Positions 1 to 64,000 of a DNA stretch of 64,000 bases are shown here, piece after piece. Every line of letters starts with the position of its first letter. The stretch's first letter is position 1. The stretch covers positions 46,299-110,298 of the forward strand of contig JBAMJV010011235.1 of the NCBI GenBank assembly GCA_037951105.1, read 5' to 3'. The notes beneath the pieces were generated by a model. That model did no database searches and was not told the origin of the DNA. It worked only from the letters and a program-made list of their open reading frames with translations. Made by a program: the position numbers and the translations under genes. Origin of the DNA: Echinarachnius parma. Taxonomy: Eukaryota; Echinodermata; Echinoidea; Clypeasteroida; Echinarachniidae.

Positions 1-19
1 CTACTTGAGTCCACTCATT

Positions 20-1345
20 ACTGTTGGTCTAACGAGATTGTCCAACGTCTTTTTCACTGCGAATTACCGATGTTGATCCAACGTTGGTCCAACGAGATTG
101 TCCAACGTCTTTTTCACTGCGAGGTACCGATGTTGATCCAACGTTGGTCCAACAAGATTGTCCAACGTCTTTTTCACTGCGAGTTACCGATGTTGGTCCA
201 GCGTTGCTCCAACGAGATTGTCCAACGTCAATTTCACTGCGAGTTACCGATGTTGGTCCACCGTTGGTCCAACGAGATTGTCCAACGTCCATTTCACTGC
301 GAGTTACCGATGTTGGTCCAACGTTGGTCCAACGAGATTGTCCAACGTCTTCTTCACTGCGAGTTACCTATGTTGGTCCAACGTTGGTCCAACGAGATTG
401 TCCAACGTCTTTTTCACTGCGAGTTACCGATGTTGATCCAACATTGGTCCAACAAGATTGTCCAACGTCCATTTCACTGCGAGTTACTGATGTTGGTCCA
501 ACGTTGGTCCAACGAGATTGTCCAACGTCTTTTTCACTGCGAGTTACCGATGTTGATCCAACGTTGGTCCAACGAGATTGTCCAACGACTATTTCACTGC
601 AAGTTACCGATGTTGGTGCAACGTTGGTCCAACGAGATTGTCCAACGTCCATTTCAGTGCGAGTTACCGATGTTGGTCCAACGTTGGTCCAACGAGATTG
701 TCCGACGTCTTTTTCACTGCGAGTTACCGATGTTGGTCCAACGTTGGTCCAACAAGATTGTCCAACATCCATTTCACTGCGAGTTACCGATGTTGGTCCA
801 ACGAGATTGTCCAACGTCTTTTTCACTGCGAGTTACCGATGTTGGTCCAACGTTGGTCCAACGAGATTGTCCAACGTCTTTTTCACTGCGAGTTACCGAT
901 GTTGATCCAACATTGGTCCAACAAGATTGTCCAACGTCCATTTCACTGCGAGTTACCGATGTTGGTCCAATGTTGGTCCAACAAGATTGTCCAACGTCTT
1001 TTTCACTGCGAGTTACCGATGTTGGTCCAACGTTGGTCCAACGAGATTGTCCAATGTCTTTTTCACTGCGAGTTACCGATGTTGATCCAACGTTAGTCCA
1101 ACAAAATTGTCCAACGTCTATTTCACTGCGAGTTAACGATGTTGATCCAACGTTGGTCCAACGAGATTGTCCAACGTACATTTCACTGCGAGTTACCGAT
1201 GTTGGTCCAACGTTGGTCCAACGAGATTGTCCAACTTCTTTTTCACTGCGAGTTACCGATGTTGGTCCAACGTTGATCCAACGAGATTGTCCAACGTCCA
1301 ACGAGTTCCAACGAGTTTGCAAGTTTCCGACGTTGGTCCAACGTT
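20..1345. repeat. 60-bp minisatellite, about 22 copies
   Basis: Tandem units of 60 bp, consensus core GATGTTGGTCCAACG then TTGGTCCAACGAGATTG, ending in a TTTTTCACTGCGAGTTACC segment. About 13 units run to 780, then one 49-bp unit (781-829) lacking an 11-bp internal subrepeat GTTGGTCCAAC, then eight more 60-bp units. The 11-bp subrepeat is itself a palindrome. Units near 361-540 and 832-1010 share the same private variants (GATCCAACATTGGTCC, AACAAGATTG), so a block was duplicated inside the array. Because 60 is divisible by 3 and the unit lacks stops, all plus frames and at least one minus frame stay open; the resulting 60-518 codon frames are not evidence of a protein. Confidence 0.95.
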
Positions 1346-2098
1346 GGCTTGCTACCTGGGGAGTTTCTAAATTAATACTAAGATCATACCAACATCATTT
1401 ACTCGATTCACTATTATTCCCTCACCCAGTGGCATGTTGTGGTCGGGCCAATTGGGGGAGGGGGGGTTGGGGGGGGGATGCATTATTATTGGGGGCCACA
1501 CCGCATATATTTCTTTGGTTTTTCGTCCATTTTGTTTCTAATTCTTGTTTGCTTAAATTCGCCCCGGCCCGTTATAAATTCGAGGCTTTTGAAAATGTAA
1601 GAAACATTATGGGCGTAGATTTGTGATTTATACCACTGACCATATTAGTAGAGGTCAGTGATTTATACCCATTAGAAATGGTGGGGGTTATCTTATATAA
1701 GTATTACGTAAGTCTTTACGGCCGTGATAAACATTGTAAGAACAAAAGGCTTAAACACATTCTGTTCATGGCATTGGCATTGCACGCATCCCCCCCCCCC
1801 CCGCCCCTCTCCCCACACGCACACAATGCACGAGCACGATCACCGCCCATTTCTATTGTTACATTTGATTACGTCACATCGTAAGCGTATAATTCGACCA
1901 ATAGGAATTCGCGTGTATTATTTGGCGGCAACTTCGTAGATATTTGCATACACTTAACGACATGCATCCGTGCACCGTGTAAAACGATGACGCGTTCATT
2001 TCGCAATACGGATTGTGATAGAAAGGACGGCATAGCGTAGATCCTCCTCGGTCATAGTAAGCTTGCCCCTTACATAATAGTCAGTGGTCTTTGGGTTC
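1346..2098. other. No gene seen; short hairpin and C tract
   Basis: Unique sequence after the minisatellite. It holds a G-rich patch (1444-1480), a C run (1791-1802) and a hairpin at 1633-1660 (CCACTGACC, 11-nt loop containing TAGTAGA, GGTCAGTG). The hairpin resembles one at 47517-47547. No convincing coding frame. Confidence 0.5.
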
Positions 2099-2240
2099 AC
2101 TCCTGATGGAGTAAATTTACACATCGGTCTTCATTGACTCCTGTACAAAAAATGGAGTAAATTTACTCATCGGTCTCCATTGACTCCTGTACAAAAAATG
2201 TAGTAAATTTACTCATCGGTCTCCATTGACTCCTGTACAA
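2099..2240. repeat. 46-bp tandem repeat, about three copies
   Basis: Units read GACTCCTGTACAAAAAATGG followed by AGTAAATTTACTCATCGGTC and TCCATT, repeated with few changes. The first copy is slightly diverged (CTGATGGAG, ACACATCGG). No function can be inferred. Confidence 0.85.
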
Positions 2241-2280
2241 AGTCACGCATATAAATATACATTCGGCTGTGATTCACTTC

Positions 2281-2457
2281 GGGGTGGGGGGGGGGGGGGG
2301 CGGGGGCGGGGGGGGGGGGGGGGCTGACCACATTGCATTTTACTGTATTAATTGTTATTTAATGATTATGTATTGCATTGTTTTAAGCCAGACAAATTGT
2401 GGAGGACGGCAGCCCCCTCCCCATCCATAGCCTCCCCCCCCCCCCCCCCCCCCCCCC
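2281..2457. repeat. Facing poly-G and poly-C tracts
   Basis: A roughly 43-base G tract broken by a few other bases (2281-2323) and a roughly 29-base C tract (2429-2457) flank about 105 bp of AT-rich DNA. On one strand the tracts are complementary and could pair. Comparable homopolymers sit at transposon edges elsewhere in the window. Tract lengths may be affected by assembly error. Confidence 0.7.
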
Positions 2458-2979
2458 AATGATACATGATTGGCTAGTTTTATTATGTGAAAACAATAAT
2501 GTAAATACATTAACGACATATTAATTGTTTTATACACATCTACAATTGAAAGGTAGAATAAAAGTACAAAATACAGGTTAAAATATCTCCATTTAGGCTT
2601 CAAAGAACCACGAATTGACAAACGAACTAATAATCGGATTTCTTTTGAAATAATTATCTGTTTGCGGTGATTTACGGTTTCAGACACAATAAGAGATCTG
2701 GCGTTCACGTTTACATGATAGAGTATAATCGATCATGAAACGCCAGCGTGGATTTGCTGAGATTCTGGTCGAAAGCGAAATGAAGGTTGCTTAGAAAAAT
2801 CATTAATTATGGTATACAAAATTCGAATTAGGACCTGAGATTTTCAGAGAATGTAGATGAAATATGTAAGTATCAAATCCCGTAAAGTTGAAATTTTCAC
2901 CCTGAGACAATTGTTATGATTTTGAGGCTCTATGTACTAAAGGTCCATTGCGACTTATGACCAAAACTGTTGTGCCCGG

Positions 2980-3269
2980 GCTTATATTTAGTGAAAACTG
3001 GAATTTCATTATAAAGAATATATGATGTATGGGTAAGAATATGAACTTCATGACTTAATTTGCATAAACTACGTTAAATATTCAAATTAATGAAATTTTT
3101 CCAAAAATTCAATTACCATTGTATTCTATACACCTCACGTATCATGCGTGCAAATTGTCCAGGCGATCGGCCGCTTCGCGGCCGAGATCTTAAAGGAGGC
3201 CATAATGCGCCCCCCCCCCCCTCCCCGGTCGTAGGAAAACCTCAAATAGCCCGACCTTTTTAGGGTTAA
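2980..3269 (+). mobile_element. piggyBac-like MITE, truncated copy
   Basis: Matches, by eye, the reverse complement of 25280-25600: GTGAAAACTGGAATTTC, then AGAATATATGATGTATGGG, ATCATGCGTG, GGCCGAGATCTTAA, a C tract and CTCAAATAGCCCGACC. It ends in TTTTTAGGGTTAA, giving the terminus TTAACCCTAAAAAGG read from the other strand. TTAA targeting and a CCCT start are typical of piggyBac. The left end is lost near 2980. Confidence 0.6.
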
Positions 3270-4384
3270 TAATACGGAATGGAAAAGAACATTGAAAAAA
3301 GGGTAATTTAGAACAAAACGAGACATTTTCTAGATTGAATTAAACTAAGCCCAGTTATAAATAAATCGTGTCTACATTTTTATTTTATTTTACTGAATAC
3401 GTATGAGTGTAAACAAAATAGTTAAATGACATGAATGTAAATTTCAAAAATTTAATTCCATGGCAGAGTAAAGTTGAAATTATATATTTGGGTCACGCTA
3501 GAAACAAAAATTCGTGTATTTGACTATAAATAGATTCAACGTCGTCTAGCGACAAATGATTTTTTATATAAAATAGTTATACATGATTCTCCAGTTTGAA
3601 ATTTCTGGTATATATAAAGAACCACACAGTTTGTTGCATTTGTGTTGTATAAATCAAACATTTGGTCTGTTACAAATGCTTGTTAATTAAGACAAAATGA
3701 AAGCACTAAAAATTGTCGTACTTAGATATTTGTTTAGGTTGTGAAGAAAAAACTCACCTTCTTATTAATACACAACAGAACTTGATTTTTTTCAACACGT
3801 AAAATCCATTCCAATTAGATAAGGAAAATGTAACACATACGCAAAAAAAGTGGAGACCTCTCATTTGATTTGACAATTAAAAGCCCCCGAATTAAAGCGA
3901 ACCAAAATAATAGCATTTCATCTATCTTCGTTTTCGAACCCGAGAGCTTTAATTTGATATACAAATCACAACAAATGGCCCACTTATGAGGCCACATCAA
4001 TCTCGCAAAATGACGACACAAATTATTTGTTTGCGGCGTCCCGTACTAACATGGAAACTGCCATGTTTACATTTTCGTGCAGACCCCTTGCAAAGATGTG
4101 ACTTTTTTGGGGGAATTCAACGCTACAATTCCATTCATGATTTTGTTGAAAGAAGAGATAATTTTGTCTTTGTTGAATCACAAGCCGCAATAAGAAGAGA
4201 AGATATTAACCAACGACCATTTGATACGGGGGAGTGTGGACATGTGACTAAATGTGGTTATTTAGCCAATATACCATAACTTTTTGACATAATTGTCAGA
4301 GGTTTCTATGGTAACAATTGTTTGGCGTAAGCGTGAACGTGCACACTGCCGTATATGATTCGTACCGATCATGTTCGACTTTCT
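3270..4384. other. AT-rich DNA, no supported gene
   Basis: No recognisable repeat family. A 97-codon open frame at 3986-4279 has no recognised motif, no clear start context and no splice context worth reporting. Confidence 0.4.
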
Positions 4385-4860
4385 CTAGCATAGTAGGCTT
4401 GTTAAGAGGTCCGTCACTGCATTTTAGGGTACGATTCTTTTACTAAGCACACATATTCCATGGTTCAAAAGAAGAAAATTCATCAAAAGAGACACTCTGT
4501 ATCTATGCGAATTAGGCCTAATTTCCATTATTTATGCAAATTTAATCATGAAAATTGGATAATTCCAGGAAAATGGTGTTTTTATTGACATTTTTGAAAG
4601 AAAATATTATTCCTTGGATCAAAAGATCAATAAGGATCAAAGGATCAATAAAAAGACAATTTTTATGGAATATAAAATTTGCATGAATAAATTTGCATTA
4701 ATAATGGAAATTAGGCTTAATTTGCATAGATACAGTGTGTCTCTTTGGATGAATTTTCCTCTTTTGATTCAAAGGAATATATATACCAAGCTTAACATTT
4801 GTACCCCAAATTGCAGTGAACACCCATATTTTGGGGTCTTAACAAGCCTACTAGCATGCT
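4385..4860. mobile_element. Small foldback element
   Basis: Inverted arms of about 175 bp: 4385-4560 (CATAGTAGGCTTGTTAAGAG onward, through ATTAGGCCTAATTTCC) and 4670-4858 (ATGGAAATTAGGCTTAATTT through TCTTAACAAGCCTACTAGC). The loop carries a short GGATCAA repeat (4614-4645). The structure is that of a non-autonomous TIR or foldback element. No clear target duplication was identified. Confidence 0.65.
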
Positions 4861-5571
4861 CCCTAAACAGCAGCGAAGGTGCCGAATTACGTACCAAACA
4901 TTCCTTTTCTTTGATTTGGAAAGGGGTGTCATTCCTCGTTGTCGTACAAAACAAAGGCTTATACAGTGAATTAATTGCCTCGGCCCGTATTTCTATAGTA
5001 ACCTGGTGAGGGTTTTTAAGAAATGCAAGTTTGTCATTTACCCCACTATTTCAACTAAAGAATATTGCTGTAATATGAAGACTGCATTGTTTCCCTGTCT
5101 GAAGCCAATTTAGTTGCTTTTACAGTGATTCATATCAGAATTATAAATTATCGTGGTCTATATTATGCTTCGTTAGGGCGGAAATAAATGCACGACTTCT
5201 TGTATCATTATTATCTATATATACCACAATATTTCTAAGTATAACTATTGAATACAAAGTAGCAAAAATATTACAATTATGGAGGATTGCGAACGCGTAC
5301 GCGCTCGTTGATGTCATTCAAGTCCATCGATATATCGATGTTCAAGTCGAATGTTGTGTGTACACTCTCGTTCTGATTAGAAAATATGTACTATCATGTT
5401 TAAACATGTTTTCGAAATAGAAACAAATAAAACACATACTAAATAATTTGATTCAAAATAATAAACTTTAAGCAGTGCAATGTATTTTTGTTCTCTCCAA
5501 CTATTAATAGAAAATACGTTATTAATGGAACTACAGCGTCTAGATGGCCTAATTTTCACAATTCGTCTCTC
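4861..5571. other. No feature recognised
   Basis: AT-rich single-copy-looking sequence, without a convincing open frame, repeat or RNA. Confidence 0.35.
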
Positions 5572-6779
5572 TTCCGGGTGTCTCATAAAGAATGGTACAG
5601 TCAGGAAAACAATTATTAAAATATGATACAATTATAATTTTAAAAGTTATTTGGTACCATATTACAGAGGAAGAGTTGTACTGTCAGATGCTCTTTGTAT
5701 GACACATTTCCATTCAGCGGATCTCAAATTATATCTGACTGTATACGAAAATACAAAAACCCATTTGTGCCGAATTGCGTAATTACACAGAAAATGGCGT
5801 TGGACTATTTTTGCACACATTTGGACTTTGTATGCATATTACAATCATGTAATAATGGCTAGAGTATAATTGTATTTGTCACTGCTGACGCTAAAAGGTT
5901 TAACAGTTATTACATATAGTACAATGTCCCTAGAAAGCAAGTTTTCTGGATAGAGTTCTTCTAAATTGACTTTGCTTCAGGATTCAGTTCCGAATGGTGT
6001 CGCAAAGCTGAAGGCGTTTGCCTTGCTATTATGTTCATTGTATTGAGTGTAGACATGTTTCAGGCTCTGCGTGTGAGACCATTCAGATAGTTTACTCAAG
6101 GGATAGCTGAGTTTAAACTGTAGCAAAGGCTAGCATTGTACTAATACTTATTGATACTCAAACACTACTTCAGTAGACGAATCGTTAAGGATTTTGTAAA
6201 GCCTCTGTTGATCGAACAAAAGGCGTGAAATATATTTAAGTATAATCCATACATTGGTAACAACACTTTTAAGCACCACATTTAGCAAATTTAATAATTG
6301 CTTAATACATGCTACATTTTTGCTCTAAAAATAATGACATAATAGATAGATAGATAGATATATCGGTATTTATTGAACAAAATTAACAAGACTGTAGTCC
6401 GAAGACTAAAATGCCTTGCGTACATGAACATATGAACATACATGAATAAATAAATTACAACACAATACAAATATAATTTAACATCAAAATACAACAAAAT
6501 GATACATATTTATGAATGCATTTGGCAAGAAAGGCACTAACATTAAAAATGTGATTATTATAATATGCATATTCTCATTTAATTTTAATTTTAATATAGC
6601 AATAACAAAGAACCAATTTACTAATTCGTTGCTTACTTTTAAATATATATGTAATACTAACTAAATATTGAATCTAACAAGATGTAAAATAATACAGTAC
6701 ATGTATATCTTTTGAAAAATTACAATAATAAGCATCACAAAAATGCAAAAATAAGAGCATGGAAATTATTTAATTAAAG

Positions 6780-7830
6780 GATATCAAATCCCACTATCTA
6801 TTTAATATCATATTCATAACATAAATTAAGTGTATCATACTCAATAACGAGTAGATCTAACAATCAAATGTAATATCAAAAGGGAAGCAATACAGGGTAT
6901 AATGATTGAGTAATAAAACAAGACTTAATTCATGTTATAATCCTAACACAAATTAAATTTATCGTATTCCATTTATACAAAGTACATTATTACAAACTAT
7001 GTTTAATTAAAATTGAGTAATTAAAATTGTTTAACTTGTATTATATTCTTAAAAGAAATTAAATTTAACATTCAATAGCAAATCCAAAGTATCATCAATT
7101 AAAATTGAATAATTAACTTAATTTTATCTTACATGTACATTATATCGTGAACATAAATTAATTTTCAATAACAAATACAAGGTATAATAATACAGAGTAT
7201 CTTCATATGTAATTGAGAAATTAAATAATTTTATTATGATTGTTTTCAATAACAGGTACAAAGTACATTAATTAATACAAAGTATTTTCAATTAAAAATG
7301 AGACTTGATTAAAAACGTTCTTATGTAATATGATATAAAAGGAGGCAATACAAAGTATCTTCAAAAAGATTGAGTAATTAAACGAGTTTTAATTTTGTTA
7401 TTTTCCTAACCCAAATTAAATTTATCGCATTCCATTTATACAAAGTACATTATACAAAGTGTCTATAATTAAAGTTGATAATTAACAAGTTTTAATTTGT
7501 ATTAAATTCTTAACACAAATTAAATTTAACATTCAATAACTACAAAGACCATTATAACAAAGTATCTTCAATTGAAATTGAATAATTGACTAAGTTTCAT
7601 TTTTATATAATATCCTTAACATGAATTAAATTGATCTTATTTACTAACAAACACAACGATCATTAACAGTTTACAAAGTATTTTCAATTAAAAATTGAGA
7701 TTTAGTTGAAAGCATCTTTATTTTATAATATATTCTTAACATTTATAAATTAAATTGATCATATCAATAACAAATAAATCTAATGATTAAATGTGATATT
7801 AAAAAGTACATTAATTGAGTAATCGAATGA
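6780..7830 (-). repeat. Degenerate 105-125 bp repeats in LINE 3' region
   Basis: Words such as ACAAATTAAATTTA, ACAAAGTA and CAATTAAAATTGA recur at about 105-125 bp spacing (near 6952, 7061, 7412, 7517, 7624, 7747). They form a strongly diverged tandem array between the RT stop codon and the LINE tail. No coding potential. Confidence 0.55.
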
Positions 7831-7930
7831 GAGATGGAATCGAGGATTGCCTATAGCGTTGGGTCCGAGTCTGAGGCATATGGAGGATTTGAGAATTCCG
7901 TAAATTTAGACCGGTTAAATCAAAACGAGT

Positions 7931-9043
7931 TTAGGGCAATAAATGGCGATGACGATCAGAAAGCAAGAGAGACTTAGCAAATTGAGTTAAAATTAAAGTG
8001 CGACGATCACAATGGGTTTCGAGGTTGAACCTTTGTAAAAGAACACGGTATGAGTCAGACTCAGGCCAACAAATCATTTTGAGGGCTCTCCTTTGAACAC
8101 GTTCAATTTGATCACTTTGACTAACAGTAAGACCAGGGATCCAAACAGGGGCAGCAAACTCCAACAGTGGTCGTATATACATGGTAAAAATTAACACTAA
8201 ATCAAGAATTTTTAAACCATTTCTTTTCAACTTACAGAGAATAAACAAACGCCGAGAAGCATTACTGACCATCCGCTTGACCTGTTGGTCCCACTTTAAA
8301 TCATTTTGGATACTAACCCCAAGAAGTTTAATTGAATTAACAACTTCAAGAGGGGAACCATTAATCATAAGTTGCAAAGGAGGAGGAGGCTGTTTAAAAA
8401 AGGAAATCTGCATCAATTTACACTTTTCATCTTTTAAATTCATATCATTTAATAAACACCAATCAGAAAGCATATTAATGTGTGTTTGCATTTGAGATTG
8501 CTTAAACTTATGCATAATTTCTACCAAAGTTAAATCATCAACATATTTCCAACGATCAAGACATAAAATTGAAGCGTCATTAATCATGATTAAAAAAATA
8601 ATGGGGCCTAATTTAGTACCCTGAGGTACACCGCAAGACGTACGCTCGGAAGTGGAAGTAACACCATGATATCGAACAGTTTGAGAGCGTCGAGAGAGAA
8701 AACTACAAATAGTGGGGATGATAGCTCTGTTGACACCAAGCTGAATGAGTTTGTTAATTGCTATCGTATGATTGACGTGGTCGAAGGCCTTGCAGAAATC
8801 AACCGCGCAGATGTGAGCGTAGTGGCTAGGAAGATCGAGGCCACTGAGGATCCGGTCAAGCATGTCAATCAGATAGTGGTTAATGGAACTTCCTTTCATG
8901 TTTCCAAATTGCTGACGATCAATGGCATGCTTGATGTCATTCATGGTATTAAAGTCGTTTAATGCACAGCACATAAATTGACACAAAGTGGATTTCGACA
9001 TTTTTGCAAACAAATTACCATATCTCACGACTGATACATCCAA
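7931..9043 (-). CDS. LINE reverse transcriptase fragment (370 aa)
   Basis: An uninterrupted RT domain lacking its amino end. Residues 46-53 FGNMKGSS correspond to the template-grip motif; 80-88 AVDFCKAFD is catalytic motif A; 138-147 GVPQGTKLGP is motif B; 167-170 YVDD is motif C, with V where most LINEs have A. IKLLGVSIQNDLKW (238-251), YIRPLLEFAAPVW (289-301) and RVQRRALKMI (315-324) are the thumb and carboxy-terminal signatures of CR1/Jockey-group LINEs. The protein would copy element RNA into DNA at a nicked target. Endonuclease and upstream fingers are missing. The apparent start is a TTG three bases inside the MITE junction, preceded in frame by the TAA of the TTAA target, so it is not a real start. 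The frame is intact but the element is dead. Confidence 0.85.
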   Translation of the reverse strand: MDVSVVRYGNLFAKMSKSTLCQFMCCALNDFNTMNDIKHAIDRQQFGNMKGSSINHYLIDMLDRILSGLDLPSHYAHICAVDFCKAFDHVNHTIAINKLIQLGVNRAIIPTICSFLSRRSQTVRYHGVTSTSERTSCGVPQGTKLGPIIFLIMINDASILCLDRWKYVDDLTLVEIMHKFKQSQMQTHINMLSDWCLLNDMNLKDEKCKLMQISFFKQPPPPLQLMINGSPLEVVNSIKLLGVSIQNDLKWDQQVKRMVSNASRRLFILCKLKRNGLKILDLVLIFTMYIRPLLEFAAPVWIPGLTVSQSDQIERVQRRALKMICWPESDSYRVLLQRFNLETHCDRRTLILTQFAKSLLLSDRHRHLLP

Positions 9044-9607
9044 TTAAAGGGATAGTTGAGTTCTGGTAAGGAGAGTACAGTTTTAGTGAAACTGAATTTT
9101 AGTAACCAAAACCAGCATCATTACATTACAAACTAATAGTTATAACTAGAAAGGAACACAAAATTACAAATGACGTAGTAAAGATCATGTTATCATTCAA
9201 AAAGAGCCGTTAAAAAGTAAGAGGGCGCTCTCTAAACACTCATCGGTTTCAACCATTTTGAATAAAATATTGTGCATGTGATGCTTTGTTGAAATAGTGA
9301 TTAGATAGAGAAATAACCAACAACTATTTAAATACCTATTTTGTAACTTTTTTGAAAAGAGGAAGCATTTTTTTGAATTTTTAACGGCTGGTTCAAAATT
9401 CTCTAATAAACCCGGGGCCCCGGGTTTATTACAAATTGTTATATTTATGGATATTTCAGCCGTTTCTGAACCGATTGTGATCAAACAAAGATGATTTTAT
9501 TGTTTAAATATTATGCTCTTTCAAATTTTAGACTCAGTTTTTCATTACCTCACAAACCAATTAAGTAGTCTAGCGCCCTCTCTACCCAAACTCAACTTTC
9601 CCTTTAA
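9044..9607. mobile_element. Kolobok/T2-like MITE, family 1, copy A
   Basis: TIRs TTAAAGGGATAGTTGAG and (reverse complement of right end) TTAAAGGGAAAGTTGAG, with TTAA at both ends (9044-9047, 9604-9607), 564 bp. TTAAAGGRR termini with TTAA duplication define T2 MITEs of the Kolobok superfamily in Xenopus. It sits exactly at the 5' edge of the LINE RT. It contains a perfect 26-bp palindrome centred on GGGGCCCC near 9418. No coding potential. Confidence 0.8.
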
Positions 9608-9738
9608 GCTGAAATAAAAACCACCAGGAAGCCTGATTATTCGTCTTTAATATGACACCAAATATCTTTGTTTTTCAAATTACCTTCATACCTTACACGA
9701 TTATTTTCCAACTGTACCATTCATTTTGAGACACCCTG

Positions 9739-10283
9739 TATATGTAATTTTCCCGAAGAAAAAGAATATGGCAATCGTTTTTCATGAAATCAATCAATTT
9801 TGGGGTAATTAGTAAATATCTAATTGTCCTAGGAATCGCCAAAATGTGACGTCATCTAAAGAACGGACTAATGAACTAAATTCTGTAAATGACGCGTCAT
9901 TACGTAAACCAATGAATTGTCAATCACATGTCGATCACGCTGCCGATTCCGGACGCTAAATGTGGGTTGGGCGTAAACTAGCTGCTAAGTGAGATTTGGC
10001 ATCAACAAACTAGTCTTAAATCACTACTTGGTTTATTTTCATGGATTTTTCTTCGGCAGACCTATGTTTCAAGTCATCAACTATCGAATATGTGTCAAAG
10101 TACGTTGTATTCGTTAGGTCCTTTAAACTAATAGTTAAATCGCATTTGGCTAGACCAATAAACGTCAGTCCAAAAAAACGTCACGTTTCGGCGGCAAACA
10201 AAAATCATGGCGCCACTCAGAGCATCCATAAAGATATCCTGCGATAGCAAAACAGAAACTATGCAAACTCTTCCAAATAATTC
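9739..10283. other. No supported gene
   Basis: Contains TGACGTCA-like words near 9850 and a 68-codon frame at 10041-10247 without recognisable motifs. It could be upstream sequence of the weak two-exon candidate that follows, but nothing shows this. Confidence 0.3.
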
Positions 10284-10994
10284 ATGGTACGGGTGTTTCA
10301 GGGACATTTGGCATGTGTGAAAATATATCTTACTACACAGTTTGCTTTGTGCGTTTTCGTTCTCTTTGAGACATTTCCTAGTAGACCAAATGGCTGTATA
10401 CCGATAGGGAATCGGCATCGTGTAAAGACACGGTTTGCAATATCAACAATTGGGCACCCTGCGAACATGACTATTCTAATTAATTTCCATTGCAAGCTTC
10501 ATTTCGGTTGCAATTTCTCAGACGCACATAAAGGTAACGAAGTAAAACCCTCATCTATAGAACACCAACGCAGAAAATCAAATAATCGATCTTTCAATTC
10601 TGTCCACTCAAGCACTGAACGTAGACAACATAATTGTAAGGTCGGATAAATGAGCGGAGCTATTATTTCTCGACCAGATTATTATGATCCTTATATTTCC
10701 TGTCACATGTGTTCCCCTAACATGTTTACTTGATACATTTAGCTTTTTAAAGATGATTTACATTTGCTTAATTGTTATTGGAGATTTATGAATTAACCTA
10801 ATTTATCCATGTTTTGTTTCATTTTACTAGCCTTCAAATTTCCAGTGTTCCTCTATGGATCTGAAGTTAATGGGATAAGCTTTGATAACCATACTACTGA
10901 GAGACTTCGAGATTGGTTGGACAGCTGCAAGTTCAAAGAACACAAACCCGTAAACCGCACGTATTATAACACATCGTTATGTACAATAATGTGA
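10284..10994 (+). CDS. Candidate two-exon gene fragment, unknown product
   Basis: Not a recognised family. A frame open from ATG 10284 reaches a donor AAG|GTAACG at 10533/10534. A 312-bp intron would end at TTTCCAG (10839-10845), and the second exon runs to TGA at 10992-10994. Both exons have matching phase (one base carried over), so the join reads through HK to VFLYGSEVNGISFDNH. The second exon (about 49 codons) looks protein-like (ERLRDWLDSCKFKEHKPVNR). An AATAAA at 12118-12123 could be its poly-A signal, with a MITE inside the 3' untranslated region. Start and upstream exons are unknown; chance splice sites are common in AT-rich DNA. Confidence 0.2.
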
Positions 10995-11119
10995 TGTAAC
11001 TGTATACTGATTTTATTCCCAAGGATTAATTACGTGTATACTAACTAGATAACACAAAATACCAACATAGCTTTCTTTCGGTACCTTTGGGAGAAAAGTC
11101 ATGAGTCATTGACATAAAT

Positions 11120-11659
11120 TAGTACACCTTGAGTTCTGGTAGAGAGAGTACAATTTTAGTCCAACTGAATTTGTGGAACCAAAACCTGCATCATTACAAT
11201 ACAAACTAATAATTATAACTCCACCATGGTCAAAAGGAATACAACAATTACAAATGGTCAAGTAAAATGCCTGTTATCATTCAAACAGAGCTGTTTAAAC
11301 TAAAGAGGGTGCTTTCAAAAAAATGCATCTGTTTAAACCATTTTTAATAAAATATTGTGCATGAAATGTTTTGTTGAAATAGTGATTAGATAGAGATAAT
11401 GAACAACTATCTAAAAGCTTCTTCTGAAATGTTCTGAAAAGAGGAAGCATTTTAAAACGAATTTTAACGGCTTGTTCAAAATTATGAATACTTGTGGGCC
11501 ACCACATTTATTACAAATTGTTATGTTTATGGATATTTGAGCCGTTTCTGAACTGATTTTGATAAAATAAATTTCAAATTCGACACTCAATTTTTCATTA
11601 TCTCACCAAAAACTATTTTGTGTAGCGCCCTCTCCTCCAGAACTCAACCATCCCTTTAA
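11120..11659. mobile_element. Kolobok/T2-like MITE, family 1, copy B
   Basis: Co-linear with copy A: TTGAGTTCTGGTAGAGAGAG on the left; CTCCAGAACTCAACC, ATCCCTTTAA at the right end (TTAA 11656-11659). The left terminal TTAAAGGG is eroded (AGTACACC). Same orientation as copy A. Confidence 0.75.
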
Positions 11660-12117
11660 TAGTGGAAATGTCAAGCTAAGAAGTATTCTTGGTAAAATAT
11701 TGTGTGTGTAAATTGTACTTTTGTATGTGTCCTTTGAGTTAATATTCATGAAAATCCACATTGATTAGGAATGCATTTCATGATACCTAAATATTGGTAA
11801 CTCGCGTTTTATTTTGTCCATAGGTTTTGTTTAATTGAAAATACATTTCAGGGCAATGAAAAGGTTGACATTTTTATCTGAAAAGATGCTGCGTTATTCA
11901 ATCATAGTGTACATATTATGTTATCCCTAATGTGCGTTTAAAATCCAATGTGGAAGCGTTATGTGACTTTGAATACGAGGTGTCTGAATTCATGTATGTA
12001 AATGTATGTTTTATAATGTACATTCTATTCATTGTCTGAACCGTTTTTATAAAAAAAAATATGGTTGAAACTTGTTTATAGGACGTCATTGTGTGTTTTC
12101 ACAGCTCTACGTTTTTG

Positions 12118-12123
12118 AATAAA
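12118..12123 (+). promoter_or_regulatory. Possible polyadenylation signal
   Basis: AATAAA lies in TTTTTGAATAAAATCAGCC, downstream of the weak two-exon candidate. It may be a chance occurrence in AT-rich DNA. Confidence 0.15.
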
Positions 12124-12384
12124 ATCAGCCATGTTACTTGACTGTGTATATGTTATTTTTTTCTACCTTTCAAGCATGATTGAATTACTAACGAATGGGC
12201 TTCTTGTAATAGATTGCCTAACACAATCAAGCACATTAGTTAGTTGTTTTATATCACTCATCAATATCACGGATTGTGTTCATCTTATGGCAAAATAAGT
12301 GAAAATCTCTTCAATATTTTATAACATTAATAACATTGATGTTCAATGTTCACTGCTCAATATTCAATGTTTTATTTTTCCTGT

Positions 12385-13284
12385 GGTTACAGTCCGTTAT
12401 TCAGAAGGTTCGTTTTTCCAAAGGTTCAGTTATTCCGAAGGTTCGTTGTTCCGAAGGTTCGCTATTCCTAAAATTAAATCGGGTTCGTTATTCCGAAGGT
12501 TCGTTCTTCCGAAGGTTCGTTGATCCAAAAATGAATTAGGGTTCGTTAATACAAAAATTAAATAAATACGATTTAGAAAAGAATTTGATTTCTTTTAAAC
12601 AATGTTGCCTAAAAAAAGATGATTTTGAGCAGTGTGGACTTGGGAAAGGGGATCAATCTTACTCTAGTTGCCGCGGCTGCATGGGGGTGTGGGAGAAGGG
12701 GAGAGGGACAAAGAGTGGCTTTACAATTCTAGTCAAATTCTATAACAATAATTTGCAACATGGTGTTATAAACTGAAATGAATTTCCTAAAAAATTATTT
12801 AATTTTTCTTTGTAAAACAGTGCAATAAGAATTAGATATTTGAGATATATTTATATCTTTCTCATGTAAAAAAAACATGAAATAAAAGCGAAATCAATTT
12901 GATATTATATAATTATAATTATGTCATAAAGTTACATTTTGCTGCTTGATATCAGTCCAGAATATCTTAATTCTAACGTTTTATTTGTCTGAACTGTATG
13001 TATTTCATTATAAATAGCAACTAAGGGCAGGGGCGGATCTAGCTTTTTGCTGGGGGGGGGGGGGGGGGGGGGGTTGACAGAATGACGATGTGGGAGGGTG
13101 TGGGAGGGGGGGGGGGGGGGGTCCCCTCTCCCCCGTGAGTGAGCTTTTGCATTTTTTTAATTGAAACTGTGCAATCTGAGTTTTCTTGTCTTACTCTCTT
13201 TTCCAATCGAATTAGATAAAAGCCAAGATTTAAATTGATTTGGGAGGGGGGCCCATGACACCCACACCACACCAGTACGTCAGT

Positions 13285-13383
<99 letters not shown>

Positions 13384-13803
13384 CAAACGAACACACATAT
13401 ACATACACACACACAACTCGACGGCAATCCCTATTTCATTTTCGGATTAACGAACCCTAATTCATTTTCGGACTAACGAACCTTCAGAATAACGAAACCG
13501 ATTTCATTTTAGGAATAGCGTAACTTCGGAATAACGAACCTTCGGAATAACGAACCTTCGGAATAACGAACCCAATTTCATTTTAGGAATAGCGAACATT
13601 CGGAATAACGAACCTTCGGAATAAAGAACTTCCGGAATAATGCAAGAAATGTTCGGATTAACGAACCTTATTTCATTTTCGGATTAACGAACCTTCGGAA
13701 TAATGCAAGAAATGTTCGGATTAAAAAACTTTATTTCATTTTCGGATTAACGAACACTCAGGTATAGGAAATTTGCGTGTTCGGAATAACGAACCGCACC
13801 ATC
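12385..13803. mobile_element. TTCG-repeat foldback element, copy 1
   Basis: Left arm is tandem GGTTCGTTATTCCGAA units (12385-12560); right arm is the inverse TTCGGAATAACGAACC units (13430-13800). Left end GGTTACAGTCCG, right end CGAACCGCACCATC. Perfect 6-bp flank duplication TCCTGT at 12379-12384 and 13804-13809. The core holds two G tracts (13052-13073, 13106-13121), a GGGGCGGATCTAGC motif and a CA repeat. No transposase. Confidence 0.75.
13285..13385. repeat. (CA)n microsatellite
   Basis: About 100 bp of CA dinucleotides with two CG interruptions, inside the TTCG foldback. Open frames across it are artefacts. Confidence 0.95.
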
Positions 13804-13924
13804 TCCTGTCACCCTGATGTATGGTATTGAAAAAAATCACAACATTGATAAACAATTATAAGAAAACTAACATGTAACATAAAACAAACAGGAAGTGAGT
13901 TAATTGCAAATTTTTATTTTTTTA

Positions 13925-15165
13925 CGTCACAATGGCTCCCATTGTTCACATAAGCGTGATAAAAATCTAGGACAGTGCGCAGGAAAATAGGCGCGATAGT
14001 CTACGCACTGCATAGCATGACGATTGGTCAAGTATTTCTAGGTCACTACGCGATGACGTAGAGAAGTAGGCTATGGGAGCTTCAAAAATCGGTTCACTCC
14101 GCCATGTTGCCCATGTACAAAGTCTATGGGACACGTGACTTGCGCGCGTTAAGTGAGCCTTCTAGTTATAAACGGGTTGGTTTGTTTATTCATACTTCTA
14201 TGGTAGAATTACAGACAGATCACTGGCGGTCGCGCAGCGATGTCCCTTCAAGCAGAATGAAGATTCAAATCGAGCTTAAGCCCAGACCTTAGTAACCATA
14301 TGGAATTTATTTTATCACTCTATTTGTGTCATTTTTATTAATAAAAAAACATTTTAAAATTATAGTCGATAGCTTTTTTGGGACAGATGTCCCCTTCTGT
14401 TGTAAGAATTTGTAAGAAAATAAGGATCAAACCGTACAAATACTCGGCAAATCAGGCTAGCATAAAGATTGAGCAACAGCTTAAGTGTCGACCTTAGTTA
14501 CCTATAGGAATATGTTTTTATGTAGAATTAATATTATCCTCATGATAAGAAAAATATTTAAAAATTATAGTCGATAGCGATTTTACAATTGAAATCAAAG
14601 CTGTGAGAAACATATTTTTTAAATTTAAAGATTTGTTACCGTGTAGAGAAAAATGGCAATGGCTACTCGCGTGTTATAATGTAAATGCGCGCTCAGTCCG
14701 CGCACTGTCTTTATTTAATTCTTTATAATTGTACGCGCAAATTGTGTGCAAAGCAAATTTCACGCGCGATATGCAAATTTAGGGTCGTCAAACTTTATCA
14801 CGTCATCTTGAAGTTATTTTTAGTCAGGCGAAGTACTAAGTAAACATTGTTATCGTGACGTCATAATGAAAAGCCTGCGTATCAAAGTGCGTGTTAATTT
14901 TGTACATCGCGCTCTGCCCATTCACGTTGTACAGGATAATTGCACAGTGGTCGGTCTTTCCATTAAGCGTGTTTGGTCACTACGCGATGACGTCTAGTGG
15001 TATTCCTCGGAGGCTTCAAAAATATTGTCACTCCGCGATCTTGCCCATGTACAAAGTCCATTTGACACGTGACTTACGCGATATATGTCTGCCTTCTAGT
15101 TATAAACGGGTTCTATGTTCTGGAGGCTCATACTGGCTTCAACAATGTCGATTTAATTTAATATA
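13925..15165. repeat. Diverged direct repeats, no gene
   Basis: 14040-14200 recurs at about 14970-15130 (CACTACGCGATGACGT, GGCTTCAAAAAT, GCCCATGTACAAAGTC, CTTCTAGTTATAAACGGGTT). 14266-14370 recurs at 14470-14570 (AGCTTAAG, ACCTTAGT, AAATTATAGTCGATAGC). The pattern suggests a duplicated element or remnant tandem array. Open frames of 60-90 codons here lie within the repeats and are not supported. Confidence 0.6.
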
Positions 15166-15220
15166 AAAATTTACAAGCGATTTTATGGAATATTAAAGAG
15201 ATTTTCACTTATTTTGCTAT

Positions 15221-15782
15221 TTAAGGGATAGTTGAGTTCTGGTAAGGAGAGTACAGTTTTGGTGAAACTGAATTTGAGTAACCAAAACCTGCATCATTAC
15301 ATTACAAGCTAATAGTTTTAACTAGAAAGGAACGCAAAATTACGAATGACTTAGTAAATAACATGTTATCATTCAACAATAGCCGTTATAACGTAAGGGG
15401 GCGCTCTCTAAACACTCATCAGTTTCAACCATTTTGAATAAAATATTGTGCATGTGATACTTTGGTGAAATAGTGATTAGATAGAGAAATAACCAACCAC
15501 TATTTAAATACCTATTTTGTAACTTTTTGAAAAGAGGAAGCATTTTTTGGAATTTTTAACGGCTGGTTCAAAATTATCGGATAAGTGTGAGGCCCCACAT
15601 TTATTACAAAAGGCTATTTTTTATGGATATTTCAGCCGTTTCTGGACCAATTTTGATCAAATAAAGTTTATTCAGTCACTAAAATATTGCCCTCTTTCAA
15701 AATATTCACTCAGTTTTTCATTATCTCACAACAAATAATTGTATGTAGTGCCCTCTCTACCAAAACTCTACTATCCCTTTAA
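15221..15782. mobile_element. Kolobok/T2-like MITE, family 1, copy C
   Basis: Starts TTAAGGGATAGTTGAGTTCT (one A lost) and ends CTATCCCTTTAA (TTAA 15779-15782). The interior matches copy A almost base for base (for example ATAGTGATTAGATAGAGAAA). It interrupts the right arm of the 12180-17400 inverted repeat; the other arm shows the sequence without it. Confidence 0.85.
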
Positions 15783-15857
15783 GATGAACACAATCCGTGA
15801 TATTGATGAGTGATATAAAACAACTAACTAATGTGCTTGATTGTGATAGGCAGTCTA

Positions 15858-17343
15858 CGCTTCGGGTAATAATCTTTTTGAGCCCACCTCGATTGTAATC
15901 AAAGAAAACCAATATTAGCCAAAATATATCTTTACCGAAAGTTGAAATCATACAGAATATGAAAATATGACTTTCTAAGTACTCGCAGATCCAAATTGAA
16001 AAGAAATGAAAATATTAAGCACTGCCTCAAAACCCCCAATCCAGCGACGAGCGGAGTCAGTATCTGTGTGTGTTGTGCTGACGTCACCATAGGGGTTAGC
16101 CAGTAGGAATCTTTGGTATCTACCACGTAATATACCGGAATTATATCCCTTTATACCGAAGATTCCGTGGTTGTTTAACCTATTTTCTATACAATTATGG
16201 TGGTTAAAACTTTTTGAACTAATACAAAAACTATTTATATTCGTTGTAAAATTATTCTTTTATTCATTAATGTGTCTGATAAAGTAAAAGTAGGTAAATG
16301 AATCACCTAGTCTACGAGTTGAAATATACTAGCTGGCGGCATGCATGATACGTGCAGAGCCTCGTACGGTGGACAAGGCATGCAATATATAGCGGTTAGT
16401 GCAGTGTATGTAGATCGCTTCAATTCAGGTCGCGTTAGTGAGTATAAAGTGCACTTTTATCAGCGCATTTTTTTTGCTCTTTTTGCAGGTAATTGTTCTC
16501 GTATTTTGTTTTAAAAGCCTTACAAACATGTAGTAAAATAAGAGATAGTCTAGAATAGGTGGGATCGTAATAATCTTGCATTTTCGTTCCTTTTCAGAGC
16601 ATTTTAAAAGTGCAATTACTTACAAGGCAGTCATTGCAGTTGGCGTGCAGCTAGCTAGGCAGCTAGAGCACAGCCTGTCTCGCGGGGCGGTGTCGCTGAA
16701 ACTCTAGTGCGTGTTCCGTATCATTCAACTGACGGGCATTTTTTTTTGAAATAAGTAATGATCAATATTTATATCAATATTTATCATTGCAGTTGGCGTG
16801 CAGCTAGCTAGGCAGCTAGAGCACAGCCTGTCTCGCGGGGCGGTGTCGCTGAAACTCTAGTGCGTGTTCCGTATCATTCAACTGACGGGCATTTTTTTTT
16901 CGAGGCACGTTCAATTTGCGTCTCTCAATTTGTCAAACAAATCTCTAATTTTGGGAAAATAACCACTCATACGGTAAAATATGTACTTTTTACACTAACA
17001 TCGGGCAATTTTCTAGATGTTTGTTTCTTCATTTCTGATGTTGCCAAACGAGCGAGCGATGGACGTTGTAAACAAAATACTGGACGCAAACTGATGTTTA
17101 CCGCGATAAAGCAACTAATTCACCCCCTCGTCACACGTCATCGACCTAAGCGGCGAGATCGGGGTGAATTTGGGCCTGGTTTGGAGGGTGAATTGTTCTT
17201 ATTTTCAATTTCGATTTAAAAATATTTTTAAAAATTCAAAAAATCGGAACTTCTCGAGGCTTGTTAAGTACAAAATTACCTTCACAATCATACCTAATTC
17301 GACTCAATTTCTAATCAATGAGCAAAATCCTTAATAGATTTGA
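15858..17343. mobile_element. 1.49-kb insertion of unknown type
   Basis: Its limits are set by comparing the interrupted right arm of the surrounding inverted repeat with the intact left arm. CTA occurs at both edges (15855-15857, 17344-17346), a possible 3-bp duplication. No terminal inverted repeats were recognised. It contains a 118-bp duplication. A 119-codon frame (16860-17219) starts at a GTG inside that duplication and has no recognised motif. Confidence 0.5.
16631..16901. repeat. 118-bp sequence duplicated at 153-bp spacing
   Basis: TCATTGCAGTTGGCGTGCAG through TCATTCAACTGACGGGC followed by a T run appears at 16631-16748 and 16784-16901 with essentially no differences, so it is recent. 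The 35-bp linker GAAATAAGTAATGATCAATA (then TTTATAT) also occurs at 18961-18988. Confidence 0.85.
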
Positions 17344-17539
17344 CTATCACAAGAAGCCCATTCGTTAGTTGTATAGTATAAAAAAAAACCCGTTGTAATA
17401 ATGATGCATTTTTAAATTTTATGAAAGGTCACTTATTCAGTAATTGATAAACGTATACAATGTTGATAATCTGGGAGACTTTAGCATGAGTTTAATATAC
17501 AATCATATATAAATTAAATAGCATAGTCTTATTACCTCA

Positions 17540-17885
17540 AAGGGGTTGTACAATTTAGGTAAGGCTGAGCTTTAGTAACCAAAATAAGCTCAATAATATT
17601 ACAAAAATAATCGTTATAATTCGAAGGGTATAGAGAATAACACACGACTAAGTAAAAGCCTGTCATAATTCAAGAAGAGCCATTAAAAACACAAAAGGAC
17701 ACTCTCATCAAAACCATTGGTTTCTACCATTTTTCATAACAAAATTTTGCGTGTGGAGGGACCATCAACAATTTTTTTTTTGTGTTAATCTCTAGAAAAT
17801 GTTTTAAAAAGTGTAAGCATTTTTTCAAATATAAAAAAAAAAAATCATCAAAAAATTCTGGGGTACGGATATATCTATTGATTTT
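17540..17885. mobile_element. Kolobok/T2-like MITE, family 1, decayed copy D
   Basis: Diverged copy retaining GTAACCAAAA, TAATCGTTATAA, AGAGCCATTAAAAA and the following region of copies A-C in the same order. Both terminal TTAAAGGG ends are lost. Confidence 0.55.
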
Positions 17886-18330
17886 TTGCTTGCAAAGGCG
17901 GAAACCCTAGTTTAATGAGTGTGAATGAATTGGAATAAGTAAATTACAACGTATACTATTATAATGATTGTGATTATTTGAATGTAAATATTGTTACATA
18001 AATTAATGGATGTTTTGTTAAACCATTGTTATATATCATAAGTAAGTCATTATAATCAAGTAATAGTTCCGTACACAATTCCTAAACTGAACCTGTATAC
18101 AAGAAAGAAGTTTCACACTTGCTTTCTAATTATGGCCCTATTTATATATTGCCATGGTATTTTTTGTTTAGACGTTGTTTATATAATATGCAGTGTTAAT
18201 TTATTATCATGTATTTTGTTTTTACTATGAATCAGAATAATATACTGTCGAGCTCTCTGAATGTGTATAGAAAAAAATGTTCTGCTGCACAGTAGACGAA
18301 GTATAAAAAATATATATATATATTTTGTCT
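17886..18330. other. No feature recognised
   Basis: AT-rich sequence upstream of the LINE remnant, ending in a short (TA)n at 18309-18323. Confidence 0.3.
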
Positions 18331-18447
18331 AATCTTCTGTTTGGTTTGAGGAAAAAAAACATTATACTGTACACCCATTATTGACTATTATTGAGAAGGT
18401 AGCTTATGCCTTCGACAAATCCTCTCATATAGTAGGTATTTTCCCGG

Positions 18448-19761
18448 GGCTTGTTGCAAGAAAGGGTCTTATCTTTAGGACGTCCTAAATGTCACGTGAT
18501 TGTCATATGACGAAGTACATAGGACATTTATCATAAACTGTTGCAAGAAAGGCTCCTAAGTCGAAATTAGCCTTTGCCATGAACCTAATGTATAATCGGT
18601 AAACTAATTATCAGCATAGGAGCCTATTGCTGGTCTATACGTGCGTTCAAATGACAAATGATATAAAACATACACAGAACATATTACAATGTTTAATTCA
18701 CATGCAAACGGGTAGCTGAAAGCGAGCACACACAAAAACATGAAACATATTATTCGGAAAAGATGTGCTTACGATGCTGCTTGTGCCTATTTAAAGACAC
18801 CTTTAATTAGTATCCTCATCGAACAGGCCGTATTATACATGTGGAAAATATTATATATTTTTTCGCTACAATTAACTTATCTGATCAGCTACACTTTATC
18901 AATAAATATTACGTTTGCCTGAAAAATAGTCGATCTGGCAAAAGGAAGACCTTTTACCTTTGAAATAAGTAATGATCAATATTTATATTCAAGAGAGGTG
19001 TTTTTTTATCAAGACCCTTCTATAAAGTATGGAAACTGCCTGTTCACGATATACGTTTCGTTCCCGATACTAATAGAAAACATCAGCGATACAAACGTAT
19101 ATATATTTCGACTTGAAAGTTAAATTCATTTCCCAAATAGGCTAGTGTCGAAGACTTTTTTAATAGTCGGAGGAGGGGCTGGGCACCAGCCCTTACATTT
19201 GATGAGGAGGTAAAGAGATTTCGGATTTATTACTTCAGTGGTAGCATGGGCGAACATCATTTTTTAATTTGTATTATTTGTTTGCATTTGTTTATTTGGA
19301 ATGAATAATTGATTTTGTATTTATTTATTCATTGATTATAAAACCATTAATCAGATTGGGGCTGGGCACTTAACATAACATAACCGATACATACAAACAA
19401 AAACTATTTCATCTTTACCATCATATCCAAGTTAGCAATCATTCGTCATTATGGGGGAGGGGGGTAGTGACATTTTTACATTGCACTTCCCTCGTGTTAT
19501 AAGGGGATTCATTCCCTACCTCATTCGGTGACATTGATAACTCATATCTTATTTATTATTCCAAATGGAATTAACATACTTTGGTTCATGTCATATTGTG
19601 TCCCCTTCTCAGTGATTGAAATAACGTAAGCTTTCCATAAAACATGTTTACATTTGACCGATGATGGGGTTTGTTCCGATCGCGAAATTCAGTCGTAGTC
19701 ACATTGCAGTCATGTGACATTTAGGACGTCCTAAAGATAGGACCCTTTCTTGCAACAAGCC
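18448..19761. mobile_element. TIR element with 5-bp CCCGG duplication
   Basis: TIRs GGCTTGTTGCAAGAAAGGG and its inverse, extending about 55 bp (…TCTTTAGGACGTCCTAAATG). CCCGG flanks both sides (18443-18447, 19762-19766). Removing the element and one CCCGG restores an in-frame RT motif A region (GIF-P-DFSKAFD). The body has no recognised coding region. Superfamily unassigned. Confidence 0.8.
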
Positions 19762-19819
19762 CCCGGACTTCTCCAAGGCCTTCGACAAGATTTACCATGA
19801 TATTTTACTTTATAAACTT

Positions 19820-20551
19820 TCACATTTTGGTGTACGTTGTATAGTGTGTGGTGTTCCAGAAAGTAGCATAGTATGCACACTTTTTTGCGTGTTTTTTTGC
19901 GTGTGTATTCTGTTTTCCTTTTCTGAAAGCAATTATATATTCTACGTGTCGGAGAAAATCAAGTTCTTTTGTAATACGTAAAAAGGATACATTTTTTTCT
20001 TCGAACTTTGTTTTATAGATAAAATATTTTGCATAAAATATAATTGTATTAGTCAAATGGTGATTTTCTCGCCAAATCCAAAACAAATGTCTAAATATGA
20101 GAACTGTTGAGTATATACATATTTTCTTAATACATAACCAAGCATTTACATCTGACCAAAATTGTTTAACTTTAGAACATGTACAAAGCAAATGCAACAC
20201 ACATTGTGGTTCTTTTTTATAGAAATTACAGACTGGAGAGTTGTGTATACCTATTTTATATAAATAATCATTCGTCGCCAAACGACGGTGAATAAATTTA
20301 ATTTGAAATACACGAATCTTTGTGTCTAGTGTTACCCAATATACAATTCCGAATCGATTCTGCCATTGAATTAACTCTCTCAAATTTACATTCAAGTCAA
20401 ATGACAATTTGTCACACTGATTTGTATTCGAGAAATTTATACAAAATGTAGACACTATTTTTTCATAACAGGCCTTTGTTACTTGTTTAGATCTAATACA
20501 TTTTGTGTATCCATCTTCTTCTATTTCGTGTTCTACATCACCTATTTCCAA
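19820..20551 (-). pseudogene. L1/Tx1-type LINE carboxy-terminal fragment
   Basis: A 243-codon open frame on the minus strand. Residues 72-105 (WVTLDTKIRVFQIKFIHRR, then LATNDYLYKIGIHNS) and 108-139 (CNFYKKEPQ, H120 LLCTC, KQFW) match the zinc-knuckle-like carboxy end of L1/Tx1-clade ORF2, usually C-x2-C then H and C. The second cysteine is replaced by tyrosine (residue 111). RT and endonuclease are absent, so the copy is 5'-truncated. It lies in reverse orientation inside another LINE. The frame starts just after a TAA and its first codon is not a true start. Confidence 0.7.
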
Positions 20552-21260
20552 TTTTCGTTTCCATTCCTTTTTTTATACAAGATAGCAATGCAAAATATTC
20601 TAAACAACATCCATTATTCAACTATAAAGTTTATTGTAATTCCAAAAATAGTTTAAATGATCCAACCATATTTACCATCTTTTACAAACAGAATGCCCAC
20701 TTTGATTTATATTATACATCCATATTAAACTTTTGTCGATCATCGGATATTTTGTCTTTGGTTTGCTGATGATACAAAATGTATTTTTTTCTCACAATAA
20801 TTCTCATAGAAGTTGAAATAATTAATATTGAAATAAGTAATATTTTATTGTGGATTAGAGGGAACAAATTATTATTAAATCTTCAGAAAAACGAAATTTA
20901 AAAAAGTTAATGTTATAGATTCTTTGCAAGCTATCTTTGTTTTGGAAAAGATGCAATTCTAGTGTGTTTCATTTATTACATTTTGGAGTGTTGATAATAA
21001 CCTTTCTTGGAAATATCACATAGACAAAATTTGTAAAATGATTTCTCGAAATATTAGTATCATTAATAAAGTAAAGACATGTCGTCCTTTTAATTCATTA
21101 TGCTTTATAGTTCCTTGGTACTCCCATATTTGAGCTATGGTCTCTTAGTTTGGGGTAACACACATCGAACATTTTTAGATAAAGTGTTGCTACTACAAAA
21201 TAAGATTATTCGTATTATTTTAATTTGTTTTTATTTGTTTTAATAGCTCTGTCCATAATT

Positions 21261-22107
21261 ACCCAACAAGACATTTTGCTTTCCTTTTCCTTTACCTCTC
21301 TTGCGGACACTCTTAGCTCAATGTGCATTTAAATAGGAAGGCCCCAAATTATTAAGGTAATGGAGTAAATAAAGCTCCATCGATTTTAAGAACAGTTTAA
21401 AATTGTTTTTTATTACAATCTTATGAACATCATTGAATGATATCGCCCATCTATTATTTCCTTTTTCCTCAACTCTTCCTTTTTGTTCGTTCCTGTTTTT
21501 TGTTAAACAAGATCTTCTACTCCTGACTCAAAATGTAATTCGATATGATATATTGTTCCCTCTCATACATATCTCCTTTATAATGCACAAATCTTCTTCC
21601 TCGTGTTCTTCTCAAACCCTCATGCAGCTCATTCTTTTGTACCATTTTTTGTAACCCCCGATCTCTAATTTTGTTTTTGTTTTTGAAGTGTCTATTTTTG
21701 CTATTGAGACCGTTTTCACCTATCTTTGTCATGTGATGTTTTCTCTTGTCCTATTTTTGTTGGCATCCTTCTTTTCTATCTAGTTCCTTTTTATTAGTCA
21801 TTATTCCTAAAAATTTGTATAGGGGTCCACAATTGTACAAGCAATGTGTTTTTTATGTAGGTAGACCCCTTTTGTTTCCAATATTCATGCTTTAATTTTG
21901 TGCAAATGATATCCTGGCTTAGGGGCCTGAAGTTGTACTAGCTATTAGTAAAACAATTACAGGCCCGTAGCCACAATTTGTTAAGTGGGGTTCGTAATGA
22001 GCGGGGGGGGGGGGGGGGGGCGCCGTCCGTCGCTTTTTAGTGGAACCCTCTTGTTTCCAATATGTATACATTCATTAAATGTTGCTTGTAAGTATCGGCG
22101 GCCATGG
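21261..22107. other. LINE 3' region and unassigned DNA
   Basis: Pyrimidine-rich plus-strand sequence continuing from the LINE remnant (probable ORF end and 3' region), then a G tract at 22002-22020 beside GCCCGTAGCCAC. No gene. Confidence 0.4.
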
Positions 22108-23430
22108 TGGTGTAATACGTGTGGTTTGCAGTTGCACCGTGTACAAGGAGGGGAATAGTGAGTCATGAGAAGGACTGTTTGGTATAATTTCTACGATAGT
22201 CATAAAAATGACTGTGGTAGTCCTTGAAAGGACTGTTGGTAGTCGTCAAAAGGACTTTTGGTATTCTTTCTTGAGCTTGTAGCTCTGATAAGAACTACGG
22301 CGCCGGTACAGTTATGCGGTTACAGTCGGTTATTCGGAAGGTTCGTTATTCCGAAGGTTCGTTATTCCGAGAGTTTGATATTCCTACAAACGAAATCGGG
22401 TTCGTTATACCGAACTTTCATTTACCCGGAAAAAAAAATCGGGTTCGTTATACCGAAGGTTCGTTATTCGGAAGGTTCGTTATTCCGAAGGTTCATTAGT
22501 CCGAAAATAAAATCGGTTCGTTATAATTTGTGTTTTGTTTATTTAATTTACAGCATGCATTACGCATACCCCTCCAACTTTCCCTCCCTTGGCCAGACCA
22601 ATCAAACATTTAAGTTTATTTGTATCTCTTTATATTTAATTATAGCATTATAACAAACCCAAATTCATTTTCCGATTAAAGACCCGATTTCATGTAGAAA
22701 TAGCGATCCTTCGGAAAAACGAACCCTCGGAATAATTGACCTTCGGAATAACGAACCTTCGTATTAACGAACCCGATTTCATTTAGCGACCCTTCGGAAT
22801 AACGAACCCTCGGAATAACGGACCTTCGTAATAACGAAACCGATTTGATTTTTGATTTTCTGAATAACGAACCTTCGTAATAACCAACCCGATTTTTTAT
22901 TTTCGGAATAACGAAGCTTCAGAATAACGAACATTCGGAATAATGTAACAATTGTTTGGGTTAACGAACCCTATTTCATTTTAGGATTAACGAACCCTCA
23001 GGTATACGAAATCTGCGTGTTCGGAATAACGAAACTTCGGAATAAAGTACCTTCGGAATAACGAACCTTCGGAAAAACGAAGCGCACCCGTTATTGCAAG
23101 GAGAGGGTTGGTGGTAGGAGGGGTTCGACGTTTCGAACAGGTTCGTTGTCACGTTCGTTGTCAGGTTTATATACTGTTCGTCCTCTGACGACGAAACGTC
23201 GAGCCCCTCCTACCACCAACCCTCTCTTTCAAAAACTATACCGGCGCTGTAGTTCTTATCAGAACTACAAGCTCAAGAACCGACAGAATACCAACAGTCC
23301 TTTTCCGGACTACCAACAGTCCTTGTTAGGACTATCATACTAATAATTCCAAAAAGTCCTTCTCAGGAATCACTAATCATCTCCTTATACATAGTGCAAG
23401 CGCAAACCACACGTATTAAACATTTATTGT
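22108..23430. mobile_element. Foldback element carrying a nested TTCG element
   Basis: Outer arms: 22108-22317 plus 23091-23137 against 23190-23430. They share TACGTGTGGTTTGC, GAGAAGGACT, AAGGACTGTTGGTA, GAGCTTGTAG and GATAAGAACTAC. The centre is a hairpin with about 36-bp arms (GGAGAGGGTTGGTGGTAGGA through GACGTTTCGA, 23100-23136) and a loop with GTTCGTTGTCA repeats. A short motif AAGGACTNTTNGTA repeats in each arm. Confidence 0.75.
22318..23090. mobile_element. TTCG-repeat foldback element, copy 2
   Basis: Same family as 12385-13803: left end GGTTACAGTCGGTTATTCGG, right end AACGAAGCGCACCCG, arms of TTCGTTATTCCGAAGG units, and shared internal TGCGTGTTCGGAATAAC. The flanks are TTATGC (left) and TTATTGC (right), an imperfect 6-7 bp duplication. 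The opposite arm of the surrounding hairpin preserves a site without the element. Confidence 0.75.
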
Positions 23431-23791
23431 TTGTAAATTATTTTGATTGAGTTTTAATGTCTTGTTGGATACACGAATAAATTTAATATAATTAAATTGA
23501 ACATGCATTTATATTGATTTATTAAAAGAAAATTCCTGGAAAATGTTTTGTAGCAGGATACAGCAACACATCTGAGTGTGGATCCTTCATTATATAAACT
23601 GATGCAAATGATTGCAAATACTGAAAAAAATCGAAATAATATCTCTCTGTCAACGTGAGTAGATGCACTCAGCGTGTACGTCTATGACAATATGTACCCC
23701 TAGCCATTCATAAAACATTTGTATGCCCTCTCCCTTCTACCCTCCCCATTATATTCCAATTGTAGTAGTGGTAGTAGTGCTGGAGTATGGT

Positions 23792-26180
23792 ACAGTCAAA
23801 CCTGCTAATGCGATCACCTGTCCATAGCGACCACCTACTCATAACGACCGATCTCCGGTCCTCCCCTGAAAAATCATGTGTTAATCCTAATAAGGCCGAG
23901 GTGGTCATCATGCCCCACCCCTCCCCCCCACCCCCCCCCCCCCCCCCGCTGCGATTTTTGTTATTGCTGCAAAACGCGGTAAGTACTTGGTGACTTTTTT
24001 CTTTTGGGTCATATTTTAAAACAAACATTTTGAAAATCGGACCTACCGTTACAAAGTCACGTGACCGTTAGTCTATGCATGTCAGCCCGAAAATCGCTCA
24101 AATTCGTGATTTGTGTACAAAACATATGGAAATATCAGTTATCGTAAAAGGAGGTATATAATTGGTTATTTGTATTGTTTACATTTTATTTGTTTGTTTT
24201 GGGGGTTAAAAATAGTTGGATTATAGTTTGAAATAAAACAACAAAAACAATAAAATACATAAGTTAAAAAACAACGAAATAGATAAGAAATTCTAAAAAC
24301 AATAGAAAACATAAGGAACATACGACTCTTCCAGATTTTTTTGTCGGATTATTATTCCAAATGCTCTACAGAATATAGTGAAAACCAGAGTTTAATTGTA
24401 AGGAATATATGATTTATGGATAAAAATATGAATTTATCACCATAATTATGTGACTCTCTTTCCTCAAACCCACACAAAGCCGCCAGATATCTTTGTGAGC
24501 TATGAGCCAAAATGTGTGAATCATGCTAAAAAAATTAAAAACAAATTGAACTTTACTTTTCCTGGAAATATAATCTTTCATCTGTCGACTGTCAAAATAT
24601 GGAGTCTTAAAACAAAGCCAAAGTTGAGTTATAAACAGTTTTCTAGACCATGTTTTTTTCCATTAAAAAAAAGATCAAAAATCTGTTTGCAGAACGCTGC
24701 GAGACAATAGCCCTTCGGTCAGCTCACAGCTCTACGACCAGCCGTACTATGGCCGAGATTCGCACGCGATCGCTGAACGCGGCCTGTGATTGGCTAATCA
24801 CATACCGGTTCCAGGTCAAAGTTTAGCTTTCTTTGGATCCTGTTTCATGCATTAAGCTCCCTTGTACTTCACCTTCACAAGGGGTACGATGAAAATTCCT
24901 TCGCACTGCGCGCCTGAGTGATCCTCATCTTTAGAGGCTGTTTTCTCCTTATTCTGTTAAACTAGACTTGCTCACTCTCCTACCTTTAATCGATTTTTTG
25001 AATAGGTTATGATGGTCCAAATTTGTTAAGATTTATATCATATTAAAGCGTATCATATTAAAGAGTATACTCTTTCAAAATATGTAAAAAAAAGTCCAAA
25101 CTCATTATGGTCAACTTTTTGTGGGTTTGACGGGACTAGGTCACATATTTGCATGAATTACCATAAATATGCAAATGAATCAATTTTTAAAAAACTTGTG
25201 ATTTACCATTGTATTCCTTACACTTTACTTATCATGCGTGGAAGTTTTCACGGCGATCGACCGCTCCGCGGCCGAGATCTTAACCCTAAAAAGGCCGGGC
25301 TATTTGAGGTCTTCCTACGGCCGAGGGGGGGGGGGGGCATTATGCCCCCCCCCCCCTCCCCCCCCCCCCCCCCCCCCAAAGATCTCGGCCGCGGAGCGGC
25401 CGATCGTTGTGAAAATGTGCACGCATGATAAGTGAAGCATATAGAGTACAATGGTAATTTTTAATTTTTTGGAGAAATTCATTTATTTGCATATTTAAGG
25501 TAATTTATGCGAATAAGCCATGAAATTCATATTTTACCCATAAATCATATATTCTTCATAATTAAACTCTGGTTTTCACTACATATATTCTTTAGAGCAT
25601 TTGAAATAATAATACAGCAAACAAATTTGGAAGAGCCAAGTTCTTCCTTATGTTTTCTATTGTTTTGAAAATTTATTATGTATTTCTTTGTTGTACTTTA
25701 TTGTTTTTGTTGTTTATTTTATTTCTAACTATAATTGAACTATTTCAAACCCTAAAACGAACATATAAAATGAAAACAACACCAAATAACCAATGATATA
25801 GCTCATTTTACGAAAATTTTCCATAATTATGTTTTGTACACAAATTACGAAATTGAGCGATTTTCTGGCTGATATGCATAGACAAAAGGTCATGTGACTT
25901 TGTAACGGTAGGTCCGATTTTCAAAATGTTTGTTTTAAAATGTGCGCAAGATCCAAAAGACAAAAGTCACCAAGCAGCGGCGCGTCATCTTACGGAGGGG
26001 GCCATTATGGCCCAGCCCCCCGGCGTTATTAGGGTAAAGGGGGGCCACAATGACCCCCCTCCCCCACCCCCTCCCCCCCCCCCCCCCCCCCACCCCCGGC
26101 CGTAGGAAGAGATCAATTAGTAGCCCGGCCTTTTTAGGTGTTTTTAGGGTTAAGCGACCCGCGTAATGCAACAACATGCC
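23792..26180. mobile_element. pogo/Tigger-like end interrupted by MITEs
   Basis: CAGTCAAACCTGCTAATGCG preceded by TA (23790-23791) resembles pogo/Tigger termini (CAGTCAAACCTC...). Matching body words (GCGACCACC) resume at 26154-26180 after the TTAA-flanked insertion. The right TIR is absent; the giant foldback element starts there. No transposase is present. Confidence 0.45.
23881..26153. mobile_element. Head-to-head piggyBac-like MITE pair
   Basis: TTAA at 23881-23884 and 26150-26153 flank a palindromic complex inserted in the Tigger-like sequence (TGTG|TTAA ... TTAA|GCGACC). The left copy starts TTAATCCTAATAAGGCCG. The right copy is a complete 874-bp unit (25280-26153) with termini TTAACCCTAAAAAGGCCGGG and an inverted right end. 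Arms about 23950-24445 and 25490-26000 are inverted copies. G and C tracts lie just inside each terminus. The middle (24450-25140) is unrelated sequence. CCCT-start termini and TTAA fit piggyBac. Confidence 0.65.
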
Positions 26181-27953
26181 TAACGCGACCACCCAGCTAG
26201 CCACCTGACGTCGTGCCGATGTCATAAGTTGTTGGCCGGATGTCTGCTTATCGCGGTTGGCTCGAGGTTAAAATGTACGCCAGCCTAACATCGTCACTAC
26301 GTCATTTTTGTGATATATTGGCATAACGTCATTATCCGACAATGGCCCAACATCATCTCATGACATTGGATTAACATAACATTATGATGTCAGCTCGAGG
26401 TTAAAATATCCGCTAGCCCAACATTGTCACGACATCATTCTGTGATGTTGGCCCAACGTCAATTTCCACCAATGGCCCAATAAAAATCGATTAGACATGA
26501 ATATGACATCTCAATGATGTCGCCATAGCGATACCCTGCCGATGTCAGCCTCTGGCAGCTATGAACCAAGTCGGCAAATGGTCGTAAAATTGATGTTGCG
26601 CCAATGTCAATAGTTCGACATAAATTTGACATCTCATAAATGACGTCGGGCTAATATCGCGCCGATGTTGGAACTGGTATCAATTTAAGAGATCGGTAAA
26701 TGGTTGAGAAAGTAATTTCGGGACAATGTTATTAATTGGACATCAATATGATATCTACAATATGATGTCAGGCCGATATCCCGCCGACGTTAGAACATTC
26801 AGCAATGAAAGAACTCGGCAAATGGTCATAAAATTGATGTTCCGTTGATGTCAATAGTCCAACATGAATATGACATCTCATGAATGACGTCGGGCCAATA
26901 TCGCCCGATGTTGGAACTGATAGCAATTAAGGAGGTCGGTAAATGGTTGCAAACTTGATGTTGTGCCGAGGTCAATGATTAGACATAAATATGACATCTC
27001 CATGATGACGCCATAGCGATATCATGCCGATGTCAGCCTCTGGCAGCTATGAAACAAGTCGGCAAATGGTCATAAAACTGATGTTGCGCCAATGTCAATA
27101 GTCCGATATGAATATGACATATCATAAATGACGACTAATTATGTATGCATGGTGTACGTATTACGAACTCGTGTGGGAGGGATTCAAAGTTTGACAAAAA
27201 GTTGATATTTGTCTGTTAATCAGGCACTTTTACCAATACCTATTATATACTCACTTTCCCCAAATTCCTTAGAAGGACAACGGAATAACCCTGTTTGCCA
27301 CCTGACATTGTGACAACGTTGGGCCGATGTAAAATGTCCGCCAGCCCAACATCAGCGCGGCGGTTTTTTTTTTAATGCTGACCCAACGTCATTTTGCGAT
27401 TTCGGCCCAACATCAATTATTGACAATGGCCCAATGTCAGTTCTAACGTATGCCCAACGTCGATTCCTGACGTTGAGAACACATCAAGTTCTGACGTTGG
27501 CCCGACGTTAAAATGTCCGCCAGCCCAACATCGTAACCACGTCATTTTGTGATATTGGCCTAACGTCAATTTCTGACCATGGCCCAACATCAACTCATGA
27601 CATTGGCCCAACATAACATTATGATGTGGGCTCGAGGTTAAAATGTCCGCTAGCCAAACATTGTCACAACATCATTCTGTGATGTTAAGCCAATGTCAAT
27701 TTCTGACAATGGCCCAACACCGAATCCTGACATAGGAAAGATATATACAATTCTGATGTGGGTTCAGCGTTAAAATGTCCGCCAGCCCAACATTGGCCCA
27801 ATGTCATTTTGTGATGTTGGCTTACCATTAATTGTTGGCACTGGCCCAATGTCAGTTACCCAACAGAGGGCCAACATCAAATTCTGACGTTGGCCCGACA
27901 TTAAAATGTCCGCCACACCGACATTAACCCAATGTTATTAATTTAACCTCAAT

Positions 27954-28922
27954 ACGTGACTTCGCAGTTGTTGCGATCGCGAAGGTCACGTGATAAAAAT
28001 ATAGTACGCTCGGATCGACGAACGACCTAGCAGACGACGTTTTGTATATAAAGTCAATGTACCCATCACTTTCTGGCATGACATCGAAAGCTAAATGAAG
28101 ATATAATTCATGAATATCAACTCTATGGACATTTTGATTGCCTACATATATCGAGAACAATATACATTTTCAGATTATTCAAGGAATACGATCGTTTGTT
28201 TAAAATTCAAGGATACAACTCGAGTTAATTGACAAAAATGACTCTCGATCCTTTCTTATTGCACGCATGCCTGCCGCACCGTACATTGCACGCGCACGTT
28301 GGTTTCGTGTTTCGTATAACCGCAGAACGAAATCAAGAACCCGATCAAACCCAAATTTAACGACTAAGTATTCATTTCTGACAAACTTGATATGATTTCC
28401 CCTAAGTATGGAATATCTAAAATACATTTCAATGATTTTCCATACAAAGACAATTCTTACCCTTCATTTGAGACTGTATTAATTTGTTGCAGTTTCCCGA
28501 GCGAAACATCGCCGGCCCGGCCCGGGTACATGTACGCACATAATATGCAGACAGTGCTTGAACCGCATACAGCTTGATTGCATGCAATGCAGTGCGCCGC
28601 GAGCCGTGTGATTATAAGTGGCATTCGAGTTTCGAAATATTTTCATCAAAACTCAGTTTGTGGCATTTCAATGTGACAGTAATTATCGTATTTGTTGGAA
28701 ATGTTAGACAGATGTTGTTCTCTTTGTATAATTAGCACTGAAAGTGTCATGAAATTAATATTTATGAATAAATATCTTCATTTAGTGTTGGATGTCATGC
28801 CAGAAAGTAAAGGGTACATTGACTTTATACACAAAACGTCGTCTGCTAGGTCGTTCGTCGATCCGAGCGTACTATATTTTTATCACGTGACCTTCGCGAT
28901 CGCAACAACTGCGAAGTCACGT
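27954..28922. mobile_element. MITE with about 165-bp TIRs and AT duplication
   Basis: TIRs ACGTGACTTCGCAGTTGTTG (then CGATCGCGAAGGTCACGTGA) and inverse, continuing through AACGACCTAGCAGACGACGT and TTTCTGGCATGACATC. The flanks CCTCAAT and ATATGACA rebuild the common type II repeat text CCTCAATATGACA if AT is the duplication. A 2-bp AT duplication is known for ISL2EU-type elements, but that is only suggestive. The interior has no coding region. Confidence 0.8.
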
Positions 28923-30818
28923 ATATGACATTTAAATTATGACGTCACACCGATATCCTGCCGATGTCAGAATTAGCAGCAATAAAACAAGTCGGCAAAT
29001 AGTCATCGAATCAATGTTGCACCAATGTCAATACTCCAAAATGAATATGACATGTCAAATATGCCGTCGGGCTAATATCGCGCAAATATCGGAACTGGTA
29101 GCAATATAGAAGGTAGGAAACAGGTTGTAAAAATTATGTCGGGCCAATGTCATTACTCCGATATAAATATAAGACCCCAAATATAATGTCGGTCCGATAT
29201 TGTGCCGATGTTAGAACTTGTTAGCAATTTAAGAATTCTGTAAATGGTGTTTAGTTTGATGTCAGCCCGATGTAATTTATTAGACATCTGTGCTATGACG
29301 GCAAACATATATTCCGTCGAAGACAGAACCTTCAGCAACGGAACAAGTCGGCAAATTGTAAAATTAGTGTCGTGTCATTAATCCGTCATAAATATGACAA
29401 AATAATGGTCTTAAAATTGATGTTGCGCCGATGTCAATAGTCATACATGAATATGACATCTCATAAATGACGTCGGGCTAATTTCGCGCCGATGTTGGAA
29501 CTGGTAGCAATTAGAGAGGTCGGTAAATGGTTGTGAAATTGATGTCTGGTTATTAAGGAGAAAAAAATATGAAATATCAATTCTGACGTCGAACCGAAAT
29601 CCTGCCGATGTCAGAATGGGCAACAATGAATCAACTCGGCTTATAGTCATTAAGTTGATGTTGAGCCGATGTCAATAATCCGACATGAATATGACATGTG
29701 CTATGTGACGTCGTGCTAATATCGCGCCGATGTCGGAAATGATGGCAATTTACGAGGTCGGTAAATGGTAGTAAAATATCGGTCCAATGTTATTAATTAG
29801 ACATCAGTGTGACCTCTTTAATATGATGTCAAGCCGATGTAAGAACTTGCAGCAATGACACAACTCGGCAAATGTTCATTAAATTGATGTTGTGGCGACG
29901 TCAATGATTAGACATAAATATGACATCTCAATGATGACGCCATAGCGATATCATGCCGATGTCAGAACTGACAGCATGAAACAAGCTGGCAAAATGGTCG
30001 CCAGTTCCGTCATCGGTACAACATTGACCCAACGTCATATTTGAGCTGTCATATTTATGTATATTTAATAACATATTCCCAACATCAATTTTACAATCTT
30101 TGACCAACCTCTTAATTTGCTACCAGTTCCAACATCGGCGCGATATTAGCCCGACGTCATATTTGAGATCTCTTATTCATGTCGGATTAATGACATGGGC
30201 ACGACATTAATTTAATGAACATTTGCCGACTTGTTCCATTTTTTGACATCGACAGGATAACGGTTTGACGTCATATTTCAGATGTCTAATTAATTACATC
30301 GGCCCGACATCAAATTAACAACCATTTGTTATAACGACCTCTTAATTTGCTAGAGCTCTATCATCGGCGCTCTGTCGAACCGACGCCATATTTTAGATGT
30401 CATATTTATGACGGATTAATGGCAGGACATTAATTTTACCATTTGCCGACTTGTTTCGTTGCTGAAGGTTCTGTCTTGGACGGAATATATGTTTGCTGTC
30501 ACAGTATAGATGTCTAATAAATTACATCGGGCTAACATCAAACTAAACACCATTTACAGAACTACTAAATTGCTAACAAGTTCTAACATCGGCACAATAT
30601 CGGACCGATATCAAAACTGGGGTCTCATATATTCATGTCGCAGTATTGACATGGGCGCAACATCGATTTGATGACCATTTGCCTACTTGTTTTATTGCTG
30701 CCAATTCTGACATCGGCAAGATATCGGTGTGACGATATAATTGAGATATCATATTGAGGTCCAATTAAAAACATTGGCCCGACATCAATTTCAAAACCAT
30801 GTACCGACCTCTTAATTT

Positions 30819-30855
30819 CAATTCAATTTCAATTTCAATTTATTCTTGCTTCCAT
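30819..30855 (-). mobile_element. Ultra-short LINE/SINE tail insertion
   Basis: AATTCAATTTCAATTTCAAT and TTATTCTTGCTTCCAT interrupt a type II repeat whose usual text is CCTCTTAAATTGCTACCAG. CTTAATTT and CTTAAATT flank it as an imperfect target duplication. On the minus strand it reads as the final bases of a CR1/L2-type element (GCAAGAATAAATTGAAATTG). Confidence 0.45.
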
Positions 30856-32327
30856 CTTAAATTGCTACCAGATCCAACATCATCACAATATCGGACTGAC
30901 GTCTTAATAGAGATGTCATATTTATGTAGGAGTAATGACATCCACCCGACATCTATTTAACAACCTTTCACCGACCTTTAAAATTGCTATAAATTCCGAC
31001 ATCTGTGCGGTATAGGCCAAAAGTTGTATTTGAGTTGTCATATTTATGTTTAATTAATAACATTTGCCCAACATAAATTTCACAATGTTTTACCGACCTC
31101 TTAAATTATTACCAGTTCTAACATCGGGGCGATAGAAGGCCGATTTTATATTTGAGATGTCATATTCATGTCGAATTATTGATATCGGCACAACATCCAT
31201 TTAATGACTATTACATGATTAGTTACATTGGTGCCATGTATGACATCGGCAGGATATCGCTTTGGCGTCATAATTGAGATGTCATATGGATGTCCAATAA
31301 AAAAAAAACATTCGTCCGACATCAATGTTACAACCATTTACCGACCTCTTTAATTGCTACCAGTTCCAACATCGGCGCGAAATTATCCCGACGTCATATT
31401 GAAGATGACATATTTATGTCAGAATATTGACATCGGCTGAACATCGATTTCATGACTATTTGCCGACTTGTGTCATTGCTGCCAATTCTGACATCGGCGC
31501 GATATCGGCTTGACGTCATATTTGTGATGTCATATTGATGCCCAATTAATAACATCCGTCCGACACCTCTTAAAATGATATATTCCGACTTCGGTACAAC
31601 ATTGGCCCAACGTCATATTCATATTGGTTTATTGACATCGGCCCAACATTAATATTACAACAGTCTATCGAGCTCTTAAATTGGTATCAGTTTCGGCATT
31701 GGTGCGATTTTAGCGCGACGTTTTATATGAGACGTATTTTTTCGTTAGCTTAATGACATCAGCACGACATTCAACTACAACCATTTTCCGACTTATTTAA
31801 TTTCCGAAACCTCGAACTTAAATTCGACGTTGGCGAAATGTTGGCGCGACGTCTGTTTGCCGACCACGATCTTGCCGACGACCTGCCGACACCGGTCCGA
31901 TGTCAGTCAGCTAGCTGGGTACTTATAATATTTTTGTTAACTTGCTTTGAGAATCTATAATGAATTGAATTTCGTTTAATCGATTACAAACATTAGTAAT
32001 TCAAAAGTAAAGAAAAAAAGTATTGCTATCGGGCAATTCATGATCGATTATAAGCGATCGTAAGTGAAATAAAAAATTTCGATTTTTGGAATCATTTTTA
32101 TTAAAAAAATATACTTTTGTCATTTCCTTGCTGCTGAATATAATTTATAAAGATATATAAGAATATAAATAACACATGTAAATAGTGTTATGAATATGAT
32201 TTGAAGGTGGATTATTTCAGATTCAACGTTCTGAAATTACTAACCATTACAAAACATACATGTTAAGAAGGGGTGTATATATATATTATACCGATTGCGA
32301 CCTGTGTTTGTAGGACGATAGGATGAT

Positions 32328-33680
32328 AGCCCAGCTAGCCACCTGACGTCATGCCAACGTTGGGCCGATGTCATTTTCGTTGTAAGGGGACGTTGGGCCA
32401 ACATGCGACATGCGACGTATGTCCGCCAGCCTAACATTAGCTCGGCGTCTTTTTTTAATGCTGGTCCAACCTCATTTAGCGATTTCGGCCCAATTATTGA
32501 CAATGGCCCAATGTCAGTTCTAACGTAGGCCCAACATCGATTCCTGACGTTGAGAGAACATCAAGTTTTGACGTCGGCCCGACGTTAAAATGTCCGCCAG
32601 CCCAACATCATCACTACGTCATTTTGTGATATTGGCATAACGTCAATTTCCGACAATGGTCCAACATCAACTCATGACATTGGACCAACATAGCAATATG
32701 ATGTCGGCTCGAGGTTAAAATGTCCGCCAGCCCAACATTGTCCCAACATCATTTTGTGTTGTCGGGCAAATGTCAATTTCCGACAATGGCCCAACACCGA
32801 ATCCTGACATAGGACAGATATCAAATTCTGATGTGGGCTCGACGTTAAAATGTCCGCAAGCCCAACATCGTCACTACGTCATTTTGTGATATTGGCATAA
32901 CGTCAATTTCCGACAATGGCCCAACATCAACTCATGAGATTGGACCAACATAGCAATATGATGTCGGCTCGAGGTTAAAATGTCCGCTAGCCCAACATTG
33001 TCAAGACATCATTTTGTGATGTCGAGCGAATGTCAATTTCCGACAATGGCCCAATACCGAATCCTGATATAGGAAAGATATCAAATTCTGATGTGGGCTC
33101 GACGTTAAAATGTCCGCAGGCCCAACATTGTCCCAACATCATTTTGTGATGTCGGGCAAATGTAAATTTCCCACAATGGCCCAACACCGAATCCTGACAT
33201 AGGACAGATACCAAATCCTGATGTGGGCTCGACGTCATATTGTCCGCCAGCCCAACATCGTCACTACGTCATTTTGTGATATTGGCATAACGTCAATTTC
33301 CAACAATGGCCCAACATCAACTCATGACATTGGACCAACATAACATTATGATGTCGGCTCGAGGTTAAAATGTCCGCTAGCCCAACATTGTCACGACATC
33401 ATTCTATGATGTTGGTCCAACGTCAATTTCCACCAATGGCCCAATATCAAATCCTGACGTTGGGCCAACATCAAATTATGACGTTGGCCAGACATTAAAA
33501 TGTCCGCCAGCCCGACATTAGACCAACGTTATTTTTTATTGTTGGCCCAACATCAAATCTTGACGTTCGCCCGACGTTTGAATGTCCGCTAACCCAACAT
33601 TGGCCCAACGTCATTTTCTGATGCTGGACCAACATCAAAATTTGACAATGGCCCAATGTCAAATGGCCAATGTAGGACCA
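32328..33680. repeat. Type I array, about 130-bp monomer
   Basis: Centre of the giant element. AAAATGTCCGC(C/T/A)AGCCCAACAT recurs near 32587, 32717, 32846, 32978, 33106, 33238 and 33367. Variants repeat every third monomer (ATGTGGGCTCGACGT near 32830 and 33221), a higher-order repeat of about 390 bp. The array starts with a terminus copy CCCAGCTAGCCACCTGACGT (32328). TTGGGCCAA-like words make monomers partly self-complementary. Confidence 0.8.
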
Positions 33681-34404
33681 ACATCAAAAACGAAAAAAGA
33701 AATTGGAAAATATGCATAGATTCCACGTCCGATCCATGCATTTTGTGTAACCTTTACACACATTCATTCATAAATCATATAATTCTATTCTATAAATATC
33801 CTATTCCTATACCTATTGCCTACTCCTAAACCTATCATCCTTTCGTCCTACAAACATAGGACGCAATCGGTACATTATATATACACCTCTTCTTAGCATG
33901 TATGTTTTGTAATAGTTAGTATTTGTAGAGCGTTGAATCTAAAATTATCCACCTTCAAATCATATTCATAACACTATTTAAGTTGTGATTTATATTCTTA
34001 TATATTCTTCTAAATTATATACAGCAGCATGGACATGACAAAAGTATATTTTTTTATATAAATAATTCCAAAAATCGAACGTTTTCAATTCATTTACGAT
34101 CGCTTATAATCGATCATGAATTTCCCGATAGCAATACTTCTTATTTTTTTTTACTTTTGAATTACTAATGTTTGTAATCGATTACGAAATTCAATTCAGT
34201 ATAGATTCTCAAAGTAACAAAAATATAAGTACCCAGCTAGCTAACTGACGTCGGACCGGTGTCGGCAGGTTGTCGGCAAGATCGCGATCGGCAAACAGAC
34301 GTCGCGCCATTATTTCGCCAACGTTGAATTTAAGTTGGAGGTTTTGGAAATGAAATAAGACGGACAATGGTCAATGGTTGTAGTTGAATGTCGTGCCGAT
34401 GCCA

Positions 34405-34979
34405 TTAAAGGGGAATTCCACCCCAGAAATGTGATGTTTGCATAGAAAATGAGGTGAATGTGAAGAACCATGATCGAAAACTCTGAGCCAAAACGGTAGA
34501 GCAATAAAAAAAAAAGTTATGACAGGATGAACTTTGCTCCGATTATTAGTATCTTTTGCAATTGCTATCGATCGTGACGTCACTTGCGAGCTGCAGCCAT
34601 TTTGACTTCTACATGGAAATTTTACAAAATTAAAATTTTCTTCATAACAAAGCAAATTTATGAGCTTACAAATTCCAATGAGGTTGGCCCATCGATATTC
34701 TTCTATGAATTCTTGAAAACAAGCAGAGAAAAATTAATACTTAGCAACGAAAATGAGAAATAAGTGTATTTTCATGTACTAAAGCCATACGTCGAGTTGC
34801 TCGTGAATGATGTTGCATATGGCGGTAATTTTGAAACGATCGCTCATTACTACATGATGTTCAAATAGGTATAACTCCCATTTTTCTTGTCCTATTTTTA
34901 TCAATTTTCACAAATTAATCCTCTTGTTCTTCTTATTCAAATTACGTATGGTTTAATCAGGCCCGGAATACCCCTTTAA
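34405..34979. mobile_element. Kolobok/T2-like MITE, family 2
   Basis: Ends TTAAAGGGGAATTCCACCCC and (inverse of right end) TTAAAGGGGTATTCCGGGCC, with TTAA at 34405-34408 and 34976-34979. The mirror arm of the giant element (near 31740) has the same host text without it (inverse GATGTCATTAAGCTAACG), proving a single TTAA at the empty site. No coding potential. Confidence 0.85.
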
Positions 34980-37900
34980 GCTGACGAAAAAAATACGTCT
35001 CAAATAAAACGTCGCGCTAAAATCGCACCAAAGTCGAAACTGGTACCAATTTAAGAGCTCGATAGAGGGTTGTAATATTAATGTTGGGCCGATGTCAATA
35101 AACCAACATGAATATGACATCTCAAATATGACGTTGGGCCAATGTTGTACCGATGTCGGAATAAATCATTTTAAGAGGTCGGTAAATGGTTGAATATGGA
35201 ATTGATGTCGGACGGATGTTATTAATTGGACATCAATATGACATCACAAATATGACGTCAAGCCGATATCGCGCCGATGTCAGAATTGGCAGCAATGACA
35301 CAAGTCGGCAAATAGTCATGAAATCGATGTTCAGCCGATGTCAATATTCTGACATGAATAATGTCATCTCCAATATAACGTCAGGATAATTTCGCGCCGA
35401 TGTTGGAACTGGTAGCAATCAAAGAGGTCGGTAAATGGTTGTAATATTGACGTCGAACCAATGTTTTGTATTGGATATCCATATGACATCTCAATTATGA
35501 CGTCAAAGCGATATCCTGCCGATGTCATAAATGGCACCAATGAAACTAATCATTAAATAGACATTAAATGGATGTTGTGCCGATGTCAATAATTCGACAT
35601 TAATATGACATCTCAAATATAAAATCGGCCTTCTATCGCCTCGATGTTGGAACTGGTAGTAATTTAAGAGGTCGGGCCAATGTTATTTATTAAACATAAA
35701 TATGACAACTTAAATACAACTTTGGGCCTATACCGCACAGATGTCGCAGCTTATAGCAATTTTAGGTCGGTGAAGGGTTGTTAAATAGATGTCGGGCGGA
35801 TGTCATTACTCCTACATAAATATGACATCTCTATTAAGACGTCAGTCCGATATTGTGAAGATGTTGGATCTGGTAGCAATTTAAGAGGTCGGTACATGGT
35901 TGTGAAATTGATGTCGGGACAATGTTTTTAATTAGACCTCAATATGATATCTCAAGTATGACGTCACACCGTAATCTTGCCGATGACAAAATTGGCAGCA
36001 ATAAAACAAGTAGGCAAATAGTCATCAAATCGATGTTGCGCCCATCTCAATACTGCGACATGAATATGAGGCCCCAAATTTGATGTCGGTCCGATGTAAT
36101 TTATTAAACATCTATACTATGACGGTAACCATATATTACGTCAAAGACAGAACCTTCAGCACCGGAACAAGTCGGCAAATGGTAACATTAATGTCCTGTC
36201 ATTAATCCGTCATAAATATGACATCTAAAATATGGCGTCAGTTCGACAGTGTGCCGGTGATAGAGCTGGTAGCAATTTAAGAGGGCGTTATAATAAATGG
36301 TTGTAAATTTGATATCGGGCTGATGTAATTAATTTGACATCTGAAATATGACATCAAACCGTTATCCTGTGGATGTCAAAACCGTTATCAATGGTACAAG
36401 TCGGCAAATGGTCATTAAATGAATGTCGTGCCCATGTCATTAATCCGACATGAATAAGAGATCTCAAATATGACGTCGGGCTAATATCGCGCCGATGTTG
36501 GAACTGGTAGCAAATTAAGAGGTTGGTCAAAGATTGTAAAATTGATGTTGGGCTTATGTTATTAACTTTACATAAATATGACAGCTTAAATATGACTTTG
36601 GGTCAATGGTGTACCGATGTCGGAACTGGCGACCATTTGTCGGCTTGTTTCATGCTGCCAGTTCTGACATCGACATGATATCGCTATGGCGTCATCATTG
36701 AGATGTCATATTCATGTCTAATCACTGACGTCGCCACAACATCAATTTAATGAACATTTGCCGAGTTGTGTCATTGCTGCAAGTTCTTACATCGGCTTGA
36801 CATCATATTGAAGAGATCACATTGATGTCTTATTAATAACATCGGACCGACACAAATTTTTACTACCATTTACCGACCTCCTAAATTGCTATCATTTCCG
36901 ACATCGGCGCGATATTAGCACGACGTAACATTGCACATGTAATATTCATGTCGGATTATTGACATCGGCTCAACATCAACTTAATGACTATAAGCCGATT
37001 TGATTCATTGTTGCCCATTCTGACATCGGCAGGATTTAGGTTCGACGTCAAAATTGATATGTCATATTTTTGTCTCCTTAATAACATCGACCAGACATCA
37101 ATTTCACAAACATTTACCAACCTCTCTAATTGCTACCAGTTCCAACATCGGCGTGAAATTAGCCCGACGTCATTTATGAGATGTCATATTCATGTAGGAC
37201 TATTGACATCGGGGCAACATCATTTGTATGACCATTTGTCATATTTATGACGGATTAATGACAGGACATTACTTTTACCATTTGCCGACTTGTTCTGTGC
37301 TGTCTTCGACGGTATATATGTTTGGCGTCATAGTATAGATGCCTAATAAATTACATCGGGCTGACATCAAACTAAACACCATTTACAGAATTCTTAAATT
37401 GCTAACAAGTTCTAACATCGGCACAATATCGGACCGACATCATATTTGGGGCCTCATATTTGTATCGGAGTAATGACATTGGCTCGACATAAATTTTACA
37501 ACCTGTTTCCTACCTTCTATATTGCTACCAGTTCCGATATTCGCGTGATATTAGCCCGACGACATATTTGACATGTCATATTCATGTCGGAGTATTCACA
37601 TTGGTTCAACATCGATTCGATGACCATTTGCCGACTTGTTTTATTGCTGCTAATTCTGACATCGGCAGGATATCGGTGTGACGTCATAATTGAAATTATT
37701 GACGTTCAATTAATAACATTGGGCTAATTATGGGGTGGCGGACATTTTAATGTCGGGCCAACATCAGGATTTGATGTTGGCCCTTTGTTGGGTAACTGAC
37801 ATTGGGCCAGTTCCAACAATTAATGGTAAGCCAACATCACAAAATGACATTGAGCCAATGTTGGGCTGGCGGACACTTTGACGTCGAGCCCATATCAGAA

Positions 37901-38449
37901 TTGTTTATCTCTCCTATGCCAGGATTTGCCCTACGTCAGGATTCGCCCGTCAGAATTTGCCCGACATCACAAAATGATGTTGGGACAATGTTGGGATGGC
38001 GGACATTTTAACGTCGGGCCAACGTCAGAACTTGATGTTCTCTCAATGTCGGGAATCGATGTTAGGCATACGTTAGAACTGACATTGGGCCATTGTCGAT
38101 AATTGATGTGGGGCCGAAATCGCAAAATGACGTTGGGTCAGCATTAAAAAAAAAACGCCGCGCTGATGTTGGGATGGCGGACATTTTTACGTCGCATGTT
38201 TAATGTTGGCCCAACGTCCTCTTACAACGAAATTTACATCGGCCCAACGTTGTCAAAATGTCAGGTGGCTAACAGGATTATTCCGTTGTGCTTCCTAAGC
38301 ATTAGAGGAAAGTGAGTATACAGGTATTGGTAAAAGTGCCTAATTAACAGACAAATCTCAACTTTTTGTCAAACTTTGTATCCCTCCCACACGAGTTCGG
38401 CTTAAAATGATACGTACACCATTCGTCCATAATTAGTCGTCATTTATGA

Positions 38450-40630
38450 GATGTCATATTCATATCGGACTATTGACATTGGCGCAATATCAATTTTATG
38501 ACCATTTGCCGACTTGTTTCATAGCTGCCAGAGGCTGACATCGGCAGGATATCGCTATGTCTAATCATTGACGTCGGCACAACATCAATTTTACAACCAT
38601 TTACCTACTTCCAAAATTGCTCTCAGTTCCAACATCGGCGCGATATTACCCCGACGTCATTCATGAGATGTCATATTCATGTCGGGCTATTGACATCAAC
38701 GCAACATCAATTTTATGACAATTTTCCGAGTTGTTTCATTGCTGAATGTTCTTACGTCGGCGGGATATCGGCCTGAAATCATATTGTTGATATCATATTG
38801 ATGTTCAATTAATAACATTGTCCCGACACTACTTTCACAACCATTTACCGTCGTTTTAAGGTATACCAGTTCCAACATCGGCGCGATATAAGGTCGACGT
38901 CAAATTGAAAATGTCATATTCATGTCGGACTTTTGACATTGTTATGACCATTTTCCGAGTTGTTTCATTGCTGAATGTTCGTACGTCGGCGGGATATTGG
39001 CCTGACATCATATTGTCGATATCATATTGATGTTCAATTAATAACATTGTCCCGACATTACTTTTACAACCATTAAGCGACCTCTTAAATTGATACCACT
39101 TCCAACATCGGCGCGATAGTAGCCCGACGTCATGTATGAGATGTCATATTCATGTCGGACTTTTGGCATTGGCGCAACATCAATTTTATGACCATTTTCC
39201 GAGTTGTTTATTTACTGAATGTTCTTACGTCGGCGGGATATCGGCCGGACATCATAATATTGTCGATATCATATGGATATTCAATTAATAACATTGTCCC
39301 GACATTACTTTTACAACCATTAAGCGACCTCTTAAATTGATACCACTTCCAACATCGGCGCGATAGTAGCCCGACGTCATGTATGAGATGTCATATTAAT
39401 GTCGGGTAATTGACATTGGCGCAACATCAATTTTATGACCATTTTCCGAGTTGTTTAATTACTGAATGTTCTTACGTCGGCGGGATATCGGCGGGACATC
39501 ATAATATTGTCGATATCATATTGATGTTCAATTAATAACATTGTCCCGACATTACTTTTACAACCATTAAGCGACCTCTTAAATTGATACCACTTCCAAC
39601 ATCGGCGCGATAGTTTCCCGACGTCATGTATGAGATGTCATATTACTGTCGGACCATTGACATTGGCGCAACATCAATTTTATGACCATTTTCCGAGTTG
39701 TTTCATTACTGTATGTGCTTACGTCGGCGGGATATCGGCCTGACATCATATTGTCGATATCATATTGATGTTCAATTAATAATATTGTCCCGACATTACT
39801 TCCACAACCATTTACCGTCCTCTTAAAATGATACCAGTTCCAACATCGGCGCGATATAAGGTCGACGTCAAATTGAAGATGCCATATTCATGTCGGACTA
39901 TTGATATCGATGCAATATCAATTTGCTGACCATTTGCCGAGTGGTTTCAATGTTGAATTGTGTTCTTACGTCGGCGGGATATCGGTCTGACATCATATTG
40001 TTGACATCATATTGATGTTCAATTAATAACATTGTCCCGACATTACTTTCACAACCATTAAGCGACCTCTTAAATTGATACCACTTCCAACATCGGCGCG
40101 ATAGTAGCCCGACGTCATGTATGAGATGTCATATTAATGTCGGACTATTGACATTGGCGCAACATCAATTTTATGACCATTTGTCGACTTGTTTCATTGC
40201 TGCCAGAGGTTGACATCGGCAGAATATCGTTATGGCGTCATCAATTGAGATGTCATATTTATGTCGGACTATTGACATCGATGCAATATCAATTTGCTGA
40301 CCATGTGCCGAGTGGTTTCAATGTTGAATTGTGTTCTTACGTCGGCGGGACATCGATCTGACATCATATTGTTGATATCATATTGATGTTAAATTAATAA
40401 CATTCTCCCATTACTTTCACAACCATTACGCGACCTCTTAAATTGATACCACTTCCAACATCGGCGCGATAGTAGCCCGACGTCATGTATGAGATGTCAT
40501 ATTAATGTCGGACCACTGACATTGGCGCAACATCAATTTTATGACCATTTGCCGACTTGTTTCTTTGCTGCCTGAGGTTGACATCGGCAGAACATCGTTA
40601 TGGCGTCATTATTAAGATGTCATATTTATG
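38450..40630. repeat. Type II array amplified as about 245-bp tandem units
   Basis: CTTACGTCGGCGGGATATCG recurs near 38751, 38981, 39225, 39472, 39719, 39966 and 40337 (229-247 bp apart, the last interval 371). Units share TCCCGACATTACTTTTACAA and TCCAACATCGGCGCGATAGT. Only the right arm is amplified in this way. Confidence 0.85.
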
Positions 40631-41165
40631 TCGCATCGCTTTTTATTGGGCCATTTTCGGAAATTGACGTTGGGCCAACATCATAAAATGATGTCGCGAC
40701 AATGGGTGATTTCAAGTATGGTGTTTAAAGCTGGTGTTAGTGTTTATTAAACACTAAATCGGGCTTAAACACCATACTTGAAATGACTTAGTGTTAGGAT
40801 GGTGTTAACGTGATGACCTCTGATTTCACCGTTGTACAAACTTCCGTTTCCGACAGGCGGTGTTTATTGATATGGCAATATACTATCGTAGATGGTGTTG
40901 AGCTAGTGTTAGTGTTTATTAAACACTAACTGCAGCCTTAACACCGTACTTGAAATGAGTTGGTGTTAGAGGTTTGACCTCGTACTTCGGGCAGTGCCAC
41001 GTGGTTGCTGGTGTTTAGCGTCGTCTGCTAATCTGCCCAGTAGTGTTAGTGTTGAGCATGTATACGCAAAACTCCATAGAGATAACAACTTCCATAGGGA
41101 TCGAAATGAAAGTCATTTCAAGTACAGATCGAGCTGGTGTTAGTGTTACTGTTGCTAAGTGGGCA

Positions 41166-41592
41166 TTAAAGGGTACCACCACCCAAAAATAATATTCTTA
41201 TTAAAGAAAGGTAACATCTTTATTATTCCATTCCATCAACAAGTTCACAAAAATATGTTTCCAGAAAACAAATATATAATTGGAAACGCATCACCATTCT
41301 AAAGCATACGTTCATGCGGTCTGAATTGCGAAGACTGCGATGTGTGCACAGCGAACGAATCGCCCGGGAATCTATTATCTACAAACGTACGCGTGAATAG
41401 CATTCGCGCACTCGCAAATGGTTGGCCAGTATGGAACCAGGAAATAGCAGTGGTTCCGTAAGTGGTGGAAATTAATTGCTTTGTTTATGAATTACACAAG
41501 CCTTTGCAAAATGTTGGGTATCTATTAGATATCACAAAACGGTACCAAAACATACAATAATGTGTTGTTCTTTGCCTGGTGGTCCCCTTTAA
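41166..41592. mobile_element. Kolobok/T2-like MITE, family 3
   Basis: Ends TTAAAGGGTACCACCACCC and (inverse right end) TTAAAGGGGACCACCAGGC, TTAA at 41166-41169 and 41589-41592; 427 bp. No coding potential. Confidence 0.8.
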
Positions 41593-43014
41593 AATCACAA
41601 TTCTGAACTGAAATGGTGGTGTTTTCGTTTGTCTAAGCATGTAAAAAGGGTATCAACCTAGATAATTTGTGAAATTTTACTTCAGTGAATTATATGAAAC
41701 GCAATGAAAATCTTATTTTTTTATGAATGTATTAATTTGAATATCTATAGTAATTTACGCATATAAGGTCATACAATTCTTATTTTTACCCATAAATCTG
41801 ATATTCACATTTGTGATGACGCACGACTAAAAGATGCACTTCTCGATCAAGGTCGAAATTGAGTTAATAGTATGGTCGTTTTCTCCTTTTCTTCCTCTTT
41901 CATTTGATACCTAACACGGTACATAATTTTGTTTTATTGCGGAGATACACGGTTTTAAAAGAGACGTTGGAGGGGCGTTTTGGAAATTATTTTATCGAGA
42001 AAACGGCCCTGAAAGATTACTTTCGATTTTCAAGGAGCTGGCAGGTGCAATCAATGATTCTTAAAGGGTCGAGCGGGTTCGTTCTATTCACATCGGACGG
42101 AACAAAAGATCCCCCAAAAGACCTAGTAACCATGACCATTCAGGTGTATAACGAGCGGTTTTGTGCGTGCGCGCGCGCATGACTTCGCTAGGATTGGTTT
42201 TGCTCAGTCGAGCCTTTTCACTTGTGCGAGCAGGTTATCGACTTTCATCTTTACGGCCGGCTCATTAAACAAACTTTTGTAAGCAAGTAAACCTGTACGT
42301 ACCCTATACTCGCCGAGCACCGCGCTCCCGGACGTAGCCGGGGAGTCAGAACGCGCGCATCGATGTACTAATACGCATAGCACATGGCGCCAGTGCAGGT
42401 GGTTCATTCAAAAAGTCGTGAATAATAATAATTTGTAAGATCTACACAATGCCAAGGATTTTGTATTCTACTTACAAAATTGCATTACAATTGAAAGCTT
42501 AGCAAAAACAAACTAAATATCAGCAAAAAAGCAACAAAATGACAGCGCTGAATGTCGCAAAAAACAGCAACAATTTGATCGTTAGTGTGCTTGTTAGTGT
42601 GCTAGCACTTGTTTTTGGTCGTTGCCAGTTTGTAATCTAAATAGATTCGCCACTGGGTGTAGAACATGTATCCACGCAATCATTACGATCAAAACTAAAA
42701 GATGAAGCCGATCATGTAATATGAACACAACAAAATGAAAAAAAACACAATTTAATGGAGTTTTAAACGTACCCTTTTCTATAATAACTGGAGAAATGGG
42801 TCGCCAAGAAATGTCCATTATGGGAACCGTTTCCATCCCCGTCTTAGTATTCCCTGACATAATGCAACAACGATGACGACAATGATGATGATAATGGTCG
42901 GTTAATCGGGAGGCCGTGACCTACATGGGGGCTCACCTTACGTATATCCTTCTTTTTGTTATTTTTATTAATTTATTTGTATTTTTATCTTATTTTATTG
43001 TATTTCTAATGTTA
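41593..43014. other. Old piggyBac-like fragment; no supported gene
   Basis: 41680-41815 resembles the piggyBac-like MITE interior (AATTTACGCATATAAGG, TTTTTACCCATAAATC). 42150-42420 is relatively CpG-rich (GTGCGTGCGCGCGCGC near 42160). Frames of 92 codons (41904-42182, plus) and 67 codons (42204-42407, minus) have no recognised motif and are not called as genes. Confidence 0.35.
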
Positions 43015-43016
43015 TA

Positions 43017-43903
43017 CACCGTGTCCCAGAAAAAACGAAACCGGGTTTCATGGCAGAAATGTTATGTTATAATGAATAATTTCCTTGATGATATATATAT
43101 GTCTGAAAAGCTACGTGTCTCTTCTTTTATTTGATATACAACTTATGGCACATAATTCACGCATGACTGAATTAGAACGATAGAAAGTGGTGTTACCAAA
43201 ATTCAATTTGCGCGCAGAAATTGCAAGTTTGGGTGAGGTTTTGGGGAGAGTTTTAAGAGTAGTAAACGTACTTATTTTGAAAAAGGACAGACACCGCATG
43301 AAAATTCATAATTCTATCTTTTATATGACTCCTCATGATTAAAAAATAAATGATATATGCCAGAGAACGAATACAATGAAAACATGCTTGATTCCAGCCC
43401 CAATGAGTAACTTTCCTGACCTAGCCTGTTTCCTGATCCCCATGTTTGTGTAAATTCACTCATGCATCAACGTCCATTGTCAGCTGCTAGTCAGGAAAGC
43501 TGAGCGACTTCTTACTCAACTTTCACTCATTCGGGCAGAAATCAGGCATGTTTTCATTGTACTCGTTCTCTGGCATAAATCATTTATTTTTTTAGCATGA
43601 GGTGTCATGTAAAAGATAAAAATATGAACTTTTATGTGGTGTTTGTCCTTTTTAAAAATAAGTACGTTTAATACTCTTAAAACTCACCCAAACTTCAAAT
43701 TTATGCGTGCAAATTGAATATTGGTAACACCACTTTCCATTGTTCTAATTCAGTCATGCTTGAAGTATGTGCCATAAGTTGCACATCACATGAAAGAAGA
43801 GACACAGAGCTTTCCAGGCATATATATATCATCAATTAAATTATTAATTCTGACAGAAAATTTCTGCCATGAAACCCGGTTTCGTTTTTTCTGGGACACG
43901 GTG
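43017..43903. mobile_element. Mariner-type MITE, nearly full palindrome
   Basis: TIR CACCGTGTCCCAGAAAAAAC followed by GAAACCGGGTTTCATGG, inverted at the right end, each flanked by TA. Arms run about 300 bp (43017-43320, 43610-43903). An inner inverted pair (GCCAGAGAACGAATACAATG and inverse) leaves only a short unpaired core. TA targets and this terminus are typical of Tc1/mariner. No transposase. Confidence 0.85.
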
Positions 43904-44448
43904 TATTGATGCTGATGATGGGTAATAGAGATGACAGTGATCGTGTGGGGCGGCATTAACCGTGGGCATGGTTGAATTTCATTAAATGAGAAGGGTTAAT
44001 CGAGTGAAGTGTAGAATGATGCCTAATTGAGTTTGCTATGCAGATCTAATCGAGTATACGAAAAGAGTTTTAATCTGTGTGACATAATTATCTTAAATTG
44101 TTATCATTAGTGTTATTAAGTAAATAAATATACCACCGATGGCTCGATATGCATGGTCGGAATCATCTCCACTGAAATCGTGATAGCCGCCGTCATGCTT
44201 GGCTGATCGAAGTAAGCGATCTATTCATCCTATTCCCTATTCATAGTTCCATACACATACTACCACGCCCAAAAACGAAATACAATAAGCCGCAGAACTT
44301 ATACCCCCGATTATTGCGCGTCCTGCCCTGATTTCTAAGAGCTCGTTTTTCTTAATGTTTAGTGCATAAGATAAATTAGATACATTAGCTTGTACTCTTC
44401 GTTAAGTAATTGGCGTTTGTTGTAGGAACTGTGTGTTCTTTCTTATTA

Positions 44449-45150
44449 GACCGCCGGGCGAGTATGGAAATTTCTTACTTTTGTGACCCCCTCGTACAGT
44501 TACATTTTAAGTAGTGGAGATTGTTTGTAAACATATTTAAGTATGAAATCAATGTCTCGTCAATCGCGAAAAGTGCACGTAAGTTCATAAAATGAAAACA
44601 AATCATTAAAAATATTGATTTAACTTGGATACATTTTGTCCAATCACTGTGCGTCTCTCAAGTACGGATTATAGTGCATCAGAGTCAGAATCCAATCACA
44701 AGCTTTGTTCTAAACCGCGCGCTTTATATACACGGCGTAATCAATAATGTATCCAATCCCAGTGCATCTTTCATTGGAACGTAGCGCGACCCCGTTATGA
44801 AGAGCCAATCAGATTGCTTGTTTTATCATTGAGCTAAATATATAATGATGTACGTAACATCAAAATGCTCTTCCCGCCGGCGTGGCCTATGGGGCACTGA
44901 TCGGCTACGAAAAGAGGCACAACGATGAAAACAAGCGATCTGATTGGCTCTAGCGTATGGGACAGCGTTACGTTCTAACGAGAGATGCATTGGGATTGGA
45001 TTATTTGGAAGATTGTTGTAAACAAAATTATTTCAAGTTTTGTCCACAAAAATATGCATCTACCTTCTGGTAGAATTGCATGTAGAGATGTCGATGGTGG
45101 GTCACAAAAAGTAAAAACTATAGAATCTTTCGGCCGCTCACCCGGCGGTC
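44449..45150. mobile_element. TA-flanked MITE, GACCGCCGGG ends
   Basis: GACCGCCGGGCGAG (44449) and CTCACCCGGCGGTC (to 45150), both next to TA. Inner inverted pairs include AATCCAATCCCAGTGCATCT and GAGCCAATCAGATTGCTTGT with their inverses at 44925-45000. Non-coding. Confidence 0.75.
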
Positions 45151-45259
45151 TATAATGTACGTAATAAATCGAGCCGCAATTATGATGTAATTGTGTTACT
45201 TGTTAAACGTATGAACGCCAGCAAAACGATATAAAAAATATAATTTATTTTTTAAAGAA

Positions 45260-45620
45260 AATTGTTGGGTGTTAGTTTTTACTAATCTTAACTTTTTCAT
45301 AAAAGGGTTTTGAACAAAATTACTTGACAGGATCGTTTTTATTGACTTACTTTTTTGTACAAAATGAGATTTATCCGTCGAGTCATCAATGAGTGAGCGC
45401 ACCTTAAAGACAAAATTGTCACTTTTCAAAAGTCATGTGTCTTTTAAAAAGTGACAATTTTGTCTTAATGACGTATGCCATGTATGCTCACACATGCATG
45501 ACTCGACGAACCAATTTTATGTTCATACATAAATTAGTCAATAAAATTAAAACCAACCCTGCCAAGTTATTTTGCTCAAATTGTTGCGTTTTTTGTTATG
45601 GCGAGGGAGTTTAAAGCGAT
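45260..45620. repeat. Palindrome of the TGCATGACTC family
   Basis: Centre near 45430 (AAAGACAAAATTGTCACTTT and inverse). The arms carry TGAGTC/GACTCA near ATGCATG words and AAATTACTTGACAGGAT-like text. Related single-arm sequence at 46140-46360 and the large palindrome 54534-56067 share GTAGGAACAATCCTGC and CGTTAAAAAGTTATG. Confidence 0.65.
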
Positions 45621-46425
45621 GCCTGTAAAGTGTCTAAATCCACGAAAAATACTTGGAGCTTCCTCGTTTCTTTTCTGTCGTGTTGTTTAGCTTATGGTAA
45701 GAGAAGAATAAAATAGGGTTAGATTTTTTCAAATTGCCCTTTGGTATGAAGATAATTATCATTAATTGAAAACCGTTACGTAACGGGATTGAATAGTCGT
45801 CGCTAATTGTGTCCCGCATTGCAGTCCATTGCTTGCCATTGCAGCATGCATCGTGGGAACAGTATGTACCGGAAATTGGACTTTGAACCCAGTGAGCGTG
45901 AATTCCATGAATTCTGTACTACGTGCGTAAACAGGGGTTCGAATATCTCAAACGGGCTAATTATTCCTGTGACAATGTATCAGTATTCGGTGATAAAATA
46001 TGAACTCAATATTCGTGTTTTCACTAGGTAAACAACGTTTGTTTTCTTTCAAACTTTCACAAATCTTTCAATTGTATTTTACAATGATATTGATATAGGA
46101 TTGAAGTCTCAAATGTCAGTTTGTGCAATATCTTACACTTTACCGGTTTCACTTTAAGGCAAAACTGTCACGTTTCACTCTTGTGACTTTTGAGAAGGGA
46201 CAATTTTTGCCTTTAAGAGCGAGCTCATCCATGCATTACTCTACGGGTCAATCTCATTTTTATCCAGATATTAGTCAATAAGTGTAGGAACAATCCTGCA
46301 GAGCTATTTTGCTTAAACCTTTTCGTTAAAAAGTTATGCTATTTTGATTAGGGGGAATTGTCTTTTTAGGTTGTGTTTAGTAGGGACAATCTTACCTATA
46401 ATACATCGTGGAACTTTATTATCCT

Positions 46426-47202
46426 GGGGGTGTATTCTGAAAATCGTCTTTTCCCTAATATCGTATTATCTTAGGCTTATGACAAAACCGGTATTCTGAA
46501 AACTCTCATATCTTTTGTATTATCTCTGAAAGTTTGTTAACCTCTATTAGCTGGCGCGCCTTGCCACGCATTATTGATAAGCGCGTTCGCGCAAGCAGAG
46601 GTGGAAAATGTGTATTCTGAAAACTCTCTTATCTTTTATCTCATCATGAAATTATCATAAATTCTACATTATGCTGAGACAGCTATGGGGCAGTATTTTC
46701 CTTTTGTTATATCTTGTTTAAACATATTTAAAGACAATTATTTGAGATTTTAAAGAGCTCCCTATGTTTGTTGTGTGTATAGGTGTGTGTACGTGCGAAA
46801 AAGTTAGAAAATAAGAGTGAGGGGGAGAAAATTCCATTGAAAATCTAACCATATGAAAATCCCATTCTTACAAAAATACTCTTTGACCAAAATATATAAA
46901 TTTCTTGAACTTTGATTGAAAATTCTATGTGTGCGCAAAGCTAGTTAGATGCGCGCATTTAAAGAAAATGCGACGCATACGCAATTTAACCCACTTTGAT
47001 TGGCTGAGGGGGCATATAAACATTTTGTAACAACAATTTTGATTGGTTAACTCAGCACTAATGGGCGTGGTCAGGGAAAGATATGATGCCCTTAAGACAA
47101 TTTTCAGAATACCGATTTATGACAATTTTAGTGGTGTATTATCTTATGGACTTATGACAAAAGATAATACAAAAGATAAGACGATTTTCAGAATACACCC
47201 CC
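46426..47202. mobile_element. MITE with GGGGGTGTATTCTGAAAATC ends, copy 1
   Basis: Both ends carry GGGGGTGTATTCTGAAAATC as inverted repeats. GTATTCTGAAAACTCTC also recurs inside. About 777 bp. It forms an inverted pair with 48451-49200. Non-coding. Confidence 0.8.
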
Positions 47203-48450
47203 TGGGTATTAAGGAAATACAGCGTACGTTTTGTTTTGTTTGCGTACGCAAACGGTGGGCCCCCCCCCCCCCCCCCCCCTCCCCCTTATACATCGAACAC
47301 AACGGCGTGAATGCGTATACACATAGACCCTAAGAACGCTAACTTGCTATCGATTGGCGTTTTACAAAATGAAACAGCGCATAATGATTGTGCATACAAG
47401 CGTGTTGGCGCAACTATACACTGGCGGTGGTTGTGAAAGTAACAATAGGTAGCCCAGGGGGCCGGGGCGCTTCAATATAGATGGTCAATTTTCAATGATC
47501 AATCAGCGGGACGATACCATTGACCTGTACCTAGTAGAGGTCAATGGACGATACCCACGCACGTGCAGTACTTTAGATTTACAAGCTGCCATGCATCATT
47601 GCATTGGAATAATTCGCTTTTGAAACTCTGTGCGTGCTACGTATTGACAACATAGTGGTGACATGCAGCACCCGCAGTCCCAAACATGCCAACTAGCGTC
47701 AACCAATCAAAATCATTACCTCGTTGTTAGGGGCGGAGTCAAGTTTTGGCGCCTCGATATTCCCCAACGAACTAACCGCTCGAAGTTTAAACTTTTTGTG
47801 AGAAAAACGCTTATATTTCAGTTATTATTGCACCAAATTCTTAGCAAATTTTTAGAAATTGTAGAGGAAACTCCATTTAATCAAATACGCTAAAAAAAAA
47901 ATCATGATTTGTTAACAATTTTAACCTTCAACTCATTTTTCTCGGTCCGAGCCCACGCGACTTGTGCTTCAAATAGTGATGCAGCATCACATTTTTCACT
48001 ACATAAATTATTTAGACCATTATTTTGGAATAGAATAATAATTCATCAAAACAAATTGGAATAGCCAGTTTCTTCCTTTCTGCATTTGTATTGTTTGTGT
48101 TGTTTGTTTCATTTCTAACTATAATTGACCTTTTTGAACACCAAAACAAACACTACAAATGTCAACCAGACCAAACCAACGCGATGTATCTATTTTGAAC
48201 GAAAACTTATATTGGCCAGTTGTTTTGTACACACATCACGAAATTGAGCGATTTTCGGGATTTCGTAACGGTAGGTTCGAGCTTTACGGTTTGGAGCAAT
48301 AAAACAAATCTCGGAGGTGGGGGGGGGGGGGGAATAATGGCCCCCAGCCTTGTCGAGCCACATGTACAATATCATACAGAGGTGGTTAATTCCTGTGATT
48401 CCTGCCAAATTGTTACGCACTTTTCAGGCAGCTAATTATTTTCGAAACCA
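47203..48450. other. Spacer: hairpin, C tract, old MITE fragment
   Basis: C tract 47260-47285. Hairpin 47517-47547 (CCATTGACC, TAGTAG in the loop, GGTCAATGG). 48005-48325 is a diverged piggyBac-like MITE interior (CATTTCTAACTATAATTGA, ACGAAATTGAGCGATTTTC, GTAACGGTAGGT) ending at a G tract. A 76-codon frame at 47663-47893 has no recognised motif. Confidence 0.5.
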
Positions 48451-49200
48451 GGGGGTGTATTCTGAAAATCGTCTTATCTTTTGTATTATCTTTTGTCATA
48501 AGTCCATAAGATAATACACCGCTAAAATCGTCATAAATCGGTATTCTGAAAATCCCAGACCACGCCCATTAGTGCTGAGTTAACCAATCAAAATTGTTGT
48601 TACAAAATGTTTATATGCCCCCTCAGCCAATCAAAGTGGGTTAAATTGCGTATGCGTCGCATTTTCTTTAAATGCGCGCATCTAACTAGCTTTGCGCACA
48701 CATAGAATTTTCAATCAAAGTTCAAGAAATTTATATATTTTGGTCAAAGAGTATTTTTGTAAGAATGGGATTTTCATATGGTTAGATTTTCAATGGAATT
48801 TTCTCCCCCTCACTCTTATTTTCTAACTCTTTCGCACGTACACACACCTATACACACAACAAACATAGGGAGATCTTTTAAATCTCAAATAATTTTCTTT
48901 AAATATGTTTAAACAAGATATAACAAAAGGAAAATACTGCCCCATAGCTGTCTCGGCATATGAGTAGAATTTATGATAATTTCATGATGAGATGAAAGAT
49001 AAGAGAGTTTTCAGAATACACATTTTCCACCTCTGCTTGCGCGAACGCGCTTATCGATAATGCCTGGCAAGGCGCGCCAGCTAATAGAGGTTAACAAACT
49101 TTCAGAGATAATACAAAAGATATGAGAGTTTTCAGAATACCGGTTTTGTCATAAGCTTAAGATAATACGATATTAGGGAAAAGACGATTTTCAGAATACA
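48451..49200. mobile_element. MITE with GGGGGTGTATTCTGAAAATC ends, copy 2
   Basis: Inverted counterpart of 46426-47202, alignable over nearly its whole length (for example AGCTAATAGAGGTTAACAAA and GCGCGAACGCGCTTATC). The last terminal bases are lost on the right. Confidence 0.8.
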
Positions 49201-49571
49201 TGTTTTTCTAAATAGGCCTAATTATTCGTTCTAGCTCCCATGTTTTAAAAAAGCCTATGAATGACTACTACTTTAAATAAAAAATTAGTTTACATCTTTT
49301 CAGTTCGATGATGAGAATGAGAAAGATCAGAATCTTGTTGTCATTAGTTTATATTTGAAACATCGTGATTCATGATGATTATTAGTTGCCCCCACCCCAC
49401 CCTCCCCCTCCCACACACACACACACACACTATCCACTTAGAGGACCCTTTACGTAATCTATACACTGGGAATTGTTTGTACATCTTTGATATTTTATTA
49501 CAGTGAACTTATAATTGAGTTAAAAACTGTACGAAATTTGTTTGTGAATAATGGCAAAAGAAAAGAAAAAA

Positions 49572-49660
49572 TGCCGCACCGGGGACTCGAACCCACTTCT
49601 AACATCAACTTATATTAAGTTATGCACGTGCGACCGACCTAACCCACTCGGCCACCAAAG
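49572..49660 (-). tRNA. tRNA-like remnant (pseudo-tRNA or SINE head)
   Basis: On the minus strand GGTGGCCGAGTGGGTTAGG matches the Ser/Leu-type box A, and GGGTTCGAGTCCCCGGTGC the box B/T arm, about 55 bp apart, ending GCGGCA. The 5' acceptor strand (CTTTGG) does not pair with GTGCGGC and the T stem has two mismatches, so it is not a functional tRNA. A SINE promoter is as likely as a tRNA pseudogene; no SINE tail was identified. Confidence 0.55.
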
Positions 49661-49970
49661 ACTTAGTGATCACATGACAGATTTTATCAACTTATATCGA
49701 CCTATGATGCCACTAGGATTTATGCCTTCATCGTCGGCTATGCAAACCGTTAGCGCTAGCGATGTGTCTCCGCGCGCGGCGGGCATTCAATTTTTAGAAG
49801 AGAGTCACGCACATTTCTTGCGAGTTTAGTTACAAATTTCACTAAAAATAGGGAATATCCACTAAAATCGTATCGACCAAGTGAATGGTTTGAATGTTTT
49901 TTTTTTCAATTATGGTATTCAATACATGTATGTGGTAAGTCTACATTACGGCTTGCTCTCTAATTCGTAA

Positions 49971-50692
49971 TACCCAGGGGGCAAACACCAATTTTTTTAG
50001 GATTTCAGCTTTTGCCTGTTGTAAAAGGTTGGCCACCAGAAATGACTTATAGGACCTTCTAGGATCACAACCTAGGTGGACAACCTCGCGAACTAGCTAC
50101 TGGAAGTCCACAGGATGAGTTTCAAGAAAACCACACCTAACATGCCTAATGCACTAAATAGTGTGTTTTAGCCCTAGGGGTCATGAATACCCAGTCATAC
50201 ATCTTGCACAATTACACCACAATGCATAGTGATACAAGCTTGTTATTTCATGGAGGTCTTCTCTAGAGTATTGCTCATCATTTGATACCAAATTTGAGCA
50301 TATTGCTTCTTTGGTTACTGTGTCACAGGTCGTTACAACGTGATATGTCACACATGGATGTGAAATTTGGAATACAGCGCTTATGTATGAAATGCAAATA
50401 ACTCCTTAAGAGTTAATAATAGGCTATATTTTGATCTTTATAAACTTAATTCGATTTGAAATACTAAGAGCATTATACAATGACACCAACTATGTAAATT
50501 AATAAATCAATACAAAACAAAAAGCAATAAAAACAATCAAATACATAAGAATATGAGTTGTCAATGTATTAATTTGTTTAGATTGCGATAAAATGATACA
50601 AAATCCATCTATAACTTCATAATTTGAATCAGATACGGAGGAGGTGTGCTTGTGTGTGTGTGTGTGGGTGTGTTTGTCTGTGTGTGTGTGTG

Positions 50693-50732
<40 letters not shown>

Positions 50733-53700
50733 TGTGTAGTTTTGTGGGGGGTTGGAGGGGTCACAAGACCATCCGTGGACTCCAAAAATAATTATAATCG
50801 AGGACTATACTCACCCAGTATGGACGAAGTGTAAATAAAGGCTTACATGACAAGTTCAAAGCAGAGTCTCTTACTAGTTCATAAATGAGGTACATTATGA
50901 AGCTTTGAAGAGGCTACTATTATTAAGGATTGGCCCCAGAAGTCGCTTATAGGATCTTCTAGGAACACAACCTGTGTGCAAAACCTTGCGGACTATCTGC
51001 TGGAAGTCCACGTCAAGCGTATATTTTTAAAAAACTGTCTACACCAAACCACTCATCTCTACCGAGTTGAAATATATGCTGCAACTTCATCATGATCTAT
51101 GTCGTGTCATAGGGGATGAAGAGCTGTAGTCGAGGTCATGGCAGCAGTGGAAACCAAACCGTACACAGACACAGCACATTCCCTCAGGAACATGTGCTTT
51201 TCCGGTCAAATAAAAACTCACCAACGTGAAAAGGGGGTGTCTGAAGGCACTAACAGGGTCTTATTCCAGTGAGAAGAATAAGACAAGACTTATGACGCTC
51301 AACACCTTCTACACCTTAACAAGAATCTCAAGAAGAAAAACAGCTGCACCAGGCAATTGCAATGAAGTTCTGCGCATGACACTGATTTTTGCTAGTGGTA
51401 GACAGCTTGACATGTATGACTTTATAAGAAAAGCATGAGTTCAAGGAACCCGGCAGTAAGTGAAGTGGTAGGAAGACTAGCCTAGTGAAGTTATACAAGA
51501 GGAAACCAAAGTGCCAAACCAAATGTTTCTGATTTGCCATAGGATAACAGAAAGAACAGCAGTGGTCCTTTCACAATGGTGAAACATTTTTAAAAATTCC
51601 AAAGCATGGAACCGCCTTCTTCATGTATAGGAACAGTTATTCTGGCACCATTTAACACATCAACATGATATTGTCTTTCCCAGGCTTGCTGTGAAGTTGA
51701 CACTAGAAAGGCTTTTCCATCATTGAGGGACTTTCCAAACTCTGTACATGATGGAATGTTTGGCTTGGGAATGTGCGCATTTTTATCAATGATGGCATGA
51801 GAAGCTCGTTTGGGACAAAGGAGAAAAGCGTCCTCTTTAGGAGGCAGTAGCTTCAAGAGAGTTGACTCGTTGTTTTAAACTCTCAGTTTGCCCAGATCGG
51901 GATCCTTAAACTGGTCTGCTTTGGTGTTGTACACATCCATTGTGAGTTCTCGTGTCCTAGTGATACTGTCATCTGTTAAAGCATTGGCAGGGTGTTTCTT
52001 ACCAGCAGTGTCGATATGTTCCGATTCTGGGCTGTCCTCACCCACAGCTCTGAGAGATCAGTGAGACGTGCTTGTGACGTCAGTGGCATTGGCATGAATA
52101 ACTACTCTGTCGACTCTGTTAACTACCCTGTAGTAGAATGTGTACAATAAGACCCTTGTAACAGCCTCTTCATGCCTGTTGTGTAGATCCAAGGGCAGGA
52201 ACCTCCATCGCAGACCCCACTGTGAGAACAACGCTCTTTTCTTTCTTCCTTGAATCCACCACCAATGTACAGATGGCTTTGACCAAGCTAAGGTTCAAGC
52301 AGTCCATAATAACACCACCTTTCACAGGGTAAGCTCAAAATGTATGTTTTGGTAGCTTGATATCGTGAAAAACTCCTGTGGATCAGAAGCTGCGCATTTC
52401 CCAATGACTTCATAGACTTTGGCTCATTTGGATAGGACACACCTATTGTTCCATTTCAGCAGACTTCAGGCTGGTCTACAAAAGTGTATGATATCAGTAC
52501 CGAAAGGAAATTCTTCCAGCAACAGATTTGCGTGCCATTCAGTGATTGCTTCAAATGCTTTACCTTTATGAGATGGCCAGTGACATATGGCGCACATTGC
52601 ATCAACAACCACTGTTCTTTTACAGTTTGGTTGTCATTGACATTGACTACAACCTCTTTATCCCTGATGACACGATTCTGACCAATATATGGTGTGGGCT
52701 GGATGAATGAAGATGCATCATAGAGGGAGCATACACTTCAACTCTGTTTGTAGAGATGGCTGCATTTAGTGGGTTTTTTGTAGATGCTTTTCAAGTTCCA
52801 ATTCATGTGGACTTCCAGCAGCTAGTCCAACTAGGTTGTGTTTGTAGAAGGTCATATAAGTCAATTATGTGGGCCAACCTTTACCATGAGCCAACTATGA
52901 TCATGTCTGTTACACCTCCTTTGCTAGCTTCACGATGTAACTCCTTTAGACTTCGAATGAGACTCGCCCTAAAACGTGTCATGTAAGCCTACAGACACAC
53001 TTCGTCCAACCTGGGTGGGTAGACCTCGATTATAATTAATCTTTTGAACATCCCCTTCCCTCCTCCCGTGTATCTCATTCAAGCGATAAGCTTAATATGT
53101 GATTTTGTGGATATATTTTGTATCATTTGATATAGTAATTTAACCACATCTAAACAAATTATTACATTAACAAATCATATTCTAATGTTTTGCATTGTTT
53201 TTTATTGCTTATGTTTGTTATTGTTTATTAATTTACATACTTAGTTTAATTATATCATGCTCTCAGTAGTTATCTAAAATGCGAATTACGTTTTTAAAGA
53301 TCGAAACATAGCCTATTTTTCATTTATAAGAATTGCCTTTTATACATATGCGCTGTATACGAATTTCACGTCCGTATGTGACGTATCACGTTGTAACGAC
53401 GTGTGACACAGTAACCAAAGATGCAATATGCTCAAATTTGGTATCAAACGATGCGCAGGACTCTAGGGAAGACCTCCATGAAAGACAAGCTGGAATCAGC
53501 AGTGCATTGTGGTGTAATTGTGCAAGATGTGTGACTGGGTATTCATGACCCCTAAGGCTAAAACACACGATTTAGTGCATTAGGTATGTGGTTTTCTTGA
53601 AACTCATCCTGTGGACTTCCAGTAGCTAGTTCGCGAGGTTGTCCACCTAGGTTGTGATCCTAGAGGGTCCTAGAAGCCATTTCTGGTGACCAACCTTTTA

Positions 53701-53741
53701 CAACAAGCAAAAGCTGATAAACCCCTTTTGCCCCCTGGGTA
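49971..53741 (-). mobile_element. Long-TIR DNA transposon, probably Academ-like
   Basis: TACCCAGGGGGCAAA and TTTGCCCCCTGGGTA ends, flanked by TAA on both sides. TIRs extend about 770-890 bp (49971-50865 against 52970-53741), including TCATGAATACCCAGTCA, TACCAAATTTGAGCATATTG and TCGATTATAATTA. A GT repeat (50646-50738) is present only in the left TIR. A TIR segment (GGATCTTCTAGGAACACAAC...) repeats again at 50930-51010. The interior holds a decayed minus-strand gene. A 3-bp duplication and a nuclease-like motif fit the Academ superfamily; this is inference. Confidence 0.65.
51590..52700 (-). pseudogene. Decayed transposon protein with nuclease-like motif
   Basis: Minus-strand translation recovers collinear pieces: VVDAMCAICHWPSHKGKAFE then ITEWH (about 52610-52540); HNRHEEAVTRVLL (about 52180) and DRVVIHANATDVTSTSH (about 52090); TMDVYNTKADQFKDPDLGKL (about 51920); LLKLLPPKEDAFLLCPKRAS (about 51840), then NAHIPKPNIPS. 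From memory, this resembles a large uncharacterised family in marine invertebrates with EEADTR...HANDTDV, an acidic pattern like PIN/FEN1-XPG nucleases. Here D-to-A and D-to-V/A losses hit those acidic positions. Stops (after SH and LRV) and frameshifts show it is dead. The role would be element transposition. Confidence 0.55.
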
Positions 53742-54299
53742 TAACCATGTAAGCGTTTTCGTCACCATTTTAAGGGGGTTCGCGTGATTTTGTCTCTGGT
53801 GTTGACCAACACTAGCGATACTGCGATTCATTACTACTCAAGGTCATCACGATTAAAAAGTTCGTGACCTTAGACTCAATCTGGAAGCTGGTGTTTAGCT
53901 CAGATTAGAGGCAGATTTTCATCCTCAACACTAACACTAACCCCAACACCATACTTGAAATCACCCAATGTCGGAAATTGACGTTATGCCAATATATCAT
54001 AAAATGACGTAGTGACGATGTTGGGCTGGCGGACATTTTAACCTCGAGCCAACCGGGCGATATGCCGACATCCGGCAACCAACTTCCGACATCGGCCCGA
54101 CTTCAGGTGGCTAGCTGGGACACTGTTGGTCATAATTTATGTATTAAATGATAGATAGAAAACAGGAATTTCTACTTCAAGTCTGAAAGGGAATAAATAA
54201 GTAGATGAAAATAAGAAACTATTTTTGCTTTAAATTTGTATTCATCAAAATCAGAAAAACCATAAGCAGAATATGTGCGCTACACATTATAAGTTGTTT

Positions 54300-54480
54300 G
54301 GGAGATGCAAAATTGAGTGCAAAAGATTTGAAAGAGCATAATATTTTAGTGACAGAATAAACTTTATTTGATCAAAAGCGGTTCATAATTGTGCGAAATA
54401 TCAATAAACGTAACCATTTAGAATAAATATACGGCCCCACTAATATTAGATGAATTTGAAACAACCGTAGACCATAGACA
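54300..54480 (-). mobile_element. Kolobok/T2-like MITE, family 1, fragment E
   Basis: The reverse complement follows the copy A interior (TTGAAAGAGCATAATATTT, GATCAAAAGCGGTTC, GAAATATCAATAAA, GGCCCCAC...ATTAGA). The ends are missing. Confidence 0.5.
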
Positions 54481-54533
54481 CCCGGAATGGCTAGGCTTTG
54501 TATTTGAGTAGCGCCAAATCCATTATTCTTCAT

Positions 54534-56067
54534 CTAAACCCAACAAAAAAAGTAACTCCCCCCCTAAGCAAAATGGCGTAACATTTTTTTAAAATAGGGT
54601 TTGAGCAACATAACTTGGCAGGAATGTTCCTAAAATGGTAGGCTAACGTCTCTGTGAAAATAAATCTGATCCGCCATGCCATGCATGAGTGAGCACACAT
54701 TAAAGGAAAAATGCCACTTTTTAAAAGTCACAAGAGTAAAAAAATAATTGTTTTGACTTTGATGTGTGGTCACTCATCCATGACTCAACCAACCAATTTC
54801 ATTTTCACACATAAGTTAGTCAATAAATGTAGGAACAACCCTGCCGAGTTATTTTGGTCAAAACCTTTTCGTTAAAAAGTTATGTTATTTGATTAACGAG
54901 GACTTTTTTTGGTGTTGGGTTTAATTGATCCGTATTGTTGGAATAAACTTAACAAAAAGTAAGTCTCTTCCTGATTAGAATAACATAACTTTTTAACAAA
55001 AATGTTTTGAGCAAAATCACTCGGCAGGATTGTTCCTACACTTATTGACCAACTTCTGTATGAAAATGAAATTGGTCCATTCAGTCATGCATGAGTGAAC
55101 ACGCATCAAAGGACATATTGGCACTTTGTGTGCTCACTCATGCATGACTGAATGGACCAACTTCATTTTCACACAGAAGTTAGTCACAAAGTGTAGGAAT
55201 AATCCTGCCGAGTTATTATGCTGAAAACAAATTTGTCAAAAAGTGACGCCATTTTGATTAGGGGACTCACTTTTGTTTGTGTGTGTTTATGAATGATGCA
55301 CACTTTTGTAATAAACACACACAAAAAAATGATTCCCCTAATCAAAACGGCGTCACCTTTTGACAAATTTGTTTTGAGCAGAATAACTCGGCAGGATTGT
55401 TCCTACACTTTGTGACTAACTTTTGTATGAAAATGAAGGTGGTCCATTCGGTCACGCATGAGTGAGCACACAAAGTGCCAATCTTTCCTTAGATACCTGC
55501 TCACTCATGCATGACGCGATGGACCAATTTCATTTTCACACAGAAGTTGGTCAATAAGTGTAGGAACAATCCTGCCGAGTTATTTTGCTCAAAACATTTT
55601 TGTAAAAAAGTTATTTTATTCTAATCAGGAGGAGACTTACTTTTTTGTTAAGTTTATTCCAACAATACGGATCAAGTAAACCCAACACCAAAAAAAGTCC
55701 TCCTTAATCAAATAACATAACTTTGTAACGAAAAAGTTTTGAGCAAAATAACTCGACAGGATTGTTCCTACATTTATTGACTAACTTATGCGTGAAAATG
55801 AAATTGGTTGGTTGAGTCATGGATGAGTGACCACACATCAAAGTCAAATTTGTGATTTTTTGACTCTTGTGACTTTTAAAAAGTGGCATTTTTCCTTTAA
55901 TGTGTGCTCACTCATGCATGGCATGGCGGATCAGATTCATCTTCACAGAGACGTTAGCCTACCATTTTAGGAACATTCCTGCCAAGTTATGTTGCTCAAA
56001 CCCTATTTTTTTAAAAGTTACGCCATTTTGCTTAGGGGGGAGTTACTTTTTTTGTTGGGTTTAGTTC
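54534..56067. repeat. 1.5-kb palindrome with 22-nt loop
   Basis: Arms 54534-55289 and 55311-56067 are inverted copies (TAAACCCAACAAAAAAAGTA ... TACTTTTTTTGTTGGGTTTA). The loop is near 55290-55310. Each arm contains smaller inverted repeats of about 180 bp built from CACTCATGCATGACT, AGTTATTTTGCTCAAAAC and GTAGGAACAATCCTGCCGAG. Non-coding. It could extrude a cruciform. Confidence 0.85.
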
Positions 56068-56392
56068 GGCTCCTTAGACCACAATTTGAGCCTTTATGAG
56101 GGTTTCCGTAAGTATTTGAAATCTCCGAGTCTATGTATTTTGTAGTTAGTTTAGTCTGATCCTTAGACCCCTCAACTCCCCTTTCAGGGATTTTGTAGCT
56201 CCGAAGACCCTATAGTTTGTGCATGTAATTGGCTCTTCAGACCCCCGTTTCAGAGTTCCGTGCGGCACACCCCCGTCAACAAATTAATCGAGTGGCCCTC
56301 CCCCCCCCCCCCCCCCTCCGGGATCCGCCCCTTCCCGATGTTCACACACACACACACACACTCACACACACACACACATACAAACATATACA
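56068..56392. other. CT-rich repeats and C tract
   Basis: Repeated TCCTTAGACC / CTTCAGACCCC phrases (56080-56250), a C tract (56298-56316) beside GGGATCCGCCCCTTCCC, and a short CA repeat. No gene. Confidence 0.45.
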
Positions 56393-56747
56393 TACAGAGC
56401 GTATAAAAAAACGTTACACTTTTGAACATTTTTTTAAAATTACAATTTTTATATATTTAGAAGATTTTTTCATATCGATGGATGCCCAATGGTCTTATCT
56501 ATCAAGTGCCAACAAAATAAATTTTCGTTCACGCTTGGGCGAACACTGGCTGTTTTTGTACAGAGTGTCAACAATTGTCACATTCATGTTGATAGATTGA
56601 TGGGCTGATTGATTGGATTGATAGATTGATAGATTGATGGATGGATGGATGGATGGATGGACGGATGGTGGGATGGATGGATGGATGGATGGATGGATGG
56701 ATGGATGGATGGATGGATGGATGGATGGATGGATGGATCGATTGATG

Positions 56748-56818
<71 letters not shown>

Positions 56819-57414
56819 GGATTGATTGATGGATGGATTGATCGATTAAATGATGGAATGATGGACGGATGGATGGATTGATTGATTGATTGATTGATTA
56901 CTTGATTGATTTCTCATTGATTGATTGATGAATTGGTTGAATGATTTGAAGATTAAATGATTTGTTACTTTTTGAATGAATGACTGGCATGTGGCTTTGA
57001 TGTGTCTGTTCTTTTAAAAAAATCTTGAAGTAACTATTACCCATTATTGATCCTCACCCATGCATATAAAACAATGAAATCAGTTAAATTGTAATAGAAA
57101 ATTGCCACAAAATTATTACACAATCATACAATATTCTTAAATTTATGTCAAGGAGCAATTTGTTTGAATGGGAGTACTTATTCGGTCTGCTGGTTTGATT
57201 GTCCCTCTTCTTTCAAATTGGCGCAAGCCTTTTCTGACACTCTGTACAAAACAGTCAGTGTTCACCAAAGCGTGAACGAAAATTTGCTTTGTTAGTGGCA
57301 CTTGATAGATGAGACCACGGGGCATCCATCGACATGACCAAATCTTATAAATATATAAAAATGTATTGTTGACAATTTGTTCAAAAGTGTAACGCTTTTT
57401 TTGATACGCCCGGT
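56393..57414. mobile_element. Mariner-type MITE hosting tetranucleotide repeats
   Basis: Arms 56393-56582 and 57230-57414 are inverted (ACGTTACACTTTTGAAC, TCGATGGATGCCC, TCTATCAAGTGCCA, CAAATTTTCGTTCACG-like, TGTACAGAGTGTC). The right end reads TACCGGGCGTATCAAAAAAA on the other strand. Frames of 86-133 codons here are readings of the TIR. Between the arms is a (GGAT)n/(GATT)n block. Confidence 0.7.
56590..56935. repeat. (GGAT)n then (GATT)n microsatellite
   Basis: A GGAT-rich run (about 56637-56738) passes directly into GATT (56739-56818) and a mixed tail. It is the spacer of a mariner-type MITE. Confidence 0.95.
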
Positions 57415-57715
57415 ATATATACAAATGGAGTATTTTAAAGCGCAATGATTATATTCTATAATGCTGCATGCAATGTCTGTAAGCGTATTGGGTACCGTGA
57501 CAAAATCGTTATGATTACACGTGGAAAGGGTTTGTAAGAGGGAGCAAGACATAAGATATCAGCTTCAGGAAATGTGAAAATTGAGACAATGGGGGCATTT
57601 CATGAAACTTGTCGGCTCTGACGATTTGTCATTCGCTGACAGTTAACATAGTAACATTCAGCTACCAGTGCTTTGAGCCCCCCCCCCCCGGATACTAATA
57701 AAATGTCGTCTTTGC

Positions 57716-58070
57716 CAGCGGAGCAATTGTCGACGTAGCTAATGTTGGCGGAGTAAACGTTAGCGGTTCAATTGTCGGCGGAGCAATTGTCGCATCTTCG
57801 AAGCATTTGTCTGCGGAGCATTTATCGGCGGACCAAATGTCGGCGGAGCAATTGTCGGCGGAGCAAATGTCGCGGAGCAATTGTCGCAACTTCGGAGCAT
57901 TTGTCGGCGGAGCAAATGTCGGCGGAGCAATTGTCGGCAGAGGAAATGTCGGGGAGCAATTGTCGGAGGAGGAAATGTCGGCGGAGCATTTGTCGGCGGA
58001 GCAAATGTCGGTGGAGCATTTGTCGGCGGAGCAAATGTCGGCGGAGCATTTGTCGGCGGAGCAATTCTGC
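57716..58070. repeat. 15-bp GTCGGCGGAGCAAAT minisatellite, left block
   Basis: About 23 units of GTCGGCGGAGCAA(A/T)T with AATT/AAAT/ATTT variants. It ends at AATTCTGCCGTCCCATGACA. Several frames stay open because the unit is 15 bp; no protein is implied. Confidence 0.9.
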
Positions 58071-58870
58071 CGTCCCATGACAAAAGGAAGCAACTCTGTG
58101 GAATGAGTTTCTTAGTAAATGAAGAAAATATGTTTTTCTTTCTGACCTCTCAAACATAAAATCCTAATTCCCAGGTATGACATGTTTTATAATGTACTCA
58201 GAGAAGGCATTTCGGGTTGATATGTTTTGATTTGTAAAATCATTGTTTTATGCAAATTAAGCAGCATACTTCCTTTTGTCACAGTATATCTTGAATATTT
58301 GCACGCGTCAATGACAAAAGGAAGCAACTCTTAATAATCTAAGAAGTCAGTATTGTGTGAGTATGTGCGTGTGTGTGTTTGTGTGTGTATCCATGTGTAT
58401 GTGTGTATATATACGTTTGTGTGTATATTTATGTGCAAATATATGTGTATGTATGCGTGTGTGTGAGTGCATGTGAGTATGTGTCAGTGTGTGTATGTGT
58501 TAGTGTGTATCTACTCATGTATGTGTATATGTGCGTGTTTTTGTGTGTATGCGTGTGTATATATGCTTATGTTTGCACGTATGTATGTCTGTGTGCATAT
58601 ATTTGTGTGTGTTTGCATGCATGTGTGTGTGTGTGCATACGTGTGTGTGTGTGCGCGTGTGTGTATGTGCGTACGTGTGTGTGCGCGCTTGTGTGTTATG
58701 TGCGTTTGTAAGTGTGTGTGTGTGTGCGTGTGGCTGTGCCGTGTGCGTGTTTCTGTGTGTGAGTGCGTGTGTGTGTAGGTGTGTCTGTGTGTTTGCTTGT
58801 GGGTGTGTGTGTATGTGTGTTTGTGCGCGTGTGTGTGTGTTTGTTTGCGCGTATGTCTGTATGTGTGCGT

Positions 58871-58914
<44 letters not shown>

Positions 58915-59540
58915 ATGCGTGTGTTTGTATGTGTGTGTACGTGTATGGTTGTGCATGTGTGTGTGTGTTTGTGTGTGAGTCATTGGCAAAGCCAGGTAAA
59001 ACAACATTTCATCAAGTTAATCATTTTCTGCAAAATTCCCCACACAAAAGTCTACATGTGGGACAATAATAAAGACATAGCATCAGAACTTGTGCTGTGA
59101 AAAAAAAAGAAAACGTTATATTTTTTATTCACAGTCAGCATTTTGATTGATAAATGAAATGGGTTTTAAATGTATATATATACTTCAGTCGAAATACTCT
59201 AACGTTTCCCTCAGATGTGCAAACAGATCAGCGAATTTCAGCATTTTCTGTATCAATTCTGGTGCAGTGGTTGACAGACATTCAAGGAGAAAAATGAGCT
59301 GCACTTAGGCGCGCTCTGATTGGCTGATTGGGAGATCAATGCACACATGCCACTTCCATGCTGATAGGTGATTGGCTGATTGAGTTGCTTCCTTTTGTCA
59401 GTGTTTTATGAGGAAATCTTTAGAGTTGCTTCCTTTTGATATATCTATATTTCGGAAATTAGGGGTCATGTGACCTCAATTTATTCACCATTTTGATAAA
59501 ATCAGAGTTGCTTCCTTTTGTCATGGGACGGCAGAATTGT
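58052..59540. mobile_element. Foldback-like unit with TTGCTTCCTTTTGTCA ends
   Basis: GCCGTCCCATGACAAAAGGA then AGCAACTCT (58068-58096) is inverted at 59502-59530. The 19-mer GAGTTGCTTCCTTTTGTCA (or inverse) recurs near 58320, 59390, 59423 and 59505. The middle is a GT-repeat block. The GGCGGAGC minisatellite abuts both outer sides. No target duplication recognised. Confidence 0.5.
58350..58978. repeat. Imperfect (GT)n microsatellite, 630 bp
   Basis: TGTG-rich with frequent TA, TT and GC interruptions. All long frames here (cysteine/valine-rich on plus, histidine/threonine-rich on minus) are simple-repeat translations. Confidence 0.95.
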
Positions 59541-59700
59541 CGGCGGAGCAAAGTCGGCGGAGCAAATGTCGGCGGAGTAAATGTCGGCGGAGCTAATGTC
59601 GGCGGAGCAAATATCGCGGAGCATTTGTCGCGGTGCATTTGTCGCATTTTTCGGAGCAAATGACGGCGGAGCACATGTCGGCGGAGCATATGTCTTGGAA
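59532..59700. repeat. 15-bp GTCGGCGGAGCAAAT minisatellite, right block
   Basis: Begins GGCAGAATTGTCGGCGGAGC. About 11 degenerate units with the same top-strand orientation as the left block, although the adjoining flanks are inverted relative to each other. Confidence 0.9.
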
Positions 59701-59894
59701 CCCGCTAGCCAATAGCTGTATTGATTAACCAATCAACGATAAGTGTTAATGGATCTATGCATTGTCTGCAACAGGTTATTTTAGTTTATGATTATTTAGA
59801 CTTCAGTACATAATCATATATGTTTTTCTAATGTAATTAGGTTATACGTATATCATACGTATAACGTATTGATTTCGTTCAAATTTTTATTATT

Positions 59895-60770
59895 TATTTA
59901 TTATTATTCCTCCGATTTTGTTCGTCGCATATCTCAAGATCAGATGAATCAATCATCATGAAATTTCACATCATGATACATCATCATCTGAATTGGTGCA
60001 AGAAACTCATTTTTATGTAGTCACATCACTGTGACGTCATCAGGACGCCATTTTGTCCAATTTCAATAATCATCATATCTCAGTCATGCATCATTGATTT
60101 CACTTCAAATTTTGCATCAATATTAATCAGGTCAATCCTCATATTTTAAGCTCATGCGCGTGCGCTTACACTCGGAGACGCGCGCGTACGCGTCCGTCAA
60201 ATGAAAAAAAAATGTCAAAAATGTTCAAAACCCCAACCCGAGTAATTTACTATATGTTTCAGACAATTTTAAGCATTTCAAAAGTGAATGTTATGACATA
60301 ATCATATTACGCGTTGAAAAGTCAATATCACCATATCTTAATTTCAATACGTATAACCTTAATTCGTCAAAAGTGACGAATTCAACACCTAGTTTATTTA
60401 TTATTCCTCCGATTTTGTTCGTCGCATATCTCAAGATCAGATGAATCAATCGTTATTGAACTTCACATCATGATAGATCATTATCTGAATTGGTGCAAGA
60501 AACTCATTTTAATGTCGTCACATCACTGTGACATCATCAGGACGCCATTTTGTCAAATTGTAATAATCATCATATCTCAGTCATGCATCCTCAATTTCAC
60601 TTCAAATTTTGCATCAATATTAATCAGATCAATCGTTATCATTTAAGCCCATGCGCGTACGCTTACACTCGAAGACGCGCGCGTCAAAGGAAAACAATTG
60701 TCGAAAAATTATCAAAATCCTAACTCGAGTAATTTACTATATGTTTCAGACAATTTTAAGCATTTCAAAA
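59895..60770. repeat. About 490-bp direct duplication
   Basis: 59895-60290 and 60392-60770 match closely (TTCCTCCGATTTTGTTCGTC, TGAATTGGTGCAAGAAACTC, CATCAGGACGCCATTTTGTC, AGTAATTTACTATATGTTTC). GCGCGTAACGCA-containing text at 60795-60870 recurs at 61724-61800, suggesting a larger old element. Confidence 0.85.
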
Positions 60771-61801
60771 ATATCCGCGCGTGCGCGTCGGCGCGCGAGT
60801 ATTTGCGCGCGTAACGCAAATGATCAGGAAAAATGTCGTGTTTTCACATGTTTGCAATCCTTATATATTCCTAAATATCTATCTATCTATTTGAGCCATT
60901 CTTGACTCATACTAACCGAGTACGCGCGCGTAAAAGTCCAAATTACGCGCTCACGCAAAAATTGCAAAACATGGTTAAAGGGATCTAGTAACTTTGTTGA
61001 CATGTGCAAAAAGTGATGAATGGTTGATGCAATGTATATTGTTGTTATCTCATATGTCCACAGGGTATTGTGTGAAAATTTCAAGTCAAATGGACATTGT
61101 ATGGCCAAGTAATGAGCAAAAATGCAAAGTGATATTCAGTAACTCACTGCACTCACTTTGTACACAGAAAAAAAACTCGACCGGAGTTTTTCTTATCTGA
61201 ATACTTCAATCATACATATCTTTGTAACGAAAGGGAAATTTGAAAAACCGAAACCTGTCCCGTGATTTTATTGTTAATACAAATACAACAAGGTATAAGG
61301 GAACCGCTAGAATTAGAAATTTATTTTTGAGGAATTGGACAATGTTACCAAGTCCCTTTAAAACATCCTTTTTTTTATTTGGCCATTACTTTTTTGTTTT
61401 AGTCCATAAACGCCAGTTTTCTTGTAATATTCGGTTAGATTGTGAATTGTAGATACGAATCATACCTCATTTATGCCGAGTAAATGTTATAAAGTTATCA
61501 TATTGAGGGTTAAAGTTGAAATACGAATTTTAACCGATTTTAATAGAATTTGAAATCGATCATAAGGGACTTCTGCCCATATCTCGCTTATTCTTCATCG
61601 AATTTCTCCCATATTTTGTTATGTTGTCGCTGGGTTATGCTCTTAAACAAATAAGGTCAAAACTTTCCAACAATAGGAATATGAACTATATAATGTGTCT
61701 CTATACAAGTGTGATTTGTCTGCCGCGCGTAATTGCGCGCGTAACGCAGATGAATGAATGTTTCATCTTTTTTGACATGTTTTACAATCCTTATACCTTC
61801 C
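60771..61801. other. No supported gene
   Basis: CG-rich GCGCGC runs near 60776-60815, 60922-60955 and 61724-61745, otherwise AT-rich. Frames up to 84 codons lack motifs. Confidence 0.35.
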
Positions 61802-62437
61802 TTAAAGGGAGAGATCCACTTTTGCAAGCCAAAATTCAAAAGTTGCGAGGTTATTGTCTTATATGAAAGGAAATGTCATTTAATAGCATGCCTGAAAAAA
61901 TTAGGGCTTGAATCTCTTTTTCGTGAGTTATAGACCTAAAACTGAATAAACTGAGGGACGTCGCTTAATTAAGTACATACGTACTTTCGGCCGGTGAGTA
62001 AGTTCGTACATAGATTTCACGGAGTGCCAGATCGGTATGCATGACCCCTACGTGACCCACGCTAGCTACGTGACCCGCGCATAAGTACTAATGTGTGAGC
62101 GTTTATCAAGCAAAATACCCAAACATCGCTTAAACTGACTACATGTAATTATATATTCTTTCTTTTTGAGATCTTTTTCCGTGACATACGTTAACAAATG
62201 TCGGCTTCACAATACCTTTACGAGAATTAGTACTATATTGTAATATTATGCTAAATCAGTTGAACTCCTTTATTGACCGATATATAGTTTAAATGGAGGA
62301 ACGCATTCGTTTTTCATTCGTAGAATCCAAATAGAGGGCTGTTCGCTCTGATTTTTTTTTTGCGTGTTACATTGATCCCCATCCGTCAACTGAAAGCTGT
62401 TCAGACGTTTTTGTAAAAGTGGACCTGTCCCTTTAAC
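61802..62437. mobile_element. Kolobok/T2-like MITE, family 4
   Basis: Ends TTAAAGGGAGAGATCCACTT and (inverse right end) TTAAAGGGACAGGTCCACTT, with TTAA at 61802-61805 and 62434-62437; 636 bp. Non-coding. Confidence 0.8.
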
Positions 62438-63083
62438 ATGCCCTATAATTTTTAACATGCCAATATTACGCGTGCACGCGAATTTGCAAAAATATGGTAA
62501 AAATACTTTTTTTAATCGGCCATAACTTTGTTTAAAGGCATATATGCGTGGATCAGACCGGTATATTACATGCGTGGTTCCATCTTGCGCACTTCTACGC
62601 ACGGTACGTAATCCCCATTGGCTCAGTTATAAATAGCGATCGCAAACTGCCCCACTTCCGAATACCCGAGTCAAAAAATGCATACAAAATAGTATCGTTC
62701 GGAATGTTCGAATGGAGATCCATCAGAGATGTTTACGAGCGAAAGCAGGGGCGTCTATCCTGGGGGGGCAGGGGGGGCGGTCGCCCCCCAATGAAAATAT
62801 TGAGGGGGCGAACATTTCATTTCGCCCCCCCCCCCCCAATAATTCCGAAATGAGGAAGAAAAAAATCAAGTGATATAATGCCAAAGAGGGGAAAGACACA
62901 TTTATCAATTTAATTAATCTTCAAAATAGCCGTTTTCTAATTTGAAAAGGACTGTAAATCTCTTTTTTGCCCGCGCGCTTCGCGCGCATAGGGTTTATCA
63001 TATTGCAAGTTTCATTTGGATTGCGGGAACTCACATGTGTTGGGCAGTGTAATTTCTCAAACGAAGTTAAATAAATCCTCATC
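62438..63083. other. G/C-tract element remnant, no gene
   Basis: AGGGGCGTCTATCCTGGGGG (62749-62768) opens a short palindromic GGGGGCGGTCGCCCCC patch ending in a C tract (to 62837). Frames across it are proline/glycine artefacts. Confidence 0.45.
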
Positions 63084-63910
63084 TACAGTGGCGTAGACAG
63101 GTTCTTACACCTGGGGGGGATGATTTGCCGTTCAGTTCACCGGACCAAGACTAATTTGTTCGCGGCCGAGACCACCTGCCCAAATATTTTGAGACCAGAC
63201 AATTGCTTGGAATTCCTGTCAGTGGGGGGGGGGGGGGGGGGGGGTGTCCGTAAATGTTTACGAAGTCGAGACCAAGTACTTTCTACATTTTCGAGGCCAA
63301 GACCAGGTTCATTCAAAGTTACAAAAGTTATAAGACAATTGCTTGGAAGTCCTCTCGGTGGTGGGGGGGGGGGGGGGGGGGGGGGGAACGGGAACATTTT
63401 TCGAAGCCGAGACCAAGTACTTTCTACATTTTCGAGCCCGAGACAAAGTACCTTCAAAGTTGAAAACCCCTCTCAGTGGGGGGGGGGGGGGGTTTCCGTA
63501 AACAATTTCAATTTTCGAGGCCAAGACCGAGTACTTTCACAATTTCGAGGCCAAGACCGGGTTCATTCTAAGTTACAAAAGTTGAAAACCTCTCTCAGTG
63601 GGGGGGGGGGGGGGGGGGGGGGGGGGATCCGTTGCAAAGAGTCGAGACCAAATACTTTCACAATTTTCGAACCCGATACCGGAGATCTTTGACAATTTTT
63701 GGTACCGAGATCTGGTTTTAGTCGGTTGTGACCGGGTTTTAGTTGGTCGAGACCAGGTTTTCGACGGTCAAGACCGTTTAAAAGTAGTCTCGAGACCAGC
63801 TAAAATGTGAAAAGGGGGGTTCAAACCCCCCCCCTTACAGCAATTTTTTGGGGTCAAAGGGGGGGGGGGGGTTGAACCGCCAACCCCCCCCCCCCCCTGG
63901 GTACGCCTAT
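63084..63910. repeat. G-tract tandem repeats between GGCGTA-type ends
   Basis: Four units of about 118-138 bp, each with a 14-27 base G tract (63224-63244, 63364-63386, 63478-63492, 63600-63626) followed by TCGAGACCAAGTACTTTC and GAGGCCAAGACCGGGTTCAT text. The block starts GGCGTAGACAGG (63092) and ends CCTGGGTACGCC (near 63898-63909), inverted, suggesting one element. Very strong G-quadruplex potential. Confidence 0.75.
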
Positions 63911-64000
63911 GCATACAACTAATGTTTTCTTTTTCACTCGTATAGATACACACAAAAAAATATATCCTTCCTTAAAACCTGGGGGGGGGGGGGATGATTG

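Follow-up and report, generated by a model that had tools for sequence, protein, structure and literature searches.

Layout of the mirror-symmetric locus

In the window, which is the whole stretch of 64,000 nucleotides analysed here, two copies of an element built largely of satellite-like repeats lie tail to tail between 26192 and 54119, and one of them holds a large later insert. The parts of the two copies and their insertions are as follows.

26192..32329 (+): left copy, T1 left end at 26192; component order of the genome copies, mostly 93-98% matches
26192..26217 (+): 26-bp terminal inverted repeat, left end of the left copy
26218..26488 (+): type II array adjoining the left end
26489..27133 (-): type I array A, 122-bp units, 6 matched
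27134..27288 (+): spacer S1
27289..31919 (+): inner T2...T3 segment between two diverged termini (type II; blocks B and C of type I), with MITEa inside
27955..28921: MITEa, TA duplication, inverted ends of ~213 bp at 88%
31920..32329 (+): spacer S2, where the left copy is cut
32330..54119 (-): right copy, complete and reversed, right end at 32330 and left end at 54119; order as in the genome copies
32330..32355 (+): terminal repeat, right end of the right copy
32356..33690 (+): type II array, right end of the right copy
33691..33831 (+): loop, 141 bp of unique sequence that adjoins S2 in intact copies
34409..34975: MITEb, TTAA duplication
38438..40640 (+): type I array A' of the right copy, expanded to 19 matched units vs 6 in array A
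40705..53965: 13.3-kb insert with ends GGTGATTTCAAG...CTTGAAATCACC
54094..54119 (-): terminal repeat, left end of the right copy

The mirror-symmetric order described in an earlier note on this DNA was recovered: eight mirror blocks show gap-free identities of 91.2-94.6% (the outer type I arrays, of unequal lengths, lie outside the eight), and the order of the repeat units is mirror-collinear (24 vs 24 units), a result reached by 0 of 1000 shuffles. The blocks run T1-II-I-S1-T2-II-I / I-T3-S2, then the centre, then the same blocks mirrored. The centre, which had been taken for a type I block, is in fact type II plus the 141 bp. The mirror match ends at the CCCAGCTAGCC termini; the 200 bp beyond the outer ends are unrelated (score 13 vs a shuffle mean of 14.8), while the 109 bp inside score 157. 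The 17-mer CCCAGCTAGCCACCTGA has exact matches at 26192 (+), 32330 (+) and 54103-54119 (-) and weaker ones, with 2-3 mismatches, at 27289 (+), 31903-31919 (-), 34232 (+) and 38261-38277 (-), giving a total of 7 vs 0.04 expected. Divergence between the arms is near-even over the eight blocks (chi-square p 0.08). Taken on its own, this evenness suggested one duplication, and it counts against a reading as two insertions.

Two weaker symmetries were set aside. The orientation switch at ~29990 is not supported as a palindrome by unit order, as 250 of 1000 shuffles reach it, and a palindromic unit order within block B/C is likewise not supported. The type II units seemed self-complementary in a profile search; the mean self score in a direct test was 35.6 vs 17.6 for shuffles, but it was uneven between units and carries no claim.

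The left copy is truncated at 32329 and lacks the loop, the type II array on the right and the right end. The junction coincides exactly with a transposon end; had it come from two insertions and a random deletion, this position would be a matter of luck. The right copy bears MITEb and the 13.3-kb insert; it is flanked by AG and AC, with no 2-bp repeat. Its loop is only 81-86% similar to that of most copies (92% in one, a neighbour copy in L015), and the right copy is therefore old or belongs to a different subfamily. The two MITEs and the 13.3-kb insert are later insertions: MITEa and MITEb are missing from their respective mirror positions, and CAATG stands on both sides of 40705-53965 as a duplication, as the earlier note had seen. 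A search of this insert for Pfam domains found none.

Copies across the genome and their classification

A search of the same genome (1.2 Gb) with the 309-bp end gives at least 40 full-length matches at 97-100% identity, counting those in the window itself. Complete copies, with element lengths of 3.3-7.5 kb, were found in 16 of 20 fetched stretches; L023 is left out of this count because the end first paired with its left end belongs to a separate relative of 338 bp. The order of the intact element is T1-II-I-S1-T2-II-I-I-T3-S2-loop-II-T4. In all 16 complete copies T1 forms the left end (58-59 of 60 bases) and T4 the right one (57-59 of 60), and a 26-bp inverted repeat, CCCAGCTAGCCACCTGACGTCGTGCC, is common to both ends at 100%. 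Satellite-like arrays rich in the half-site TGAYRTYGG lie between the ends, and the longest stop-to-stop frame is 84-131 aa (17 stretches), so that the copies contain no long open frame. In line with the earlier note, the element is a transposon consisting mostly of satellite-like repeats.

A genome-wide search with the terminus, which the earlier note had proposed, retrieved paired ends with differing flanks. A 2-bp target duplication is present in 14 of the 16 complete copies (TA in 7), the exceptions being L019 and L029; the associated P = 8e-15 against 1/16 was calculated from a count of 14/17 that still included L023. Of the 14 copies that have the 2-bp repeat, 13 show no longer exact repeat up to 12 bases, and the remaining one lies in poly-C. 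The window itself holds an empty site for one genome copy, L025, which has two TA at the copy and one at the empty site:

9974..10126: paralogous empty site of L025, single TA

Diverged termini also occur inside the complete copies, T2 in 13/16 and T3 in 14/16. Of the outward-facing internal termini noted earlier at the locus, the one at 32330 (+) proved to be a true right end, that of the inverted copy, while T2 and T3 are such diverged termini within copies. Between the T2 array and the right-end array there is an inner inverted repeat of ~0.6-0.7 kb (80-86%), the longest inverted repeat in 12/16 copies, and in L023 there is a palindromic relative of 338 bp that has a TA duplication. Therefore, foldback-like forms are present in the family, at a small scale.

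The inverted ends begin with CCC (CCCAGCTAGC at both ends, 16/16 complete copies) and, together with the 2-bp duplications, point to CCC-type CACTA/EnSpm transposons (TRC). Other assignments do not agree with the copies: their ends start with CCCAG instead of the CACTA of CACTA elements sensu stricto; the 2-bp repeats differ from the 8-11 bp duplications of Mutator/MULE; Helitrons/Helentrons have neither inverted ends nor target duplications; and foldbacks have long inverted terminal repeats at the used ends, which measure 26 bp here in 16/16. The earlier note recognised no described family, a statement that no longer holds, as CCC-ended CACTA/EnSpm transposons with 2-bp duplications fit (PMC1636069, PMC4298943). 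Animal TRC elements, SmTRC1 and its insect relatives, are reported to have CCC ends with 2-bp duplications, the duplications being seen in 7/14 copies (PMC1636069). These elements resemble ours in having CCC at both ends, 2-bp duplications and an internal tandem-repeat region, and their inverted ends (e.g., CCCAGTCAAC, CCCTAGTAGCACC) are comparable; in contrast, SmTRC1 has a Transposase_21 gene, whereas the copies described here are largely arrays with no long open frame (PMC1636069). Similarly, Spongebob_HMa / EnSpm-4N1_HM from Hydra, in the part of its description available, is alike in its inverted end CCCAGCCAACATTGAC and 2-bp duplication, although its sequence differs and no array structure is mentioned there (PMC4298943).

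Transposase_21 has 17 matches in the genome, 17/17 above Pfam's cut-off, vs 0/14 in control genomes; none of these loci has the present ends within the fetched flanks. A candidate end for a 775-aa Transposase_21 family, CCCAGATAGC (position 5808 of the C1014 stretch), was rejected because the identity between two copies continues beyond it; the ends of that family (C1014/C5053) lie outside the 7.8 kb read. Further Transposase_21 loci are 756, 784, 807 and 874 aa long.

Origin of the mirror arrangement

Identity between the arms is 92.7% for S1, 91.7% for S2 and 94.6% for block B. The left arm is closer to unlinked copies, with means of 96.9, 97.5 and 97.2% (15, 14 and 10 copies, respectively), and the right arm is too, with means of 93.6, 92.9 and 95.8% over the same numbers of copies, albeit by a slim margin for the furthest unlinked copy (S1 0.9276 vs 0.9272 and S2 0.9171 vs 0.9167 to the left arm). 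For each arm, unlinked copies are nearer than the opposite arm in all three tested parts and, therefore, the arms do not behave as an inverted duplication; they have separate ancestries. The feature very probably represents two independent insertions, abutting and oppositely oriented, of one non-autonomous CCC-type CACTA/EnSpm (TRC) transposon of the cut-and-paste kind that is present in high copy number.

The earlier note had instead read the locus as one giant foldback element, and a single transposon of the Galileo, Tetris or FB type, with inverted repeats of ~5 kb each and mobile as a unit, would account for the mirror order, the near-even divergence and the exact stop at the termini, in a family that does have small foldback-like forms. 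Nevertheless, complete copies in the genome have 26-bp inverted ends and no second arm, and the mirror resolves into two copies of a 3.3-7.5 kb element, 26192 and 54119 being ends of different copies; this pair has no target duplication at the defined ends, and to obtain a match of two bases both ends must be shifted by 2. As it is also contradicted by the comparison of the arms, we regard this explanation as highly improbable. An inverted segmental duplication of one copy, by hairpin, breakage-fusion or TIR extension, would explain the collinear repeat units (0/1000 shuffles), but the arms are not mutual closest relatives in any tested part, the centre is the normal right end of the element and the match stops short of the flanks, which leaves it with hardly any likelihood. 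The idea that chance gave a satellite array its transposon-like ends, to which the predominance of tandem repeats in the element might lend itself, is contradicted by the empty site and by paired ends with differing flanks and 2-bp duplications in 14/16 copies, and its probability is close to nil. An assembly misjoin at 32329/32330 between near-identical repeats, with both copies real, is unlikely but deserves more weight, given the high copy number of the repeat, the missing right part of the left copy and the want of a clean 2-bp duplication; however, a misjoin would be expected inside shared sequence, and this join falls exactly on a transposon end.

Under the preferred reading of two independent insertions, a Transposase_21 protein encoded elsewhere in the genome would bind the ends, perhaps also the repeated half-sites, excise the element and reinsert it via a 2-bp staggered cut. 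An older T2-to-T4 element with longer inverted arrays may have acquired the outer T1-II-I-S1, and would now be mobile by T1 and T4. A deletion or aberrant transposition that fused S2 of the left copy to the right copy precisely at the latter's outer end might have removed the last part of the left copy. We further entertain, as a doubtful possibility, that this join is the scar of a transposase using the ends of two copies (hybrid-end or alternative transposition), by which array-rich CCC-type elements would give rise to inverted pairs, to local deletions and to new outer ends (T1 outside T2), the half-site arrays being kept as transposase-binding platforms and a source of satellite DNA.

Parallels with foldback and Mutator elements (Galileo/Tetris/MULE), along with the even divergence and mirror collinearity, had supported a foldback/Mutator reading, which was dropped given the structure of the genome copies and the comparison of the arms. 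Galileo and Tetris foldbacks likewise have internal satellite-like tandem repeats in arrays of variable length, and the arrays of Galileo contain repeated transposase-binding sites (PMC3573991, PMC3688188, PMC4079207). In contrast, their TIRs are long, to ~1.2-1.7 kb, vs 26 bp at the used ends here, Tetris duplications are 8-10 bp vs 2 bp, and Galileo has a P-type transposase (same papers). MULEs with multiple tandem TIRs (PMC3310237) are similar in that the left arm contains a further terminus accompanied by an array of its own (here T1, then T2), but differ in their 9-11 bp duplications and long TIRs. A literature search for sea-urchin TU foldbacks brought up only the Tetris paper.

The supposed giant palindromic element thus gives way to a family open to testing, a derivative of CCC-type CACTA/EnSpm in high copy number that consists mostly of satellite-like half-site arrays, and a transposon superfamily other than the Mutator and P foldbacks is now tied to such arrays. 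The transposon is non-coding and of ordinary size; its main interest is that satellite-like repeats form most of its length. The locus also calls for caution, as inverted neighbours of the same family can pass for one mirror-symmetric element.

Other features of the window

A Pfam scan with stops read as X, covering the window except 1-1360 and 54120-59199 and, within 26192-40704, the part 27130-34260 (one frame per strand), returned two reverse-transcriptase domains only; no THAP/P transposase domain was found in the scanned stretches. Rfam gave 0 matches at the gathering score, a bacterial genome scan gave 0, and IMG/VR gave 1 match to the 17-mer, only short matches to its surroundings and 0 to three other patterns. 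A second family, related to the element above, extends into the window at its left edge:

1..1360 (-): right part of a member of the second family, 60-bp repeats, crossing the left edge of the window

A PriCT_2 match in the interior of this family (E 0.013, 16.3 bits, below the cut-off of 22) was taken as chance. The family has similar ends, a full element of 3,681 bp (L030:2680-5000 plus window 1..1360) and a GA duplication.

Mirror order of the repeat blocks

The terminus CCCAGCTAGCCACCTGA is found exactly at 26192 (+), 32330 (+) and 54103-54119 (-) in the window, and four weaker versions bring the total to seven sites (T1 to T7, at 26192, 27289, 31903, 32330, 34232, 38261 and 54103), against 0.04 expected. 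Two kinds of tandem unit occupy the region, type I of about 122 bp and type II of about 130 bp. Self-comparison gives the block order T1-II-I-S1-T2-II-I|I-T3-S2 (S1 and S2 being spacers, and the inner type I arrays blocks B and C), then a centre, then the mirror image. Gap-free identity is 91.2-94.6% across the eight mirror blocks (270 mismatches in 4037 aligned columns), and the collinearity of the repeat units, 24 against 24, scores 4.6, with a shuffle maximum of 1.8. Reciprocal pairing with the mirror partner was recovered for 8/8 units of block B and 13/15 of block C, in a test that kept 68 of the 75 units, leaving out those below 85 bases. No similarity was detected in the 200 bp outside the termini, the mirror match stopping at the ends. 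Self-comparison, block identity and unit order bear out the mirror-symmetric arrangement described in the earlier note.

Complete copies and their target duplications

A genome search with the 309-bp left end returned at least 40 full-length matches at 97-100% identity, including the window's own, which is a lower bound as 40 of 1969 first-look candidates were scored. Twenty of the other 39 were retrieved as stretches, and 16 of these hold complete copies of this CCC-ended transposon (hereafter the first family); those left out as incomplete reach contig ends (L011, L012), run beyond the stretch (L020) or lack their own right end (L023). In all 16, which measure 3,263-7,463 bp, T1 is the left end, T4 is the right end and no second arm is present. 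T2 and T3 occur as diverged internal termini in 13 and 14 copies, respectively (up to 3 mismatches in 17), and the longest open frame is at most 131 aa in the stretches checked.

The earlier note had asked whether paired ends define insertions with target duplications genome-wide, and this is what we observe: the two flanking bases agree in 14 of the 16 copies (TA in seven, otherwise AC, TC, AG, TT twice, CC and CA), and an empty relative of the L025 target, with a single TA, lies at 9974-10126 in the window. Counted as 14/17 with L023 still in, the agreement has P = 8e-15 under a 1/16 chance each. The flanks of L019 and L029 show no 2-bp match; in a three-base comparison, L029 is flanked by TGG on each side.

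The inverted repeat of the ends in use is only 26 bp in all 16 copies, and the longest inverted self-match in 12 of them joins the T2 array to the right-end array (585-719 columns, 80-86%). In view of this inner repeat, an older element may have spanned T2 to T4 and had longer inverted arrays, T1-II-I-S1 having been added on the outside later. L023 also contains a miniature derivative of the first family, at 6633-6970 of the reverse-complemented stretch. This 338-bp palindromic relative is flanked by TA on each side and is made of two inverted copies of the T1 end with a portion of its array (175-bp arms, 91%).

Two copies rather than one element

The window holds two copies:
26192-32329, forward orientation: second copy, halting mid-element (left arm)
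32330-54119, reverse orientation: complete copy (right arm)

Given the even divergence of the arms and their exact ends, the first reading was of a single foldback element or of an inverted duplication; it was dropped because the window's terminus pairs lack target duplications and complete copies lack a second arm. None of ten pairs of window termini shows a duplication at the ends as defined; shifting both ends by 1 or 2 bases gives two-base matches in 3/10, including T1/T7, which is within chance. The single giant element (26183..54118) proposed earlier finds no counterpart among the short, single-armed genome copies. Of its outward-facing internal termini, T2 and T3 are indeed internal, while T4, at 32330, is the right copy's own end. 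S2 continues into the loop (a 141-bp stretch) in intact copies; at the window junction, it meets the right copy's outer end, and S2 joined to forward T4 is absent from all 20 stretches.

The left arm was compared with 15 unlinked copies over S1, 14 over S2 and 10 over B, and it resembles every one of them more closely than it does the right arm (copies with less than 90% of the part concerned being excluded). The right arm, too, is closer to all unlinked copies than to the left, with a slight margin over the furthest for S1 and S2. The unlinked copies were chosen by likeness to the left copy's end, which biases the end values towards the left copy and leaves S1, S2 and B unaffected. Judged from these sequence comparisons, the two arms are not sisters. 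Given its greater divergence, its two inserts and a loop only 81-86% like that of most copies, the right copy is probably either an older one or a member of a different subfamily. Inverted neighbours also occur elsewhere, as two first-family members lie head to head at L015 4547-4603, with 55 bp between their ends.

Later insertions, each in one arm only
27955-28921: MITEa; TA duplication; counterpart in other arm empty
34409-34975: MITEb; TTAA duplication; counterpart in other arm empty
40705-53965: 13.3-kb element; CAATG (5-bp) duplication; short inverted ends GGTGATTTCAAG

The left-arm counterpart of the 13.3-kb insertion site has about one extra type II unit, and the site is therefore not cleanly empty. 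The insert has no Pfam domain in six frames. It holds nested inverted-repeat elements, e.g., 46431-49200 (arms 95%) and 49967-53745 (arms 85%), and a palindromic MITE-like unit (43014-43906) whose ends, CACCGTGTCCCAGAAAAAACG, we take to be Tc1/mariner-like in look.

Relatives, transposition and other repeats

Animal TRC elements (CACTA/EnSpm superfamily) start with CCC and generate duplications of 2 bp, and tandem repeats are present in SmTRC1 (PMC1636069); the inverted end of a Hydra member is CCCAGCCAACATTGAC (PMC4298943). It is by its ends and its duplications, rather than by a transposase, that the first family is assigned putative TRC membership. Transposase_21 has 17 matches in the genome, all above the Pfam cut-off, and none in 14 control genomes. 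Six loci with a 775-aa frame (L035-L040: C1014, C5053 and four others) share at least 99.9% identity across the part that was compared, so that this family was probably recently active. It carries a tandem array, with matches displaced in 42-base steps. The 7.8 kb read does not reach the ends of this family, and within it no tie to the elements studied was found.

A second CCC-ended family is represented by a 60-bp array at the window's left edge (1-1360), which terminates in CCCAGGTAGC. With its other end at L030:2680, the element (window 1-1360 plus L030:2680-5000) is 3,681 bp long, has a GA duplication, ends CCCAGGTAGCAAGCC, motif GTTGGNCCAAC and a satellite-like array. The two families are alike in kind of ends and duplication length and similar in motif, whereas their sequences differ, without any BLAST match between the second family and copies of the first.

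The ends, duplications and empty site support cut-and-paste transposition with a 2-bp duplication, for which the transposase must be supplied by another source. In 26192-40704 there are 357 occurrences of the half-site TGAYRTYGG or its complement, where shuffled sequence gives a mean of 18. Because the motif had first been read off this same sequence, the count characterises the arrays and cannot serve as an independent test. There are 57 facing pairs 10 bases apart in this region, and the half-site is sparse in the remaining window, the second family's array excepted. Galileo is described as having repeated binding sites within its arrays (PMC3688188), and the half-sites here may likewise be transposase-binding sites.

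At 7931-9043 (-) and 19820-20572 (-), reverse transcriptase (RVT_1) and zf-RVT domains lie in open frames that are retroelement remains. The 1.5-kb near-palindrome at 54534-56064 (92.6% self-complementary, with 367-bp repeats) is a candidate true foldback. Smaller inverted-repeat structures lie at 22110-23421 and 12392-13755, their arms carrying 16-bp tandem repeats of GGTTCGTTATTCCGAA type and, in the former, 22-bp tandem repeats as well.
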